This document shows, one piece after another, positions 1 to 50,640 of a DNA stretch of 50,640 nt. The notes under the pieces were generated by a model that saw nothing but the letters and a program-made list of their open reading frames with translations, had not been told where the DNA came from and did not search any database. This DNA comes from Verrucomicrobiota bacterium (lineage in GTDB: Bacteria; Verrucomicrobiota; Verrucomicrobiia; Limisphaerales; BJHT01): assembly GCA_014193395.1 (NCBI GenBank), contig BJHT01000014.1:1-50640 (forward strand), read 5' to 3'. Every line of letters starts with the position of its first letter. Position 1 is the stretch's first letter. A program made the position numbers and the translations under genes.

Positions 1-1
1 G

Positions 2-3000
2 CACGGCATCGTGCAGCGCGACATCAAGCCCGAGAACCTCCTGCTCGACAAAGACGGACGCGTGAAGATTGCCGACTTCGGCATCGCCAAGATGCTGGGA
101 GATGGTCCCGCAGATTCAAAGCGGCCGCAGATGGGAGAAGAAGAAATCGGCGGTCGTCTTGAATCTGCGGGAATAACCTCCTCCACCATCAGCGGCATCT
201 CCGCCGCCTCCGCCGCCGGCACACCGCGCTACATGGCCCCGGAACAGCGCGACCACCAACGCACCGACCACCGCGCCGACATCTACAGCCTTGGCGTCGT
301 CCTCTACGAACTGCTCACCGGCGAACTCCCCGCCGACAAACTCCAGCCGCCCTCGCGCAAAGTGCAAATCGACGTGCGCCTCGACGAGATCGTCCTCCGC
401 GCGCTGGAGCAAACACCCGAGCTGCGCTTCCAAACCGCGTCGGACTTGCGGACGCAGGTGGAGACGTTCGTCGCCACCCCTCGCAACAGTCGCCCGGAGG
501 CACCGAGCGCCTCGCAACCACCGCGCTTCCTCAAAGTCGGCACCAGCACCCTTACCACGCCCGCGCAGCTTGCCACCTCCGAGGGCCAGTTCTTCGCCTA
601 CCGCACGCGCGGGCAGCTCATCCTCGACGACCGCCAGCTCACGCACTCGCGCGACGGGGTGAACACCGTCATTCCGCTTGCCGCCATTAGCGACTTGAGC
701 ATCGGCAGGCATCCGCGCGCGATGGCACCGGCGGGCATTGACCTCCTTAGTGTCACCTACGAGGAAGGTGGCCAACGCAAACAAGTGCTCCTCTTCCCGA
801 TGGAAGGCTGGTTCGGACTTCCCGGCACTGCGAACGCGCGTGTCGCCGAGTGGTTCGCGGCCATCCGCATGGCCGCCACCGCCGCCACGGGCCGCGTGCC
901 CGCCTCGACGCCGACGGATCAGCTCAACGTGCCGAAGAGTTCCCCGCTGGCGTGGTCGCTGGTGCTGGGTGCACCGCTGCTTCCGTTGCTGCTCATGGGA
1001 GCAGTCATCGCGCGGCTGCTGCATTCCCGCTCGGACGTGTCCCCCGCGATGTGGCTGATCGTGGCGCTGCCGGTCCTGCTCGCGCTGGCCGGCTTCGGCC
1101 TCCCGTGGCTGCTGCCCTGGCTGGCCGGGAACGGTCGTTCGTCCGCGACCCCGCCGACGCCGCCGCGCGAACCGAGCGGCGCAGCTTCCCCGAAGCTCGC
1201 GTGGCTGATCGTGCCGGTGCTCTTCGCCACTGGATTGCTCCTCCTCCTCAGTCTCGGTGGCGGCGGGGGATTTATTCCCGGTGCGCCCGAACTGGCCATC
1301 CTCTCTGTGCTGGGCGGACTGGGCCTTTGGCACTGGTTCCGTCGCGCAGCCCCGCCCGCCGCGCCCGGCACAACCAACGTCGGCCAACTCCCAACCCCGG
1401 CCGCCAGCTCGCAAGCGCCGAGGGCTGTCTGGGGCCATCTGGTCGGGGCCTTGTTCGGCATCACGTTCACCTCACCGCTCGCCTTCAAACTCGCCGATCT
1501 CTCCGCGCTCGGCTTCCTCGGTTTCCTGGGGTTTGTCGGCTTGTCGGAAATCGATGGCTTGCGCTGGTGTCAGGGGTTCTTCGGCTTCTCAGGTTTCTTC
1601 GGACTCATTGGCGTGGCGTCCATCGTGGAAACGGCCCATCGCCGCCAGCACCGGACCGACACCGCTTCCCCGCCGTCGGCTCACTCGCCGTTCAAATACA
1701 CCGGCCTGCTGATGCCGCTGGTGCCTGTGCTGCTCCTCGGCATCCTCGCCGTGAAATTCTACCGCGAAGCCAGCTCCCCCTCCGGCGTCACGCACTTCGA
1801 CCTCGCGCCCGTCGGCGTGAGCAACAACGTCGTCATCGTGGACGTGACCACCAAGGTCGGGCGTGGCAATGCGGAGTTGCGCGCCGTGCTGGACGGCCCG
1901 CAACTGCCCGCCGCGACGGAGGCGGCGCTGGTCGAGACGTTCTCCCCGCCCTTCGCCGGCACGTTCATCAAGCCCACGCCCTACGCGGGCAATCACCCGT
2001 TTCGCATCCTCTCGCCGGGCCGGCAGACGTGGCGACTCGGTTTCGTGCTGCCGGACGCGGCGCTGGCCAAGGAGGCTCTTGAAAACCTGCAACCCATCGG
2101 CTCGCTGCCCGCAGTGACGGGCCGCACCGTCGCGGGCACGCTGTTCGATGTGCGCCAGACCAACGGCCAGGAGTTTCACGCCACGCTGCAAGTCGCGCCG
2201 CCCATCACCGCCGCCGACCCGAACTGGGTGGCCATTTCCTCAGTGATGTCCACCTACAACGAATCCGGCGGCGTCACGATGAATTGGGAATTGCTGACCT
2301 CGCAACCCGGCCTCGTGGTGCTCCGTCGGGAGCGAAGCAGCTCGACCGGAGCGCTCCAGGGCAACCAGAAGACCAAGTTTCAGCAGGCCAACATCAGCCT
2401 CGCACTGACTGCGGCCGGCCCGAATCGCGTGCTGCTGGTCTCCCGGATCGGCGGCGTGACAGCCCGCGAGGAACTGACCGGCAATCTCCGTGACCTCTCG
2501 GCGGAACTGTGGCGCTACAAGAACCTGAGCGCGAAAACTGTGCGCGGCGCGGAGATCGAGCTGTGCAAGTTTCAAGGCAAGCCCGTCACCGTGCAGGTGG
2601 TTGCCCCGGTCACCGTGGGCACGACTCCCGCCACGGCGGGCAACCCGGCCATCGAGCGCGCGGAAATTTCCCCGGACAAGGCGGTCGTCCACCAGGCGCG
2701 CTACGACGGCTCCGGCCTGCTCATCACCTTCGGCACCGGCACCAACCGGTGGACGCCGTCGGGCCGGTATCTCGACGGGCTGTTCAATGTCACGCTGGAG
2801 TGGCCAAAGTTCGGGAGCGGAGCCCTTCATGTCATCAAGCCTCGGCACGGCATTCACATGAACTACCGCCTCGATGGCCCGCCGGGGCCGATGGTCGGCA
2901 AGCTGGTCTTCCATCCCGGCACGGCGCGGCCCGATGCGGAAGGGCTGTGTGTCATCGGCGCATTTCAGCCCGACACGGGCGCGCCATTGCCACTCGCGGT

Positions 3001-5647
3001 GCATCTCGTAGCCGATCCGCCCTCCCAGCCGCGCCCTGCCGCCCCCAGCTCGATCACCACTCCCGCGCCCGTGAAGATGGTTGATTCGTCGTCGACGATC
3101 ATTGGCATTGGAGTCATTGGACTGTGCCTCATCGTCGTCATCGGCGGCATCGTGCTGCTCGTCGTGCTCCTGCGCAAAGGCGGGACCGCTGGCAAGGTGG
3201 TGGCCGTGCTGGTGGCCGTGTCGTTGCTCTTGCTCTTGCTCGGTGTCGCCGCATTGCTGGGATACAAGCGGCAGGCGATGAACTCCCGGCAAGGCGATGC
3301 TCGGACTGCGTCGGTGAAATACGGGCAGATGATTCTGGAATCAAACTACCCCGGTCACATTGCGGCGAACCCACCCGGGCGAGTGATGCAAGCGCAGAAC
3401 GGCTTCCGCCTCCACCTTCCCGCGCTGCAGCTCGCGAGCTTCGAGTTCTTGATCCGCGACGCTGACGATTCGTGGCGGGCCGTGCCGTCGCTCACCGCGT
3501 ATGTCGCCACCGGCACGAACGGCGGTTACCACGACACGCTCTACTGGACGCTGCGCCGGGACGGCGACTCCAACGCCCTGAACCCCACGAACCAGCTCTG
3601 GTTCTGGAGCGTGAGCGCGACGGTAAATGGCGGTCAGGAACTGCCTCACCTTGCTGACCACGGCACAAACTTCACCCACACGCTCACGCCCGGCGACCAG
3701 CTTGATTGGTGGCAGCTCGCCGTGCCGCCGCAAACCGTGCTGCAACCCGGCGAGCAACGACCCATCCCGCTCTTCCGCACGCACGGCAGCGCCACCGCGC
3801 GCGGCACCGTGCCGAAGGAAGCCGCCTTGCGCGTGCGCTGCGAGCCGTTGCCCGCCGCGCTGAACCTCACCTTCCGCCACCAGGTCGTGGAACTCGGCCT
3901 CGCCGCGCACGAGGCGCTGGAGAAAGTGCTGCCTGCGAAGTCCGTCTCCACCGCGCCGCGCAAGATTGCCCACGGCGTCTCGCCCATCAAAAGTTCCGAG
4001 GCCACGGAGGACAACAGCCCCGCAGCCATCGCGGCGGCGCAGCGGCAAGGCATCGCCAGCGCCACCGAGGACATTCAAGCCGGCGTCTTTCGCATCCTCG
4101 CCTACGGGGACTTGATTCCCACCTCACCCGAGGACAAGGACGACGAGACGGGCTTCCGCATCCAGTGGGTCGCCGGCTCCTTCCTGAGCGACGCCTTCCG
4201 CGCCGAGACCGACGCCTACAACTTCGCCATGCGCGACTGGTTCTGGAAGAACCGCCCCGATTGGTCGGCCACCGTGACCCTCCTCGTGCTCGACGCCGAC
4301 GGGAAGCCGATGCCGCAGACGACCGTCGCCTTCACCGCTGCCGAAGCGCCGAACAGCAAAGCCGGAGCGAGCAGCCCCCTCGCAACGCGCGTGACCGATG
4401 ACCTGGGTTTCATCCACGCGTTCAGCGCTCCGACGAACAGCCGGTGGTCCGTGGCCATCGTGCGCAACGGCAAGGAAGGTCCGCGCTCCGCCCCCCTCGC
4501 CACGTCGGTGGCCGTGAACGCGCGCGGCGGCGCACCGAACTACTTCCTCGAACTGCGCCCCACCGGCGCAACGCCGGGCGACGTGCAGCTCACACCGTTG
4601 AGTTCAGAGGCCAACCAAGTCGCGCCCCGAGCGGCCGCGGACCAAGTGCTCGCCAATCGCCTCGCGCTGGCCGCGCTGCTGCAAAAACTCCACCAACTCC
4701 CGGCGACCTCGGACGAGCCGGGCGCGCTCTGGCTGCCCGTTCCCGGCGCGGCGGTGCCCGTGACCAAGCGGGTGGAAGTCGCGGCGCAGATCGAGCGGCT
4801 GCGGCGGATGATTCGGGCCGGTGGCGAGCGTGAGGCGAAGGTCCCGCCCCACATCGAGTTCAAAGTTCTCCGCGTCGAAAATCCGCCGGGCACGCGGGAC
4901 ATTCTCCTGCACTTCCAGCGCGACACGAACCCCGGCCTCGGCCTCGAAGTCACGCAGGACGTGACGCCTTCCGCCGGTTTGCGCAAACAGCCGGAGCCGG
5001 GCACCTACCGCGACTGGCAGGTGAAGACGTGGGCGGGCGTGAACGACCGCGTGCTGGCCTGGACCTTGCCGCAGGAGTTCACGGCAGCGGAAGTGCGCGC
5101 CGTGGCGAAGGACATGGAGCAGCGGGCGAAGGCGATGCGGCAGTTGCCGGACGGGGCGGTGCCGGAGTTCGCCACCGCCGTGCATCGGGACGGCTGGAAG
5201 TATCACCTCTTCGCGCGCGTCCTGCGCGCGCCGGGCTTGGCGAATCCACCACCGCAACCGCCCGGCGCAGCCCCGCTCATCCGCCGCGAGGAGCGGGGTA
5301 AGACCCGCGACGGCAGGGATTTCGTCATGACCTTCGAGGAACTACAGCGCGACGAGAAGACCTCGACCGTCACGGTAAAGACCGTCAACGGGGGCTCCGT
5401 GGGTTCCGCGATGTTCGAAGTGCGAGGCAATTGGGAAATCGCAAAAGCACGGGGAGCGGCCTACTTCATCAACCTCAAGAGCTGGCAAGGCGAGAACGGT
5501 CAGTGGATGAGTCTCACCGGCTTCGCACCGGACAATAACGCGGACCCGAAAACTTACTTCGACTTGAAAGAGCCATTGCCGGCGGACAAGCGGCTCATCT
5601 TCCTGTCGGTCGCGGACTACCAACGCATCTTCAAAGACCAGCCGTGA
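2..5647 (+). CDS. Large membrane Ser/Thr protein kinase, 5'-truncated by the window edge
   Basis: The frame is already open at base 2, so the N-lobe lies outside the window. Visible kinase parts are the catalytic loop QRDIKPEN (bases 14-37), the DFG motif in ADFGIAK and GTPRYMAPEQ, followed by DIYSLGVVLYELLTG of the C-lobe. This is the bacterial Hanks/PknB type. The His of HRD is replaced by Gln (cag at 14-16). The stretch between DFG and APE is unusually long because it contains a palindromic insertion (106-172). After the kinase comes a region with about nine hydrophobic segments: a cluster at about bases 940-1770 and two more near 3090-3270. Long, probably exported segments of unknown fold lie between and after them. 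The catalytic domain should face the cytoplasm. The C-terminal ~1,500 residues match no domain I recognise. Kinase identity is secure; the substrate is unknown. Confidence 0.9.
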   Translation, partial: HGIVQRDIKPENLLLDKDGRVKIADFGIAKMLGDGPADSKRPQMGEEEIGGRLESAGITSSTISGISAASAAGTPRYMAPEQRDHQRTDHRADIYSLGVVLYELLTGELPADKLQPPSRKVQIDVRLDEIVLRALEQTPELRFQTASDLRTQVETFVATPRNSRPEAPSASQPPRFLKVGTSTLTTPAQLATSEGQFFAYRTRGQLILDDRQLTHSRDGVNTVIPLAAISDLSIGRHPRAMAPAGIDLLSVTYEEGGQRKQVLLFPMEGWFGLPGTANARVAEWFAAIRMAATAATGRVPASTPTDQLNVPKSSPLAWSLVLGAPLLPLLLMGAVIARLLHSRSDVSPAMWLIVALPVLLALAGFGLPWLLPWLAGNGRSSATPPTPPREPSGAASPKLAWLIVPVLFATGLLLLLSLGGGGGFIPGAPELAILSVLGGLGLWHWFRRAAPPAAPGTTNVGQLPTPAASSQAPRAVWGHLVGALFGITFTSPLAFKLADLSALGFLGFLGFVGLSEIDGLRWCQGFFGFSGFFGLIGVASIVETAHRRQHRTDTASPPSAHSPFKYTGLLMPLVPVLLLGILAVKFYREASSPSGVTHFDLAPVGVSNNVVIVDVTTKVGRGNAELRAVLDGPQLPAATEAALVETFSPPFAGTFIKPTPYAGNHPFRILSPGRQTWRLGFVLPDAALAKEALENLQPIGSLPAVTGRTVAGTLFDVRQTNGQEFHATLQVAPPITAADPNWVAISSVMSTYNESGGVTMNWELLTSQPGLVVLRRERSSSTGALQGNQKTKFQQANISLALTAAGPNRVLLVSRIGGVTAREELTGNLRDLSAELWRYKNLSAKTVRGAEIELCKFQGKPVTVQVVAPVTVGTTPATAGNPAIERAEISPDKAVVHQARYDGSGLLITFGTGTNRWTPSGRYLDGLFNVTLEWPKFGSGALHVIKPRHGIHMNYRLDGPPGPMVGKLVFHPGTARPDAEGLCVIGAFQPDTGAPLPLAVHLVADPPSQPRPAAPSSITTPAPVKMVDSSSTIIGIGVIGLCLIVVIGGIVLLVVLLRKGGTAGKVVAVLVAVSLLLLLLGVAALLGYKRQAMNSRQGDARTASVKYGQMILESNYPGHIAANPPGRVMQAQNGFRLHLPALQLASFEFLIRDADDSWRAVPSLTAYVATGTNGGYHDTLYWTLRRDGDSNALNPTNQLWFWSVSATVNGGQELPHLADHGTNFTHTLTPGDQLDWWQLAVPPQTVLQPGEQRPIPLFRTHGSATARGTVPKEAALRVRCEPLPAALNLTFRHQVVELGLAAHEALEKVLPAKSVSTAPRKIAHGVSPIKSSEATEDNSPAAIAAAQRQGIASATEDIQAGVFRILAYGDLIPTSPEDKDDETGFRIQWVAGSFLSDAFRAETDAYNFAMRDWFWKNRPDWSATVTLLVLDADGKPMPQTTVAFTAAEAPNSKAGASSPLATRVTDDLGFIHAFSAPTNSRWSVAIVRNGKEGPRSAPLATSVAVNARGGAPNYFLELRPTGATPGDVQLTPLSSEANQVAPRAAADQVLANRLALAALLQKLHQLPATSDEPGALWLPVPGAAVPVTKRVEVAAQIERLRRMIRAGGEREAKVPPHIEFKVLRVENPPGTRDILLHFQRDTNPGLGLEVTQDVTPSAGLRKQPEPGTYRDWQVKTWAGVNDRVLAWTLPQEFTAAEVRAVAKDMEQRAKAMRQLPDGAVPEFATAVHRDGWKYHLFARVLRAPGLANPPPQPPGAAPLIRREERGKTRDGRDFVMTFEELQRDEKTSTVTVKTVNGGSVGSAMFEVRGNWEIAKARGAAYFINLKSWQGENGQWMSLTGFAPDNNADPKTYFDLKEPLPADKRLIFLSVADYQRIFKDQP
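106..172. repeat. In-frame palindromic insertion in the kinase activation segment
   Basis: The left arm 106-128 begins tcccgcagattcaa. The right arm 150-172 ends ttgaatctgcggga. They pair over 23 bases with three mismatches and a 21-base loop. The element is translated through and adds a charged, low-complexity stretch between DFG and APE. Confidence 0.75.
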
Positions 5648-5801
5648 AAGCGCGGGCAGTCACACTCAGCGGCGGGGCCATGAAAATTCCGAGGCAACCG
5701 GTCAACGCAATCGTCCAACCTCCGATGCTAGACAACCCTCCCACCGCTGCTCCCGTTAGCCTTGAGCGCACCGCCAGAAGGGAGCCACCACACCCACGAG
5801 T

Positions 5802-6068
5802 ATGAACACCACATTGAAGAAGCTGGTCGATCACCCAAATTTCTCCCTCCTAAGTTTCGTCGCCATTTGTGTCCTCCTCCCTCGCTTCGGAGCGGCAGCG
5901 ATGATGCTAGGTTCCGCTACCGTGCTGTCCGCCTGCGTCAGCGCAAATCCGGATCAATTCCGTAGTCGGAACGGCTCGCTGACGGCAGCGGTGGGCTTGG
6001 TCGCCGCTATTTGGGTAGCGGCCGCGGTCCTTGTCGTGTTGTCACTGACAGGACAGCCCGTGGACTGA
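5802..6068 (+). CDS. Small membrane protein of unknown function (88 aa)
   Basis: The protein has two hydrophobic stretches, at about residues 15-45 (LLSFVAICVLLPRFG onward) and 60-84 (TAAVGLVAAIWVAAAVLVVL). They are separated by a short polar loop (NPDQFRSRNG) and suggest a two-pass membrane protein. The ATG at 5802 is the first start that gives a short polar N-terminus before the first membrane segment. It lies 154 bases after the kinase gene in the same direction and could be co-transcribed with it. I recognise no family. It is called a gene because of the sensible hydrophobicity pattern and the lack of a competing frame. Confidence 0.55.
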   Translation: MNTTLKKLVDHPNFSLLSFVAICVLLPRFGAAAMMLGSATVLSACVSANPDQFRSRNGSLTAAVGLVAAIWVAAAVLVVLSLTGQPVD

Positions 6069-6294
6069 GCCGTTCGGATCGCACTGCTTCATCATTCTCA
6101 ATGACTGGGGTCGTGGGCGGCGCATTTCAGCTCGAACTTCAACTCGACTTCCCTGCCGCGCAGACGGCATGGCCCGATCCGACAAGACCCGGCCCGGATG
6201 GCGGCCAGGCAAGATGCCCGGACCTGTTTCGCGAACCGCCCGCTCAAACAATCCTGTCGGATTCCGACCTTCGGCGGCGATAGAGTGGGAAAGA

Positions 6295-7962
6295 ATGCAC
6301 GACGACGTGAACGACATGGATTTGCTGCGGCGCTTCGCCCGGGACGGCGCGGAGGAGGCCTTCGCGGAGCTGGTCCGGCGGCACTTGGACCTCGTCCATT
6401 CCGCCGCGCTCCGGCAGGTCCGCTCCCCGCAGCTTGCGGAGGAGGTGGCCCAATCCGTCTTCACCGACCTCGCCCGCGACGCGGGTCGGCTCAAGCCCGG
6501 CACCGTCCTGCCGGCGTGGCTGTATCAGGTCACGCGGCGCACGGCCATTGACGTCGTCCGGCGGGAGGCGCGCCGCCAGCTCCGGGAACAAGTCGCCGGG
6601 GAGATGAACGCCATGAACTCGACCGCTTCCGATTGGGCCCAGGTGGAACCGCTGCTGGACGATGCGATGGCCGCGCTCGAGGACACGGACCGCACCGCCG
6701 TCCTGCTGCGCTATTTCGAGAACAAATCCCTGCGCGAGGTCGGCACGGCCCTCGGCACCTCGGACGACACCGCGCAGAAGCGCGTGAGCCGGGCGGTGGA
6801 CAAACTGCGCGAGTTCTTCGCCCAGCGCGGCGTCACCGTGGGTGCCAGCGGGCTGGCCGTCAACCTCTCGGCCAATGCCGTCCAGGCCGCGCCACCGGGG
6901 CTGGCCCTCACCATTTCTGCCGCCAGCACGCTGGCCGTAGCCACCGTTGCCACCACCACCATCCAAACCATCGCCATGACCACCCTGCAAAAAATCGCCG
7001 TCACCACCGCCCTCGCCGCCGCCGTGGGCATCGCGCTCTACGAAGCCCGGCAAGTGACCGCGTTGCGCGCAGATAATCAGCGCCTCCACCAGCAACTGGT
7101 GCCGCTCACCGCGCAGGTGCAGCAGTTGCAACACGAGCGCGACCGCGCCACGAACCGGCTGTCCAACGTGACCACCGAGCTGGCCGCCGTGAGCAAACAG
7201 CCGACGGAAGTTTTCAAGCTGCGCGGCCAGGTGGGCGTCCTGCGGCAGGAGAAGGACGCCCTCGGCAGCAAGAGCGCCCTGAGCAAGATCACCGCCGATC
7301 CCGAGACCCGGAAGGTGATGCGCGAGCAGCAAAAGGCGGGCATGGCCGCCCTCTACGCCGAGCTCGCCAAGCGCCTCCAGTTGCAGCCCGAGCAGACTGG
7401 CCAGTTCCACGACCTCCTGGCTGACCATGTCATGGACAGCATTGATCTGATCACCCAGGCGCTCCACGACCAGCGCAACAGCACCGAGATCGACCGCCTG
7501 TTTTCCGTCCAGGAGGCCGCCATGCAGGCCCAGGTGGCGGCGCTCCTCGGCCCGGACGGCCTGACCCAATACACGGACTACTCGAAACAGCTCCTCAGCA
7601 GCCTGACCGGCCTGCAGTTCGAGGGCAGCCTGACGGGTGAGAAGAAGGCGAAAACGGAGAAGCGCCAGCAGCTTTCCCAAGCCGTGCAGGAGGAATTGCA
7701 GGCAGCGCTGGCGGCCGCCGGCCTGCCGCCCGACTACCAGACGATGCCCGTGCTGAACTTCCGGAACATCGCCTCCGAAGCGACCGGCGACCAAAGTCTC
7801 AAGCTGCTGGAGAACACCTACGTCCGCGTGACCGAGCGGGCCAAAGGGTTCCTCACGGCGGAGGAGCTGGCCAAGTTTAGCGAGTTCGGGAAGAAGGCGA
7901 TTGAGAACAACCGCTCCGCGCTCCTGATGAACCGGAAGTTGATGGCCCCCATCGCAAAGTGA
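6295..7962 (+). CDS. ECF sigma factor fused to a membrane anchor and coiled-coil domain
   Basis: Residues ~7-92 form sigma-70 region 2 (LLRRFARDGAEEAFAELVRR, then QLAEEVAQSVFTDLAR). Residues ~125-176 form region 4 (DRTAVLLRYFENKSLREVG, then a helix-turn-helix ending KRVSRAVDKLREFF). A low-complexity Ala/Thr-rich stretch follows with a likely membrane helix (IAVTTALAAAVGIALYEA). Then comes a heptad-rich coiled coil (QLVPLTAQVQQLQHERDRA) and a helical C-terminal domain of about 230 residues. Total length is 555 aa, against about 180-200 for a plain ECF sigma factor. The ATG at 6295 was chosen because it sits just after a purine-rich gggaaaga and directly precedes region 2; a further 42 upstream codons are open but look non-coding. 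The layout suggests a sigma factor tethered to the membrane with an external sensor or partner domain. Confidence 0.88.
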   Translation: MHDDVNDMDLLRRFARDGAEEAFAELVRRHLDLVHSAALRQVRSPQLAEEVAQSVFTDLARDAGRLKPGTVLPAWLYQVTRRTAIDVVRREARRQLREQVAGEMNAMNSTASDWAQVEPLLDDAMAALEDTDRTAVLLRYFENKSLREVGTALGTSDDTAQKRVSRAVDKLREFFAQRGVTVGASGLAVNLSANAVQAAPPGLALTISAASTLAVATVATTTIQTIAMTTLQKIAVTTALAAAVGIALYEARQVTALRADNQRLHQQLVPLTAQVQQLQHERDRATNRLSNVTTELAAVSKQPTEVFKLRGQVGVLRQEKDALGSKSALSKITADPETRKVMREQQKAGMAALYAELAKRLQLQPEQTGQFHDLLADHVMDSIDLITQALHDQRNSTEIDRLFSVQEAAMQAQVAALLGPDGLTQYTDYSKQLLSSLTGLQFEGSLTGEKKAKTEKRQQLSQAVQEELQAALAAAGLPPDYQTMPVLNFRNIASEATGDQSLKLLENTYVRVTERAKGFLTAEELAKFSEFGKKAIENNRSALLMNRKLMAPIAK

Positions 7963-8089
7963 CCGGCGTCGAGCTCCCGCCTGAACGATCTGGTCAGGCC
8001 GCCCCTTCCCACCTCGACCAACCTGCATGACAACAAACCAATGCAAACCCAGTAACCCCGTCCGAAGCACAACCCACCACGGCTCAACC

Positions 8090-8431
8090 ATGAAAACAGC
8101 CCTCGCAATCATCGCTCTCCTCTCGGCGCTTTCGACCACCCCAATGCTCGCCGCCAACCACGACAAGGCCCCCGCCAGCGTGGAAGCGCGACTGGTCCAG
8201 GCGGATTTATCCGTCACCCTCCAACAGTATGAGAAGGTCAAGCGCTTGACCGGGGAAGCTGCGCTGCAAGCCGCGCTTCTCGACGGTTCTGACCCCAAGC
8301 AAAGCGAGGCCCTCGCCAAGCGAATCGGTATACTCCGCCAGCACGCCGACAAACTCCGCAGCGAGGCGCTCCGATACGAAGCCGAAATCCGGCTGATCCG
8401 TGAAGGCGCATCGGCAGGAAAGCCCAAGTGA
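8090..8431 (+). CDS. Small secreted protein, helical (113 aa)
   Basis: The start at 8090 gives a clear signal peptide (MKTALAIIALLSALSTTPML, cleavage near AAN). The mature part is about 90 residues, charged and probably all helical: repeated Leu/Ala heptads with Lys, Glu and Arg. The frame stays open upstream to an ATG at 8027, but those 21 codons would push the signal peptide inside, so I prefer 8090. It lies 127 bases after the fused sigma factor gene in the same direction. I do not recognise the family. It is likely periplasmic and may belong to the sigma factor's regulon; that is inference from position only. Confidence 0.65.
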   Translation: MKTALAIIALLSALSTTPMLAANHDKAPASVEARLVQADLSVTLQQYEKVKRLTGEAALQAALLDGSDPKQSEALAKRIGILRQHADKLRSEALRYEAEIRLIREGASAGKPK

Positions 8432-8670
8432 TGGCAACGGAACCGACCTTGCGCTCCCACCTGACAGCTCCGCCGAGGCTGGATCCCATGGAGTCACTTG
8501 GGTGCGAAGGACTACACGATGACTTGCGATGAAGATTTCCGTGCCCGACACCCAAAACACCACCCCACCGGGTCAGCCGCAGACGACAGCCGTGAAATCG
8601 CCGTTGAGTTTCCGGCCATCCGGCGCGTAGCCTCGCTTCCTTAAACTCAACCCCCAAACCAACAAACACC

Positions 8671-8895
8671 ATGACCACCTCCGAAAAGAACAGCCTGCTC
8701 AAACAAAACACGCTCTGCTGGCTCGGCGCACTCATCCTGCCGTTGATCCTCCACTTCGGCCTCCGCCACACCCAGTTCCCCTGGCCGCTGATTCTCCCCT
8801 TCTTGATCTTCGGACTGATGCTCGTCTCGAATAAGTTGCTCGCGAAGGCAAGTGGCGAACCCACGGATAATCTGGATAAGAACGCGAGACGGTAA
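8671..8895 (+). CDS. Two-pass small membrane protein, copy 1 (74 aa)
   Basis: The N-terminus is polar (MTTSEKNSLLKQ). It is followed by two hydrophobic segments, TLCWLGALILPLILHFGL and FPWPLILPFLIFGLMLVSN, and a charged tail (DNLDKNARR). A paralogue with the same length and layout lies at 10415-10630, about 70 percent identical by eye and with an almost identical sequence around the start codon (aacaccatgaccacctccga). Conservation of the two copies supports real translation. Function is unknown; the family name is not known to me. Confidence 0.7.
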   Translation: MTTSEKNSLLKQNTLCWLGALILPLILHFGLRHTQFPWPLILPFLIFGLMLVSNKLLAKASGEPTDNLDKNARR

Positions 8896-8933
8896 GAATA
8901 CTCCGCGGATTGCCGTGCCAACTCCTGACAGCC

Positions 8934-10136
8934 ATGAATGCAATGCGAATCCTCATCAGCTTTCTCGCCACTCTGTGGTTTTGCACGCCACGTTCACCAG
9001 GGCAGGAACCAACGATACCTCACTCCACGCTGTTGTTCGCAGACAACGCCACGTGGAAAGCACTCTATCAATCCGTCCGGCCCAATGAAGAAAATGAACT
9101 CCGGCCATTGCGAGTGGATCCCTCGCTCCAAACCTTGCTGGATGCTGCCCTCCAGGACGCCGACTTCCTGCGCGCGCAGCGGCCTGTCGTCCGCCTCCTG
9201 ATGCAGGATGCGGCATGGCATGCCTTCGATTCGTTGGCGAGTGAGCGCGACTATCACGAACCTGCGAACCGGGCATTGCGGATGCGACTCGCCAGAGTCA
9301 TCGCCGTGGCTGCTTTGACCGAAGAGGAAATCAAACACCTGCCAGCGACGAATACGGGCGCGGCGATTGGAAACGATAAGAAGCGCAACACGGAATTTGA
9401 CGTGGATTTGCCAACTGACTTGTTAGAAAAGGGAAGCGACTGGCTGCAATTGACGTATAAGAACTTGGACAGGATCGCACTGACGCATGAGATGAGTCGT
9501 CGCGGGCGCAGTGAGTTCCTCCTGTTTGTGCGATTTCCGGATGGGCGCAAGCCCTTGGAAGACTACCTCAGAAGTCACAATGAATATGCTGTCGCGGAGG
9601 GACGCCGGCGGGATGCGATTCTGAATTTCATGGCCGTTCGAGTGGACCCGGTTCCGCCGATTCCGAAGTTCCCCGCCCACGCGCAAGCGGTGCTGCTGGA
9701 GCGAATGCTCGCCATCTCCGACCGCGGCGTCCCGGTCGCCACTCCGATCAGCAGGTCACTGGCGATGATTGATTTCCAATCGGCGGTGAATTCTGAGAGC
9801 GGGAGGCTGCATAACTTCCGCGCTGCGGCATTCAGATTGTCCCCTGATACGTTGCTGGGCAAGGAGACGAACGTTCACCTGCGCCGCCTGAAGGAACGGG
9901 AGCCGTTCACGGGGGAAACGCACTTTCCGCTCGGCCTCCAACAGTGCTCTACCTGCCATGGCGGCGGCGGCTTGTTATCGCTGACGGGCGGGGTAGCCGG
10001 GATGATTCTCCCCCCCAATCGGGCGGTTGACTCACTGCCAAAGGTAACTGCCTCGGACACGCAAAAGTGGAAACTGCAACGACCGGAGTTCGGACTCTTA
10101 CGTGGGCTCCTCGAAGGACTCGACCTGGCAAAATGA
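8934..10136 (+). CDS. Secreted protein with one CXXCH heme-binding motif
   Basis: The start at 8934 (MNAMRILISFLATLWFC) gives a signal peptide; the ATG at 8943 is an equally possible start. The mature protein is about 380 residues and mostly helical in look. Near the C-terminus a CSTCH motif (residues 338-342, in LQQCSTCHGGGG) fits covalent c-type heme attachment, so a periplasmic mono-heme protein is likely. No other cytochrome domain is obvious, and the ~300 residues before the motif match nothing I recognise. It sits between the two copies of the MTTSEK-type small membrane protein, which hints at a linked unit. Function is unknown. Confidence 0.75.
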   Translation: MNAMRILISFLATLWFCTPRSPGQEPTIPHSTLLFADNATWKALYQSVRPNEENELRPLRVDPSLQTLLDAALQDADFLRAQRPVVRLLMQDAAWHAFDSLASERDYHEPANRALRMRLARVIAVAALTEEEIKHLPATNTGAAIGNDKKRNTEFDVDLPTDLLEKGSDWLQLTYKNLDRIALTHEMSRRGRSEFLLFVRFPDGRKPLEDYLRSHNEYAVAEGRRRDAILNFMAVRVDPVPPIPKFPAHAQAVLLERMLAISDRGVPVATPISRSLAMIDFQSAVNSESGRLHNFRAAAFRLSPDTLLGKETNVHLRRLKEREPFTGETHFPLGLQQCSTCHGGGGLLSLTGGVAGMILPPNRAVDSLPKVTASDTQKWKLQRPEFGLLRGLLEGLDLAK

Positions 10137-10224
10137 TCCAAACGCGCCTGACCAAGCCTGGATTCCCAGCGCCGGAGCGGGTTCCCCTTCTCTTACTTTG
10201 CATCGCGATCTGTAGCCCCAAATC

Positions 10225-10350
10225 ATGAAAATTCCACCGGCCATCTTGTCACTGCTTTCCCTGCTCTCACTGGCCGCGCCCGCGGTGGATATCACGAGGT
10301 TGGGATTTGACGGCCTCTCCTGGGCGCCACAACTCACCACACGATTCTGA
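10225..10350 (+). CDS. Possible 41-residue exported peptide or gene remnant
   Basis: A short frame begins ATG AAA ATT and encodes MKIPPAILSLLSLLSLAAPA, a convincing signal peptide. It is followed by only about 21 residues (VDITRLGFDGLSWAPQL and a short tail) before TGA at 10348. It may be a true micro-protein. It may equally be the 5' remnant of a longer secreted protein cut off when the MTTSEK-type gene was duplicated next to it. There is no homology evidence. Confidence 0.35.
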   Translation: MKIPPAILSLLSLLSLAAPAVDITRLGFDGLSWAPQLTTRF

Positions 10351-10414
10351 AACACTGCCCCGTTACGGCCAGCGCACCGCAGTTCTAGCCTCAACTCAAC
10401 ATCCAACCAACACC

Positions 10415-10630
10415 ATGACCACCTCCGAAAAGAGCAGTCTCCTGAAACAGAACACGCTTTGCTGGCTCGGTGCCCTCGCCTTGCCGGTGATCCTCCACTT
10501 CGGCCTCAGCGACACCAAGTTCCCGTGGCCGCTGATTCTCCCGCTCCTCCTCGTGGGCCCGATGCTCGTCTCGAACACGTTGCTCGCGAAGGCCAGCGGC
10601 GCGGCCATGGACGATGCGAGTCAACGATAG
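10415..10630 (+). CDS. Two-pass small membrane protein, copy 2 (71 aa)
   Basis: This is a paralogue of the protein at 8671-8895. It shares the N-terminus MTTSEK.SLLKQNTLCWLG, the two hydrophobic segments (ALALPVILHFGL and FPWPLILPLLLVGPMLVSN) and the LLAKASG junction before a variable polar tail (AAMDDASQR). The ATG at 10415 is chosen by alignment with copy 1; the frame is open upstream to 10307 but those codons have no counterpart in copy 1. Function is unknown. Confidence 0.7.
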   Translation: MTTSEKSSLLKQNTLCWLGALALPVILHFGLSDTKFPWPLILPLLLVGPMLVSNTLLAKASGAAMDDASQR

Positions 10631-10681
10631 CTGGGGTTTGGCCGGGAGCATCCCCCCGCCACTGCCGTCCAACTCCGCACC

Positions 10682-11182
10682 ATGAAAATGCTCATCCGCG
10701 TCCTTCCCTCAGTCTGTCTCGTGGCGGTGCTGGCAGCGCTGTTGCTCTTCTCCCCGGCCGAAGCGCGCGCGGCCAAACTCCTGTGCGAGATGACACCCGA
10801 GAGCCTTCAGCATTCGGGCTTCTCTATGAAGGTGGAGAACCGTAAGGACGGAACCATCGCCTTCACCCTCGCCCGCGACCTCGCGAAGGCCCGGACGTTT
10901 GAACCGGGCTCGGATTTGCGGCTCCGGCGGTCCGCCACGCTGAAGGTCGTGGGCAAGTCCGGCTTGATCGCCGAGTGCGCGGTCGAGCCGAACGAGAAGA
11001 ACAACACGCTCACCTACCGCTTCGTGCTGGCCCGCGAGTGCGTGGCTGCTTCGCAGTTCACGCTCGCGGAGATCGAGGACTACAAGGAAGAGGTGGGCGA
11101 GGGCTATCTCGGCGGCGGCACGTTGTTTGAGTTTCGGCTGGCGCACTTCGCCGCACAGGCCGCCCGACTCAAGAAACCTTGA
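10682..11182 (+). CDS. Small secreted protein of unknown function (166 aa)
   Basis: The signal peptide is clear (MKMLIRVLPSVCLVAVLAAL, cleavage near AEARA). The mature part of about 135 residues has alternating beta-type segments (DGTIAFTLARDL, ATLKVVGKSG, NTLTYRFVLARE). It contains two Cys near its ends that could pair. It lies 51 bases after the second MTTSEK-type gene in the same direction. No family is recognised. It is probably periplasmic. Confidence 0.65.
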   Translation: MKMLIRVLPSVCLVAVLAALLLFSPAEARAAKLLCEMTPESLQHSGFSMKVENRKDGTIAFTLARDLAKARTFEPGSDLRLRRSATLKVVGKSGLIAECAVEPNEKNNTLTYRFVLARECVAASQFTLAEIEDYKEEVGEGYLGGGTLFEFRLAHFAAQAARLKKP

Positions 11183-11213
11183 CGGTGCCCAGGCAGGAAG
11201 AACCGAAGTTCGA

Positions 11214-11342
11214 ACCACAGAGACGCGATGAACACAGAGAAGCACCAGACTTCGCCGGCCAAGCTGGGTTCACCGATGGGCGACTTCTTGTTCTTCGACG
11301 CCGACGCCGTCTTCCTCTGTGTTCATCGCGTCTCTGTGGTCC
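11214..11342. repeat. Inverted repeat pair, 'accacagagacgcgatgaac' type
   Basis: The arm at about 11215-11240 (accacagagacgcgatgaac...) is answered by its reverse complement at about 11316-11341 (...gttcatcgcgtctctgtggt). The two are separated by about 75 bases that hold no gene. Related arms occur at 12662 and, in the form gaaccacgaaagacacg, at 47707. Confidence 0.75.
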
Positions 11343-11406
11343 CATTTCCCTTTCCAACTGCCTCGACTCGGTTCCGCTGCACCGTCCCTCCATCCAACTC
11401 CGCACT

Positions 11407-11865
11407 ATGAAACACCTCCTCGCTCCCCTGTTCTGCGCCCTCCTGCTCGCCACCGCTGCCGAGTCGTTTGCTCTCATCTTCGAGCTGGACAGGCCGGGCC
11501 TGGCGTTTCCCAAGGATTTCCCCACCGCCACCCGCACCAACCTTATGGCGGTGCTCCAGCGTACGGATTGCACATTCCTCGGCGGCAACGGCTTCAACTC
11601 CGACACGCACCTGAAATACGGCGGCGACACGCAGGCCTTGAACCGCTTCCTCGATGCCCTCACGAAATGCCCCGGCCTGACCCTCTCCATCCGCTTCTAC
11701 CGCTATGACGAAACCGAGAAGCTGGACTGGGCGGTGGACCACTCAGCCTGGCGCGAGCCGAACAGCCTGTGCGTGCGGGTGAACCTCAACTCCAAGCGCA
11801 TCAAACTCGACGACTTGGCCGTGCCGGGCACCAAAGGACCGCGCCTGGCAGAAGATGCCAAGTGA
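11407..11865 (+). CDS. Small secreted protein of unknown function (152 aa)
   Basis: The start at 11407 gives a signal peptide (MKHLLAPLFCALLLATAAES). The frame is open 76 codons further upstream, but that part is the inverted-repeat element at 11214-11342, so the upstream start is rejected. The mature protein has segments such as FLGGNGFNSDTHLKYGGD and LTLSIRFYRYDE. It looks like a small alpha/beta domain. In other Verrucomicrobiota such short proteins cluster next to sigma factors and kinases. No function can be given. Confidence 0.6.
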   Translation: MKHLLAPLFCALLLATAAESFALIFELDRPGLAFPKDFPTATRTNLMAVLQRTDCTFLGGNGFNSDTHLKYGGDTQALNRFLDALTKCPGLTLSIRFYRYDETEKLDWAVDHSAWREPNSLCVRVNLNSKRIKLDDLAVPGTKGPRLAEDAK

Positions 11866-11914
11866 CCAGGGCCGGCCAAAGTCAGCCGCCTCCCCGCTTA
11901 CCCACCACCACCGG

Positions 11915-12631
11915 ATGACATCCCCCGCCGACTTCCGCACCACGCGCTGGACGCAGGTGCTCGCCGCGCGCGGCGAATCAGCGTCCGCGAAGTCGGCGCT
12001 CTCCGATCTCTGTGCCGCGTACTATGCGCCAGTCGTGGCCTTCCTCCGCGCCGACGGACGCGAGGAGGATGCGGCTCGTGAACTGGCCCACGATTTTTTC
12101 GCCCGCGTGCTCGAGCGCAGTTCGCTCGGCGGCGCGGACCCGGCGCGCGGACGCTTCCGTTCGTATCTGCTCGGCGCGCTCAAACATTTTCTCACCGACC
12201 ACCGCCGGCGCGCCGTCGCCGCCAAACGCGGCAGCGGCAGCGATCCGGTGCCCCTGTCCACCGGCACCGACACCTCGCCCGGCTGCGAAATCCCCGATTC
12301 CACCACCCCGCCGTCCGACCTGGTCTTCGACCGCCAGTGGGCGCTCACGCTGCTCGACCGTTCGCTGCTCGCGCTCGCGACCGAGTTCGCCAGCGCCGCC
12401 GAACGCGCGCAGTTCGAGGCGCTCAAACCCTGGCTCACCGGCGAACCCGGCACGCCCCAATCGGCGGTCGCCGCACAGCTTGGACTCAATGAAAACGCGG
12501 TGAAAGTGGCCATCCACCGCCTGCGCCGCCGCTTTCGCGAACTGGTGAAATCCGAGATCGCCCAAACCGTCGCCGACCCCGCCGAGCAGCGCGCCGAGCT
12601 GGAACACCTGATCCGCGTGCTCGCGGCCTAG
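11915..12631 (+). CDS. ECF-type RNA polymerase sigma factor (planctomycete/verrucomicrobial type)
   Basis: The protein has 238 aa and starts MTSPADFRTTRWTQVLAARG, the typical N-terminus of this ECF group. Region 2 is LCAAYYAPVVAFLRADGREE followed by ARELAHDFFARVLER. Region 4 runs from FEALKPWLTGE to LGLNENAVKVAIHRLRRRFR, the DNA-reading helix-turn-helix. An upstream ATG in frame at 11855 is rejected because it overlaps the previous gene and adds a non-conserved stretch. Members of this group are commonly followed by a large membrane Ser/Thr kinase gene. Here the 1.1 kb downstream hold only repeats, so the usual partner is missing or elsewhere. Confidence 0.88.
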   Translation: MTSPADFRTTRWTQVLAARGESASAKSALSDLCAAYYAPVVAFLRADGREEDAARELAHDFFARVLERSSLGGADPARGRFRSYLLGALKHFLTDHRRRAVAAKRGSGSDPVPLSTGTDTSPGCEIPDSTTPPSDLVFDRQWALTLLDRSLLALATEFASAAERAQFEALKPWLTGEPGTPQSAVAAQLGLNENAVKVAIHRLRRRFRELVKSEIAQTVADPAEQRAELEHLIRVLAA

Positions 12632-12747
12632 CCGTGTCCAGTCAGTTGCAAATGCGGAGGGAACCACAGAGACACGAAGAACACAGGGCGGCGGGGCCGC
12701 AACCAACGCGGAGCGCGTGGGGCGGCAAGGGCGGAGGCAAAACTCTG

Positions 12748-12879
12748 AGAGCGTGTTTGAAAAGTCGCTTGAGCCGCGAGGTCCTGTGCTTGGAGTTCCG
12801 CGTTTACGCGGCCCGCGGGTCGGACACGCACGAACCGCGTAAACGCGGAACTCCAAACCAGGGTTTTCAAACAGGCTCT
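12748..12879. repeat. Nested inverted repeat, 'gagcctgtttgaaaa' family, copy 1
   Basis: The outer arms are agagcgtgtttgaaaa (12748-12763) and ttttcaaacaggctct (12864-12879). The inner arms are ttggagttccgcgtttacgc (from 12790) and its reverse complement ending 12856. Size and structure suggest a non-autonomous mobile element (MITE-like). Other copies are at 16214-16344 and, degraded, at 25967-26032. Confidence 0.8.
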
Positions 12880-12915
12880 GACAGCCTCCGTAATGAGTGC
12901 GCGGTGCGCGCTTCC

Positions 12916-13033
12916 GCTCCTTCCCACTCTGCGTTCCTTCCGATCTCTGCGGTGTTTTCAGGAAACGCTCCGGTCAGGATGGCGCGGAATGGAACACCGC
13001 AGAGATCGGAAAGAACGCAGAGCGGGAAGGAGC
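12916..13033. repeat. 41-bp inverted repeat with 36-bp loop
   Basis: The left arm 12916-12956 (gctccttcccactctgcgtt...) and the right arm 12993-13033 (...aacgcagagcgggaaggagc) pair with two mismatches. The core is tccgatctctgcggtgtt. It could form a very stable hairpin. No gene lies inside. Confidence 0.85.
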
Positions 13034-13172
13034 TGTGGGACACAACCCACACTCCCGATCACCGGTTGGTGGGTCAAAAATAGGTGGTCTGGAAATTCGC
13101 CCGCCTCATAAGGGACGCACGTCTCTGCGGCGTGAACGCCGCGCCCCGCCAATCTGGTCATGGCTCAACCAT

Positions 13173-13476
13173 GATGCCTTTCGGTAATTCCAACGAAGAA
13201 TCCCAACGGGATTCCGGCCTCCAGCCCAGGGTTGCGAGGAACGAGCTACCCTGGGAAATCGGTCCATAGATTCACAACCCCAACGGGGTTGTGGCCCGAT
13301 GGTGCGAGCGTGCCACAACCCCGTTGGGGTTGAAAAACCTTGCTGATCCCTACCCAGGGTAGCTCGTTCCTCGCAACGCTGGGCTGGAGAACACAACCCC
13401 GTTGGGGTTGCCGAGAGCGGCAGAACGCGCGCTTGGCGGCCCGCCGTTTAGCGAAGTAGAAGTGCCGAAAGGCATC
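13173..13476. repeat. 304-bp composite palindromic element
   Basis: There are three nested levels. The outer arms are gatgcctttcgg (13173-13184) and ccgaaaggcatc (13465-13476). The middle arms of 35 bases are 13221-13255 (ccagcccagggttgcgagga...) and 13353-13387, with one mismatch. The inner small palindromes are cacaaccccaacggggttgtg at 13273-13293 and the caaccccgttggggttg form at about 13316 and 13394. The structure suggests a mobile or structured repeat. No protein is encoded. Confidence 0.8.
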
Positions 13477-13727
13477 AGACTTAACCTCTAGGTAGTCAGA
13501 GCCACGACTTCACGCCCGCCCCATACCGGACAGATCGCAAGCTGGCAGCCCGGACTACCCACAGACTATCTGCCAGCTACACTTCCCAGCGAACAACCAA
13601 GGACAAACACGGATAATATCAGAATCATCGCGTCATCCGCCGGCGCAACCACCCCGCCTCGCCAGCGCTTTCTCCATCCGTGTCCATCCGTGGTTCATCT
13701 CGGGATTTTCCGCGCCTTGTCCATCAC

Positions 13728-14420
13728 TCACTTCAAGTAAGGACCAACTACTTCCTTCCAGATAGCGTAGCCCTTCTCGTTCATGTGCAGGCGATCCTTC
13801 AGATAGATGTCGGGCAACGGCTGGCCGTCGGGGCCAAGCATCCGGGAATGGACGTCGATGAAAGCCATCGAACTGTCCTTGGCGATAAATTCGCGGATGA
13901 GCGCATTGAGAGTGCGGACCTTTTCGATCTGAGCCCAGCGCGCGGGATTGGGGGCGCTGGAGATGTAGGCGAGTTTGGCGTCGGGCAGGCCGGCGCGGAT
14001 TTTGGCGACGAAGGCTTGGAAATCCGCGAACACGCGCTCGGGGGACTTGCCCGCATTGATGTCATTGCCGCCCGCGTAGAGCACGACGAGGCGCGGCTTG
14101 TGCGGCACCACGATCCGGTCCGCGAACTGCACCGAATCGGCGATCTGCGAGCCGCCGAAGCCGCGGTTGACGACCTTGTGCTCGGGAAAATCCTGCGCCA
14201 GTGACTTCCACATCCGCACGCTGGAACTACCGATGAAGATGATCGCGTTGGCGGGCGGCGGATTGGTTTTGTCGGCGGCCTCAAAGGCACTGATCTCTTT
14301 TTCCCAGCGCGTCGCGGCGGCCGGCGCATCCTTGGCCCACGCGGGCAAGGCGAGGACGATGGCAAGGCAGAGCAGGTTGAGGAACACGACACGACGACGA
14401 GTGTTACAGGGCGTTTTCAC
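13728..14420 (-). CDS. Secreted SGNH/GDSL-family hydrolase
   Basis: The protein has 230 aa with a signal peptide (VVFLNLLCLAIVLALPAWA). The four SGNH blocks are visible: nucleophile Ser66 in IGSSSVRMW, the Gly block GFGGSQ (88-92), Asn119 in YAGGND, and the Asp209/His212 dyad in KDRLHMNEKG. This predicts a periplasmic esterase, probably removing acetyl or similar groups from carbohydrate, as is common for this family in polysaccharide-degrading bacteria. The substrate cannot be read from the sequence. The gene stands alone: the repeat block is downstream and a 400-bp gap is upstream. Confidence 0.9.
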   Translation of the reverse strand: MKTPCNTRRRVVFLNLLCLAIVLALPAWAKDAPAAATRWEKEISAFEAADKTNPPPANAIIFIGSSSVRMWKSLAQDFPEHKVVNRGFGGSQIADSVQFADRIVVPHKPRLVVLYAGGNDINAGKSPERVFADFQAFVAKIRAGLPDAKLAYISSAPNPARWAQIEKVRTLNALIREFIAKDSSMAFIDVHSRMLGPDGQPLPDIYLKDRLHMNEKGYAIWKEVVGPYLK

Positions 14421-14820
14421 AGGTGGGAATCTGCGGGGCTGAGTGCCGGGTTAGAAGTAAAAAAGGGAACGAGATGCCGCGGCGGCACCTTCCACAGGAA
14501 CCCGGGAGAAGGCTAATGCAGGTTCACGCTGAGGTTAGGTCGCGCCGGGACCTCCGCTGGTGGCAAGGCGCGACGAAGGAGCCTATCCAAACGAGATTTC
14601 TGACTGACGTGCAATGCAGCCAGCGGCGGAAACGCCCAACTAATCAGCCTCATCTCGAACGTGCATTAGAATAGGAGGGAAACTTGGTTCCAAATCTTCC
14701 GGCATGCCGCCGTCCTCAGCCGCAGCGATGTCCGCACTCCACCGCGGCTCGTCCGGGTCTCGCGAGATAGTCCTGGCAGATGGGATTGGAGGAGGCGACG
14801 CATGGTTTGCGCACGACGCT
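14421..14820. other. Intergenic, nothing recognised
   Basis: These 400 bases lie between the SGNH hydrolase and the SRPBCC membrane protein, both on the minus strand. Short open frames on both strands have no coding character and overlap one another. The promoter of the SGNH gene must lie at its left end. No clear repeat is seen. Confidence 0.5.
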
Positions 14821-15735
14821 TCATGGTTTCCCAATCCATCGCTGCAAATTGAAAAAAACAAACTCGTGCTCGGACGTGACGCCCCAACGCTCCAGCGGAC
14901 GCCAATACCAGCGCGGATACAACCGGGTGCCGATCGTCGTGTGACGCACCACCCTGGTCTGATCGCCTTCCGCCGATAACTCGTAACTGGCGGCGATGAA
15001 CGACAACCAGTGTCGTCCTGACAACGTGCTCTCCGTGACGCGCAGGGCCATGAACTGTGAAGGACGCCAGTCGGTGATTTCCTGCGCGATCTGACCGCTG
15101 TCGTAATAGCACACGCGCCGGGCACCGACTGCGGGTCGGTCCAACTCACAACGCGTTGGCACCGGCAAGCCGACGCGCAACAAGAACGGCCGAGGTCCGT
15201 CGAGGCTCTGCATCTGCGCGACCAAATCCCAGGTCCGCCCGGGCGGTGCCGCCACCATCGTCTCCGTGGTAAATACCTCCCGCTGCTGCACCGAACGAAA
15301 GGGCCGCTCCACGCGTTCGGCGGCGGCGATCAGCAAGGGGCAAAGGAGCAGCAGCGCCACGTTTGCTTTCTCCGGCGCGGCCATGCGGTCGATAAACCGT
15401 CCGCGAATATGGTAGCCAATGAACGCCCCGGTCGCGACGCCGAAGGCCACCAATGGCAGGGACATGACACAGCAAACGATTCCCTCCCAGCCCGTAAACA
15501 GCAGCACTGAGAAGGTAATGATGCTACCCGACAGGGAGCAGGCGGCGACGCGTCTCGGACGGCGAACCACGGCGGCCACCGCATAGCCGGAAACAAACGG
15601 CACCACGATAAACATGACCCAGCCAAACTCCGAACGGTCGCCCCGAGTAAGGAGGTAGCCGCCCAACTGAAGGAGCACCCCGACGAAGGTTCCGAGTGTC
15701 ACTCCCTTCACGAAGTTTTTGCGTTGTGAGTCCAT
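14821..15735 (-). CDS. Membrane protein with SRPBCC-like C-terminal domain
   Basis: The protein has 304 aa. Five hydrophobic segments occupy residues ~11-139 (for example FGWVMFIVVPFVSGYAVAAV and VALLLLCPLLIAAAE). A soluble domain of about 160 residues follows, with a polyketide-cyclase/START-like pattern: FTTETMVAAPPGRTWDLVAQ at its start, QEITDWRPSQFMALRV in the middle and a long final helix. The SRPBCC fold usually binds a hydrophobic ligand. The SRPBCC assignment rests on pattern only. The start at 15735 lies 11 bases downstream of the stop of the next gene on the same strand, so the two probably form an operon. Confidence 0.7.
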   Translation of the reverse strand: MDSQRKNFVKGVTLGTFVGVLLQLGGYLLTRGDRSEFGWVMFIVVPFVSGYAVAAVVRRPRRVAACSLSGSIITFSVLLFTGWEGIVCCVMSLPLVAFGVATGAFIGYHIRGRFIDRMAAPEKANVALLLLCPLLIAAAERVERPFRSVQQREVFTTETMVAAPPGRTWDLVAQMQSLDGPRPFLLRVGLPVPTRCELDRPAVGARRVCYYDSGQIAQEITDWRPSQFMALRVTESTLSGRHWLSFIAASYELSAEGDQTRVVRHTTIGTRLYPRWYWRPLERWGVTSEHEFVFFNLQRWIGKP

Positions 15736-15746
15736 GGTGAGTGAGT

Positions 15747-16196
15747 TCAGCGGATCACCGGCCCCACCTGGGCAACATACAATTCGCGAACCGAGTCACG
15801 CAAAAGCACGACAATCGTAAAGACGCCCAGCACGGTTCCCAGGGGCAAGTGCAGGCAATTGATCCCCGCAACCACGAGCGAGAAGGTTCGATGCTTTCGC
15901 GCCCGGAGGCACACGCCGGAGATGACATTCAAAAGACCCGAAGCCAGAAACCACGCTGCCAAGACCAGATACAACCACTTGAACACGGCGAAGAACTCGG
16001 CCGGTGGCAGAGGTTGCTTCTGGTTCGTCACTACGTGGGGGAGGGAGAAAACGGCGTGAAGCAGGGTGTAATGGCCCAGCAAACCCAGTATCCCAAGCAG
16101 CGCGAAGCCGGCGCCGACGAAATGGAATATCGAGAGGAGGTTGAGATGGTCCGCATCAATCTTGCGCTGATCTCTTGTTATAGGTGGTAGGTTCAT
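15747..16196 (-). CDS. Four-pass membrane protein of unknown function
   Basis: The protein has 149 aa from the ATG at 16196; a GTG five codons upstream (16211) is also possible. Four hydrophobic segments are visible: LSIFHFVGAGFALLGILGLL, a short one around LLHAVFSLP, FKWLYLVLAAWFLASGLLNV and LPLGTVLGVFTIVVLL. Residues such as DADHLNLLSIFHFV near the start recur in small verrucomicrobial and bacteroidetal membrane proteins of unknown role. It is the first gene of a likely two-gene operon with the SRPBCC-type membrane protein. Confidence 0.7.
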   Translation of the reverse strand: MNLPPITRDQRKIDADHLNLLSIFHFVGAGFALLGILGLLGHYTLLHAVFSLPHVVTNQKQPLPPAEFFAVFKWLYLVLAAWFLASGLLNVISGVCLRARKHRTFSLVVAGINCLHLPLGTVLGVFTIVVLLRDSVRELYVAQVGPVIR

Positions 16197-16213
16197 AACT
16201 TCGTTTGACACTG

Positions 16214-16344
16214 AGAGCCTGTTTGAAAACCCGGTTTGGAGTTCCGCGTTTACGCGGTTCGGGCATCGTGGACCAGCGGGCCGCGTAAACGCGGAACTCC
16301 AAACCCAGTTCCTCTCGGCTCAAAGGGCTTTTCAAACAGGCTCT
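16214..16344. repeat. Nested inverted repeat, 'gagcctgtttgaaaa' family, copy 2
   Basis: The outer arms are agagcctgtttgaaaa (16214-16229) and ttttcaaacaggctct (16329-16344), a perfect match. The inner arms are ttggagttccgcgtttacgc (from 16236) and the reverse complement ending 16302. This is the best preserved copy in the window. The remainder of the gap to 16563 shows no gene. Confidence 0.85.
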
Positions 16345-16563
16345 TAGCAGGAAGTGAGCATAGGGGATTAGGACAGAGAGGTTTTTGGGCGGGAAAATGG
16401 GAAGGCGATGTCTCAACCGTTGAGAAGCTTCGTGCCGAGACTGAATAGCAAGTAGCGCGGCCGTTTCCCTCGCCCCGTGAGGCCCGAACGGGGAGAGGGA
16501 ATCGGACATCGCAGCGCGGAGGGCACATACTCTCGCAAAGATGAATAGCAACTGATGGTGAGT

Positions 16564-17739
16564 TTACACCGTGATCCATTTCCGCGCGGTGCTGCTCTTC
16601 AGGACGGCTTCGCAGAGTTTGACCTCGTAGTGTCCGTCGGCGGCGGTGGCGAAGAGGATGGGTGTCTTCCGACCGCTGGCGATGTGTTGATAGATGGCGC
16701 GGTAGTGCATTTTGTGACTGTCAGGAAAGCCTTCGGGATGGCCACCGGGGTTGTCAGTGAAGTCGGCGATGTCCTCACTGAATCCGGCGGTGCCGCGCTG
16801 GAGTATCTGGTTCGGCTGGTCGCGGCGGCCGACGATGATTTCGTTGGGCTGCTGGAAATCCCAGCGCACGCTTCCTTCGGTGCCGTAGATGCCGACGGCA
16901 AGACTGCATTTCCAACCGGCGGCTACCTGAGAGATAGAGGCGTTGGCGTGGACGGCGTCGGCGTGGCCATGCGGGGCCTTGCCGAATTTGAGGAGAAGAC
17001 TGCCGAAATCCTCGGTGTCCACCGAGTAGGGAACCATGGTCTTGGGATCGACCTTGGCGAAGGTCTGGACTTCACCTTTCGGCCGGTAGCGGGTTTTGTG
17101 AAAAGTCTCCAAATGCGCGAAGACACTCTCGGCCTTCGCACCGAGGATGAACGAAACGGCATCGACCCAGTGCGTGCCGATGTCCCCGACGGCGCGGAGT
17201 TTGCCGCCTTCGCTGGCGAGCAGACGCCAGTTGTAGTCAGTGTCGTGCAGGAGCCAGTCTTGGAAGAAGTGACCTTGGACATGAATAATCCGGCCGAGGT
17301 CGCCGCGCTGAACCATCGCGCGCATCTGGACGACTGCGGGGAAAAAGCGGCACATGTAGTTCACGGCGAAGACCGGACTGCCCGGCCGGGCGACGGCCTT
17401 CACGACGTGCGCCGTCTCGCGCGAGGTCATGCCGAGGGGTTTCTCGCACACGACGTGTTTGCCCGCGGCGAGCGCGGCCAGCGCCTGCTCGACGTGGACT
17501 TTGTTGGGCGAGGTGATGTGGAGGACATCGACGTTGGGCGAGGCAAGGAGGGCGCGGTAGTCGTAGTCGCCGTAAACCTCGGGAATGCCCCATTGCGCCG
17601 CAGTGGCGGTGGCGGACTTGGTCGAACCGCAAATGGCCGTGACCTGAACGCCCAGACGTTTGAGCGCCTCGATGTGGACGGGGCCGATAAAGCCGGTGCC
17701 AATGACACCGGCGCGGAGGGTGTGGAGGGGGAGGTTCAT
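16564..17739 (-). CDS. Gfo/Idh/MocA family NAD(P)-dependent oxidoreductase (cytoplasmic)
   Basis: The protein has 391 aa. The N-terminal Rossmann fold has the nucleotide loop GVIGTGFIGPVH (11-22). The family motif EKP is at 99-101 (CEKPLGM). The Asp/His pair near the active site is D186 and H190 in GDIGTHWVDA. The C-terminal half is the alpha/beta substrate domain. There is no signal peptide, so it acts in the cytoplasm, unlike the Tat-exported relative at 27397-28854. The family oxidises or reduces sugars and related polyols; the exact sugar is unknown. It stands as a single gene with repeats on both sides. Confidence 0.92.
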   Translation of the reverse strand: MNLPLHTLRAGVIGTGFIGPVHIEALKRLGVQVTAICGSTKSATATAAQWGIPEVYGDYDYRALLASPNVDVLHITSPNKVHVEQALAALAAGKHVVCEKPLGMTSRETAHVVKAVARPGSPVFAVNYMCRFFPAVVQMRAMVQRGDLGRIIHVQGHFFQDWLLHDTDYNWRLLASEGGKLRAVGDIGTHWVDAVSFILGAKAESVFAHLETFHKTRYRPKGEVQTFAKVDPKTMVPYSVDTEDFGSLLLKFGKAPHGHADAVHANASISQVAAGWKCSLAVGIYGTEGSVRWDFQQPNEIIVGRRDQPNQILQRGTAGFSEDIADFTDNPGGHPEGFPDSHKMHYRAIYQHIASGRKTPILFATAADGHYEVKLCEAVLKSSTARKWITV

Positions 17740-17811
17740 GAGAGTGGGGTTGGTATTTTTGGCTAAGGATGGAGGGTGGTGTGGTTGAACGGTGACCGGA
17801 CAGTGGTCGGC

Positions 17812-18003
17812 TTTGGAGTGCGGTGACTTGTCACCGCTTTCGCAAGGCGACTTGTCGCCGTCGAACTACGGGAAGTGCAGGATTGCAATGGGGCGTCCAC
17901 GGCTCGCGCCAGCGGTGGCGTGCCCGCGAGTTCGCACGCGCGTGGAACTTCGACGGCGACAAGTCGCCTGCGCAAAAGCGGTGACGAGTCACCGCACTCC
18001 AAA
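17812..18003. repeat. Inverted repeat pair, 'ggagtgcggtgacttgtcac' type
   Basis: The left arm 17812-17865 (tttggagtgcggtgacttgt...) and right arm 17949-18003 (...gacgagtcaccgcactccaaa) are near-perfect reverse complements of about 54 bases. They are separated by about 83 bases. It fills most of the 300-bp gap between the oxidoreductase and the small gene at 18040. No gene is inside. Confidence 0.85.
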
Positions 18004-18039
18004 TCGCGGCGGCAACTCCGGTTCGGTTCGGGTACTTCT

Positions 18040-18423
18040 TCATTTGGTCGGAGGCCAGGTCCTTTTGAGGCACTCGTCGGACTTACCGTCGAATTGGCGG
18101 GCCGCGTATCGCTTGGCAAACTCATTGATTGATCCAGGCGGCTCGTCACCGAGAACCCCGGCCATGTGATTGCAAAAATGGTAGGTGCTGTAGAGCCAAC
18201 GCCCGTCAGAACAGTGTCCAAGAAATAGATGTGCGATCAACCCGTTGTTAAGGCCGTGCCGAGATGCATAGATGATATGTTCACCGTTCGTCATCCAGAG
18301 CACATGGTCTGCAATCCAGTCCCGATCGGGATCAGAGGTCTGCTCAGCTTTGAGTTTGGCTAGTTCCAGGCTGATCACTTCGTTAGTAGCCGTCATACCT
18401 GCGAGTTGCTCGAGGGTTGGCAC
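18040..18423 (-). CDS. Hypothetical protein with uncertain start, perhaps truncated
   Basis: The best start is a GTG at 18423 giving 127 aa (MPTLEQLAGMTATNEVISLE...). The same frame remains open about 19 codons upstream to a stop and carries plausible coding sequence (VWHDEYELNRDRVKWK) without any ATG. The gene may therefore use a rare start or may have lost its 5' end. The middle segment has aromatic and His residues (WLYSTYHFCNHMAG) and the C-terminus is charged. I recognise no family. Its low Ala/Pro content and lower GC than neighbours suggest possible transfer. Confidence 0.45.
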   Translation of the reverse strand: MPTLEQLAGMTATNEVISLELAKLKAEQTSDPDRDWIADHVLWMTNGEHIIYASRHGLNNGLIAHLFLGHCSDGRWLYSTYHFCNHMAGVLGDEPPGSINEFAKRYAARQFDGKSDECLKRTWPPTK

Positions 18424-18531
18424 CTTCCACTTAACTCGGTCGCGGTTAAGTTCGTATTCATCATGCCAAACGCGGCCTCATTCTGGTGGAACCAAGGTCG
18501 TCGGGAAACTGCGGTCAGTCTGCCCACGCCC

Positions 18532-19707
18532 TTACTTCCCCGTCTCATTCCAAAGTATCCGCAGGTTCTTGGTCTGGCGGCCGGCGAGAATGAGGTCGGG
18601 TTTGCCGTCGCCGTTGAGGTCGGCGGCTTTGAGGTCTTCGATGGCGACTTCGGCACCGGAAAGTTCGGAGGTGCGCCATTTGGTGCCGTCGGCGTCGAGC
18701 GGGGTGAAGAGCCTCACGCCGGGGACGCCTTTGGGATTCATGCCGCGCCAACCGATGATGACCTGGTCGCTGCCGATGCCGAGGACGTCGCTGACGGCGA
18801 CGGCGTGGCCGTCTTTGAGGGTGTCATCGAGGACCTGGCGGGGCCAGAGGGCTTTGCCTTTGGCGGGCTGGCGGTAGAAGGCGGCGGTGGTGCCGTGCAT
18901 CGGCTCGATGGTCGCGATGAAGCGGTTGCCGCCGGGGAGTTTGCCGTCGCGCACCTCGCCGGTGAGCTGGTCGGTGAACTGGCGCTTCTTCCATTCACCA
19001 GTGCTGCGGCCGAAGAACCAGACGCCTTCCTTGCCGCCGATGAGCAGTTCGTGCTCGGGATCGTTGTCCCAGTTGATCGGCTGGAAATTGTGCGCGAGGT
19101 GCATGAAGTCACTCACGACGGAGGTCTGCCATTCGGCCTTGGGATCGGCGGGCATGGAGTAGGCAAGGACGCGGCCGCCCACGCCTTCGCCGCCTTTGTT
19201 GCCCTTGCCGTGAAGGGGCTTGACGATGAGTTCCCATTTGCCGGCGGGGTTTTTCACCCAGTGCATGCGGTGGACGGTCGGCTCGTGGTGGAGTTTGACA
19301 GGCGTCCATTTCTGGGTCCGGTCGGCGGGCGGGATAAGATAGAAGACCGCGCCGCTGTTGACGGTGTCGCCGGGATTCCAACCGGCACCGACGGCAATTT
19401 CGCATTTGCCATCGCCATCAATGTCCTGCGCGGCAACGCAGACGTTGTCCTGCGGGGTGAGGTTCTCGGCGATGACGTGCTTTTTCCAATCGGGGTTGTG
19501 ATACCACTGCACGGTCTTTTGATCGGCGAGGATGATGTCGGGCTTGCCGTCGCCATCGACGTCCGCAATGGCGATGCCGTAGCCGATGCTGACCGCGGTG
19601 TCGATGTCCTGGGCGCGGAACTTGGGCTGCGGCGGATCGGCGGCGAGGCCCGTGAGAGCGGTGGCGAGGGTGGTGGTGAGCAGGCAGGTGAGCAGTGATG
19701 TTTTCAT
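18532..19707 (-). CDS. Secreted FG-GAP/VCBS repeat protein
   Basis: The protein has 391 aa from the ATG at 19707, which gives a signal peptide (MKTSLLTCLLTTTLATALTG); an upstream in-frame ATG would spoil it. Ca-binding-type loops are visible: DVDGDGKPDIILA, DIDGDGKCEIAVG and DLNGDGKPDLILA. More degenerate repeats occur between them, as expected for a seven-bladed FG-GAP beta-propeller. Such proteins are exported and abundant in Verrucomicrobiota and Planctomycetes. Their ligand is generally unknown; a carbohydrate or protein-binding role is only inference. Confidence 0.85.
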   Translation of the reverse strand: MKTSLLTCLLTTTLATALTGLAADPPQPKFRAQDIDTAVSIGYGIAIADVDGDGKPDIILADQKTVQWYHNPDWKKHVIAENLTPQDNVCVAAQDIDGDGKCEIAVGAGWNPGDTVNSGAVFYLIPPADRTQKWTPVKLHHEPTVHRMHWVKNPAGKWELIVKPLHGKGNKGGEGVGGRVLAYSMPADPKAEWQTSVVSDFMHLAHNFQPINWDNDPEHELLIGGKEGVWFFGRSTGEWKKRQFTDQLTGEVRDGKLPGGNRFIATIEPMHGTTAAFYRQPAKGKALWPRQVLDDTLKDGHAVAVSDVLGIGSDQVIIGWRGMNPKGVPGVRLFTPLDADGTKWRTSELSGAEVAIEDLKAADLNGDGKPDLILAGRQTKNLRILWNETGK

Positions 19708-19747
19708 AGGTGAGTGGGCGGAGAGTAGCGGGGGGAGGCGGGGGAGG

Positions 19748-19957
19748 AAGTTCAAAGTTCAAAGTTCAAGGTTCCAAGCGCGTGGGAACGACCACGAGCC
19801 AAGGCCGATGTCGGCACTGGAGGTTTTGCGGAGGGTCGCAGAAATCGGCTCTCTGGGGCTGTCCGACCGAGTAGCTCGACGTTCAGCGGCGAGCCGCAGA
19901 CTTGGTGCTTGAACCTTGGTGCTTCCCTTGAGCTTTGAGCTTTATCCTTGGAACTTC
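19748..19957. repeat. Repeat region with 'aagttcaaag' and 'gagctttgag' arms
   Basis: An aagttcaaagttcaaagttc tract (from 19748) faces a ccttggtgcttcccttgagc tract (19914-19943). The second tract is the reverse complement of a block at 24564-24593, differing at one base. This fills most of the 327-bp gap between the FG-GAP gene and the amidohydrolase gene; no coding sequence is seen. Confidence 0.65.
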
Positions 19958-20034
19958 TCCCTTCGCTCCATTTCGCGTGCTGGTGAGATTCCACCGGCTC
20001 CGAAGGGGAGGTTTCGGTGGATTGCGCGGCGGGG

Positions 20035-20880
20035 TCATCGTTTCAAACCGAGCAGCGCAAGCGTGTCGCGCTGGATCATGGCTTCGATTTGGCTTGGGTC
20101 GAGGCGCGGGAGTTTGGTGCCTTCGAGCATGTCGTTGAGGGAACGGAGGCCGGCGAGGGTCGCGTTGACAGTGGTGAAGGGATAGTCGGTGCCTAAGAGT
20201 AGCTTGGGCCAGACGCCGTATTCCTGCGCGAGCATGAGGCTGTGGTAGAGCTGGAAGGGGCGGTAGTGCAGGGCGCTAATGTCGGCGAAGACGTTCTCGT
20301 GTTTGCGGATGACGGCGAGGCATTCGCCTTCGTAGGGATGGCCAAGGTGGGCGAGGATGATTTTTACGCCGGGGAATTTCACAGCGACGGGTTCGATAAG
20401 CCGCGGGAGCGTGAAGGCGAGCGGCGCTTGGGCGATGAAGGTGGTGCCGGCGTGGAGCAGCACGGGCAGCATGTATTTCTCGGCGTAGCGCCAGAGCGGA
20501 TCGAGGCGCGGGTCATCGGGGCTGAAGCCCGCGTACATTGGGAGGAGTTTGACGCCACGGAGGCCGAGGGATTGGTGGCCGTCGCGGAGTTCGCCTTCCC
20601 AACCGTCTTGCGTCGGGTCCACCGAGAGGAAGCCGATGAGGCGCTCGGGCTGAGCGGCGACGTAGTCCGCGACGTGGCGGTCATCGACCCAGAGGCCGCT
20701 GAGACGGGCCTTGCCGCCGAAGACAATGGTGCGGGTATCGGGCGGGGCGGTGGCGGCGTAGTCCTCGTAGCGCACGCGCAGGTCCACGGGCTGGCCGCCG
20801 CGAGCACGCTGCGCTTGCCGGATGAAGTCAGCGCCGAAGTCTTCAGGGAAACGCCAGAAGTGGGAGTGGACATCGATCAT
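20035..20880 (-). CDS. Amidohydrolase family protein (amidohydrolase_2 / TIM-barrel metal hydrolase)
   Basis: The protein has 281 aa from the ATG at 20880. The N-terminal metal motif HSH is at residues 5-7 (MIDVHSHFW). The barrel strands include GVKLLPMYAG, a His in LLHAGTT, LAHLGHPYEGE, and the Asp of LLGTDYPF near the end. These are the expected metal and catalytic positions of the ACMSD/amidohydrolase_2 group, which act as hydrolases or decarboxylases. The upstream open stretch to 21090 is rejected, since it lacks conservation and a metal-binding start. The exact substrate is unknown. Confidence 0.88.
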   Translation of the reverse strand: MIDVHSHFWRFPEDFGADFIRQAQRARGGQPVDLRVRYEDYAATAPPDTRTIVFGGKARLSGLWVDDRHVADYVAAQPERLIGFLSVDPTQDGWEGELRDGHQSLGLRGVKLLPMYAGFSPDDPRLDPLWRYAEKYMLPVLLHAGTTFIAQAPLAFTLPRLIEPVAVKFPGVKIILAHLGHPYEGECLAVIRKHENVFADISALHYRPFQLYHSLMLAQEYGVWPKLLLGTDYPFTTVNATLAGLRSLNDMLEGTKLPRLDPSQIEAMIQRDTLALLGLKR

Positions 20881-21013
20881 GTGAGTAAGTGCCACGGGTG
20901 GACACGCCGGGGCGCGCGGGAATTCGCAGTGTTCCCCGTTTGGGGGCAAGACGCTGAAAACTCCGGTTGCCGCAGATTGACACTCAAAGGGCCAAGAGAT
21001 TACATGCTTGCGT

Positions 21014-21247
21014 ATGACACTGCTACAGACCCGGGTGGATGAAAAGACAGCGCGCAATTTCGCGCGCGCCGCGAAGGCGCGCGGACACACGCCCTACAGT
21101 TTCTTGCAGGAGTTGGTGAAAGACGCGGCCGACCGGCCGAAGCCGCGCACTTGGAAGAAGCATTTTGAGTGGCTGGACAGCTTGGGCATGAAGCCGGTGC
21201 CCTACGGCATCGTGGCCAAGCAGCGCGAGGAGGCCGGCGAGCGGTGA
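21014..21247 (+). CDS. Antitoxin-like protein of a VapBC-type pair
   Basis: The protein has 77 aa and begins MTLLQTRVDEKTARNFARAA, a ribbon-helix-helix-like start (short beta strand and two helices). A basic linker (KPRTWKKHFEWLDS) and a tail that could wrap the toxin follow. The TGA overlaps the GTG start of the PIN-domain gene (21244) by four bases, gtga. This tight coupling with the antitoxin first is the usual order of type II toxin-antitoxin operons. A TTG two codons upstream could also start it. Expected role: neutralise the RNase partner and repress the operon. Confidence 0.75.
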   Translation: MTLLQTRVDEKTARNFARAAKARGHTPYSFLQELVKDAADRPKPRTWKKHFEWLDSLGMKPVPYGIVAKQREEAGER

Positions 21248-21702
21248 ACTACGCCGACACAAGCTTCATCGCCGCGGCCTACGCGGTGGACACGAACACT
21301 CCCGAGGCCCGCCGCTACATGGTGGAAGCGGAGCCGCGTCTGCCCTTCACCTTCCTCCACTGGCCGGAAGTCGCCAAAGCTCTCTGGTCGAATCATCCCA
21401 CGTTGGCGGAGACCGTGTGGGACGAACTCAAAGGGGCGCTCGCCGACGGGCAGACGCTCTACCGCCCGAAGCTGGACGCCGATACTGTCGCCCAGCGCGC
21501 CGCGGGACTGATGCGCCACTACGCGCAACGCTGGCCCAAGCTTGGCGCGATTGACGTGATGCACGTGAGCGCCGCCGTCGAGCTTGGGGCCAAGACCTTC
21601 CTCTCCTTCGACTCACGCAGCTATCAGCGCGTGCTGGCCAGCACGCAGAATCTACAGGTCTGGCCGGTGCTCACGCGCGAGGAGGCGGCGCATCTGAAAT
21701 AG
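21244..21702 (+). CDS. PIN-domain ribonuclease toxin (VapC-like)
   Basis: The protein has 152 aa from GTG at 21244. PIN-domain acidic residues are visible: D5 in NYADTSFIAAAY, E42 in HWPEVAKALW, D104 in GAIDVMHVSAA and D123 in FLSFDSRSYQ. These would bind Mg for RNA cleavage. The predicted function is a VapC-type endoribonuclease toxin held inactive by the upstream protein. The alternative of an unrelated PIN RNase is unlikely given the overlapping antitoxin gene. The pair lies between metabolic genes and next to a methyltransferase-nuclease gene, in a small defence-like islet. Confidence 0.85.
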   Translation: MNYADTSFIAAAYAVDTNTPEARRYMVEAEPRLPFTFLHWPEVAKALWSNHPTLAETVWDELKGALADGQTLYRPKLDADTVAQRAAGLMRHYAQRWPKLGAIDVMHVSAAVELGAKTFLSFDSRSYQRVLASTQNLQVWPVLTREEAAHLK

Positions 21703-21919
21703 CGTTTGCGATGGCGGGGTGCTTACGGTGGGGACGCCGGAGCTCGCGGAGAAATCCTCCGGGAACTGCTCAGAGCGGGACGGGCCGCCGATGGTCGCGA
21801 TGCATGGATCACGAGTCCACGAAACCTTATGTAGGGATTCGCCTTGCTCCACCCTATCGCTACACCACTTCAGATAGTAGGGATGGAGACCTCGCTGGTC
21901 AGTGAGATAGAAGGTGGGC

Positions 21920-23593
21920 CTAAATGAGCGTGGCCTGTTTCGGACCAGTAGCTTCTCGTTGGGCCTTGGCGAAAGGATTGTCTTGGGGCGGTGAATCCAC
22001 CCGCTCGGTTCCATCAAGCAAGCCTTCCACAGTGAGGATTTGGATTTTTGGATAGTCCTTCGTGTGCCAGAGTTTCGAGGTATAGCGCCCAGCCGACACT
22101 GCTTCCTCACGCATCGGCTTGCTGGGCTTTTCCAAAGTGACAAGGATGCCCCCGGCTGCCTTCTGATTGTTCACGTCACCGAGCAGCGTGGAGATATCGT
22201 TGCGCTTCACGCCGCCACCTTTGACCTGCACGATGATTTTCTCGCGCTTCTCTTTGCTCTCGTAGAAGTAAAGCAGGCCGTCTACGCCGCGGTCCGCTCC
22301 CTTGCCATCGCCTTCCTTGAGCGGACGGGCGTCAATGAGTGAGAGCGCCCAGTGTTGGAATTGGAACTTGTCCAGCTCGGCCAAGCGTTGCGCGCTGCCG
22401 AAATCCGTGGGCTGCCCCATTTCTTCAAACCGCGCCTCCTTGCCGAAAGCATCATGGAGCCGCCGCTTGATTAGGTTCACGGCGAGGAAGGTGATGTCTA
22501 TGCCAATCCACTGTCGGCCCAGTTTTTGCGCGGCATGGGTGGTGGTGCCGCAGCCGCAGAACGGGTCGAGGACGAGATCACCCGGATTGGAACTTACGCT
22601 GATGATACGTTCGAGCAGGGCCACGGGTTTCTGGGTTGGGTAGCCGAGCGCCTCGTTCCCGGCCACTTGGGGAATGTCGTCCCAGTTGTTCGTGACAGTC
22701 CTGCCCTGCGAGTCTTCGAGGTAGAGTTTGTACTGCGGGACCGCACCGGGTTTCAACTGCACGACCAGCCCGTCTTTGTGGGCCTGCTCCATGCGTTCTT
22801 TTGTCCAGCGCCAGACGCGGGTGATGCCAAGGAACTTGTAGGTCAGATTGGGTCGGTTGTCGTTGGGGTTGAGCAAGGGGAGCAGGCGATAGCGCCCGCG
22901 CTTATCGGAATACTTGTAAGCCTTGTCCACGTATTCCGGGTCATGCGCGCCGAATACCTTGTTGAAAACGCACGCATCGGTCTTGGAGTAACGAAGAATG
23001 ATGTCCCGGCAATTGGAGAAATTAGTCTTGCTCAAACTTTTCGGATTTGAACGAACCCATGAAATTTCGTTGCGGAAATGTTCGCCACCAAACAGGCCGT
23101 CGAGCAGCACTTTCAAATAGTGGCTGGCCGTGGGGTCGCAGTGGAGATAGAGACTGCCGGTGGGTTTAAGAACCCGGTGCAATTCCACCAAGCGCGGGGC
23201 CATCATGGCCAGATAAGCCATCAGCGGGGAGTTTTTGAGGGAGCTATGCAAGGCCTCCATCATTTCCGCCAGGGCTAGATTCGGACAGGTCTGGATGAAC
23301 TGATTATAGGTCTCGGCCGCATCCGCCCAACTCCAGGTATCGGTGAAGGCGTGGAATTGCGCCTGACTGGCTTCACCGGAAGCATCGCGAAAAAGGACGT
23401 TGTAGTCGGCATTCGAGTTGAACGGCGGGTCCAGATAAACCAGGTCCACGCTGGCGTCCGGGAAAACTTTCGTATCCCGTAGCCATTGGAGGTTGTCGCC
23501 GAAGAGAAGTTTGTTCACTGGCTTTACGTTTAGCGGCTCAGCATTGGTGGCGCGAGGAAGATTTGCTTGGTTCGCCGTCTGATGCGCGTCCAT
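21920..23593 (-). CDS. DNA amino-methyltransferase fused to a restriction endonuclease-like domain
   Basis: The protein has 557 aa. Motif IV DPPF is at 55-58 (LVYLDPPFNSNADYN). The AdoMet motif DPFCGCGT is at 343-350. This order with the target-recognition stretch in between is the beta class of N6-adenine/N4-cytosine methyltransferases. The last ~130 residues form a second domain. DRGVDGLLYF (D438) followed by IIVQVKGG (Q456, K458) matches the D-(E/Q)xK core of Mrr-type PD-(D/E)XK nucleases. Modification and cleavage may therefore reside in one chain. The start at 23593 lies 6 bases after the aldolase-family gene on the same strand, so the two may be co-transcribed. Recognition sequence unknown. 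Confidence 0.88.
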   Translation of the reverse strand: MDAHQTANQANLPRATNAEPLNVKPVNKLLFGDNLQWLRDTKVFPDASVDLVYLDPPFNSNADYNVLFRDASGEASQAQFHAFTDTWSWADAAETYNQFIQTCPNLALAEMMEALHSSLKNSPLMAYLAMMAPRLVELHRVLKPTGSLYLHCDPTASHYLKVLLDGLFGGEHFRNEISWVRSNPKSLSKTNFSNCRDIILRYSKTDACVFNKVFGAHDPEYVDKAYKYSDKRGRYRLLPLLNPNDNRPNLTYKFLGITRVWRWTKERMEQAHKDGLVVQLKPGAVPQYKLYLEDSQGRTVTNNWDDIPQVAGNEALGYPTQKPVALLERIISVSSNPGDLVLDPFCGCGTTTHAAQKLGRQWIGIDITFLAVNLIKRRLHDAFGKEARFEEMGQPTDFGSAQRLAELDKFQFQHWALSLIDARPLKEGDGKGADRGVDGLLYFYESKEKREKIIVQVKGGGVKRNDISTLLGDVNNQKAAGGILVTLEKPSKPMREEAVSAGRYTSKLWHTKDYPKIQILTVEGLLDGTERVDSPPQDNPFAKAQREATGPKQATLI

Positions 23594-23599
23594 TCGTTG

Positions 23600-24511
23600 T
23601 CAACCTGCCGCCTCAATCATCCGATCAAACAACCGCTCCACTTCGCGCGTAGTCTCTTCATCCAATCGGAAGCCGACGGGGCCACGGACGAGGGTGTTTG
23701 GGAAAACTCCCTGGCGCACGAGCAGGTGTTTCTCGACGGCGAGGAAGGCGTCGAGGCTGTTCTGCATCGAGATGAGCGCGGCGAGCGGGCCGTGGATGCG
23801 GTCGGCTCGCGCGGTGTCGCCGGCTGCGAGCGCGCGCCAGAGCGGGACGAGGCCGCGGATGAGGTCCGCGCCGGGCATGGTGCCGACGATGCCGCGACGG
23901 AAGGAATCGACGAGCGCGATGCCGCCGGTGCCCTCGAAGACGCGGGCGCGGCCACCGGTGGCGTCGCGCAGTTCGCTGAGCTTGGGGCCGATGGGCGTGG
24001 CCTCGGGCTTGAATTGCACGCGCTCGGGTCCGAACTCAGCGAGCAGCCGCGCCTGCATGGCGATGGGCATGGGCTTGCCCACATAGCCGCTCGCATCCTG
24101 CACAATGACGGGGATGCGGATGGCCTCGATGATGCGCCGGTAATAAGTCAGCAACTCGCTTTCACCGATGCCGACCGACACCGGTGGAATGGCCATCACC
24201 GCGTGCGCGCCGGCGGCTTCCGCGTGGCGGGCGTAACGCTCGGCGACCTTGCTCGATTCCGCGCCGACGCTGATGACGACCACGCCGCGGGCGCGGCCGA
24301 ACTCGCAGGCGCGCGCGGCAAGTTCCTCCCGCTCCTCGCTCGCAAGTCGCAGTGTCTCGGAAACCATCGCCATGACAATGCCATCCGCCCCGCAGTCATA
24401 GAGCCATTCGATCTCCCGGCGCAGCGTGGGGAAGTCGATGGTCTCGTCGGGGAGATAGGGAGTTTGGAAAACGGGTAGGACGCCGCGGAGGGAGTGAGTT
24501 GGATTGTTCAT
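23600..24511 (-). CDS. DapA/NanA-family aldolase (dihydrodipicolinate synthase family)
   Basis: The protein has 303 aa with a TIM barrel from GVLPVFQTPYLPD onward. The Schiff-base Lys168 is in RVQFKPEA, a Tyr at 143 is in QDASGYVG, and the GxxE-type segment reads VMAMVSET. The family includes DHDP synthase, N-acetylneuraminate lyase and sugar-acid dehydratases. The typical NanA and DapA signatures are not clear enough to choose. The divergent gene next to it (24675-25892) is a sialidase, which makes an amino-sugar or sugar-acid role attractive but unproven. It is probably cytoplasmic: no signal peptide is seen. Confidence 0.85.
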   Translation of the reverse strand: MNNPTHSLRGVLPVFQTPYLPDETIDFPTLRREIEWLYDCGADGIVMAMVSETLRLASEEREELAARACEFGRARGVVVISVGAESSKVAERYARHAEAAGAHAVMAIPPVSVGIGESELLTYYRRIIEAIRIPVIVQDASGYVGKPMPIAMQARLLAEFGPERVQFKPEATPIGPKLSELRDATGGRARVFEGTGGIALVDSFRRGIVGTMPGADLIRGLVPLWRALAAGDTARADRIHGPLAALISMQNSLDAFLAVEKHLLVRQGVFPNTLVRGPVGFRLDEETTREVERLFDRMIEAAG

Positions 24512-24549
24512 TAGTGTGCGAATGGTTTAGCCGAACGTGGCGGAGGAAG

Positions 24550-24593
24550 AAAGCTCAAAGCTCAAAGTTCAAAGCTCAAGGGAAGCACCAAGG
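24550..24593. repeat. 'aaagctcaaagctcaaag' tract, second site
   Basis: This tandem-like tract ends caagggaagcaccaagg. Its last 30 bases are the reverse complement, with one difference, of 19914-19943. It lies between the divergent aldolase and sialidase genes. Confidence 0.65.
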
Positions 24594-24674
24594 AGCAAGC
24601 GGAGCCGTAAGGTTTTCACGGCATTGGGAAAAAATAGCTTCAACAACCTCCCCTCGCTGCCTATGCTCCCGGCC

Positions 24675-25892
24675 ATGAAATCCATCTGCTTGGCGAAGAC
24701 CATCGTGTCACGTCTCACTCTCGTTTGCATTCTCTTGCTCCAACTCACCACGTCCATCCCCGCCGCTGATTCCGCCACGACTGCGGCAGGACCTTCCGCC
24801 CGAGTCACCCTCTTTGACTCTGGCAAGGAAGGCTACCCGCGCTACCGGATTCCCGCGGTCATTGTCGCGCCGAACAACGACGTCCTCGCCTTTGCCGAAG
24901 GGCGTGTGGCCGGTGGCGGTTTCACCGGCGACATCGACATTGTGGTGAAGCGGAGCACCGACTCGGGGAAAACCTGGGGTCCCGTGCAAAAAATCGCCGA
25001 CGACGGACCGCATACCTTCGGCTATCCAACGCCCGTCGTGGAACGCCAGACCAAGACTCTCTGGCTGCTGTTCACCCGCAGCCGCGGCGACGATCTTGAG
25101 AAGGACATCGTCACTGGCACGAGCAAAGAGCGCACCCGCGTGTTCGTGATGTCCAGCAAGGACAGCGGCCACACCTGGTCCGCGCCACGCGATATTTCGG
25201 CGACGACCCGCAAACCGGAGTGGACCTGGTATGGCCTTGGCTCCGGCATCGGCCTGCAACTCCAGAGCGGACGTCTCGCCATCCCGGCCTATCACAATGT
25301 CGAGGGCACCCGCGAATTCAGCAGTCACATCATCTACAGCGATGACCGCGGCGAGTCGTGGCACCTGGGCGGCGATGTCGGTGGGCAGACCGGCGAATGC
25401 CAGATCGCCGAACGTCGCGACGGTTCGCTCTACATCAACACCCGCAATCAATCCGGTCAGAACTGGAGCTTCCGCCCCTTCGGCACCAACGCTCCGCCCG
25501 TCGGGCCGCAATACAACCAGCGACTTACCGCCGTCAGCACCGACGCCGGTAAATCCTGGGGCAAAGTCACCACCGACCCGCAGCTCTACGAAGGCATCTG
25601 CCAGGGCTTCGTGTACTCGTGGCCAACGGACAAGCCCGAAGACAAACCGCTCTGGATGTTCTCCAATCCCGCCAGCCCCAAGCGCCGCGATCTCACCATT
25701 CGCATCAGTCACGACGAGGGCCGCACCTGGCCCGCCGCGCGTCTCATCCAGGAAGGCGCCTCCGAATACTCGTGTCTCACGCGCCTGCCAGACGGCCAGC
25801 TCGGCTGTCTCTACGAACGCTGGGAGGACAAGAATATCCGTATCTTCTGGGTCCGCGTCCCGCTCCCGTGGCTGCTGGCGGGTGGTAAATAA
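24675..25892 (+). CDS. Secreted sialidase (exo-alpha-sialidase, BNR/Asp-box protein)
   Basis: The protein has 405 aa from the ATG at 24675, which opens a signal peptide (MKSICLAKTIVSRLTLVCIL). Further upstream the frame runs through the repeat at 24550-24593 and is rejected; an ATG at 24663 is a close alternative. The RIP motif with the arginine that grips the carboxylate is at 58-60 (YPRYRIPAV). Five Asp-box repeats follow: STDSGKTW, SKDSGHTW, SDDRGESW, STDAGKSW and SHDEGRTW. This is the six-bladed propeller of GH33-type sialidases. It would release terminal sialic acids or related sugars outside the cytoplasm. The tail LPWLLAGGK is a small hydrophobic end. Confidence 0.9.
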   Translation: MKSICLAKTIVSRLTLVCILLLQLTTSIPAADSATTAAGPSARVTLFDSGKEGYPRYRIPAVIVAPNNDVLAFAEGRVAGGGFTGDIDIVVKRSTDSGKTWGPVQKIADDGPHTFGYPTPVVERQTKTLWLLFTRSRGDDLEKDIVTGTSKERTRVFVMSSKDSGHTWSAPRDISATTRKPEWTWYGLGSGIGLQLQSGRLAIPAYHNVEGTREFSSHIIYSDDRGESWHLGGDVGGQTGECQIAERRDGSLYINTRNQSGQNWSFRPFGTNAPPVGPQYNQRLTAVSTDAGKSWGKVTTDPQLYEGICQGFVYSWPTDKPEDKPLWMFSNPASPKRRDLTIRISHDEGRTWPAARLIQEGASEYSCLTRLPDGQLGCLYERWEDKNIRIFWVRVPLPWLLAGGK

Positions 25893-25966
25893 ACTGTCGC
25901 TGGCACGTAGCGATACAGTCACAGCTATGAGTGCGCGGCCTTCCGCGGCTGGTAGAAAATCCGGCT

Positions 25967-26032
25967 CGGAGTTCCGCGTTTACGCGGTTCGGGCGATGTG
26001 GAACCAGCGGGCCGCGTAAACGCGGAACTCCG
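25967..26032. repeat. 'cggagttccgcgtttacgcgg' palindrome, degraded copy 3
   Basis: The arms 25967-25987 and 26012-26032 are perfect 21-base reverse complements with a 24-base loop. The core is the same as the inner arms of copies at 12748 and 16214. The outer gagcctgtttgaaaa arms are lost or strongly changed, although ggtagaaaatccgg upstream may be a relic. Confidence 0.8.
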
Positions 26033-26091
26033 AACCTTGTCCCTCGCGGCGCAAGGGAGTTTGCAGACCGACACTGACATCCGGCGAGAGC

Positions 26092-26817
26092 CTACTTGCT
26101 GACTGCGGGTTGGAAGAACCCGGTCTTCCGGGTCTCGAGAGAGGGTCCCCAAATTTTGACGCGGGTGATTTTGCCGAGGTCATCGAAGGAGCCGAAGCCG
26201 ATGTGACCGTGGGTGAAGGTCTTGTCCTCGGCGACCATGAGGGGCGTGGTGAAGTCATCGAAGTAGGTGCGGATGGACCCGTCGGCGGTGTTGCGGACGA
26301 GTCGGATTTTGTGCCAGACGCCCTGGCCCCAGGTGATGCCCTTGGTAGTCTCTTTGGCGAAGTTTTTGCGCGGGGCTTCGTTGACGAGGAAAATGTTGTG
26401 CGCGTTGGGATCAGCCGCGACGGCGATGTGGTTGTAGTAATACTTGGTGGGTTCCTGAAAACCGAAGAAGAGACACATGTCCTGATGGCCGTAGGGTTTC
26501 ACGGTGGAGAGGAGTTCGACCTCGAGAATGAAGTCACCGAACACTTTGTCGGCCAGGAGAGCGATGTTCACGGGCGAGCGGTGCTTGGGTTTGTATTTGC
26601 TCTGCGCGAAGAGTTCGAGCGCGCCGAGATCGTTGGTCCGGGAGTGACGCCAGGCGGCCGGGTCGGTGAACACGAAGTCCTTGAGGGCGGAGGCATCGGT
26701 GAAGTTTTGTTCGTAGAGCAGCTTGTAGCCGGCGGGGAGTTCCGGGGCGGCGGCAGCCAGGCGGGACAGGGGGAAAAGGAGGGTAAGAATGGCGAAGGCA
26801 AGGGGAAGAGATTTCAT
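26092..26817 (-). CDS. Secreted concanavalin A-like protein (DUF1080/DUF1961 type)
   Basis: The protein has 241 aa with a signal peptide (MKSLPLAFAILTLLFPLSRL). The mature part is a beta-sandwich pattern: YKLLYEQNFTDASALKDFVF, FGDFILEVELLS, MCLFFGFQEPTKYYYNHIAV and a final GHIGFGSFDDLGKITRVKIW. This is the shape of the DUF1080/DUF1961 group of lectin-like glucanase-fold proteins, seen in Verrucomicrobiota alongside sugar oxidoreductases. It may be a 3-keto-disaccharide hydrolase or a binding protein; the catalytic residues cannot be pinned. It heads downstream from the Tat oxidoreductase group on the same strand. Confidence 0.78.
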   Translation of the reverse strand: MKSLPLAFAILTLLFPLSRLAAAAPELPAGYKLLYEQNFTDASALKDFVFTDPAAWRHSRTNDLGALELFAQSKYKPKHRSPVNIALLADKVFGDFILEVELLSTVKPYGHQDMCLFFGFQEPTKYYYNHIAVAADPNAHNIFLVNEAPRKNFAKETTKGITWGQGVWHKIRLVRNTADGSIRTYFDDFTTPLMVAEDKTFTHGHIGFGSFDDLGKITRVKIWGPSLETRKTGFFQPAVSK

Positions 26818-27000
26818 GGTTACAGGCAGAGGTTGGTAAGATTAAGAACGGAGTTAGTTAAACCAGGATCGACACGGATTAGGGAAGAGCGGTCTCCCGG
26901 GACGCGGTTTTGTGAGTGACCGGCGGGAATGATCGAGAGAGAGGATTCGGAATCATGAGACTTACTTGACACCGAACCCTGGGGTAATCGGCCGGACTGC

Positions 27001-27369
27001 CTAATGCCCCGGAGCGGGTTTGTTCTCAGCCACCGTTTTGATTCCGCCGTCACCGAAGCGGATCGACACCAACCGATTGGCGGGGATGACTTCGACGCCC
27101 GCATCTTTCCGCTGGGGATGGGTGATGATGAGATAGTCCCGGGTCAGCTTCCCGTAGGCATCCACGTTCCAACTGCCGTTGCCTCCGGGAACCGCGCGGC
27201 TGTCATTGATCCGGGTGAAACCGCCGGTCTTTCCGTTTTCCAATTTGTACTCGACCGTCCAGATCACTCCCTCGGCCACCGTCTCGCCGCCGCCGTCGGT
27301 TGGGTGACAACCGACGAACGGCAGCATCACGACGGAACAGAGGAGCGGCTTGAGGGAGCTTGCTTTCAT
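27001..27369 (-). CDS. Small putative lipoprotein
   Basis: The protein has 122 aa. The N-terminus MKASSLKPLLCSVVMLPFVGC ends in a lipobox-like FVGC, so membrane anchoring through Cys21 is likely. The mature part is polar with beta-type segments (VIWTVEYKLENGKTGGFTRI) and no family I recognise. It lies 27 bases from the stop of nothing but the next gene start side (the oxidoreductase at 27397-28854 ends 27 bases upstream in transcription), so it is the next gene of the same operon. Function unknown. Confidence 0.7.
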   Translation of the reverse strand: MKASSLKPLLCSVVMLPFVGCHPTDGGGETVAEGVIWTVEYKLENGKTGGFTRINDSRAVPGGNGSWNVDAYGKLTRDYLIITHPQRKDAGVEVIPANRLVSIRFGDGGIKTVAENKPAPGH

Positions 27370-27396
27370 GGAGAAAGCGGACGGCTCAGTTGTGTC

Positions 27397-28854
27397 TCAG
27401 CTCAGGGTGATTTCCGGCACGACGAAGGGTTTGCGGTATTCGCGGGTGAGCATCTTGTCAGCTTCGGGGTTGCCGAGGAATTTCTCGGTCTTGGGGTCCA
27501 TGGTGAGGACGGGGCCGAGGGCGAGCTTGTCCATGTTGAAGTCCACTTCGTTGGCGCTGAGGTGGTTGGTCATGCGCTCGAAGGTCTCGGAAGCGCCGCG
27601 GTCGCCTTTGATGCGTTCCATGATTTCACCAGCGACATATTTCGTGCCAAGGCGGTAGGAGATATTGCCGGTGTGACAGAGGGCGCTGGAGAGATGGCCT
27701 TCGAGGATGTCAGCGTGCAGGTCGGTGTGTTTCCGGCTGCGGCAGGCTTCGATGAAGTTGGCGAAGTGATCAACGGAGCCGCTCCATTTCTTGATTTCCT
27801 TGCCATCCTTGTCGTGTGCGGAGCCGCCGTTGTAGTTGGGCACGGTGACATAGCCACCTTCACAGTGAATGACCACGCCGACGCCGGCACCCATGAACTT
27901 ATCCATGTCCTTCCCGCCTTTCTTGCTGGGAAGACCGCGGACCTCGAAGATGAGCGGGGCCTTCTTGTAGTCTTGGAAGACAATCTGGGTGTTGGCGGTC
28001 TCCCCGTCATCGACGTAGCCGAGGCGGCCACCGACGCTCCAGACGCGGGGGGCGAGTTCCATCTCACCGAGGAACCAGCGCGCGATGTCCATCTGGTGGA
28101 TCCCCTGGTTGCCGAGGTCGCCGTTGCCGTAGTTCCAGATCCAATGCCAGTCGTAGTGGAGTTTCTTGCGGCGAAGTTCGTCCTTCGGGGCCGGCCCGCA
28201 CCAGAGATCATAGTCAATGGTGTCGGGAACGGTCTGGGCACCGTCGCTCTTGCCGATGGAGCCGCGGGGTTTGTAGCACATGCCGCGGGCGATGAGGATC
28301 TTGCCGAGATTGCCGGCCTGCACCCATTTTACGGCCTCGAAGATACCCGCGCGCGAGGAGCGACTCTGGGTGCCCGTCTGGCAGATTTTGTTGTATTTGC
28401 GCGCGGCGTTCACGGCCTGGCGTCCCTCCCACACATTGTGCGAGACGGGCTTTTCGACATAGACATCCTTGCCGGCCTGCATGGACCAGATGGCGGCGAG
28501 AGAGTGCCAGTGATTCGGGGTGGCAATGCTGATGGCGTCGATGTCTTTGTTTTCGAGCAGCTTTCGAATGTCCGTGTAGCCTTCAACCTTGCCGACCTTG
28601 CCGCCGTATTTGTCCACGTTTGAGCCGAGGACTTTTTTGTCCACGTCGCAGAGGGCGCCAAGACGAACGCTCTTGTCCTTGAGGGCGATGTAGCCGCCGA
28701 TGTGAGACTGGCCGCGGCCGTTGATGCCGACGACGCCGACGTTGATGGTTTCGCCCGGACTCTTGGTCTGGGTGATGGCCGGGAAGGGCATGCTGAGGGT
28801 GGCACCGGTGGCCACGCCCGCTTTGATGAAGTTACGACGGCTGAGTGATTTCAT
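27397..28854 (-). CDS. Tat-exported Gfo/Idh/MocA family oxidoreductase
   Basis: The protein has 485 aa. The twin-arginine signal SRRNFIKAG is at residues 5-13. The Rossmann loop VGVVGINGRGQSH is near 39-51 and the EKP motif at 134-136 (VEKPVSHN). A segment LGNQGIHQMDIARWFLGEME holds the catalytic-site His and Asp residues of the family. The Tat signal implies folding with its nicotinamide cofactor in the cytoplasm and export to the periplasm. This is typical of planctomycete and verrucomicrobial sugar oxidoreductases. It is followed on the same strand by the lipoprotein and preceded by the PmoA-like gene, so a carbohydrate operon is likely. Confidence 0.92.
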   Translation of the reverse strand: MKSLSRRNFIKAGVATGATLSMPFPAITQTKSPGETINVGVVGINGRGQSHIGGYIALKDKSVRLGALCDVDKKVLGSNVDKYGGKVGKVEGYTDIRKLLENKDIDAISIATPNHWHSLAAIWSMQAGKDVYVEKPVSHNVWEGRQAVNAARKYNKICQTGTQSRSSRAGIFEAVKWVQAGNLGKILIARGMCYKPRGSIGKSDGAQTVPDTIDYDLWCGPAPKDELRRKKLHYDWHWIWNYGNGDLGNQGIHQMDIARWFLGEMELAPRVWSVGGRLGYVDDGETANTQIVFQDYKKAPLIFEVRGLPSKKGGKDMDKFMGAGVGVVIHCEGGYVTVPNYNGGSAHDKDGKEIKKWSGSVDHFANFIEACRSRKHTDLHADILEGHLSSALCHTGNISYRLGTKYVAGEIMERIKGDRGASETFERMTNHLSANEVDFNMDKLALGPVLTMDPKTEKFLGNPEADKMLTREYRKPFVVPEITLS

Positions 28855-28910
28855 GGAGTTAGTAGTGATAGGTTAAGGAGTGAGACACGGGACGATGAGC
28901 GAAAGCAAAA

Positions 28911-29897
28911 TTATTTGGTGGCGGTAGTTTTGACATAGTCGGCGTAGTGCTCGGCGACTTTCGCGGCCTGGTCGTCGCCGGCGTGAAAAAAGTAGCGGTA
29001 ACGCCAGGTGACACTCTGTCCGGCGGGGACCTTGAACTCACCGGCCTTGGGGTCTTTGAGTTTCTCGAAGTGACGTTTGCCAAAGGGATTGGCGGCGAAG
29101 AGCCCGTAGTCGCGCACGTGCCACCAGGTAGGATGGCGCGGATTGGCGGGATGATCGAAAATCGCGACGCCGACGATCTTATCACCGACCGGGCCGTAGT
29201 AATCGCACCACGCGGCCTGCTTGCCCCATGTATCCTGGTCGCGCACGCCGGTGCTCAGGACGATGTGACCGGTGGGTTTGTCGCCGCTGCCCTTGGGATG
29301 CTTCAGGCGCATCGATTCGGCGATGCGGATCGACATGGCGCCGTCCTTGTCGTCACCGAAGACGAGTTCCTCGGTGCCGGCGGAGAAGGTGATGTCAAAG
29401 TCGAGGAGGCGCTCGTTCTTGCGATTGTGGATGCGAATGGTGCGGGTGTCCGTGCAGACGACGCTGCCGTTGGGGGCGACCCATTTGTTTTGCGCGATAA
29501 TCACGCCGACGTCCGCGCCACTCTTGAGTTCGAGAAATTTGTCGTGGACGATTTTGCCTTCCTTGCCCGTCTCGCCCCAGAAGCTGATGCCGTTGACGAG
29601 TTGATGACCATACCAGACGCCGCGGTGGTGCTTGTGATCGGTCTCTTCGCCGGGGACGGTCCGCATCGGGAAGTTGCGCGTCATCGGCACGTCGCCGGCC
29701 CCGAGTACTGGATAAAAATAGGGCCTGGGAACGTCCTTGTAGTGATAGTCGGTGAAGAGCTGGCCGTTGATCTCGACGCGGACCTTGCCAGCCTGATCGG
29801 TTATTCGCACCCCGTCAGCGGCGCGGCCGGAGATGCTGGCGGCGGCGAGGGCCAAGGTGAAGGCGAGGAGCCGGACGGAGGTTCGCACAGGAATCAT
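28911..29897 (-). CDS. Secreted PmoA-like protein (DUF6807 family)
   Basis: The protein has 328 aa with a signal peptide (VRLLAFTLALAAASISGRAA). Features of the PmoA/DUF6807 group are TDYHYKDVPRPYFYPVLG, the His-rich EETDHKHHRGVWYGH and GVAIFDHPANPRHPTWWHVR, and FAANPFG. The name comes from a database label; these proteins are not methane monooxygenases. They are usually found beside sugar oxidoreductases and are believed to act on carbohydrates. The gene lies 56 bases upstream (in transcription) of the Tat oxidoreductase gene and is probably the first gene of that operon. Confidence 0.88.
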   Translation of the reverse strand: MIPVRTSVRLLAFTLALAAASISGRAADGVRITDQAGKVRVEINGQLFTDYHYKDVPRPYFYPVLGAGDVPMTRNFPMRTVPGEETDHKHHRGVWYGHQLVNGISFWGETGKEGKIVHDKFLELKSGADVGVIIAQNKWVAPNGSVVCTDTRTIRIHNRKNERLLDFDITFSAGTEELVFGDDKDGAMSIRIAESMRLKHPKGSGDKPTGHIVLSTGVRDQDTWGKQAAWCDYYGPVGDKIVGVAIFDHPANPRHPTWWHVRDYGLFAANPFGKRHFEKLKDPKAGEFKVPAGQSVTWRYRYFFHAGDDQAAKVAEHYADYVKTTATK

Positions 29898-30871
29898 TGC
29901 GCGCGACGCTAGGTTTTGGCGGTGGGGTGGTCAAACGAAAATCTGGGAAGCGGTTTTGCGGCACCGAGCGGTTCTAAAGCCGCTCCGGCAGGCCAGCGGC
30001 CAGACGCATGTTTGGTTGTTGCTTCGGCTCATCCGGGCCGGATAGGTGGGAAAGATGCGGTTCGGCTTACGCGGCTACCCCGGCGCCCACGTGCGGGCCT
30101 CGTCCCGCACCGCGCGCCAACCGGCGGCGGGGCAGCAGGTGCCACGGAACCGATGCGTGTCCACGAAACTTTCCGCCGCCAGAATAGGGGGGACGTGCGC
30201 CGCCTCCCAGTCAGCCGACCGGCGGTGGAGATTTCGCCCGAACACGGAACTGGTCAGACTCGAATGTTCGCTGGTCGTCGTGGGCAGACGGGAACGCGCG
30301 TTGCTGGCCAGCAACCCGAGCCGGGCGCGCCGCTGCGAGGCGTGCCAGTCGATCCAAGTTCGCGGCCCCGCAAATGCTAGGTGGCAACGGCCCAGCCCAA
30401 CATCCCAGCCGGCGACGTGACCCGCCTCGAGACTTACTCGACCACCAGTTTCGTCGGAACGGGCACCGCCTGGAGTACCCATCTCAACGACCGCAGGATC
30501 ACCAACGGACTCATCCGCTTCGTGGACGCCGCACCCATCCCTATCGGTGATCGCGCTGAACCTAGGGGAACCTCAGCGGTTGCACCCCGGCACATTCCGC
30601 TCCGAAACGGACCCCCATTTGTGAATCTCCATTCGTCAGTCAAACCTTCGCGCTTGATACCCCCGGTGCATTAGTTCAACGCGGCGCCCTTGCCTCCCCT
30701 CCGTCCTGCTAACAGACGAATAGGGAGTGACAAATAGGAACTCACCAACAAGCACTCATTCGCCTGCCCCCATTCGCCTGCCATGGATCTGGTGCCCCCT
30801 CGCCCGCGGCCCCCCATCCCCATCCCCGTGGCTCGTCCGCCGCGCTGCGGACGAGCCACCCGTCCACCAGC
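29898..30871. other. Gap with a decayed DUF4338 fragment
   Basis: Apart from the pseudogene at 30062-30430, no intact coding region is seen. The part 29930-30040 and the part 30430-30871 give only short, uncharacteristic frames. Base composition stays high in GC. The aldose epimerase gene ends at 30872 on the right. Confidence 0.6.
30062..30430 (-). pseudogene. Remnant of a DUF4338 (DruA-like) protein
   Basis: The minus-strand frame reads FAGPRTWIDWHASQRRARL, NARSRLP, RNLHRRSADWEAAHVPP, AAESFVDTHRFRGTC and AAGWRAV. These match in order the DUF4338 pattern: (R)D..IGW...R...L, N.RFLILP, H.LS, DW, P.L.ETFVD..RF.GTCY.AANW. The frame then runs into a stop after about ten more codons. There is no good start and the N-terminal half is missing. 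DUF4338 proteins occur alone, with transposases and in Druantia defence systems. Here only an eroded C-terminal piece remains and no Druantia partner is present. Confidence 0.6.
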
Positions 30872-32032
30872 TCACTTGGTCGTGAACTTATGGATCGTTT
30901 TCGTGGCGTAGGTCGCGCCCGGGTAGAGCACCGTGCTGGGGAAGGTCGGCTGATTGGGGGAATCCGGGAAATGCTGAGTCTCGAGACAGACCGCATAGTT
31001 CTTCCGATAAACCTTGCCACCTTTGCCGGTATTGGTGCCATCGAGATAGTTGCCCGTGTAGAGCTGGATGCCGGGTTCGGTGGTGTAAATCTTCATCAAC
31101 CGTCCGCTCTTGGCCTCATACAGCTCGGCGGCGAGCACAAGTTCGCCCGGCTTGGTTTGGTTCAGCACGTAGTTATGATCATAGCCGCCCGGAGTGCCCT
31201 TGAGTTTGTCGAAGTCCTTGCGCAACTCCTTGCCCACGCGGAAATCCATTTCCGTACCGGCGACCGCCCGGAGTTCACCAGTAGGAATGCTGCCGTCATC
31301 CACCACCGTGTAGCGGCTGGCATTGATCATCAGGGAGTGATCCAGCACCTCGCCGTTGCCCGCGCCGCCGAGATTAAAATAAGAATGATTGGTCAGATTG
31401 ATGACCGTGGCTTTGTCTGTGGTGGCGAGATACTCAATGATAAGTTCGTCATCATCGCTCAAGGTATAAGTCACCGCGATGTCCAGATTGCCCGGATAAC
31501 CTTCTTCACCATCGGGACTGCGATAGGTAAACCTCACGGCCGGCCCGCGATAACCCGGCAGGACTTCCGCCTTCCACACGCGCTTGTCGAGACCCTTCAC
31601 ACCGCCGTGGAGATGGTTCGCGCCATTGTTGGTGGCCAGTTTGTATTCCGTGCCGTGGAGCAGAAACCGCCCCCGGGCAATCCGGTTCGCGTACCGGCCC
31701 GTGGTGCAACCAAAGTAGGGATGGCCCTTGAGATAGCCCTCGAGTGAGTCAAACCCAAGCACGACATCCGCCAACTGACCGTTGCGGTCCGGCACCTGCA
31801 GCTCGGTCACGAGGGCACCATAAGTGGTGATTTTCGCCTTCAACCCATGCCGGTTGACGAGGGTGTAAAGATCGACGGCCTCGCCATCGGAAGTTTTGCC
31901 AAATGCTGCTTTTTCCACGCCGGGTTTCTCCTTGGTTTGAGTCGCCGAACCACCGGGCGATTTGCACCCTGCCCACACCAACGCCACTCCCAGAGTCATC
32001 AGGGTTACCGACCGGCCTACAGTTCGTTTCAT
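30872..32032 (-). CDS. galM: Aldose 1-epimerase (galactose mutarotase), lipoprotein type
   Basis: The protein has 386 aa. The N-terminus has a lipobox-like segment LVWAGC, so it is probably an outer-cell or periplasmic lipoprotein form. GalM blocks are clear: FGCTTGRYANRIARGRF, NNGANHLHGG, the catalytic His in NLTNHSYFNLGG, DHNYVL and the catalytic base Glu in CLETQHFPDSPN. It interconverts the alpha and beta anomers of galactose and related sugars. Export suggests it acts on sugars released outside, in line with neighbouring secreted enzymes. The start at 32032 is the only ATG with a signal sequence. Confidence 0.93.
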   Translation of the reverse strand: MKRTVGRSVTLMTLGVALVWAGCKSPGGSATQTKEKPGVEKAAFGKTSDGEAVDLYTLVNRHGLKAKITTYGALVTELQVPDRNGQLADVVLGFDSLEGYLKGHPYFGCTTGRYANRIARGRFLLHGTEYKLATNNGANHLHGGVKGLDKRVWKAEVLPGYRGPAVRFTYRSPDGEEGYPGNLDIAVTYTLSDDDELIIEYLATTDKATVINLTNHSYFNLGGAGNGEVLDHSLMINASRYTVVDDGSIPTGELRAVAGTEMDFRVGKELRKDFDKLKGTPGGYDHNYVLNQTKPGELVLAAELYEAKSGRLMKIYTTEPGIQLYTGNYLDGTNTGKGGKVYRKNYAVCLETQHFPDSPNQPTFPSTVLYPGATYATKTIHKFTTK

Positions 32033-32501
32033 GACTTAGTCTCAGATAGCGCAGCCGGTCCGAGAACTCGCAGCGGCCGCGAAGGTTTGCTTGCACTGGA
32101 ATCGCCGGCTTGACCCCGCCAACACGACAGGCCCGACGATCCGGGGTTTCTTTGAACGCGGCGACCGTACCGTCGCGCCCGAAAAACTGTCAACGTTATT
32201 GCCCTCCGGAGCGCGGGCCACCCTCCGCGAGTGTGCTTGTAGGAGTCGAGATAACGAGACTCTAACCTCCTTCCGCGACCGGCCGTCCGAAACCGCCGCC
32301 CACCGCCTCTTGAAACCGCGCTTCGGTTCCAAGCGCCTTGACCAAATCAGCCCCCGAGACTCAGGCCGCGTGTCGCGGGGAAAAGGTTAGAGTCTCGTCA
32401 CCTCGACTCCTACAAGCTTGGGCGCGCTCCACTTCTCACGAGGCCACGCCGCTCCATCCCCATCAGCGTCCACGCATGGCACAAAACTCCGCCTCCCCAA
32501 A
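32033..32501. other. Gap containing a 'cttgtaggagtcgag' inverted repeat
   Basis: The 469 bases between galM and the next gene hold the inverted repeat 32236-32416 and no coding region. The open frames here are short and shaped by the repeat. Confidence 0.6.
32236..32416. repeat. 32-bp inverted repeat, 'cttgtaggag' family
   Basis: The left arm 32236-32267 (cttgtaggagtcgagataac...) and right arm 32385-32416 (...cacctcgactcctacaag) are reverse complements apart from two or three bases. About 117 bases lie between. The family recurs at 36568-36661 and, as a single arm, at about 47922-47951 and 35405-35430. Confidence 0.8.
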
Positions 32502-33818
32502 TCACCGCGCCGTCGTGCCCGGCCCCGCCTTCGCGCCATACGCCGCATACGCGAGGCCGAAGAGAACGTGCGCATTGTCGCGCGGATAAAACTGCCCATC
32601 CGCACTCACCGCGCGCGGCAGCACACGCATCCGCGGAAAAGGTCCGTAAGATTTGCAGGTCGCCTCGAAGCAGCGCCGGCTTTGCTCCGCCGAACCCCAC
32701 CGCCCGTAGCTCGCCAGCAACATGCCGGCACCCCACAGATTCGCCGGGGCCTCGCGATTGCCGGGTTTCACCGTCGCTTCGTCCTGCGCGAAAAACCGCA
32801 GCGTGCCATCTTTCCAAAACCGATCCATCGACTCGAGCGCCTGCGCCTGCGTCCACGGCAGCTTCACGCCGCCGCCCGCCTCGCGATAATTCTCCAGCCC
32901 CCAGATGATGTACGCCTGATGCACCAGATCGTTGGGCCGCTGGAATTTCACCGGATTGTTCGGCGGCGCGATGTAATCCCAATACGGCGCGCCTCCGCGC
33001 AGCGTCGCCGTGCCGATGGCCGTCTGCGCGAAGGCATCAAGCCGCGCGCGAAACAACCGCAGCGTGTCGGCGGGAATGAACTTCCCCTGCTCGTGAACGA
33101 ACCGCGCCAGCGAACCCACAAACATGGCCGGCGCATTGATGCACAAATATCCCGGCTTTGTGTCGTGCGGGCTGTAATTGAAATAACCACCGCCCAGGCC
33201 ATCGACCCACATCTCCTTGCACCAACGCTCGCCCACCTGCCGGACCAGCTCGACGATCTCGCGGCTTTCCGCGGCCGTCCAAAATTCCCCCAGCGTCAGG
33301 GCATCGAGCAATCCCTCCACCGCGATGGCGGTGGTGATCGTGTAGGCGGTGTGCTTCGGCCGCTCGTTCCACGCGTGCGGCAAACCCCAGCCGGGCAGGC
33401 CATCCGCCGCGAGTCGGCTGTTGCCCACCAGCCAGCGAGCGGCAAGGCGGACGCGGCGTTTCGCCTCGTCATCCGGCTGCGCCCGCCACCGCAGCGCCTC
33501 GGCGGACAGGATCAATCCGTACGTCATTGGCTGATCCGCAACGTCGCCCTCTGGGCCGCCCCGATCCACGCCACGCCCTTGATGTGCTTCTGGAAACTGT
33601 TTCAGCAACTCTCCGTACGCCGCCGTGAAACTCTGCGTTGGCACCGCTTCCTTGCGCTCCTCCGCCGCCGTCACCGGTGCCACAATCGCCGCCGCAAAAC
33701 CCAGCCAGCCGGCGAAGGCCCACAGCAGGCACGACGATGTTGTGCGCGTCAGTTTCCGGCCCGTTGGCAGCGCAGATGCGCAACACGAGATCGCTGGTGA
33801 AATGTCGAAGGTGATCAT
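32502..33818 (-). CDS. Secreted alpha-helical protein of unknown function
   Basis: The protein has 438 aa with an N-terminal hydrophobic segment at about residues 31-48 (LLWAFAGWLGFAAAIVAP), a signal peptide or anchor. The mature part is rich in paired helices and aromatic residues (GLPGWGLPHAWNER, AYTITTAIAVEGLLDAL, GGGYFNYSPHD, APPNNPVKFQRPND). This suggests an (alpha/alpha)6 toroid, the fold of several glycoside hydrolases, epimerases and polysaccharide lyases. I cannot assign a family. No better ATG lies between 33818 and the hydrophobic segment. Confidence 0.7.
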   Translation of the reverse strand: MITFDISPAISCCASALPTGRKLTRTTSSCLLWAFAGWLGFAAAIVAPVTAAEERKEAVPTQSFTAAYGELLKQFPEAHQGRGVDRGGPEGDVADQPMTYGLILSAEALRWRAQPDDEAKRRVRLAARWLVGNSRLAADGLPGWGLPHAWNERPKHTAYTITTAIAVEGLLDALTLGEFWTAAESREIVELVRQVGERWCKEMWVDGLGGGYFNYSPHDTKPGYLCINAPAMFVGSLARFVHEQGKFIPADTLRLFRARLDAFAQTAIGTATLRGGAPYWDYIAPPNNPVKFQRPNDLVHQAYIIWGLENYREAGGGVKLPWTQAQALESMDRFWKDGTLRFFAQDEATVKPGNREAPANLWGAGMLLASYGRWGSAEQSRRCFEATCKSYGPFPRMRVLPRAVSADGQFYPRDNAHVLFGLAYAAYGAKAGPGTTAR

Positions 33819-34295
33819 GCCCGGCAGCGTAGGGAGATCGCGAACGCTTGTCAGGCTTCAACCAGCGGGCGCCCGCTCAATGGGTGCCGCCGCCGTTGTC
33901 GAGTAGCCGCCGAGGTGACGAGGCGGACGCCACTCAAGCAAACGGCCCGGGAAATCCGCCTCCTCACGTCGGCGGCTACTACGGTCCGCCGAACGCGTCG
34001 CGGCCAAACTGAATCTCAACTCCATACCCCGAACCGGATTTGGCAAAGGAATGGAGACAAAGGAAAGAAGACAAAAAACTCCCCGTCCCCATTCCTTTGC
34101 CACCATTCCTTTGCCCAAAATTCCCTTGCCTCACTTCCGTGTGCCCCGCCCATGCGCACGGCCGGCACCCGCCACGCCCCGCCCGCCGCTCTCCGCCCAA
34201 CTCACCTGCAATTCCTCCACCCTCCTCTGCTCACGCACCGGCCCACGCAGGAGAGAGTGTTTGAATTCGCCCCGCCGCGCCCTAGCCTCCGCGCC
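33819..34295. other. Gap with two inverted repeats
   Basis: The first is 33902-33927 against 33955-33980 (agtagccgccgaggtgacga...), 26 bases with two mismatches. The second is 34041-34115, made of tggcaaaggaatggagacaa and its reverse complement. The gap lies between divergent genes (32502-33818 on minus and 34296-35141 on plus), so promoters for both must be here. No coding region is seen. Confidence 0.65.
34041..34115. repeat. Inverted repeat of the 'ggcaaaggaatggag' family, copy 1
   Basis: The left arm 34041-34065 reads tggcaaaggaatggagacaa. It is answered by ...attcctttgccaccattcct at 34091-34115. Further copies are at 38139-38162 (one arm) and 39029-39111 (both arms). Confidence 0.75.
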
Positions 34296-35141
34296 ATGAA
34301 CTTTTCCCGCTGCCTGCTGCCCCTCCTGTTGACCTTTGCCGCCCTCACGACCTCCGCCGCACCGAGCGATTGGGATGAGCCGTTTCCGCCGCATCGCATC
34401 GCCGACAATCTCTACTACGTCGGCTCCCGCGGCCTCGCGAGCTACCTCGTCACCAGCAGCAAGGGCCATGTCCTCATCAATTCGAGCTTCGACCGCACCG
34501 TGCCCATCATCCGCGCCAACGTGGAAAAGCTCGGGTTCAAATTCACCGACATCAAAATCCTCCTCGCCAGCCACGCCCATTCCGACCACGTCGCGGGACA
34601 TGCGCTCATCAAGGAACTCACCGGCGCGCGGGTCGAGGTGATGGCCGGCGACGCCGAAGTCATCGCCAGCGGCGGCAAGGGCCAATACCTCTACCAGGAA
34701 GGCTGGCGGCCCTGCGCCGTCGATCGTGTGCTCAAGGACGGCGACACCGTGACGCTTGGCGAGGCCACGCTCACGGCTCGGCACACGCCCGGCCACACGC
34801 GCGGTTGCACGACCTGGACCCTGCAAGCGGCGGACGGCGGCAAACTTTTGAACGTCGTCATCATCGGCAGCCCCAACGTCAACCCCGGCTACCAACTCAT
34901 CACCAACCGCGATTACCCGGAAATCGCCGACCACTTCGCCAAAACCTTCCGCCTCCTCAAATCCCTGCCCTGCGATGTTTTCCTCGGTGCCCACGGCAAC
35001 TACTACGGCATGGAAGCCAAAGTCGCCCGGCTCCAATCCGATCCGAAGACCAATCCCTTCGTGGACCCCGCCGGCTACCGCGCCTACGTCGAGAACCGCG
35101 CCCAGGCCTTTCGCGAGACGGCGGAGAAGCAGAAGAAGTAG
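34296..35141 (+). CDS. Secreted metallo-beta-lactamase-fold protein, subclass B3-like
   Basis: The protein has 281 aa with a signal peptide (MNFSRCLLPLLLTFAALTTS). The zinc ligands follow the B3 pattern: H93, H95, D97 and H98 in SHAHSDHVAG, H167 in TPGHTRG and H233 in LGAHGNYYG. Conserved B3 segments GSPNVNPGYQL and YVGSRGLASYLV are also present. B3 enzymes hydrolyse beta-lactams, but environmental relatives may have other substrates such as lactones. Whether this one gives resistance cannot be read from sequence. The open stretch upstream of 34296 crosses repeats and is rejected as coding. Confidence 0.88.
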   Translation: MNFSRCLLPLLLTFAALTTSAAPSDWDEPFPPHRIADNLYYVGSRGLASYLVTSSKGHVLINSSFDRTVPIIRANVEKLGFKFTDIKILLASHAHSDHVAGHALIKELTGARVEVMAGDAEVIASGGKGQYLYQEGWRPCAVDRVLKDGDTVTLGEATLTARHTPGHTRGCTTWTLQAADGGKLLNVVIIGSPNVNPGYQLITNRDYPEIADHFAKTFRLLKSLPCDVFLGAHGNYYGMEAKVARLQSDPKTNPFVDPAGYRAYVENRAQAFRETAEKQKK

Positions 35142-35177
35142 GGCTGTCGGCGGTGGTGGGAACCAGGAGACGACTGC

Positions 35178-35399
35178 TCAACCAGAACGGGCGGGGGGAA
35201 GATCGTCGTCAGCCGGGAGCGGTTTCCCCTGCTCCCGATATTCCTCCACGATCATGTCGAAAACATGGTGCAACTCACTCTGCGCAGCTTCGGGCGTTTC
35301 TCCTATGGCATGACAGCCAGTCAACGCGGGCGCGTACGCCGCGAAGCTTCCGTTGTCGTCGCGTCGGCAGGCGACTTGATAATCGAAGAGAGTTTTCAT
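35178..35399 (-). CDS. HicB-family antitoxin-like protein, no HicA partner seen
   Basis: The protein has 73 aa and begins MKTLFDYQVACRRDDNGSF. The HicB half-RNase-H pattern continues as YAPALTGCHAIGETPEAAQS and the helix around FDMIVEEY, ending with KPLPAD. HicB normally neutralises the small dsRNA-binding RNase HicA. No hicA frame (about 60 aa with a catalytic His) is visible directly up- or downstream. It may act alone as a regulator, or its partner may be lost. The start at 35399 is chosen because it matches the family start; the frame is open to 35480 upstream. Confidence 0.75.
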   Translation of the reverse strand: MKTLFDYQVACRRDDNGSFAAYAPALTGCHAIGETPEAAQSELHHVFDMIVEEYREQGKPLPADDDLPPARSG

Positions 35400-35439
35400 T
35401 CCGGCGGCCTCCTCACGTCGTCTCCTACAAAGACATCCC

Positions 35440-36462
35440 TCACTGCCCAATCCGCACGCGATAAAACCCCCTCGCAGCACTGCCCGTCCCGCTCTCGTCC
35501 ACGTCCACCGTGCCGCCCGTGGAATTTGTCGTCACCACATCCGACCAACTCAGCAGGTCGAGGCTGCGCTGGAGACGGTACAACCGGTTCGTCTCCACCG
35601 GAAAACGCAGGCGCACACCGCCGCCCACTTCGGTCAACAATTGCAAGCGCGGCGGCTCCGGTGCGGGCCGCGTCACGATGGGAAATTGCGTGTCCCGCGC
35701 CGCAGCCGAGATGCCCACGGCTCCGGGATACGCATTCGTGTTCGGTATTGTCACGGGCCGCGCCAGCGTGACGTGCCCGATGAGATTCGTCCCCGCCGGC
35801 AGCCGTCCCGCCGGGATCACAAACGACGTCGAGGTGCTGCTCAACGCGCCCGGTGCGAACGGCGCGGGCGAGCCATAGACCACGTTGCTCGCGCCATCCA
35901 CAATAAGCACCTGCACCAGGTCAATCGCCTGCGCCCCGGCCGCCGACCACCCGAGCGTGAAGTCTCGCGTCGTGTCGATCGCCTGCGCCGCCACGACGTT
36001 CGAGACCTGCGCCGTTGGCGGATAGCCGGCGAAAAAACCGAACACGGTGAAACCCAGGCTCACGCTCCGCAGCCCGTCGTTCGCCGTGCCCATCGCCAGC
36101 GCGTAACTCACCGGCGAAAACAACGTGCCGTTCGGATACGCCGCATCGAGCGCGGCCGACGAATCGAAGCGCACATCAAGCAGCCAGCCGAGCCCGTCCG
36201 CCAGCGGCGCGAGCGGGCGCAGCGGCGTGGCGTTCGAGGGTTTCACCGTCGCGTTCGTCACCGCGCCAAAACCCGTCGCGATGACAAAGGCATTGAACGC
36301 AAAACCGCTGCTCGCCAGCGGCACCGCCGCGCTGTCATTCGTCTGCACGAACTGCTGCGACTTGATGATGCCGAACGCGGCGACATCCGCGCCGCGCACG
36401 TTCACCGCGCAAAACAGCGCGACCCACAACCAGCCCAGGCCCATGCGATGTGTCGGTTTCAT
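35440..36462 (-). CDS. Secreted protein with C-terminal verrucomicrobial 'FYRV' domain
   Basis: The protein has 340 aa from ATG at 36462; a signal peptide is visible (GLGWLWVALFCAVNVRGA). The N-terminal half is beta-rich. The C-terminus carries the module FPVETNRLYRLQRSLDLLSW followed by ...GTGSAARGFYRVRIG. This matches a short domain repeated at the ends of many exported verrucomicrobial proteins (Y.LQ.S.DL..W ... FYRV). It is probably displayed at or released from the cell surface. Function unknown. The upstream frame to 36564 is open but passes the start of the signal peptide and is rejected. Confidence 0.75.
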   Translation of the reverse strand: MKPTHRMGLGWLWVALFCAVNVRGADVAAFGIIKSQQFVQTNDSAAVPLASSGFAFNAFVIATGFGAVTNATVKPSNATPLRPLAPLADGLGWLLDVRFDSSAALDAAYPNGTLFSPVSYALAMGTANDGLRSVSLGFTVFGFFAGYPPTAQVSNVVAAQAIDTTRDFTLGWSAAGAQAIDLVQVLIVDGASNVVYGSPAPFAPGALSSTSTSFVIPAGRLPAGTNLIGHVTLARPVTIPNTNAYPGAVGISAAARDTQFPIVTRPAPEPPRLQLLTEVGGGVRLRFPVETNRLYRLQRSLDLLSWSDVVTTNSTGGTVDVDESGTGSAARGFYRVRIGQ

Positions 36463-36567
36463 GATGAATTGCGGCGAGCCTACCCGCGGCTCCCGTGCGT
36501 TGCCAGAGCGGCCTTGCCAGCGGAATGAAACACCCAGGCTGTTGCCGAAGATGCACAGCAGCATCCC

Positions 36568-36661
36568 TGTAGGAGACGACGTAAGGAGACTCTAACCTTT
36601 TCCTCGCGGCGTGCGTGCCCGGCCCGAAGGAGGTCAGAGTCTCCTTACGTCGTCTCCTACA
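36568..36661. repeat. 30-bp inverted repeat, 'cttgtaggag' family, copy 2
   Basis: The left arm 36568-36597 (tgtaggagacgacgtaagga...) and right arm 36631-36661 (...tccttacgtcgtctcctaca) pair with one or two mismatches around a 33-base loop. It lies between two minus-strand genes. Confidence 0.85.
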
Positions 36662-36683
36662 AGAACCAGAACGCACACCAGCC

Positions 36684-38126
36684 TCACGCCAGAATCTCCC
36701 GGATCACCCGCCCATGCACATCGGTCAGGCGGCGGTCCGCGCCGTTGTGGCGGAAGACGAGGCGCTCGTGATCGTAGCCGAGGAGATGCAGCATCGTCGC
36801 GTGCTGGTCGTAGCACATCGTCGTGTCGCGCGCCGCGCGGAAGGAAAACTCGTCGCTCTCGCCATACGTGGTGCCGCCTTGGATTCCGCCGCCGGCCATC
36901 CAGCTCACGAACGTGTTGCCATTGTGATCGCGGCCTTTGCTGCCCTGGCTGTAGGGCGTGCGCCCGAACTCCGTGGTCCAGAGTACGATGGTTTCCTCGA
37001 GCAGCCCCCGCGCCTTGAGATCGTGCAGCAGCCCCGCGATGGGCCGGTCCGAGCGCACGCACATTTTTTCAAAGTCCGAGCCGGGCGTGATGTCGCCGTG
37101 GTTGTCCCAATTGCCCGACGCGCCCGCGAGCCCCGAGCCGCACCAGAGCTGCACGAAACGCACACCGCGCTCGACGAGCCGGCGCGCGATGAGGCAGTTG
37201 CGCCCGAGCGGCTCGGTCTTCGCATCGCCGAAACCGTAGAGCGTTTTCGTGGCGTCGGTTTCACCGCGTAAATCGAGCACGTCGGGGACGGCGAGCTGCA
37301 TGCGCGCGGCCAGTTCGTAGCTCGCGATGCGGGCCTCGAGGCGCGTGTCGCCGGGCTGAAGCTGTGCGCGATTAAGCTGGGCGAGCACGTCGAGTCCAGC
37401 GCGTTCGCTGGCGGCGGTGACGAAGCCCGCGCTCTTCGGCGCGAACAGGTCGGGCACGGGATTTTCCGCGGCGGGATTGAGCATCGTGCCCTGGTGCAAC
37501 GCGGGGAGAAACCCATTCGTCCACGCGGCCTTGCCCGTCCACGGCAGGCCGACGGGATCGGGCAGCGCGACGAAGACCGGCAGATTGTCCGTGAGCTTTC
37601 CCAGCGCGTAGCTCACCCACGCGCCGACGGTCGGAAAGCCCGGCACGACAAAACCGCTGGTCTGCATGGTCATCCCGGCGCTGTGCTCGCTCGTCGGTGC
37701 GTGCATGGCCATGAGGAACGCCATGTCATCGACGCACTGCGCCAGATGCGGGAGCGCGCTCGTGACCCAGCGGCCGCACTGGCCATGCTGCCGCCAATCC
37801 CACGGGCTTTTCAGCAGCGGCCCGGCGCTCGCCTGCGTGCCGCCGGTCACGGTGAAATTCACCTTCTCGCCACCGCGCCGCTGCAGCTCGGGCTTGTAAT
37901 CAAACGTGTCGCACTGGCTCGCCCCGCCGAGCATGAAAAGCTGAATGACCTGCTTGGCCCGCGGCCGATGATGCGGCGCGCGCGCGGCCGCAGCAGAGGC
38001 AGGCACCTCCGCCGCGAGCAGTCCCGACTCGTGCAACAGCGACGCCAGCGCCACCGAGCCGAAGCCGGTGCCGAGCTGCGAGACGAACCGACGGCGATCA
38101 AATGGGGTTGGTGACAACATTTTCAT
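36684..38126 (-). CDS. DUF1501 family protein (Tat-type leader)
   Basis: The protein has 480 aa. The leader has paired arginines (DRRRFVSQLGTGFGSVALAS), fitting Tat export. Family blocks are QVIQLFMLGGASQCDTFDYK, APTSEHSAGMTMQTSGFVVP, RFVQLWCGSG, NWDNHGDI and TEFGRTPYSQG...DHNGNTF. This is a sulfatase/phosphatase-superfamily relative of unknown activity. In Planctomycetes and Verrucomicrobiota it is almost always paired with a PSCyt1/DUF1549/DUF1553 gene. Here the partner (39132-42329) is on the same strand but separated by the gene at 38178-39002. Confidence 0.9.
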   Translation of the reverse strand: MKMLSPTPFDRRRFVSQLGTGFGSVALASLLHESGLLAAEVPASAAAARAPHHRPRAKQVIQLFMLGGASQCDTFDYKPELQRRGGEKVNFTVTGGTQASAGPLLKSPWDWRQHGQCGRWVTSALPHLAQCVDDMAFLMAMHAPTSEHSAGMTMQTSGFVVPGFPTVGAWVSYALGKLTDNLPVFVALPDPVGLPWTGKAAWTNGFLPALHQGTMLNPAAENPVPDLFAPKSAGFVTAASERAGLDVLAQLNRAQLQPGDTRLEARIASYELAARMQLAVPDVLDLRGETDATKTLYGFGDAKTEPLGRNCLIARRLVERGVRFVQLWCGSGLAGASGNWDNHGDITPGSDFEKMCVRSDRPIAGLLHDLKARGLLEETIVLWTTEFGRTPYSQGSKGRDHNGNTFVSWMAGGGIQGGTTYGESDEFSFRAARDTTMCYDQHATMLHLLGYDHERLVFRHNGADRRLTDVHGRVIREILA

Positions 38127-38138
38127 GCAGGGACAATT

Positions 38139-38162
38139 GGCAAAGGAATGGAGGCAAAGGAA
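38139..38162 (+). repeat. 'ggcaaaggaatggaggcaaa' repeat, single arm
   Basis: A direct match to the left arm of the repeat at 39029-39111. Together they flank the gene at 38178-39002 as direct repeats of at least 22 bases. Confidence 0.7.
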
Positions 38163-38177
38163 TGGGGAAGAGGAAAT

Positions 38178-39002
38178 TCATTTTGTGGCCACCGTTCCGA
38201 AATGATTCTCAATCGTCACCAGTTGCAGCTCGGAATGGCACAAGTTGAGCCATTGAATCCCCCGCAGCCCCGTGAACCGCACCAGTCGCAGCAGGTGCTC
38301 CCGATAATCCTGCCAGTCGTCGGTCATCGCCGTGACGACAAATCCGAGGTTGGCGGCATGACATGCCATACGATGATGTCCGAGCGGGATGCCGGCCCGC
38401 CTCAGTGGCAGCCGGACCACACAGGCCGTTTCGCCACCGCAGAAATGGACCAGTGCCTCCTCGTAAAGCCGCGCCTCAAGGAATGCTCCCCAGTCCTGGA
38501 GCAACACCATGATCTGTTTCCTGAGGTGATCGCAACGATCACTCAGAGGGTGCCAATCCTTTGAAACCATTCGGACATCCCGCTGTTTCCCGGCAAAGAG
38601 CGGCGCACGTTTAAGGCGGCCGGTGACCTTTGCCGTGCGGAAGTTGAGCAACTTCACCCGATCCACCGACAACAGCACCGCGTAATGAATTCCCTGCAGG
38701 TCATGTTCGGCGACGAAATCAACCGCGGTCTTGAATTCGTAAACCATCTGATTTCCCACCAAGTCGAGCCGGTAGGTTTTGGTAAAACTGCCGTGTGAAA
38801 CGGTAACGGGCACCTGGGTATGAACCTCCGTGAACCCCAGCGCCCGAAGCCGGGCGGCGACATCGTTCTCATACACACGTTCCTCGCACAGCCGCCCCAG
38901 CTCGTTCTGGGAATCGTAGGCGCACGCCATAACGCTCCTGTCGATCACCGCAAACTCCTCATCGGAGAGCGGCCGGATGGTTAGCGGGCAATGAATTGGC
39001 AT
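38178..39002 (-). CDS. GxxExxY-like protein with PD-(D/E)XK nuclease core and extra C-terminal domain
   Basis: The protein has 274 aa. The segment ELGRLCEERVYENDV corresponds to the GxxExxY signature, but the first Gly is replaced (LCEERVY fits LxxExxY). RLDLVGNQMVYEFKTA gives the D...ExK core of a PD-(D/E)XK nuclease. Plain GxxExxY proteins are about 130 aa; this one has about 140 extra residues with several His and Cys (FCGGETACVV, LGHHRMACHAAN). The family is widespread in Verrucomicrobiota and has no proven role. The gene sits between two normally adjacent genes and is flanked by direct repeats, suggesting insertion. Confidence 0.75.
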   Translation of the reverse strand: MPIHCPLTIRPLSDEEFAVIDRSVMACAYDSQNELGRLCEERVYENDVAARLRALGFTEVHTQVPVTVSHGSFTKTYRLDLVGNQMVYEFKTAVDFVAEHDLQGIHYAVLLSVDRVKLLNFRTAKVTGRLKRAPLFAGKQRDVRMVSKDWHPLSDRCDHLRKQIMVLLQDWGAFLEARLYEEALVHFCGGETACVVRLPLRRAGIPLGHHRMACHAANLGFVVTAMTDDWQDYREHLLRLVRFTGLRGIQWLNLCHSELQLVTIENHFGTVATK

Positions 39003-39028
39003 AAGAGCGGCAAACTATTGCTGAGGAT

Positions 39029-39111
39029 GGCAAAGGAATGGAGGCAAAGGAATACCGGCTCGGAGTCCGCTCCCTTCCCCGTCCCCATTCCTTTGCCTCC
39101 ATTCCTTTGCC
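39029..39111. repeat. Inverted repeat of the 'ggcaaaggaatggag' family
   Basis: The left arm 39029-39053 and right arm 39087-39111 (attcctttgcctccattcct...) are perfect reverse complements over about 25 bases, with a 33-base loop. The left arm matches 38139-38162 in the same direction. Confidence 0.85.
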
Positions 39112-39131
39112 ATAATTCCCCCTGCCCCTGC

Positions 39132-42100
39132 TTAGTTCACAAACAAAAACTCATTCGAGTTCACGAGCACCCGGCACGCGCTGGCGAGGCCGTGCTGGCG
39201 GGCGTGGCCGGTGAGCAGCGCTGCTTCGGCGGGCGTGGGCGCGCGGGCACACAGCAGGCGGAAGGCGCGGTCAATGCGGGCTTCGACGGTGCCGGCCTCG
39301 CGTTCGAGGCGCGCGGCGAGATGCTCGCACTGGCGCAGGACGAAGCGGTTGTTCCACAGCGACAGCGCCTGCAACGGCGTGGTCGTGGCATGCCGGCTCG
39401 GCGTGGACAGCGACGGATCCACGGCGTCGAAGGCGTCGAGCAACGGGTCGTTCAGGTTGCGAAAGAGGAAGCGGTAAACGCTGCGGCGAAAGCTGGCCGG
39501 GCTGTCGGGATCGAAGGCCGCGTAGTCCACGCGCGGCGAGACCTCCTTGTTCGGGTCCGCGAATTGGAACTGCATCGCCGACGGGCCACCCATCGTAAGA
39601 TCAAGCCGTCCGCTCGCGGCGAGCAGCGCGTCGCGCACGCTCTCGGCATCGAGGCGCGGACGGTTCATGCGCCAGAGGAGGCGGTTGTCGGTATCCGTGT
39701 GCGAGGGTGTGAGAGTGAGAGCGTGGGGGAGAACGGGGCGTCCGTCGGCCCCTCTCTCAGACCCTCGCACGCTCACACTCTCAGACATCGACGACGTCTG
39801 CCGATACGTCGCGCTCGACACAATCAACCGGTGCAACTGCTTGAACGAGCCGCCGCCGTCGCGGAATTGCACGGCCAGCCAGTCGAGCAGTTCGGGATGC
39901 GTCGGCAGCGCGCCCATGCGACCGAAGTCGTTGGGCGTGGCCACGAGGCCGCGGCCGAAATGCCAGTGCCAGACGCGGTTCACGATGCTGCGCCAGGTGA
40001 GCATGTTGTCCGGCGACGTGATCCAGCGGGCGAGCGCGGCGCGGCGGGCGGCCTCGTCGTTGGGAATGGCGAGCGCGAATTCAGGCGACAGCGTCCCGAC
40101 CGCTGCCAGCGCACCGGGACCGACGGGCGCGAGCGGTTGCTTGAGATCGCCACGACGCAGCACGGCGATGGGGAGCGGCTCCTTGAACGGCTTGTAATTT
40201 CGCACCGGCGCGAAGTCCCCGGCGACAGCCCACACCTTTTGCTCGGGCGGGAGTTCCGCGAGCTGGCGTTTCACAAACACCAGCCGGTGCTGATCGAAAA
40301 GTTGTTTGCGCTCGGCGTCCGTGCGCTCGGATTCGGGACGGGCGAGCTTGGCGAGCAGTTCGAGCGGCAGCGACGGCGTGCGCACGGGCAGCGCGCGGTC
40401 GGTGGCGGACAGGCGGAAGCGCCCGATGAGATGATGCTGGCCGTGAAGCTGATCCAGCTCGATGACGAGCGCCGCGCCGTTCGTGAGGGCGGGCGGTTGC
40501 TTCAGCTCGAAGACCGCCTGGTGCGGCTTGCCAATCTGCGGATGAATGCCCCACGCCGTTTCCTTTTTCCCGTCGATTGCGCGCTCGATGCCCCAGCCGG
40601 TTTGGTTGAAATCCGCCGTGGGATTTTGCAACGCGAGCGGCGTGAGCTTCTCGGCCACGGTCGGGAGCGCGGGCGGCCCGCCCGCAAAAACCGTCGGAAC
40701 CACCGGGCGCGCGGCGGGCGAAGCGACGGCATTGGTGGCTGCGTTGGAAAGCGCCGGGGGACTCGCGGGCGGCCCGCCCGCGCTCCCGAGGCTCAGCCGG
40801 ATTTCCGAAAGATGCAGATTGCCATTGTCCTGCCGGCCGGGACCGCGCATCGGGAGGCGCTCGTCAGGGAGAACTTCGAGGCGCAGCGCGGTGAGTTTGG
40901 ACAGCTTGGTGCGTGCGCGAATCGTGTAGGTGTCCTTGTCGGCGGCGGTGCCGGACGCGAGCCACGAGCCGTCGTCGAGGCGCGTGAAGAGAGTGGCGTT
41001 CGTGGCGGAAGAGATTTTTTCGACTTCGAGCGGCAGCCAGTTCACCGCCTCCGCCGCGAGCGATTTTTCCCACTCGATCTGCGCGCGGGCGAGTTCGGCG
41101 CGCTGCGCGGCGGTGGGCGGATGGGCGTCGGGATTTTTCTCAAGGTCGGCGATCAGCTTGGCCAGCGTCGTGCGGGTGACGCGGAGCTGCGGGTCGGCGT
41201 CGTAGTTGCGCACGGTGCGGCCCACGCCGGCGAACACGGCCTGGAGCCGGTAATAATCACGCTGCGAAATGGGATCAAACTTGTGCTCGTGACAGCGCGC
41301 GCAATGCACCGTGAGGCTCAGAAACGTGCTCGCCGTGCTGGTCACCATGTCGTCGCGATCCAGATTCAGCGCGAGGCGTTTGCAGTCGGTGCCATCGACC
41401 TGCTCAACGAGCGCGCTTTGATTGAACGGCCCGGCCGCGACAAAACCGAGCGCCGGAATCAGCGCCGGCTCGTTCGGGAACACCGCGTCGGCGGCAAGCT
41501 GCTCCTGCACGAAGCGCGCGTAGGGCTTGTCGGCATTGAAGGCCGCGATCACGTAATCGCGATACGGCCACGCCTCGAAACGCGGGCGGTCCATGCCGAA
41601 GCCGTTGGACTCGCCGTAGTGAACCACATCCAGCCAGTGCCGCGCCCAGCGCTCGCCGTAGCGCGGCGATGCGAGCAGCCGCTCGACGAGCCGCGCGTAG
41701 GCATCGGCGGTGCGATCATTTTCAAATGCCGCAATCTCCTCGGGTGTCGGCGGCAGCCCGTGCAGGTCGAACGTGAGCCGGCGAATGAGCGTGACGCGAT
41801 CCGCCTCGGGCGACGGCACGAGGCCGCTCGCCTCGAGCTGGGCGCGGATGAAAGCGTCGATCGGCGACGCCGGTGCGACGCCGGTGCGCGGTTTTGGAAC
41901 CGAAGCAGCGACCGCGGTGGGCAAGGGTTTCAGCGACCACCAACTTGCATCCGCCGCCGCGGCTTTCACGCGCGGATCGGGAGCGCCGAGTTCGATCCAA
42001 CGGGCCAGCGTGGCGATGTCGGCGTCGGCAAGCTTGGGCTTTTTCGACGGCATCTGGAGATCAGCGAGTTCGTGGCGCACGGCCTTGAGCAGCCGGCTTT

Positions 42101-42329
42101 CCCCCGGCTTGCCCGGCACCACGGCGGGTCCTCCATCACCGCCCTCGGCCCAGCCGCTGCGGGAATCGAGCGTGAGGCCGCCCTTCATCTTCCCCGCCGC
42201 GTGCGAGTGGCATTCGTAGCAATGCTGCCGGAGCAGCGGCTCGACGTTCGTCGTGAAAAAATCCTCCGCGCGGAGACAGGCGTCCGACACGCAAGAAATC
42301 AGCAGCAGCCCTGTCAGTCGGAGGCGCAT
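39132..42329 (-). CDS. PSCyt1-PSCyt2(DUF1549)-DUF1553 c-type cytochrome protein
   Basis: The protein has 1065 aa with an N-terminal hydrophobic leader ([18 protein letters not shown]). The PSCyt1 heme motif CYECH is at 37-41. The DUF1549 part has a second CXXCH, CARCH at 343-347, with nearby [17 protein letters not shown] and [19 protein letters not shown]. DUF1553 fills the C-terminus ([41 protein letters not shown]). It is a periplasmic membrane-linked multidomain protein whose electron acceptor role is unknown; the usual DUF1501 partner is close by. Two palindromic insertions in frame (residues ~514-557 and ~848-878) are listed separately. Only four bases separate its start from the stop of the next gene, so they form an operon. 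Confidence 0.93.
   Translation of the reverse strand: [1065 protein letters not shown]
39697..39786. repeat. In-frame repeat insertion in the DUF1553 gene (site 2)
   Basis: The sequence is rich in gtgagagtgagagcgtg. A 17-base inverted pair, gtgcgagggtgtgagag (39699-39715) and ctctcagaccctcgcac (39754-39770), pairs with one mismatch. It encodes residues ~848-878, a low-complexity Ser/Arg-rich stretch unlike the rest of the protein. Confidence 0.65.
40661..40789. repeat. In-frame perfect 25-bp inverted repeat in the DUF1553 gene (site 1)
   Basis: The left arm 40661-40685 (tcgggagcgcgggcggcccg...) and right arm 40765-40789 are exact reverse complements with a 79-base spacer. It is translated as an Ala/Pro/Gly-rich stretch with two AGGPPA motifs (residues ~514-557). 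The arm core gcgggcggcccgcccgc is related to the hairpins in the 147-bp repeats. Confidence 0.85.
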
Positions 42330-42333
42330 GAAA

Positions 42334-43587
42334 TCAAGGTGCCGTGATTTTTTTCGCGTCCGCCTCGGCGACGAAAAGCTGCGTGAACTCGCCGCTGCTC
42401 ACATTGAAGTAGATGCGTTTGCCGTCGGCGCTGAAGGCCGGATGCGGATGATTGCGCCGCCACGAGTTCGCCCCGCGCGCCTGGTCGAAGCTGTGCAGCA
42501 GCGCCCATTTTCCCTCGCGCAAATCACCGACCAAAACGCCCCAGTCGTTCGGTTTCGCACCGGCCACCTCCGCGAGGCCGTCCGTCACCATCAGCCGGCC
42601 GTCGGGGCTGACGGACGGATGCGAGCCGCGCAGATACGGGATGCCGGCGAGCTTGGCGTACGGCCCGCCATCGCTGTCGAACATGATGTTGCCCATCTCC
42701 AAAATGTGGCGCGAATCCGGATGCCACGCCGGGTGGCCCCACTTCTCGCGCATCCAGAGGAGGCCACCGGTCGCCAGGTCGCCGCACACCAATCCCTGCC
42801 GCGCGCTCGCGCCCTTGGCCTTGTATTCGTCCCCGCCGTTGCCCGCGGCCATTTTGAAAAACACGCGCTTCAAATCGGGGCTGAGCACGGGAAAAAAGAT
42901 GGACGTGGGTTTGCCGGCAAATTCCTTCGTGAGCCAGTCGCCGTACTTTTGCTCGACCGCCCCGATCTTCACCACCGTGCGCACCTGCCCGGTGGCCGCG
43001 TCCCACACTTCGAGATCGCGGTGCGCTCCGGGATTCCAGTGACAACCGTAGAGCGGCAGCAGGTCGCCGGACGACCGGCCAAAACCCACCTGCCGATCCT
43101 CCGCCACCACCGTGCGCACGAGCGTCTCGACATCGATCACCACAACGTGCCAGCGCTTCCCGACCGGCTCGTGAAACGCCACGCGCCGGCCGCCCGAGAG
43201 CCACTGCTGGCACGCCGCGCGATGCGCATCCTCGGTGTGAACGTCGCGCGCCAGCACCGTCTCCTTGCCCGTTGCACGCTCCACCATGCGCACCTCCCCA
43301 ATCTCTCCCGCCGGATGGGACGACGAGAAAAACAACACCCGCCGACCGTCGGGACTCTCCGGATTCGCCACATAATAACTGTGCATCGTGTGCCGCCCCG
43401 GCGCGTCCGTCACCGGCCGCACGCGCACGCCCGCGCGCCACGGCTGCACGGGGTCATCCGCCGCACGCGCCGGCAGCAGGGCCAGCAGGACAGTGAAGAA
43501 AACGAGGAGGAAACGCCGACCAGCGGCACGCTTCAGCGAGCGCCACACATCGAACTCCGACACGGCGGAATCGAGGGGACAGAACAT
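42334..43587 (-). CDS. Secreted TolB-like beta-propeller protein
   Basis: The protein has 417 aa from ATG at 43587, which sets up the signal peptide FLLVFFTVLLALLPARA; the frame is open upstream to 43770 but runs through a repeat and is rejected. Repeated PD40-like blades are visible: SPDGRRVLFFSSS, SPDLKRVFFKMA, HPAWHPDSRHILEMGNI, HPSVSPDGRLMVTDGL and HPAFSADGKRIYFNVSS. This six-bladed pattern resembles TolB and the oligogalacturonate lyase group (PL22). The last blade and the His clusters are compatible with PL22, but the catalytic His cannot be confirmed. It is co-transcribed with the DUF1553 gene (4-base gap). Confidence 0.82.
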   Translation of the reverse strand: MFCPLDSAVSEFDVWRSLKRAAGRRFLLVFFTVLLALLPARAADDPVQPWRAGVRVRPVTDAPGRHTMHSYYVANPESPDGRRVLFFSSSHPAGEIGEVRMVERATGKETVLARDVHTEDAHRAACQQWLSGGRRVAFHEPVGKRWHVVVIDVETLVRTVVAEDRQVGFGRSSGDLLPLYGCHWNPGAHRDLEVWDAATGQVRTVVKIGAVEQKYGDWLTKEFAGKPTSIFFPVLSPDLKRVFFKMAAGNGGDEYKAKGASARQGLVCGDLATGGLLWMREKWGHPAWHPDSRHILEMGNIMFDSDGGPYAKLAGIPYLRGSHPSVSPDGRLMVTDGLAEVAGAKPNDWGVLVGDLREGKWALLHSFDQARGANSWRRNHPHPAFSADGKRIYFNVSSGEFTQLFVAEADAKKITAP

Positions 43588-43691
43588 TTTCTTCCCGGAG
43601 ATGGGTTCAAAATTTGGCACAGGCACCATTACCCACCGCCGCGCGCGAGCGTCAAGCGGTGGTTTCCAGCGAGCACCGACCGCGAAGCTCG

Positions 43692-43840
43692 AAGGGAAGC
43701 GCACGCGGCCCGCGTGCCGGATTGGGCGGCCCGCCCAATCCACCGTTCCCTGTTCACCCTTCTCCGCCACCGCAGAAAGTTTGGGGCACGAAACTATCAG
43801 GCTGGCGGACGAAAACGGAACACCAGCGGCGGGCGCTCCC
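43692..43840 (-). repeat. 147-bp palindromic element, copy 1 (reverse orientation)
   Basis: The element runs from ggaagcgcacgcggcccgcg to caccagcggcgggcgctccc. It contains the hairpin attgggcggcccgcccaat. In the reverse orientation it matches the copies at 45749-45895 and 50140-50286, with more differences than they have from each other. Confidence 0.7.
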
Positions 43841-43845
43841 GCCCC

Positions 43846-45717
43846 CTACTCCTTCATCCGCACATTCAGCTCCAGCTTCCACCGCCCCGTTCCGCCCTTC
43901 TCCACGCAGCGCAATTCGAGCGTGCCAACTTCCGTCACCGCCGCCTGGAGATTCACCGGCACAAGCTGGCCGACACCGCGCGCGTCGGCCGTGAGCGCGG
44001 TTTCGATGGGCGCGAGTTCCTCCAACTCATCGTTGCCCGCGACGTCCTCCACCATGTCGCCGGGCTTGTCCTCACGGCGAACGGATGACGCGAAAAACCG
44101 GAAGCGCGTCGCCTCGCCGACGACGAGTCCGAACTCCTGCGGCGGAATGTCCGCCTGCGTGCCTTCCTCCATGCCGAACGGCGCGACGCACAGCGCCTTC
44201 ACCGGCGGCTCGAAGCCCGGCACCGCGGGCATCGCCGACTCGACGCCGATGTAATACGCCCGCGCCGTTCCGCCGCGGATGCGCAGCCCGTGCCCGCGCC
44301 GCACCCAGCCGTAATACGCCGCGCCCCGCGCCACCGCGAGATCGAGGTCTTCGCCGGGCAGCACCTTCACCGGCTGCCCGCCGTCCGCCGCGAGCCACTC
44401 ATTCAGCACCGCGACGACGCGTTCCTTGAACAGCCCCGCCTTGAAAACCCCGCCGTTGAAAAGCACCGCCGTCGGATGAATGAACGCGCGCCCTTCGACT
44501 TTGACCGGTGCGTCCGGCGCGTCGGCCATCGCCCGCGCCTGCCGCGCGAGAAACGCCGCCAGATGCCGCGTGATCCCCGCGTCCTGCGCATACGGCAGCG
44601 CCATCTGCGCGAGGCCCGTGCGCCGCGCGGTCTGCGGCAATTCCGTCACCGGAGTCTTCGGGAAAAAGCCATCCACCAGCACGCGCTCGGCGTCTTCGCG
44701 CGTCAGCTCGGTGCGCAGCGTGCCGCCGATCAGCGCGGACCCGCGGCTCGGCACCGTGATCGGAATCTTCGTGAGCTTGGGCCGGTTGAACAATTCCTCC
44801 TTCCCCTGCCGGCAGCCGAACGCCAGCGAGTTGAACTGCCACTGATCCAGCTTCTTCCCCTCGGCGACGAGCCGCTGGTTCAGCGTGTGCGCCAGCGCGA
44901 GGTCCATGTTGTCGCCGCCGAGCAAAATGTGATCGCCCACCGCCACGCGCGTGAGCTGCACCTCGCCGTCCTTTTCCGTGACCGCAATCAGCGAAAAATC
45001 CGACGTGCCGCCGCCGACATCGACCACGAGGATCACGTCGCCCACGCCGACATGTTTGCGGAAACTTTCGCCCGCCGACTCGAGCCACGCGTAAAGCGCG
45101 GCCTGCGGTTCCTCGAGCAACGTCACATTCGGCAACCCCGCCTGCCCCGCCGCCTGCATGGTCAAATCCCGCGCCGCCGGATCAAACGACGCCGGCACCG
45201 TGATCACGACCTCCTGCGCCGCCAGCGCCTGCCCGCCCTTCCCGCGCGCCGCCGTGTGCCCGTGATCCCACGCCCCGCGCAGATGCGCCAGATACCGCGC
45301 CGACGCCGCGAGCGGCGACACCTTCGCCACGTCCGCCGGCGCCTGCCATGGTAGCAGCGGACTGCTGCGATCCACGCCCGCATGACACAGCCAGCTCTTC
45401 GCCGACGACACCAACCGCGCTGGCACCTTGCTGCCGTGACTGCGGGCGAACTCGCCGACCACGTCCGCCGCGTCCTTCTCCCACGGCAACGCGAGACTGC
45501 CCGCCGGGAATTCCTGCGCATTGGGTAGATACAAGAACGACGGCAGCAACGGTTTTTCCTCCACCGTTCCGACGCCCGTGAGCTGCGGAATCAGCAGCAC
45601 CGCCTGTTCGATCGCGCGCCCGCCCTCCTGTGAAAGGTCCAGATACGAGAGCGCGCAATGCGTGGTGCCGAGGTCGATGCCGATGGCGAAGGCGGGTTTT
45701 TCAGATGCAGGTTTCAA
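43846..45717 (-). CDS. Hsp70 family protein
   Basis: The protein has 623 aa. The N-terminal ATPase motifs are FAIGIDLGTTHCALSYLDL (phosphate 1) and VVDVGGGTSDFSLI (phosphate 2). EEPQAALYAWLE and FNGGVFKAGLFKER also match the actin-like fold. The length is near DnaK, but the C-terminal third is unlike the DnaK substrate domain, so a specialised client is likely. The neighbour at 45999-46529 is DUF2760, a known companion of this Hsp70 type. In many genomes a second Hsp70 with DUF3731 follows; here the downstream gene is unrelated. Cytoplasmic. Confidence 0.93.
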   Translation of the reverse strand: MKPASEKPAFAIGIDLGTTHCALSYLDLSQEGGRAIEQAVLLIPQLTGVGTVEEKPLLPSFLYLPNAQEFPAGSLALPWEKDAADVVGEFARSHGSKVPARLVSSAKSWLCHAGVDRSSPLLPWQAPADVAKVSPLAASARYLAHLRGAWDHGHTAARGKGGQALAAQEVVITVPASFDPAARDLTMQAAGQAGLPNVTLLEEPQAALYAWLESAGESFRKHVGVGDVILVVDVGGGTSDFSLIAVTEKDGEVQLTRVAVGDHILLGGDNMDLALAHTLNQRLVAEGKKLDQWQFNSLAFGCRQGKEELFNRPKLTKIPITVPSRGSALIGGTLRTELTREDAERVLVDGFFPKTPVTELPQTARRTGLAQMALPYAQDAGITRHLAAFLARQARAMADAPDAPVKVEGRAFIHPTAVLFNGGVFKAGLFKERVVAVLNEWLAADGGQPVKVLPGEDLDLAVARGAAYYGWVRRGHGLRIRGGTARAYYIGVESAMPAVPGFEPPVKALCVAPFGMEEGTQADIPPQEFGLVVGEATRFRFFASSVRREDKPGDMVEDVAGNDELEELAPIETALTADARGVGQLVPVNLQAAVTEVGTLELRCVEKGGTGRWKLELNVRMKE

Positions 45718-45748
45718 AATAAGTCCTTTGGGAAAATGTTTTCATGCC

Positions 45749-45895
45749 GGGGAGCGCACGCCGCTGGCGTGCCGTTTTCGGCGGCCCGCCGAAAACATCG
45801 TGCCACTGACTTTTTCCGGCGACAGGTGAGGCAGACCGGGACACGAAGGTTTGGGCGGGCCGCCCAAACCGGCACGCGGGCCGCGTGCGCTCCCC
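45749..45895 (+). repeat. 147-bp palindromic element, copy 2
   Basis: It starts ggggagcgcacgccgctggc and ends ggccgcgtgcgctcccc. Two internal hairpins are gttttcggcggcccgccgaaaac and gtttgggcgggccgcccaaac. The length is exactly that of copy 3 and the ends are identical. It lies between the DUF2760 gene and the Hsp70 gene. No coding sequence. Confidence 0.88.
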
Positions 45896-45998
45896 GGTCG
45901 GCGTGCGCTCCGCCTCTGATTTCGCCGTTCGGGTTCAGATCAAAACCGCGCGGGTTCATAAATGGGCTTCGCCGCGGAAAAAAATTAACACGCCTCGC

Positions 45999-46529
45999 TC
46001 AACTCAGCTCCACTTCCGCCGGTGCCAGCACGCGCGGATCGAGCGATTCCTGCACAGTTGGCAGCTTGATCTCCGTCGCCACCCAGCCGTGATGCCGCAG
46101 CGCGCCGCGAAACGGCGGCTGCCCCGCGACGCTCCCCGTCAGCCGGATGCGCTGCGCATCGAAGCCCGCCGGCACCGTCACCGGATCGCCCTCCGCCTCT
46201 TTCAACACTGGCGCAACCGTCACGTACTGCTGGAGCACCTTGCGGCACCCGGCATGAACCACGCGCGCCGCCGCGCCGACATCCGCATCCGAAAATCCCG
46301 CGACCTCCTGCTGCAAAAAATCCACCAGCCGTCCCTCGCGCTGCAACACCCCGAGCACGAACAACCCCGACGCATGAACCCGCTCCGGCGGCAGCGCGGG
46401 CGGCGGCGGCGGAGCCACCACCGGCTCCGGTTTCTTCAACCCCGCCAGCAACCGCGCCGCATACGCGCCATCCTTCAACACCTGCCAGGCCAGCGCCAGA
46501 CGGCCCATCAATGAAACGTTCGTTTCCAT
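45999..46529 (-). CDS. DUF2760 domain protein
   Basis: The protein has 176 aa from ATG at 46529, starting METNVSLMGRLALAWQVLKD. A proline-rich linker (APPPPPALPPERV) separates a short helical N-terminus from the DUF2760 domain. The domain includes ALFVLGVLQREGRLVDFLQQ-like helices and the closing block GQPPFRGALRHHGWVATEIK. This family is almost always next to an Hsp70 gene, as here, and is thought to work with it as a cofactor; the mechanism is unknown. The two genes are on the same strand, 281 bases apart, with a 147-bp repeat between them. Confidence 0.9.
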   Translation of the reverse strand: METNVSLMGRLALAWQVLKDGAYAARLLAGLKKPEPVVAPPPPPALPPERVHASGLFVLGVLQREGRLVDFLQQEVAGFSDADVGAAARVVHAGCRKVLQQYVTVAPVLKEAEGDPVTVPAGFDAQRIRLTGSVAGQPPFRGALRHHGWVATEIKLPTVQESLDPRVLAPAEVELS

Positions 46530-46820
46530 GCCCGCCACCCTACCAGCCGCGCCGACGCGAGGTAAAGGTTGGCGGCAGGAGCGCCACAGGAGCGCGACGT
46601 TCACGCCGCAGAGATACCCGCATGGAACGGCGACCGCCGATCAGCTCAGCGCTCCCGCGCGATTCCACGCCGCTGCGGCGTGACCGCCGCGCCCCGCCCC
46701 CCACCGCTTCAACCCTTCCACCCTTCACGCGCCTTTTAACCTTCCCCCCCGCGCCGATTCATTGCCTCATACGCACGCCGTGCCCGCGCCCGCGCGCGAC
46801 CTGCGGCACACAAAATTTTT

Positions 46821-47684
46821 ATGGCAGACCAACGCATCGGCATCATCGGCGGCAGCGGCCTTTATCACATCGAAGGCTTCACCGAGCAGAAATGGGTGAA
46901 GGTCAAGACGCCCTTCGGCTCGACCTCCGACGACCTCCTCACGGGCCGGCTCGCCGGCCGCGATGTTGTCTTCCTCCCGCGCCACGGACGCGGTCATCGT
47001 TTGCTCCCGACCGAGCTGAACCATCGCGCCAACATCTGGGCGATGAAACAACTCGGCGTTCACTGGATCATCAGCGTCAGCGCCGTCGGCGCGCTCCAGA
47101 AGAAATACCGACCGTGCGACATCGTGCTGATCGACCAGTTCATCGACCGCACCAAGCAATCCACCGCGCACACGTTCTTCGGCCGCGGCATCGTGGCGCA
47201 CGTCTCCTTCGCCGATCCGATTTGCGAGGAGTTGCGCCAGCTTCTGCTCCAATCCGCGCGTGCCCTCAAGGCCCGCGTCCACGACGGCGGCACCTATGTG
47301 AACATGGAAGGCCCCGCCTTCAGCACCCGCGCCGAATCCATCAGCAATCATCAGGCCGGCTACGATGTCATCGGCATGACCAATCTCGGCGAAGCCAAGT
47401 GCGCGCGCGAAGCCGAGATCGCCTACGCCACGCTCGCGATGTCCACCGACTACGATTGCTGGAAGGTCGATGAAGCGCACGTCACCGTGGAAATGGTCAT
47501 CGCCAACCTCCATCGCAACGCCGACCAGGCCAAACGCATCATCGCCCACGTCATCCCCACGATTCCCACGACGCCCGATTGGAAATGCCATCGCGCCCTC
47601 AAGAACGCGATCATGACCGACCGGAAACTGTGGCCGAAGAAAACGATCCGCGAGCTGCGGCCGTTGTTGGGGAAGTATCTTTGA
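46821..47684 (+). CDS. mtnP: S-methyl-5'-thioadenosine phosphorylase
   Basis: The protein has 287 aa. The phosphate loop IGIIGGSGLYHIEGF is near residues 6-20, RHGRGHRLLPTELNHRAN follows, and the base-binding part has YVNMEGPAFSTRAES. The motif MSTDYDCWK is characteristic of MTA phosphorylases as opposed to purine nucleoside phosphorylases. It cleaves MTA to adenine and 5-methylthioribose 1-phosphate in methionine salvage. Cytoplasmic. It begins a plus-strand run with queE and the aminotransferase, but about 270 bases and a repeat pair separate it from queE. Confidence 0.94.
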   Translation: MADQRIGIIGGSGLYHIEGFTEQKWVKVKTPFGSTSDDLLTGRLAGRDVVFLPRHGRGHRLLPTELNHRANIWAMKQLGVHWIISVSAVGALQKKYRPCDIVLIDQFIDRTKQSTAHTFFGRGIVAHVSFADPICEELRQLLLQSARALKARVHDGGTYVNMEGPAFSTRAESISNHQAGYDVIGMTNLGEAKCAREAEIAYATLAMSTDYDCWKVDEAHVTVEMVIANLHRNADQAKRIIAHVIPTIPTTPDWKCHRALKNAIMTDRKLWPKKTIRELRPLLGKYL

Positions 47685-47706
47685 ACCCAAACACCACAGT
47701 TGGGAT

Positions 47707-47845
47707 GAACCACGAAAGACACGAAACACACGAAAACAAAGACTGAAAGTGAGTCTTTCCTTCAGCAAAAACCTCCCTTGGCGGGTGATCGATGAACTGG
47801 CTGCGACGCGTTCCCTTTTCGTGTTTTTCGTGTCTTTCGTGGTTC
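47707..47845. repeat. Inverted repeat pair, 'gaaccacgaaagacacgaaa' type
   Basis: The left arm 47707-47737 (gaaccacgaaagacacgaaa...) faces the right arm at about 47817-47845 (...cgtgtctttcgtggttc). About 80 bases lie between. It is related in phrase to the 'accacagagac' arms near 11215 and 12664. Confidence 0.75.
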
Positions 47846-47958
47846 CAACTGCTTCTCCCCGGTTGAAGCGCAGTAAGGCATCGGCCCATTGCGAAAGTCA
47901 CACGCGCGGGCGCAGAAAAAGTTAGAGCCTCCTCACGTTGTCTCCTACAAGGTCACGC

Positions 47959-48693
47959 ATGGCCGAAACCCTCGTCGTTAATGAAATCTTCCTGAGCGTG
48001 CAGGGCGAGAGCACGTTCGCGGGCTGGCCGTGCATTTTCATCCGGCTCACGGCGTGCAACCTGCGCTGCTCGTATTGCGACACGGCCTACGCCTTTACCA
48101 CCGGCACACGGATGCCGCTCGACGCCATCCGCGCGCGCGTTCACGAACTTGCCGCTCCCTTCACGATCCCCGCCGCCGCCCAGCGCCTCCCGCTCATCGA
48201 ACTCACCGGCGGCGAGCCGCTGCTCCAGCCCAACTCGCTGCCGCTGATGCGCGCATTCTGCGACGACGGCTTCACCGTGCTCGTCGAGACCAGCGGCGCG
48301 CTCGACCTCGCGCCCGTGGACCCACGCGTGCGGCGCATCATGGATCTCAAATGCCCCAGCAGCGGCGAGGTCGCGCGCAACCGTCTGGAAAACCTCGCGC
48401 TGCTCCGCGCCACCGACGAAATCAAGTTCGTCATCGGCACGCGCGAAGACTACGACTGGGCGCGCGCGCAAATCACCACGTACCAGCTTCAGCGCATCTG
48501 TCCCCTGCTCTTCTCGTGGGTCTCGCCGCTCACCGACGGACAGCAGGACGCCTCGCTGAAAAAAGTGCCCGCCGGCCAGACGCCCCTCACGCGCCAGGAA
48601 CTCGTCGAGCGCCTCCTCGCCGACGCGCTGCCGGTGCGCTTCCAGCTCCAGATGCACAAGTTCATCTGGCCGCCGGATCAACGCGGCGTCTGA
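47959..48693 (+). CDS. queE: 7-carboxy-7-deazaguanine synthase (radical SAM)
   Basis: The protein has 244 aa from ATG at 47959. The QueE-type cluster motif is C33-x3-C37-x2-C40 in TACNLRCSYCDTAYAF. The GGEP block LTGGEPLLQPN and VNEIFLSVQGEST near the start are typical. It converts carboxytetrahydropterin to 7-carboxy-7-deazaguanine in queuosine biosynthesis. Seven extra upstream codons (from 47938) lie in a repeat arm and are left out. It ends 24 bases before the aminotransferase gene. No other que genes are seen in the window. Confidence 0.93.
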   Translation: MAETLVVNEIFLSVQGESTFAGWPCIFIRLTACNLRCSYCDTAYAFTTGTRMPLDAIRARVHELAAPFTIPAAAQRLPLIELTGGEPLLQPNSLPLMRAFCDDGFTVLVETSGALDLAPVDPRVRRIMDLKCPSSGEVARNRLENLALLRATDEIKFVIGTREDYDWARAQITTYQLQRICPLLFSWVSPLTDGQQDASLKKVPAGQTPLTRQELVERLLADALPVRFQLQMHKFIWPPDQRGV

Positions 48694-48717
48694 GTTCCGG
48701 CAACCAGCGCATCTCTC

Positions 48718-50097
48718 ATGGCCCGCCCCACCAGCAAAGCCCCCGCGCCCTCCCGCACGGCCGTCGTCCTCGATGAGCTCGCCCGCTACGAGTCGCGCAA
48801 CGTCACGTTCCTCGACCCAGACGGCACGTGGCCGATCGTGTGGGAACGCGCGCAAGGCACACACGTCTGGGATGCCGAGGGCCGCCGCTACCTCGACCTC
48901 ACAGCGGCGTTCGGCGTGGCGGCAGCCGGGCACGCGAACGAGGCCGTGGTCCGCGCTGGCAGCGAGCAGATGGGCCGGTTGCTGCACGCGATGGGCGATG
49001 TACACCCGCACGCGCTCAAGGCCGCACTCGCGCGCGAGCTGAGCCGCCTCACGTTTGAGCGGTGGAGTAGGCGGTCCGACCGGTCGGACCCGTCCGAACC
49101 GTCCGACCAGCCCGCCGCGCCTCTCCACGCCAAAACCATCTTCTGCAACTCCGGCTTCGAGGCCGTCGAGGCCGCGCTGAAGACCGCGCACCTGGCCACC
49201 GGATGCCCAGGCATCATCGCGTTCCAAGGCGCTTATCACGGCCTCGGTTACGGCGCGCTCAACGCGACGCACCGCGGTTTTTTCCGCGATCCGTTTCGCC
49301 AGCAGCTCCGCGAATTTGGCAGCTTCATCCCCTTCCCCGCCACCGACGACGACCTCCGCGCCACCGAGCGCGCGCTCACCGCCGCCGCGCGCAAAAGCAA
49401 GATCGGCGCGGTCTTGCTCGAGCCGATGCAGGCGCGCGGCGGGATCAACATTCCGCCCGCCGCCTTTCTGCCGCTGCTGCGCCGTTGGTGCGACCGGCAC
49501 GGCGCGCTGCTGATCGTGGATGAAATTTACACCGGCTTCGGTCGCACCGGCCGCTGGTTCGCGTGCGAACACTCGGCCACCGTGCCGGACCTGATCTGCC
49601 TCGGCAAAGCGCTCACCGGCGGCTTCCCGCTCTCCGCCTGCGTCGGCCGCGCGGACGTGATGGACACGGCGTGGCCGGCGTCCGCCGGCGAGGCGATTCA
49701 CACGAGCACGTTCCTCGGTCATCCGGTCGGTTGCGCGATGGCGCTGGCGCAAATCCGCGAGATCGGCCGACGCAAACTTCCCTCCCGCGCCGCCGCCCTC
49801 GGCCTTCGTGCGCTCGATGCGTTGCGTCAACTCGAAATCCCCGCCGGCCTCCGTGCCGAGGCGCGCGGCCTCGGCCTGCTGCTCGGGCTCGAACTCCGCC
49901 TCGCCGACGGCGCGCCCGCGACCGCCGCGTCGCTCGCGATCATCAAGGCGCTGCTGCACCGCGGCTTCATCCTCCTGCCCGAAGGCGAGCACGCGAATGT
50001 CATCAGCTTCACCCCGCCGCTCACGATCACCTGGCGAGAATTCGCCGCGGTTCTCCGCGCGCTCCAAGCCGAACTCCACCGCGTCGCACTGCCGTGA
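48718..50097 (+). CDS. Class III (PLP-dependent) aminotransferase
   Basis: The protein has 459 aa. The PLP-binding elements are D268 in [18 protein letters not shown] and Lys297 in [16 protein letters not shown], and [14 protein letters not shown] for the phosphate. The N-terminal [20 protein letters not shown] is also standard. The family moves amino groups between omega-amino acids, ornithine, GABA or similar and keto acids; which one is not clear. A palindromic stretch (49073-49090) adds residues ~118-132 ([15 protein letters not shown]) in frame. The start at 48718 follows queE closely. Confidence 0.9.
49073..49090. repeat. In-frame perfect 18-bp palindrome in the aminotransferase gene
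   Basis: ggtccgaccggtcggacc is its own reverse complement; related cgtccga repeats continue to 49107. It encodes part of a charged Ser/Asp/Arg-rich insertion absent from the general class III aminotransferase pattern. Confidence 0.75.
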
Positions 50098-50139
50098 AAC
50101 TAGAGGCCGAGACCGGACTCGGGCGAAGCCCGGCACCGC

Positions 50140-50286
50140 GGGGAGCGCACGCCGCTGGCGTGCCGTTTTCGGCGGCCCGCCGAAAACTTCGTTCCCTGAT
50201 CTTGCTCTTCCGGGAAAACAGGCAGACCGGGAAACGAGGGTTTGGGCGGGCCGCCCAAACCGGCACGCGGGCCGCGTGCGCTCCCC
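50140..50286 (+). repeat. 147-bp palindromic element, copy 3
   Basis: It has the same length and ends as copy 2 (45749-45895): start ggggagcgcacgccgctggc, end ggccgcgtgcgctcccc, and the same two hairpins. The middle ~40 bases differ, as expected where structure rather than sequence is kept. It lies between the aminotransferase and rsmA. Confidence 0.88.
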
Positions 50287-50335
50287 AGTGCTTCGCACTC
50301 CGCGCTCGCCCGCGAGACCACCTTCGGGATTCGCG

Positions 50336-50640
50336 ATGAAACTCACCGACATGCGGCACATTCTGGCGACGCGCGACATCCGGCTCACCAAGTCGCTCGG
50401 TCAAAATTTCCTCCACGACGGCAATCAAATCCGCCGCATCGTCGCCGCCGCGGAACTCACGCCCGACGATCGCGTTCTCGAGATCGGCCCGGGCCTCGGG
50501 CCGCTCACCGAGGCGCTGCTCCCGGCGTGCGCCGAGGTGTTCGCCATCGAGAAGGACCACCGCCTCGTCGCGGTGCTCGCGGAACGATTCGCCGCCGAGC
50601 CGCGCCTGCGCCTGCTGCACGCCGACGCGCTCGCCTATTT
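50336..50640 (+). CDS. rsmA: Ribosomal RNA small subunit dimethyltransferase A, 3'-truncated by the window edge
   Basis: Only the first ~101 codons are in the window. The start [20 protein letters not shown] is followed by the family block [16 protein letters not shown] and the AdoMet loop [16 protein letters not shown], then the acidic end of strand 2 in [10 protein letters not shown]. The enzyme (also called KsgA) dimethylates two adenosines near the 3' end of 16S rRNA. It is a conserved single-copy gene and a good marker for placing this genome. The ATG at 50336 is clear. Confidence 0.93.

Follow-up and report, generated by a model that had tools for sequence, protein, structure and literature searches.

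In-frame palindromic repeats in protein genes of a Verrucomicrobiota contig are probably multi-copy REP/REPIN- or MITE-like elements kept at tolerant loops

The window discussed here, the whole 50,640-nucleotide stretch of contig BJHT01000014.1 from a Verrucomicrobiota bacterium, raises the question of how palindromes come to lie in frame within protein genes. An earlier note had proposed that palindromic repeats inserted in frame into at least three genes, as Rickettsia palindromic elements (RPE) do, and the four palindromes that it listed are indeed present and all read through in frame, three of them folding better than shuffled sequences. We put at roughly three in four the probability that multi-copy REP/REPIN- or MITE-like repeats, likely transposed in and kept at tolerant loops, account for the palindromes at 106-172, at 40661-40789 and, probably, at 39697-39786.

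The first lies in a gene for a Ser/Thr protein kinase (2..5647, plus strand; reading frame and Pfam PF00069, E 7.2e-22 over residues 1-170) that has lost its 5' end at the contig start. Between DFG and APE, and so in the activation segment, is a 67 bp hairpin element, R13 (106..172), with 27-nt arms of 85% complementarity, a loop of 13 nt and the in-frame product GPADSKRPQMGEEEIGGRLESAG. Its single-strand fold (z -7.32) beats 200 of 200 dinucleotide shuffles, and in comparison with PknB the R13 stretch is unmatched, the insert stopping just before VTQTAAVIGTAQYLSPEQ. R13 belongs to a hairpin family of 64-67 bp with 92 strand-matches in the window's own genome, 75 in a sister genome and none in six other genomes of the order, and this multi-copy family supports reading 106-172 as a putative insertion. 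The insertion may be old and inherited, because R13-like residues are common to four database homologues (P0005, P0020, P0028 and P0032); no orthologue of the window kinase turned up whose loop is empty and from which exact R13 junctions could be read. With regard to classification, R13 has inverted ends as MITEs do, and no target site duplication was evident in its flanks by eye. Its ends are TCCCGC...GCGGGA, not GTAG, and it forms one hairpin of 24-27 bp, and it is therefore not classed as a GTAG REP.

Two further sites are in a gene for a PSCyt1/DUF1549/DUF1553 protein (39132..42329, minus strand; Pfam and orthologues). At 40661..40789 there is an in-frame inverted pair, GGAGCGCGGGCGG(C/G)CCGCCCGC (R09), of a GGAG-tagged REP family, with 25-nt arms that are 96% complementary and 79 nt apart; it too folds better than 200 of 200 dinucleotide shuffles (z -4.14). 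R09 was found at 11 places in a 1.25 Mb sample at up to one mismatch, two of them being the window pair, and the sister orthologue is 84 nt shorter at this site with near-identical flanks. The multi-copy family and the shorter orthologues support a candidate insertion here. At 39697..39786, in a loop after ATYRQTS, is an in-frame GTGAGAG-type inverted repeat (R21; arms 17 nt, score 14.5), whose fold (z -3.45) also beats 200 of 200 such shuffles. With up to three mismatches allowed, R21 matches the sample at seven places, two being its own arms, and it is likely to be an insertion as well. The same loop holds other palindromes in genomes G001 and G027, with different palindromes in different lineages, and is short and palindrome-free in other orthologues. 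A regex survey of this loop picked up 11 ORFs but not the sister orthologue, and is excluded from our counts; several opposite-strand orthologues were misread in the orthologue alignment and are left out of use.

In the case of the class-III aminotransferase gene (48718..50097, plus strand; Pfam PF00202, E 9.3e-85) an inserted repeat is unsupported. The 18-nt perfect palindrome read directly at 49073..49090 falls in a loop whose length varies, and on visual inspection the stretch is a near-tandem repeat of 9 bp; its 16-nt core has no further copy in the 1.25 Mb sample, and the sister loop exceeds it by 3 aa, contains SDRSDP and has no more than a weak inverted repeat. The claim of insertion into three genes thus stands for the kinase and DUF1553 genes and lapses for the aminotransferase. 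A single RPE-like family behind all the sites was also considered and rejected: four different sequences occur, one each in the kinase and the aminotransferase and two in DUF1553.

Copy number was searched across whole genomes for five repeats. Besides R13, pattern searches placed R01 at 310 and 313 sites in the own and sister genomes and GGAGCGCCGAGC at 77 and 149, a planctomycete kinase-loop repeat at 221 and 235 places, and GTAGGGCGCGTCACTCCGT at 46 places in G006, with reversed-pattern controls of zero for all four. GTAGGGCGCGTCACTCCGT had no match in the genomes of loci L200 and L214, because the loops there hold other repeats. R01, by direct reading a stem-loop of GTAG-CCGCC-gacgtgagga-GGCGG, has the unpaired terminal tetranucleotide (GTAG or a degenerate form) on a stem-loop of 20-40 bp, the high copy number as single repeats and inverted dimers (20 dimers in the sample) and the mostly intergenic location of the GTAG REP superfamily, with 34 of its 42 intervals in the sample intergenic, 2 at gene edges and 6 inside genes. 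REPINs, which with RAYT transposases were reportedly described by Bertels and Rainey in 2011, consist of a pair of REPs in opposite orientation a short spacer apart and are mobilised by a cognate RAYT; the R01 and GGAG dimers have this paired form. Of the 36 GGAG dimers of the own genome, 8 lie in frame within conserved genes and have coding support in both flanks. Elements in genes are 66-83 bp long, and R01 and GGAG dimers 66-93 nt. The common lengths outside genes (64 for R13; mostly 70, 71 and 76 for R01) are not multiples of three, so that a net gain in frame requires extra changes. One repeat arm is read in three frames in different genes, as GAPSIAR, RSAEHCSA and xERRALLG; a conserved peptide function thus seems unlikely, and the encoded peptides appear arbitrary.

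Repeat intervals in the 1.25 Mb sample were modelled from 22 seed families, and 392 of the 416 are intergenic and 11 well inside genes, two of these (L010 and L040) lacking coding support on the 3' side. Both DUF1553 sites are outside the 416, because R09 and R21 are among six families (with R14, R17, R19 and R20) that had no model matches. There are 292 inverted repeats in 278 kb of intergenic DNA as against 26 strong ones in 958 kb of genes, and codon-shuffled copies of the 759 genes in the sample gave 8, 4 and 9 strong ones. Palindromes in genes exceed chance, and the repeats strongly avoid genes. The suggestion that such repeats are a general way of adding exposed segments to proteins is partly supported: in-frame copies exist, orthologues differ at just these places and exposure on the protein is plausible, but genes are strongly avoided. 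Of 73 R05 matches in the sample none is inside a gene, and tolerance alone therefore fails to explain which families enter genes.

The activation segment controls kinase activity, and it is the densest repeat site that we found. A strong palindrome is present in 19 of 117 kinase activation segments (codon-shuffled mean 0.5), in none of the 53 short ones (<60 nt) and in 15 of 37 long ones, and the density is 2.3/kb against 0.075/kb in the remaining kinase domain, for a sample of best-scoring homologues that includes near-identical pairs. This concentration, together with the end of the R13 insert just ahead of VTQTAAVIGTAQYLSPEQ in the comparison with PknB, might suggest that insertions are selected because added Ser/Thr residues rewire autophosphorylation. 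We think this improbable: the peptides have neither sequence nor length nor frame in common, repeats are also present in genes for DUF1553, cyclase-like, CstA and dehydrogenase proteins, and short canonical segments are common (53/117). An AlphaFold2 model of a REPIN-bearing planctomycete kinase (pTM 0.29, with conserved parts of the segment also at pLDDT <50) was set aside as too poor.

A very unlikely alternative is that the palindromes are not mobile repeats but products of template switching in replication, formed on the spot in loops free of constraint. The aminotransferase stretch fits such an origin, and when 15 loop arms were sought in their own loci (5-20 kb) only L185b, L214 and L230 exceeded two places, which for L185b and L214 is due to a second element in another copy of the loop; the other searches gave just the one or two arms of the element itself. 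This near-absence of further copies applies to flanks, the whole-genome search having covered five repeats, and those five are each at 46 or more places, or about that number in strand-matches, with the clean controls given above for four.

Three non-kinase families show the same recurrence at one loop. As in DUF1553, a loop of a cyclase-like protein and one of CstA carry different palindromes across lineages and none in others. The sister cyclase-like loop has two different elements adjoining, and a stop falls within the final matched portion of this gene. In CstA the same R01 insertion is present in the own and sister genomes, and GGAG dimers in G003, G010 and G018, which are built alike and flanked by similar residues, may go back to a single old insertion whose stems have drifted. 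It could be argued that palindromes attract palindromes, an ancestral hit being followed by repeats that insert into or convert the resident, so that target preference and not protein tolerance sets the pattern. The paired elements of the cyclase-like loop and the likeness of the CstA dimers fit this, and in Coxiella GTAG REPs are reported as insertion sites of IS1111 (PMC5896051). We regard it as unlikely, though less so than the two preceding alternatives, given that orthologues of all three non-kinase families include short palindrome-free loops, and that the CstA tree needs three changes, two forced by well-supported branches, with R01 differing in architecture from the GGAG dimers. An aldehyde dehydrogenase REP is an indel at the repeat edges relative to the solved structure 6mvr. 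That all this is an assembly or binning artefact is scarcely credible: the own genome is a draft of 730 contigs with 5.84% contamination, but the R01 insertion in CstA is in two separately assembled genomes and the pattern is seen at loci from many separate assemblies.

On the preferred reading of transposed repeats kept at tolerant loops, a transposase acting in trans would move the repeats, copies that break genes would be purged, and surviving copies would likely be those that kept frame in a loop tolerating extra residues. Permissive loops, chiefly the kinase activation segment, would then collect likely mobile REPs repeatedly, as landing pads, and the segments would lengthen. The own genome has eight Y1_Tnp matches, and 15 repeat strings were sought within 1.5 kb of them. 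R14 (CAACCCCGTTGGGGTTG) alone of these flanks a match (L005) on both sides; single copies of R06 and R09 are near the matches L004 and L008, one R09 copy being about 1.3 kb from the weakest match. R01, R13 and GGAGCGCCGAGC were not found within this distance, and unsampled or broken contigs may hold further transposases. Members of the GTAG REP superfamily are associated with tyrosine transposase genes. The inverted REP pairs and the presence of Y1 transposase genes are REPIN-like, with the difference that the search around the eight matches linked no RAYT to R01, R13 or the GGAG family.

In-frame REPs in Verrucomicrobiota are already known. Intragenic GTAG/CGTC REPs, single or as dimers, are described in frame in protein genes including those of Opitutus terrae, the most intragenic GTAG repeats being in a verrucomicrobium, and loops were suggested as neutral sites, with uvrA among the targets (PMC3733652). 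The same account stresses mainly DNA repair genes and has genes of one category hit at different sites, except recB of two Xanthomonas. Our genome resembles the Opitutus set in its tagged short palindromes in frame, and a UvrA gene in it also carries an open-frame REP (L334); activation segments of kinases, and different repeats returning to one loop, are not in the portions of PMC3733652 compared, nor was recurrence in the same loops found in the published literature searched. RPE, Rickettsia-specific elements of 105-146 bp fused in frame into conserved proteins, with Gmk summarised as active with its insert (PMC2229807), share with our case palindromic repeats in frame in conserved proteins; by description they differ in size and unity, since here the repeats, hairpins or REP dimers about 64-83 bp long, fall into several REP/REPIN- or MITE-like families. 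QMITE elements of Coxiella, mostly 3' UTR or intergenic (QMITE2 150-190 bp), are likewise small, have inverted repeats and extend genes in frame, but differ in size, location and the C-terminal position of the extension (PMC5896051). Conserved protein genes of nematomorph mitochondria also contain inverted repeats that come and go between species; these coding palindromes are perfect, long and apparently maintained (PMC6649704).

We suggest that in-frame REPs be treated as a natural insertion experiment, in which survival would point out loops able to take up 20-40 new residues; a densest site in the activation segment is unexpected because that loop controls activity. It becomes testable whether selfish DNA alters bacterial signalling or merely marks tolerance. 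Tentatively, and with more doubt than belief, the Hanks-type activation segment may be a standing REP landing pad across Verrucomicrobiota and Planctomycetota through which selfish DNA diversifies signalling, with pads (activation segment, beta4-beta5 loop, DUF1553, cyclase and CstA loops) that recur across lineages. For annotation, a protein alignment segment such as RSAEHCSA or SRRREEAD can be the translation of a repeat instead of a functional motif.

The window also has extragenic repeats. Inverted-repeat search and gene positions place pairs of GGAGTTCCGCGTTTACGCGG (R12) at 16228..16310 and of GTAGGAGACGACGTAAGGAG (R02) at 36568..36661 outside genes, and a GTAG-tagged R01 pair at 33902..33980 (exact copy at C14:33956-33979), outside called genes in the gene table, is an extragenic counterpart of the R01 copies that lie in genes at other places in the genome.

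All four palindromes that the earlier note listed, and likened to the palindromic elements of Rickettsia, lie in open frames. The inverted repeat at 106-172 (arms 27 nt, 85%, 13-nt loop) is in a Ser/Thr kinase, of which the N-terminus is missing because the frame begins at the contig edge; a DUF1549/DUF1553 gene has two, at 40661-40789 (arms 25 nt, 96%, spacing 79 nt) and 39697-39786 (17-nt arms), and a class-III aminotransferase gene has a perfect palindrome of 18 nt at 49073-49090. As single-strand folds the first three beat each of 200 shuffles. The proposal that the aminotransferase palindrome was also inserted, at its exact edges, was rejected, as the sister genome, of the same genus, has a similar loop that is 3 aa longer and lacks the strong palindrome.

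For 40661-40789 alignment with homologues supports insertion: the sister orthologue (89-93% identical) is 84 nt shorter between near-identical flanks, where it seems to keep one decayed repeat, and the orthologues of two other relatives, G027 and G008 (64-78% identical), are without the repeat. The cleanest insertion test is an aldehyde dehydrogenase, which aligns with its best solved relative, 6mvr, in two blocks (query 24-274 with chain 11-255 and query 302-524 with chain 258-475), the repeat being at about residues 273-297. In the alignment of the window kinase with PknB (3f69), DFGIARAIADS and SVTQTAAVIGTAQYLSPEQ enclose an unmatched stretch, residues 36-63; both threonines of VTQT are autophosphorylation sites in PknB. 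No empty-loop version of this kinase was found among close orthologues. In its nearest paralogue in the same genome the segment is 49 aa long and free of the repeat (family R13), and R13-like residues are common to the window kinase and four database homologues.

The repeats avoid genes. From the genome (7.9 Mb in 730 contigs, the window being contig 14) a sample was taken of 60 pieces, 20 kb each, and the window (1,250,640 bases; 818 genes and 77.7% coding as called by a codon-usage script), and this was searched for 22 repeat families picked from over-represented words and from the finding. Of 416 merged intervals 392 are intergenic, 13 lie across gene edges and 11 are at least 60 nt inside a gene, two of the 11 (L010 and L040) without coding support on the 3' side; this count omits the DUF1553 sites because the models used found nothing for six of the 22 families. 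By family, 6 of 42 intervals are inside genes for R01, the GTAG-tagged REP, 1 of 21 for R13 and 0 of 39 for R05; like R05, most other families have no copies in genes. Counted irrespective of family, inverted repeats of score 14 or more number 292 in 278,463 intergenic nt and 26 in 957,966 nt of 759 genes, for which three codon-shuffled sets gave 8, 4 and 9. The two counts thus show palindromes to be much less frequent within genes than in intergenic DNA, although within genes they exceed chance. The GGCAAAGGAATGG inverted repeats (R05), at 34039-34118 and 39027-39113 of the window, were hit 73 times in the sample, never well within a gene; by eye no stop codon is seen in the consensus, yet the family spares genes.

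Five repeats of activation segments, the DFG-to-APE loops that switch kinases, were searched for genome-wide, and all are multi-copy. R13 is 64 bp long in eight of nine extragenic copies paired by the dimer script and 67 bp in the window kinase; a 64-base query gave at least 92 strand-matches in this genome and at least 75 in the sister, most places matching both strands, and these are lower bounds because scoring covered 40 of 89 and 40 of 48 candidates. The same query had no matches in six further genomes of the order. R01 (GTAGCCGCCGACGTGAGGAGGCGG) occupies 310 places in the own genome, 313 in the sister and 0 to 36 in 18 others, and the GGAG-tagged family (GGAGCGCCGAGCATTGCTCGGC) has 77 and 149 places; read-backwards controls for both searches gave 0. 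The other two are GTAGGTCAGGCTTTCCAGCCTGAC, found 221 and 235 times in two planctomycete genomes, and GTAGGGCGCGTCACTCCGT, found 46 times in genome G006. A row of five R13 elements with about 151 bp spacing is found at G000:C298:7132-7800, on another contig of the window's genome.

The GGAG places listed for this genome were fetched, giving 45 script calls, some overlapping, and 36 dimers, 8 of them with convincing in-frame coding sequence on either side. These are in genes for a PUFA-synthase-like FabA protein, an MMPL/acyltransferase protein, a TPR protein, Lnt, the aldehyde dehydrogenase, a U32 peptidase, a P-type ATPase and a TIR/NACHT protein. The figure is cautious, because a kinase (L009), a DUF1549 protein (L021) and a UvrA (L334) have copies in open frames that stayed under the threshold. 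The left arm is translated in all three frames, in different genes. A TIR/NACHT gene (L020, 156-3551) has two in-frame inverted repeats, of which one is a GGAG dimer and the other has 27-nt arms. The dimer in the UvrA-like open frame of L334 (2482-2564, G000:C78) resembles the situation in Opitutus terrae, whose two uvrA genes have two hits each (PMC3733652).

The 28 PF00069 matches of the own genome yielded 13 distinct activation segments, whose lengths vary widely. Those of the group with DWG for DFG (G000:C1 about 6090-16898, four kinases, L142, L143, L145 and L146; G000:C205, L144; G000:C257, L140) are 112-189 aa, Pro/Ala-rich and mostly non-palindromic; one includes R01 and GGAG elements, and another an SRRGDEAD peptide and a weaker palindrome. 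A protein search that scored the 7999 candidates with the most shared words gave 6614 matches, the best 120 of which yielded 98 segments of 32-85 aa with varied repeat-like peptides, such as LTPALSPGEGEG...GGEGRGEG and VGRDSVEP...STESRPT, presumably translated repeats. Of 79 public-genome kinase loci (best 80 of 558), 69 supplied 76 distinct segments, and from 9 no segment was obtained. The inverted-repeat score exceeded that of all 60 length-matched windows of the same ORF in 16 of the 76 public segments (about 1 expected) and in 4 of the 13 from the own genome. Sorted by place, the public loci have 13 palindromes scoring 12 or more within 5,661 nt of activation segment, 5 across the other 66,693 nt of kinase domain and 5 across the remaining 138,921 nt of ORF; the own genome has 4 in 2,661, 1 in 10,695 and 1 in 15,255 nt respectively. 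Two of the five other in-domain palindromes from public loci, and the one from the own genome, are 71-92 residues before DFG, a spacing that probably places them in the beta4-beta5 loop, a possible second pad for repeats.

In the pooled set of 117 distinct segments (76 public, 13 from the own genome and 28 from relatives), 19 score 12 or more (codon-shuffled mean 0.5, maximum 3, in 50 rounds), a count of segments and not of events because the sample, of best-scoring homologues, includes near-identical pairs (L192/L202, L183/L188 and two each in L214 and L296). By length these are 0 of 53 below 60 nt, 4 of 27 at 60-89 nt and 15 of 37 of the longer ones. About 12 different arms are involved, many with a GTAG or GGAG tag. 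L185 and contig 33 of G001 are likely one record, because both are 72,623 long with identical segments. In G006:C31 5348-14907 (L296) a GTAGGGCGCGTCACTCCGT dimer is present in each of three kinase matches, two of which were read as segments; this may reflect gene duplication or repeated insertion.

Outside kinases too, a single loop is occupied by different repeats in different lineages, in all three of the non-kinase genes compared with relatives, which were selected for carrying a REP here, and not in the aminotransferase. The DUF1553 loop after ATYRQ has a GTGAGAG palindrome in the own genome, an R01 REPIN (two inverted REPs) in the sister and a third palindrome in G027, and is short in G008. 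A squalene-hopene-cyclase-like gene (Pfam) has a loop with an R01 REPIN in the own genome. In the sister, where parts of the gene are 73-89% identical, this loop carries another palindrome together with a member of R13, to which the repeat of the window kinase belongs; other repeat-like sequence is present in G027 and G003, and the loop is short in G008 and G018. The frame of the sister gene is open through the loop (944 aa), with a stop inside the last matched part. In CstA an R01 REPIN is common to the own and sister genomes, GGAG-type dimers scoring 20-22.5 occur in G003, G010 and G018, and nine other relatives score 8.5 or less. The loop motif was not found in CstA of G029, which was labelled as without repeat in a tree of the part before the loop; there the label needs three changes, two forced by well-supported branches. 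The three GGAG dimers are built alike, are flanked by similar residues and may descend from a single old insertion with drifted stems, so CstA represents at least two events, not surely four.

In-frame palindromes are not new, nor are they new to Verrucomicrobiota, since they are described in Rickettsia genes (RPE; PMC2229807) and, as in-frame GTAG REPs, in highest number in Opitutus terrae (PMC3733652). The latter paper puts forward loops as neutral REP sites; in its account recB carries repeats at roughly one position in two Xanthomonas, and other genes of one category carry them at differing positions. Searches of the open-licence literature turned up no report of REPs in kinase activation segments, and none of different repeats entering a given loop in separate lineages.

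The data show multiple copies, avoidance of genes, repeated use of given loops and other loops free of palindromes; we infer transposition, purging and tolerance as the steps behind this distribution. The repeats would spread, probably mobilised in trans by Y1-type or other transposases, and the majority of in-gene insertions would be lost. An insertion would persist if it added a net multiple of three nucleotides, left an open frame and placed its residues in a loop irrelevant to folding. The frames through in-gene repeats are open, and the net gain is therefore a multiple of three; the positions of the repeats point to the loop condition. Few loops would qualify, and those would fill repeatedly with the family active in that lineage. 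In locus L005 (918-2237) four CAACCCCGTTGGGGTTG repeats flank a Y1 transposase match on both sides, likely a transposase with its own repeat, and inverted pairs of CAACCCCGTTGGGGTTG are also present at 13275-13332 of the window.
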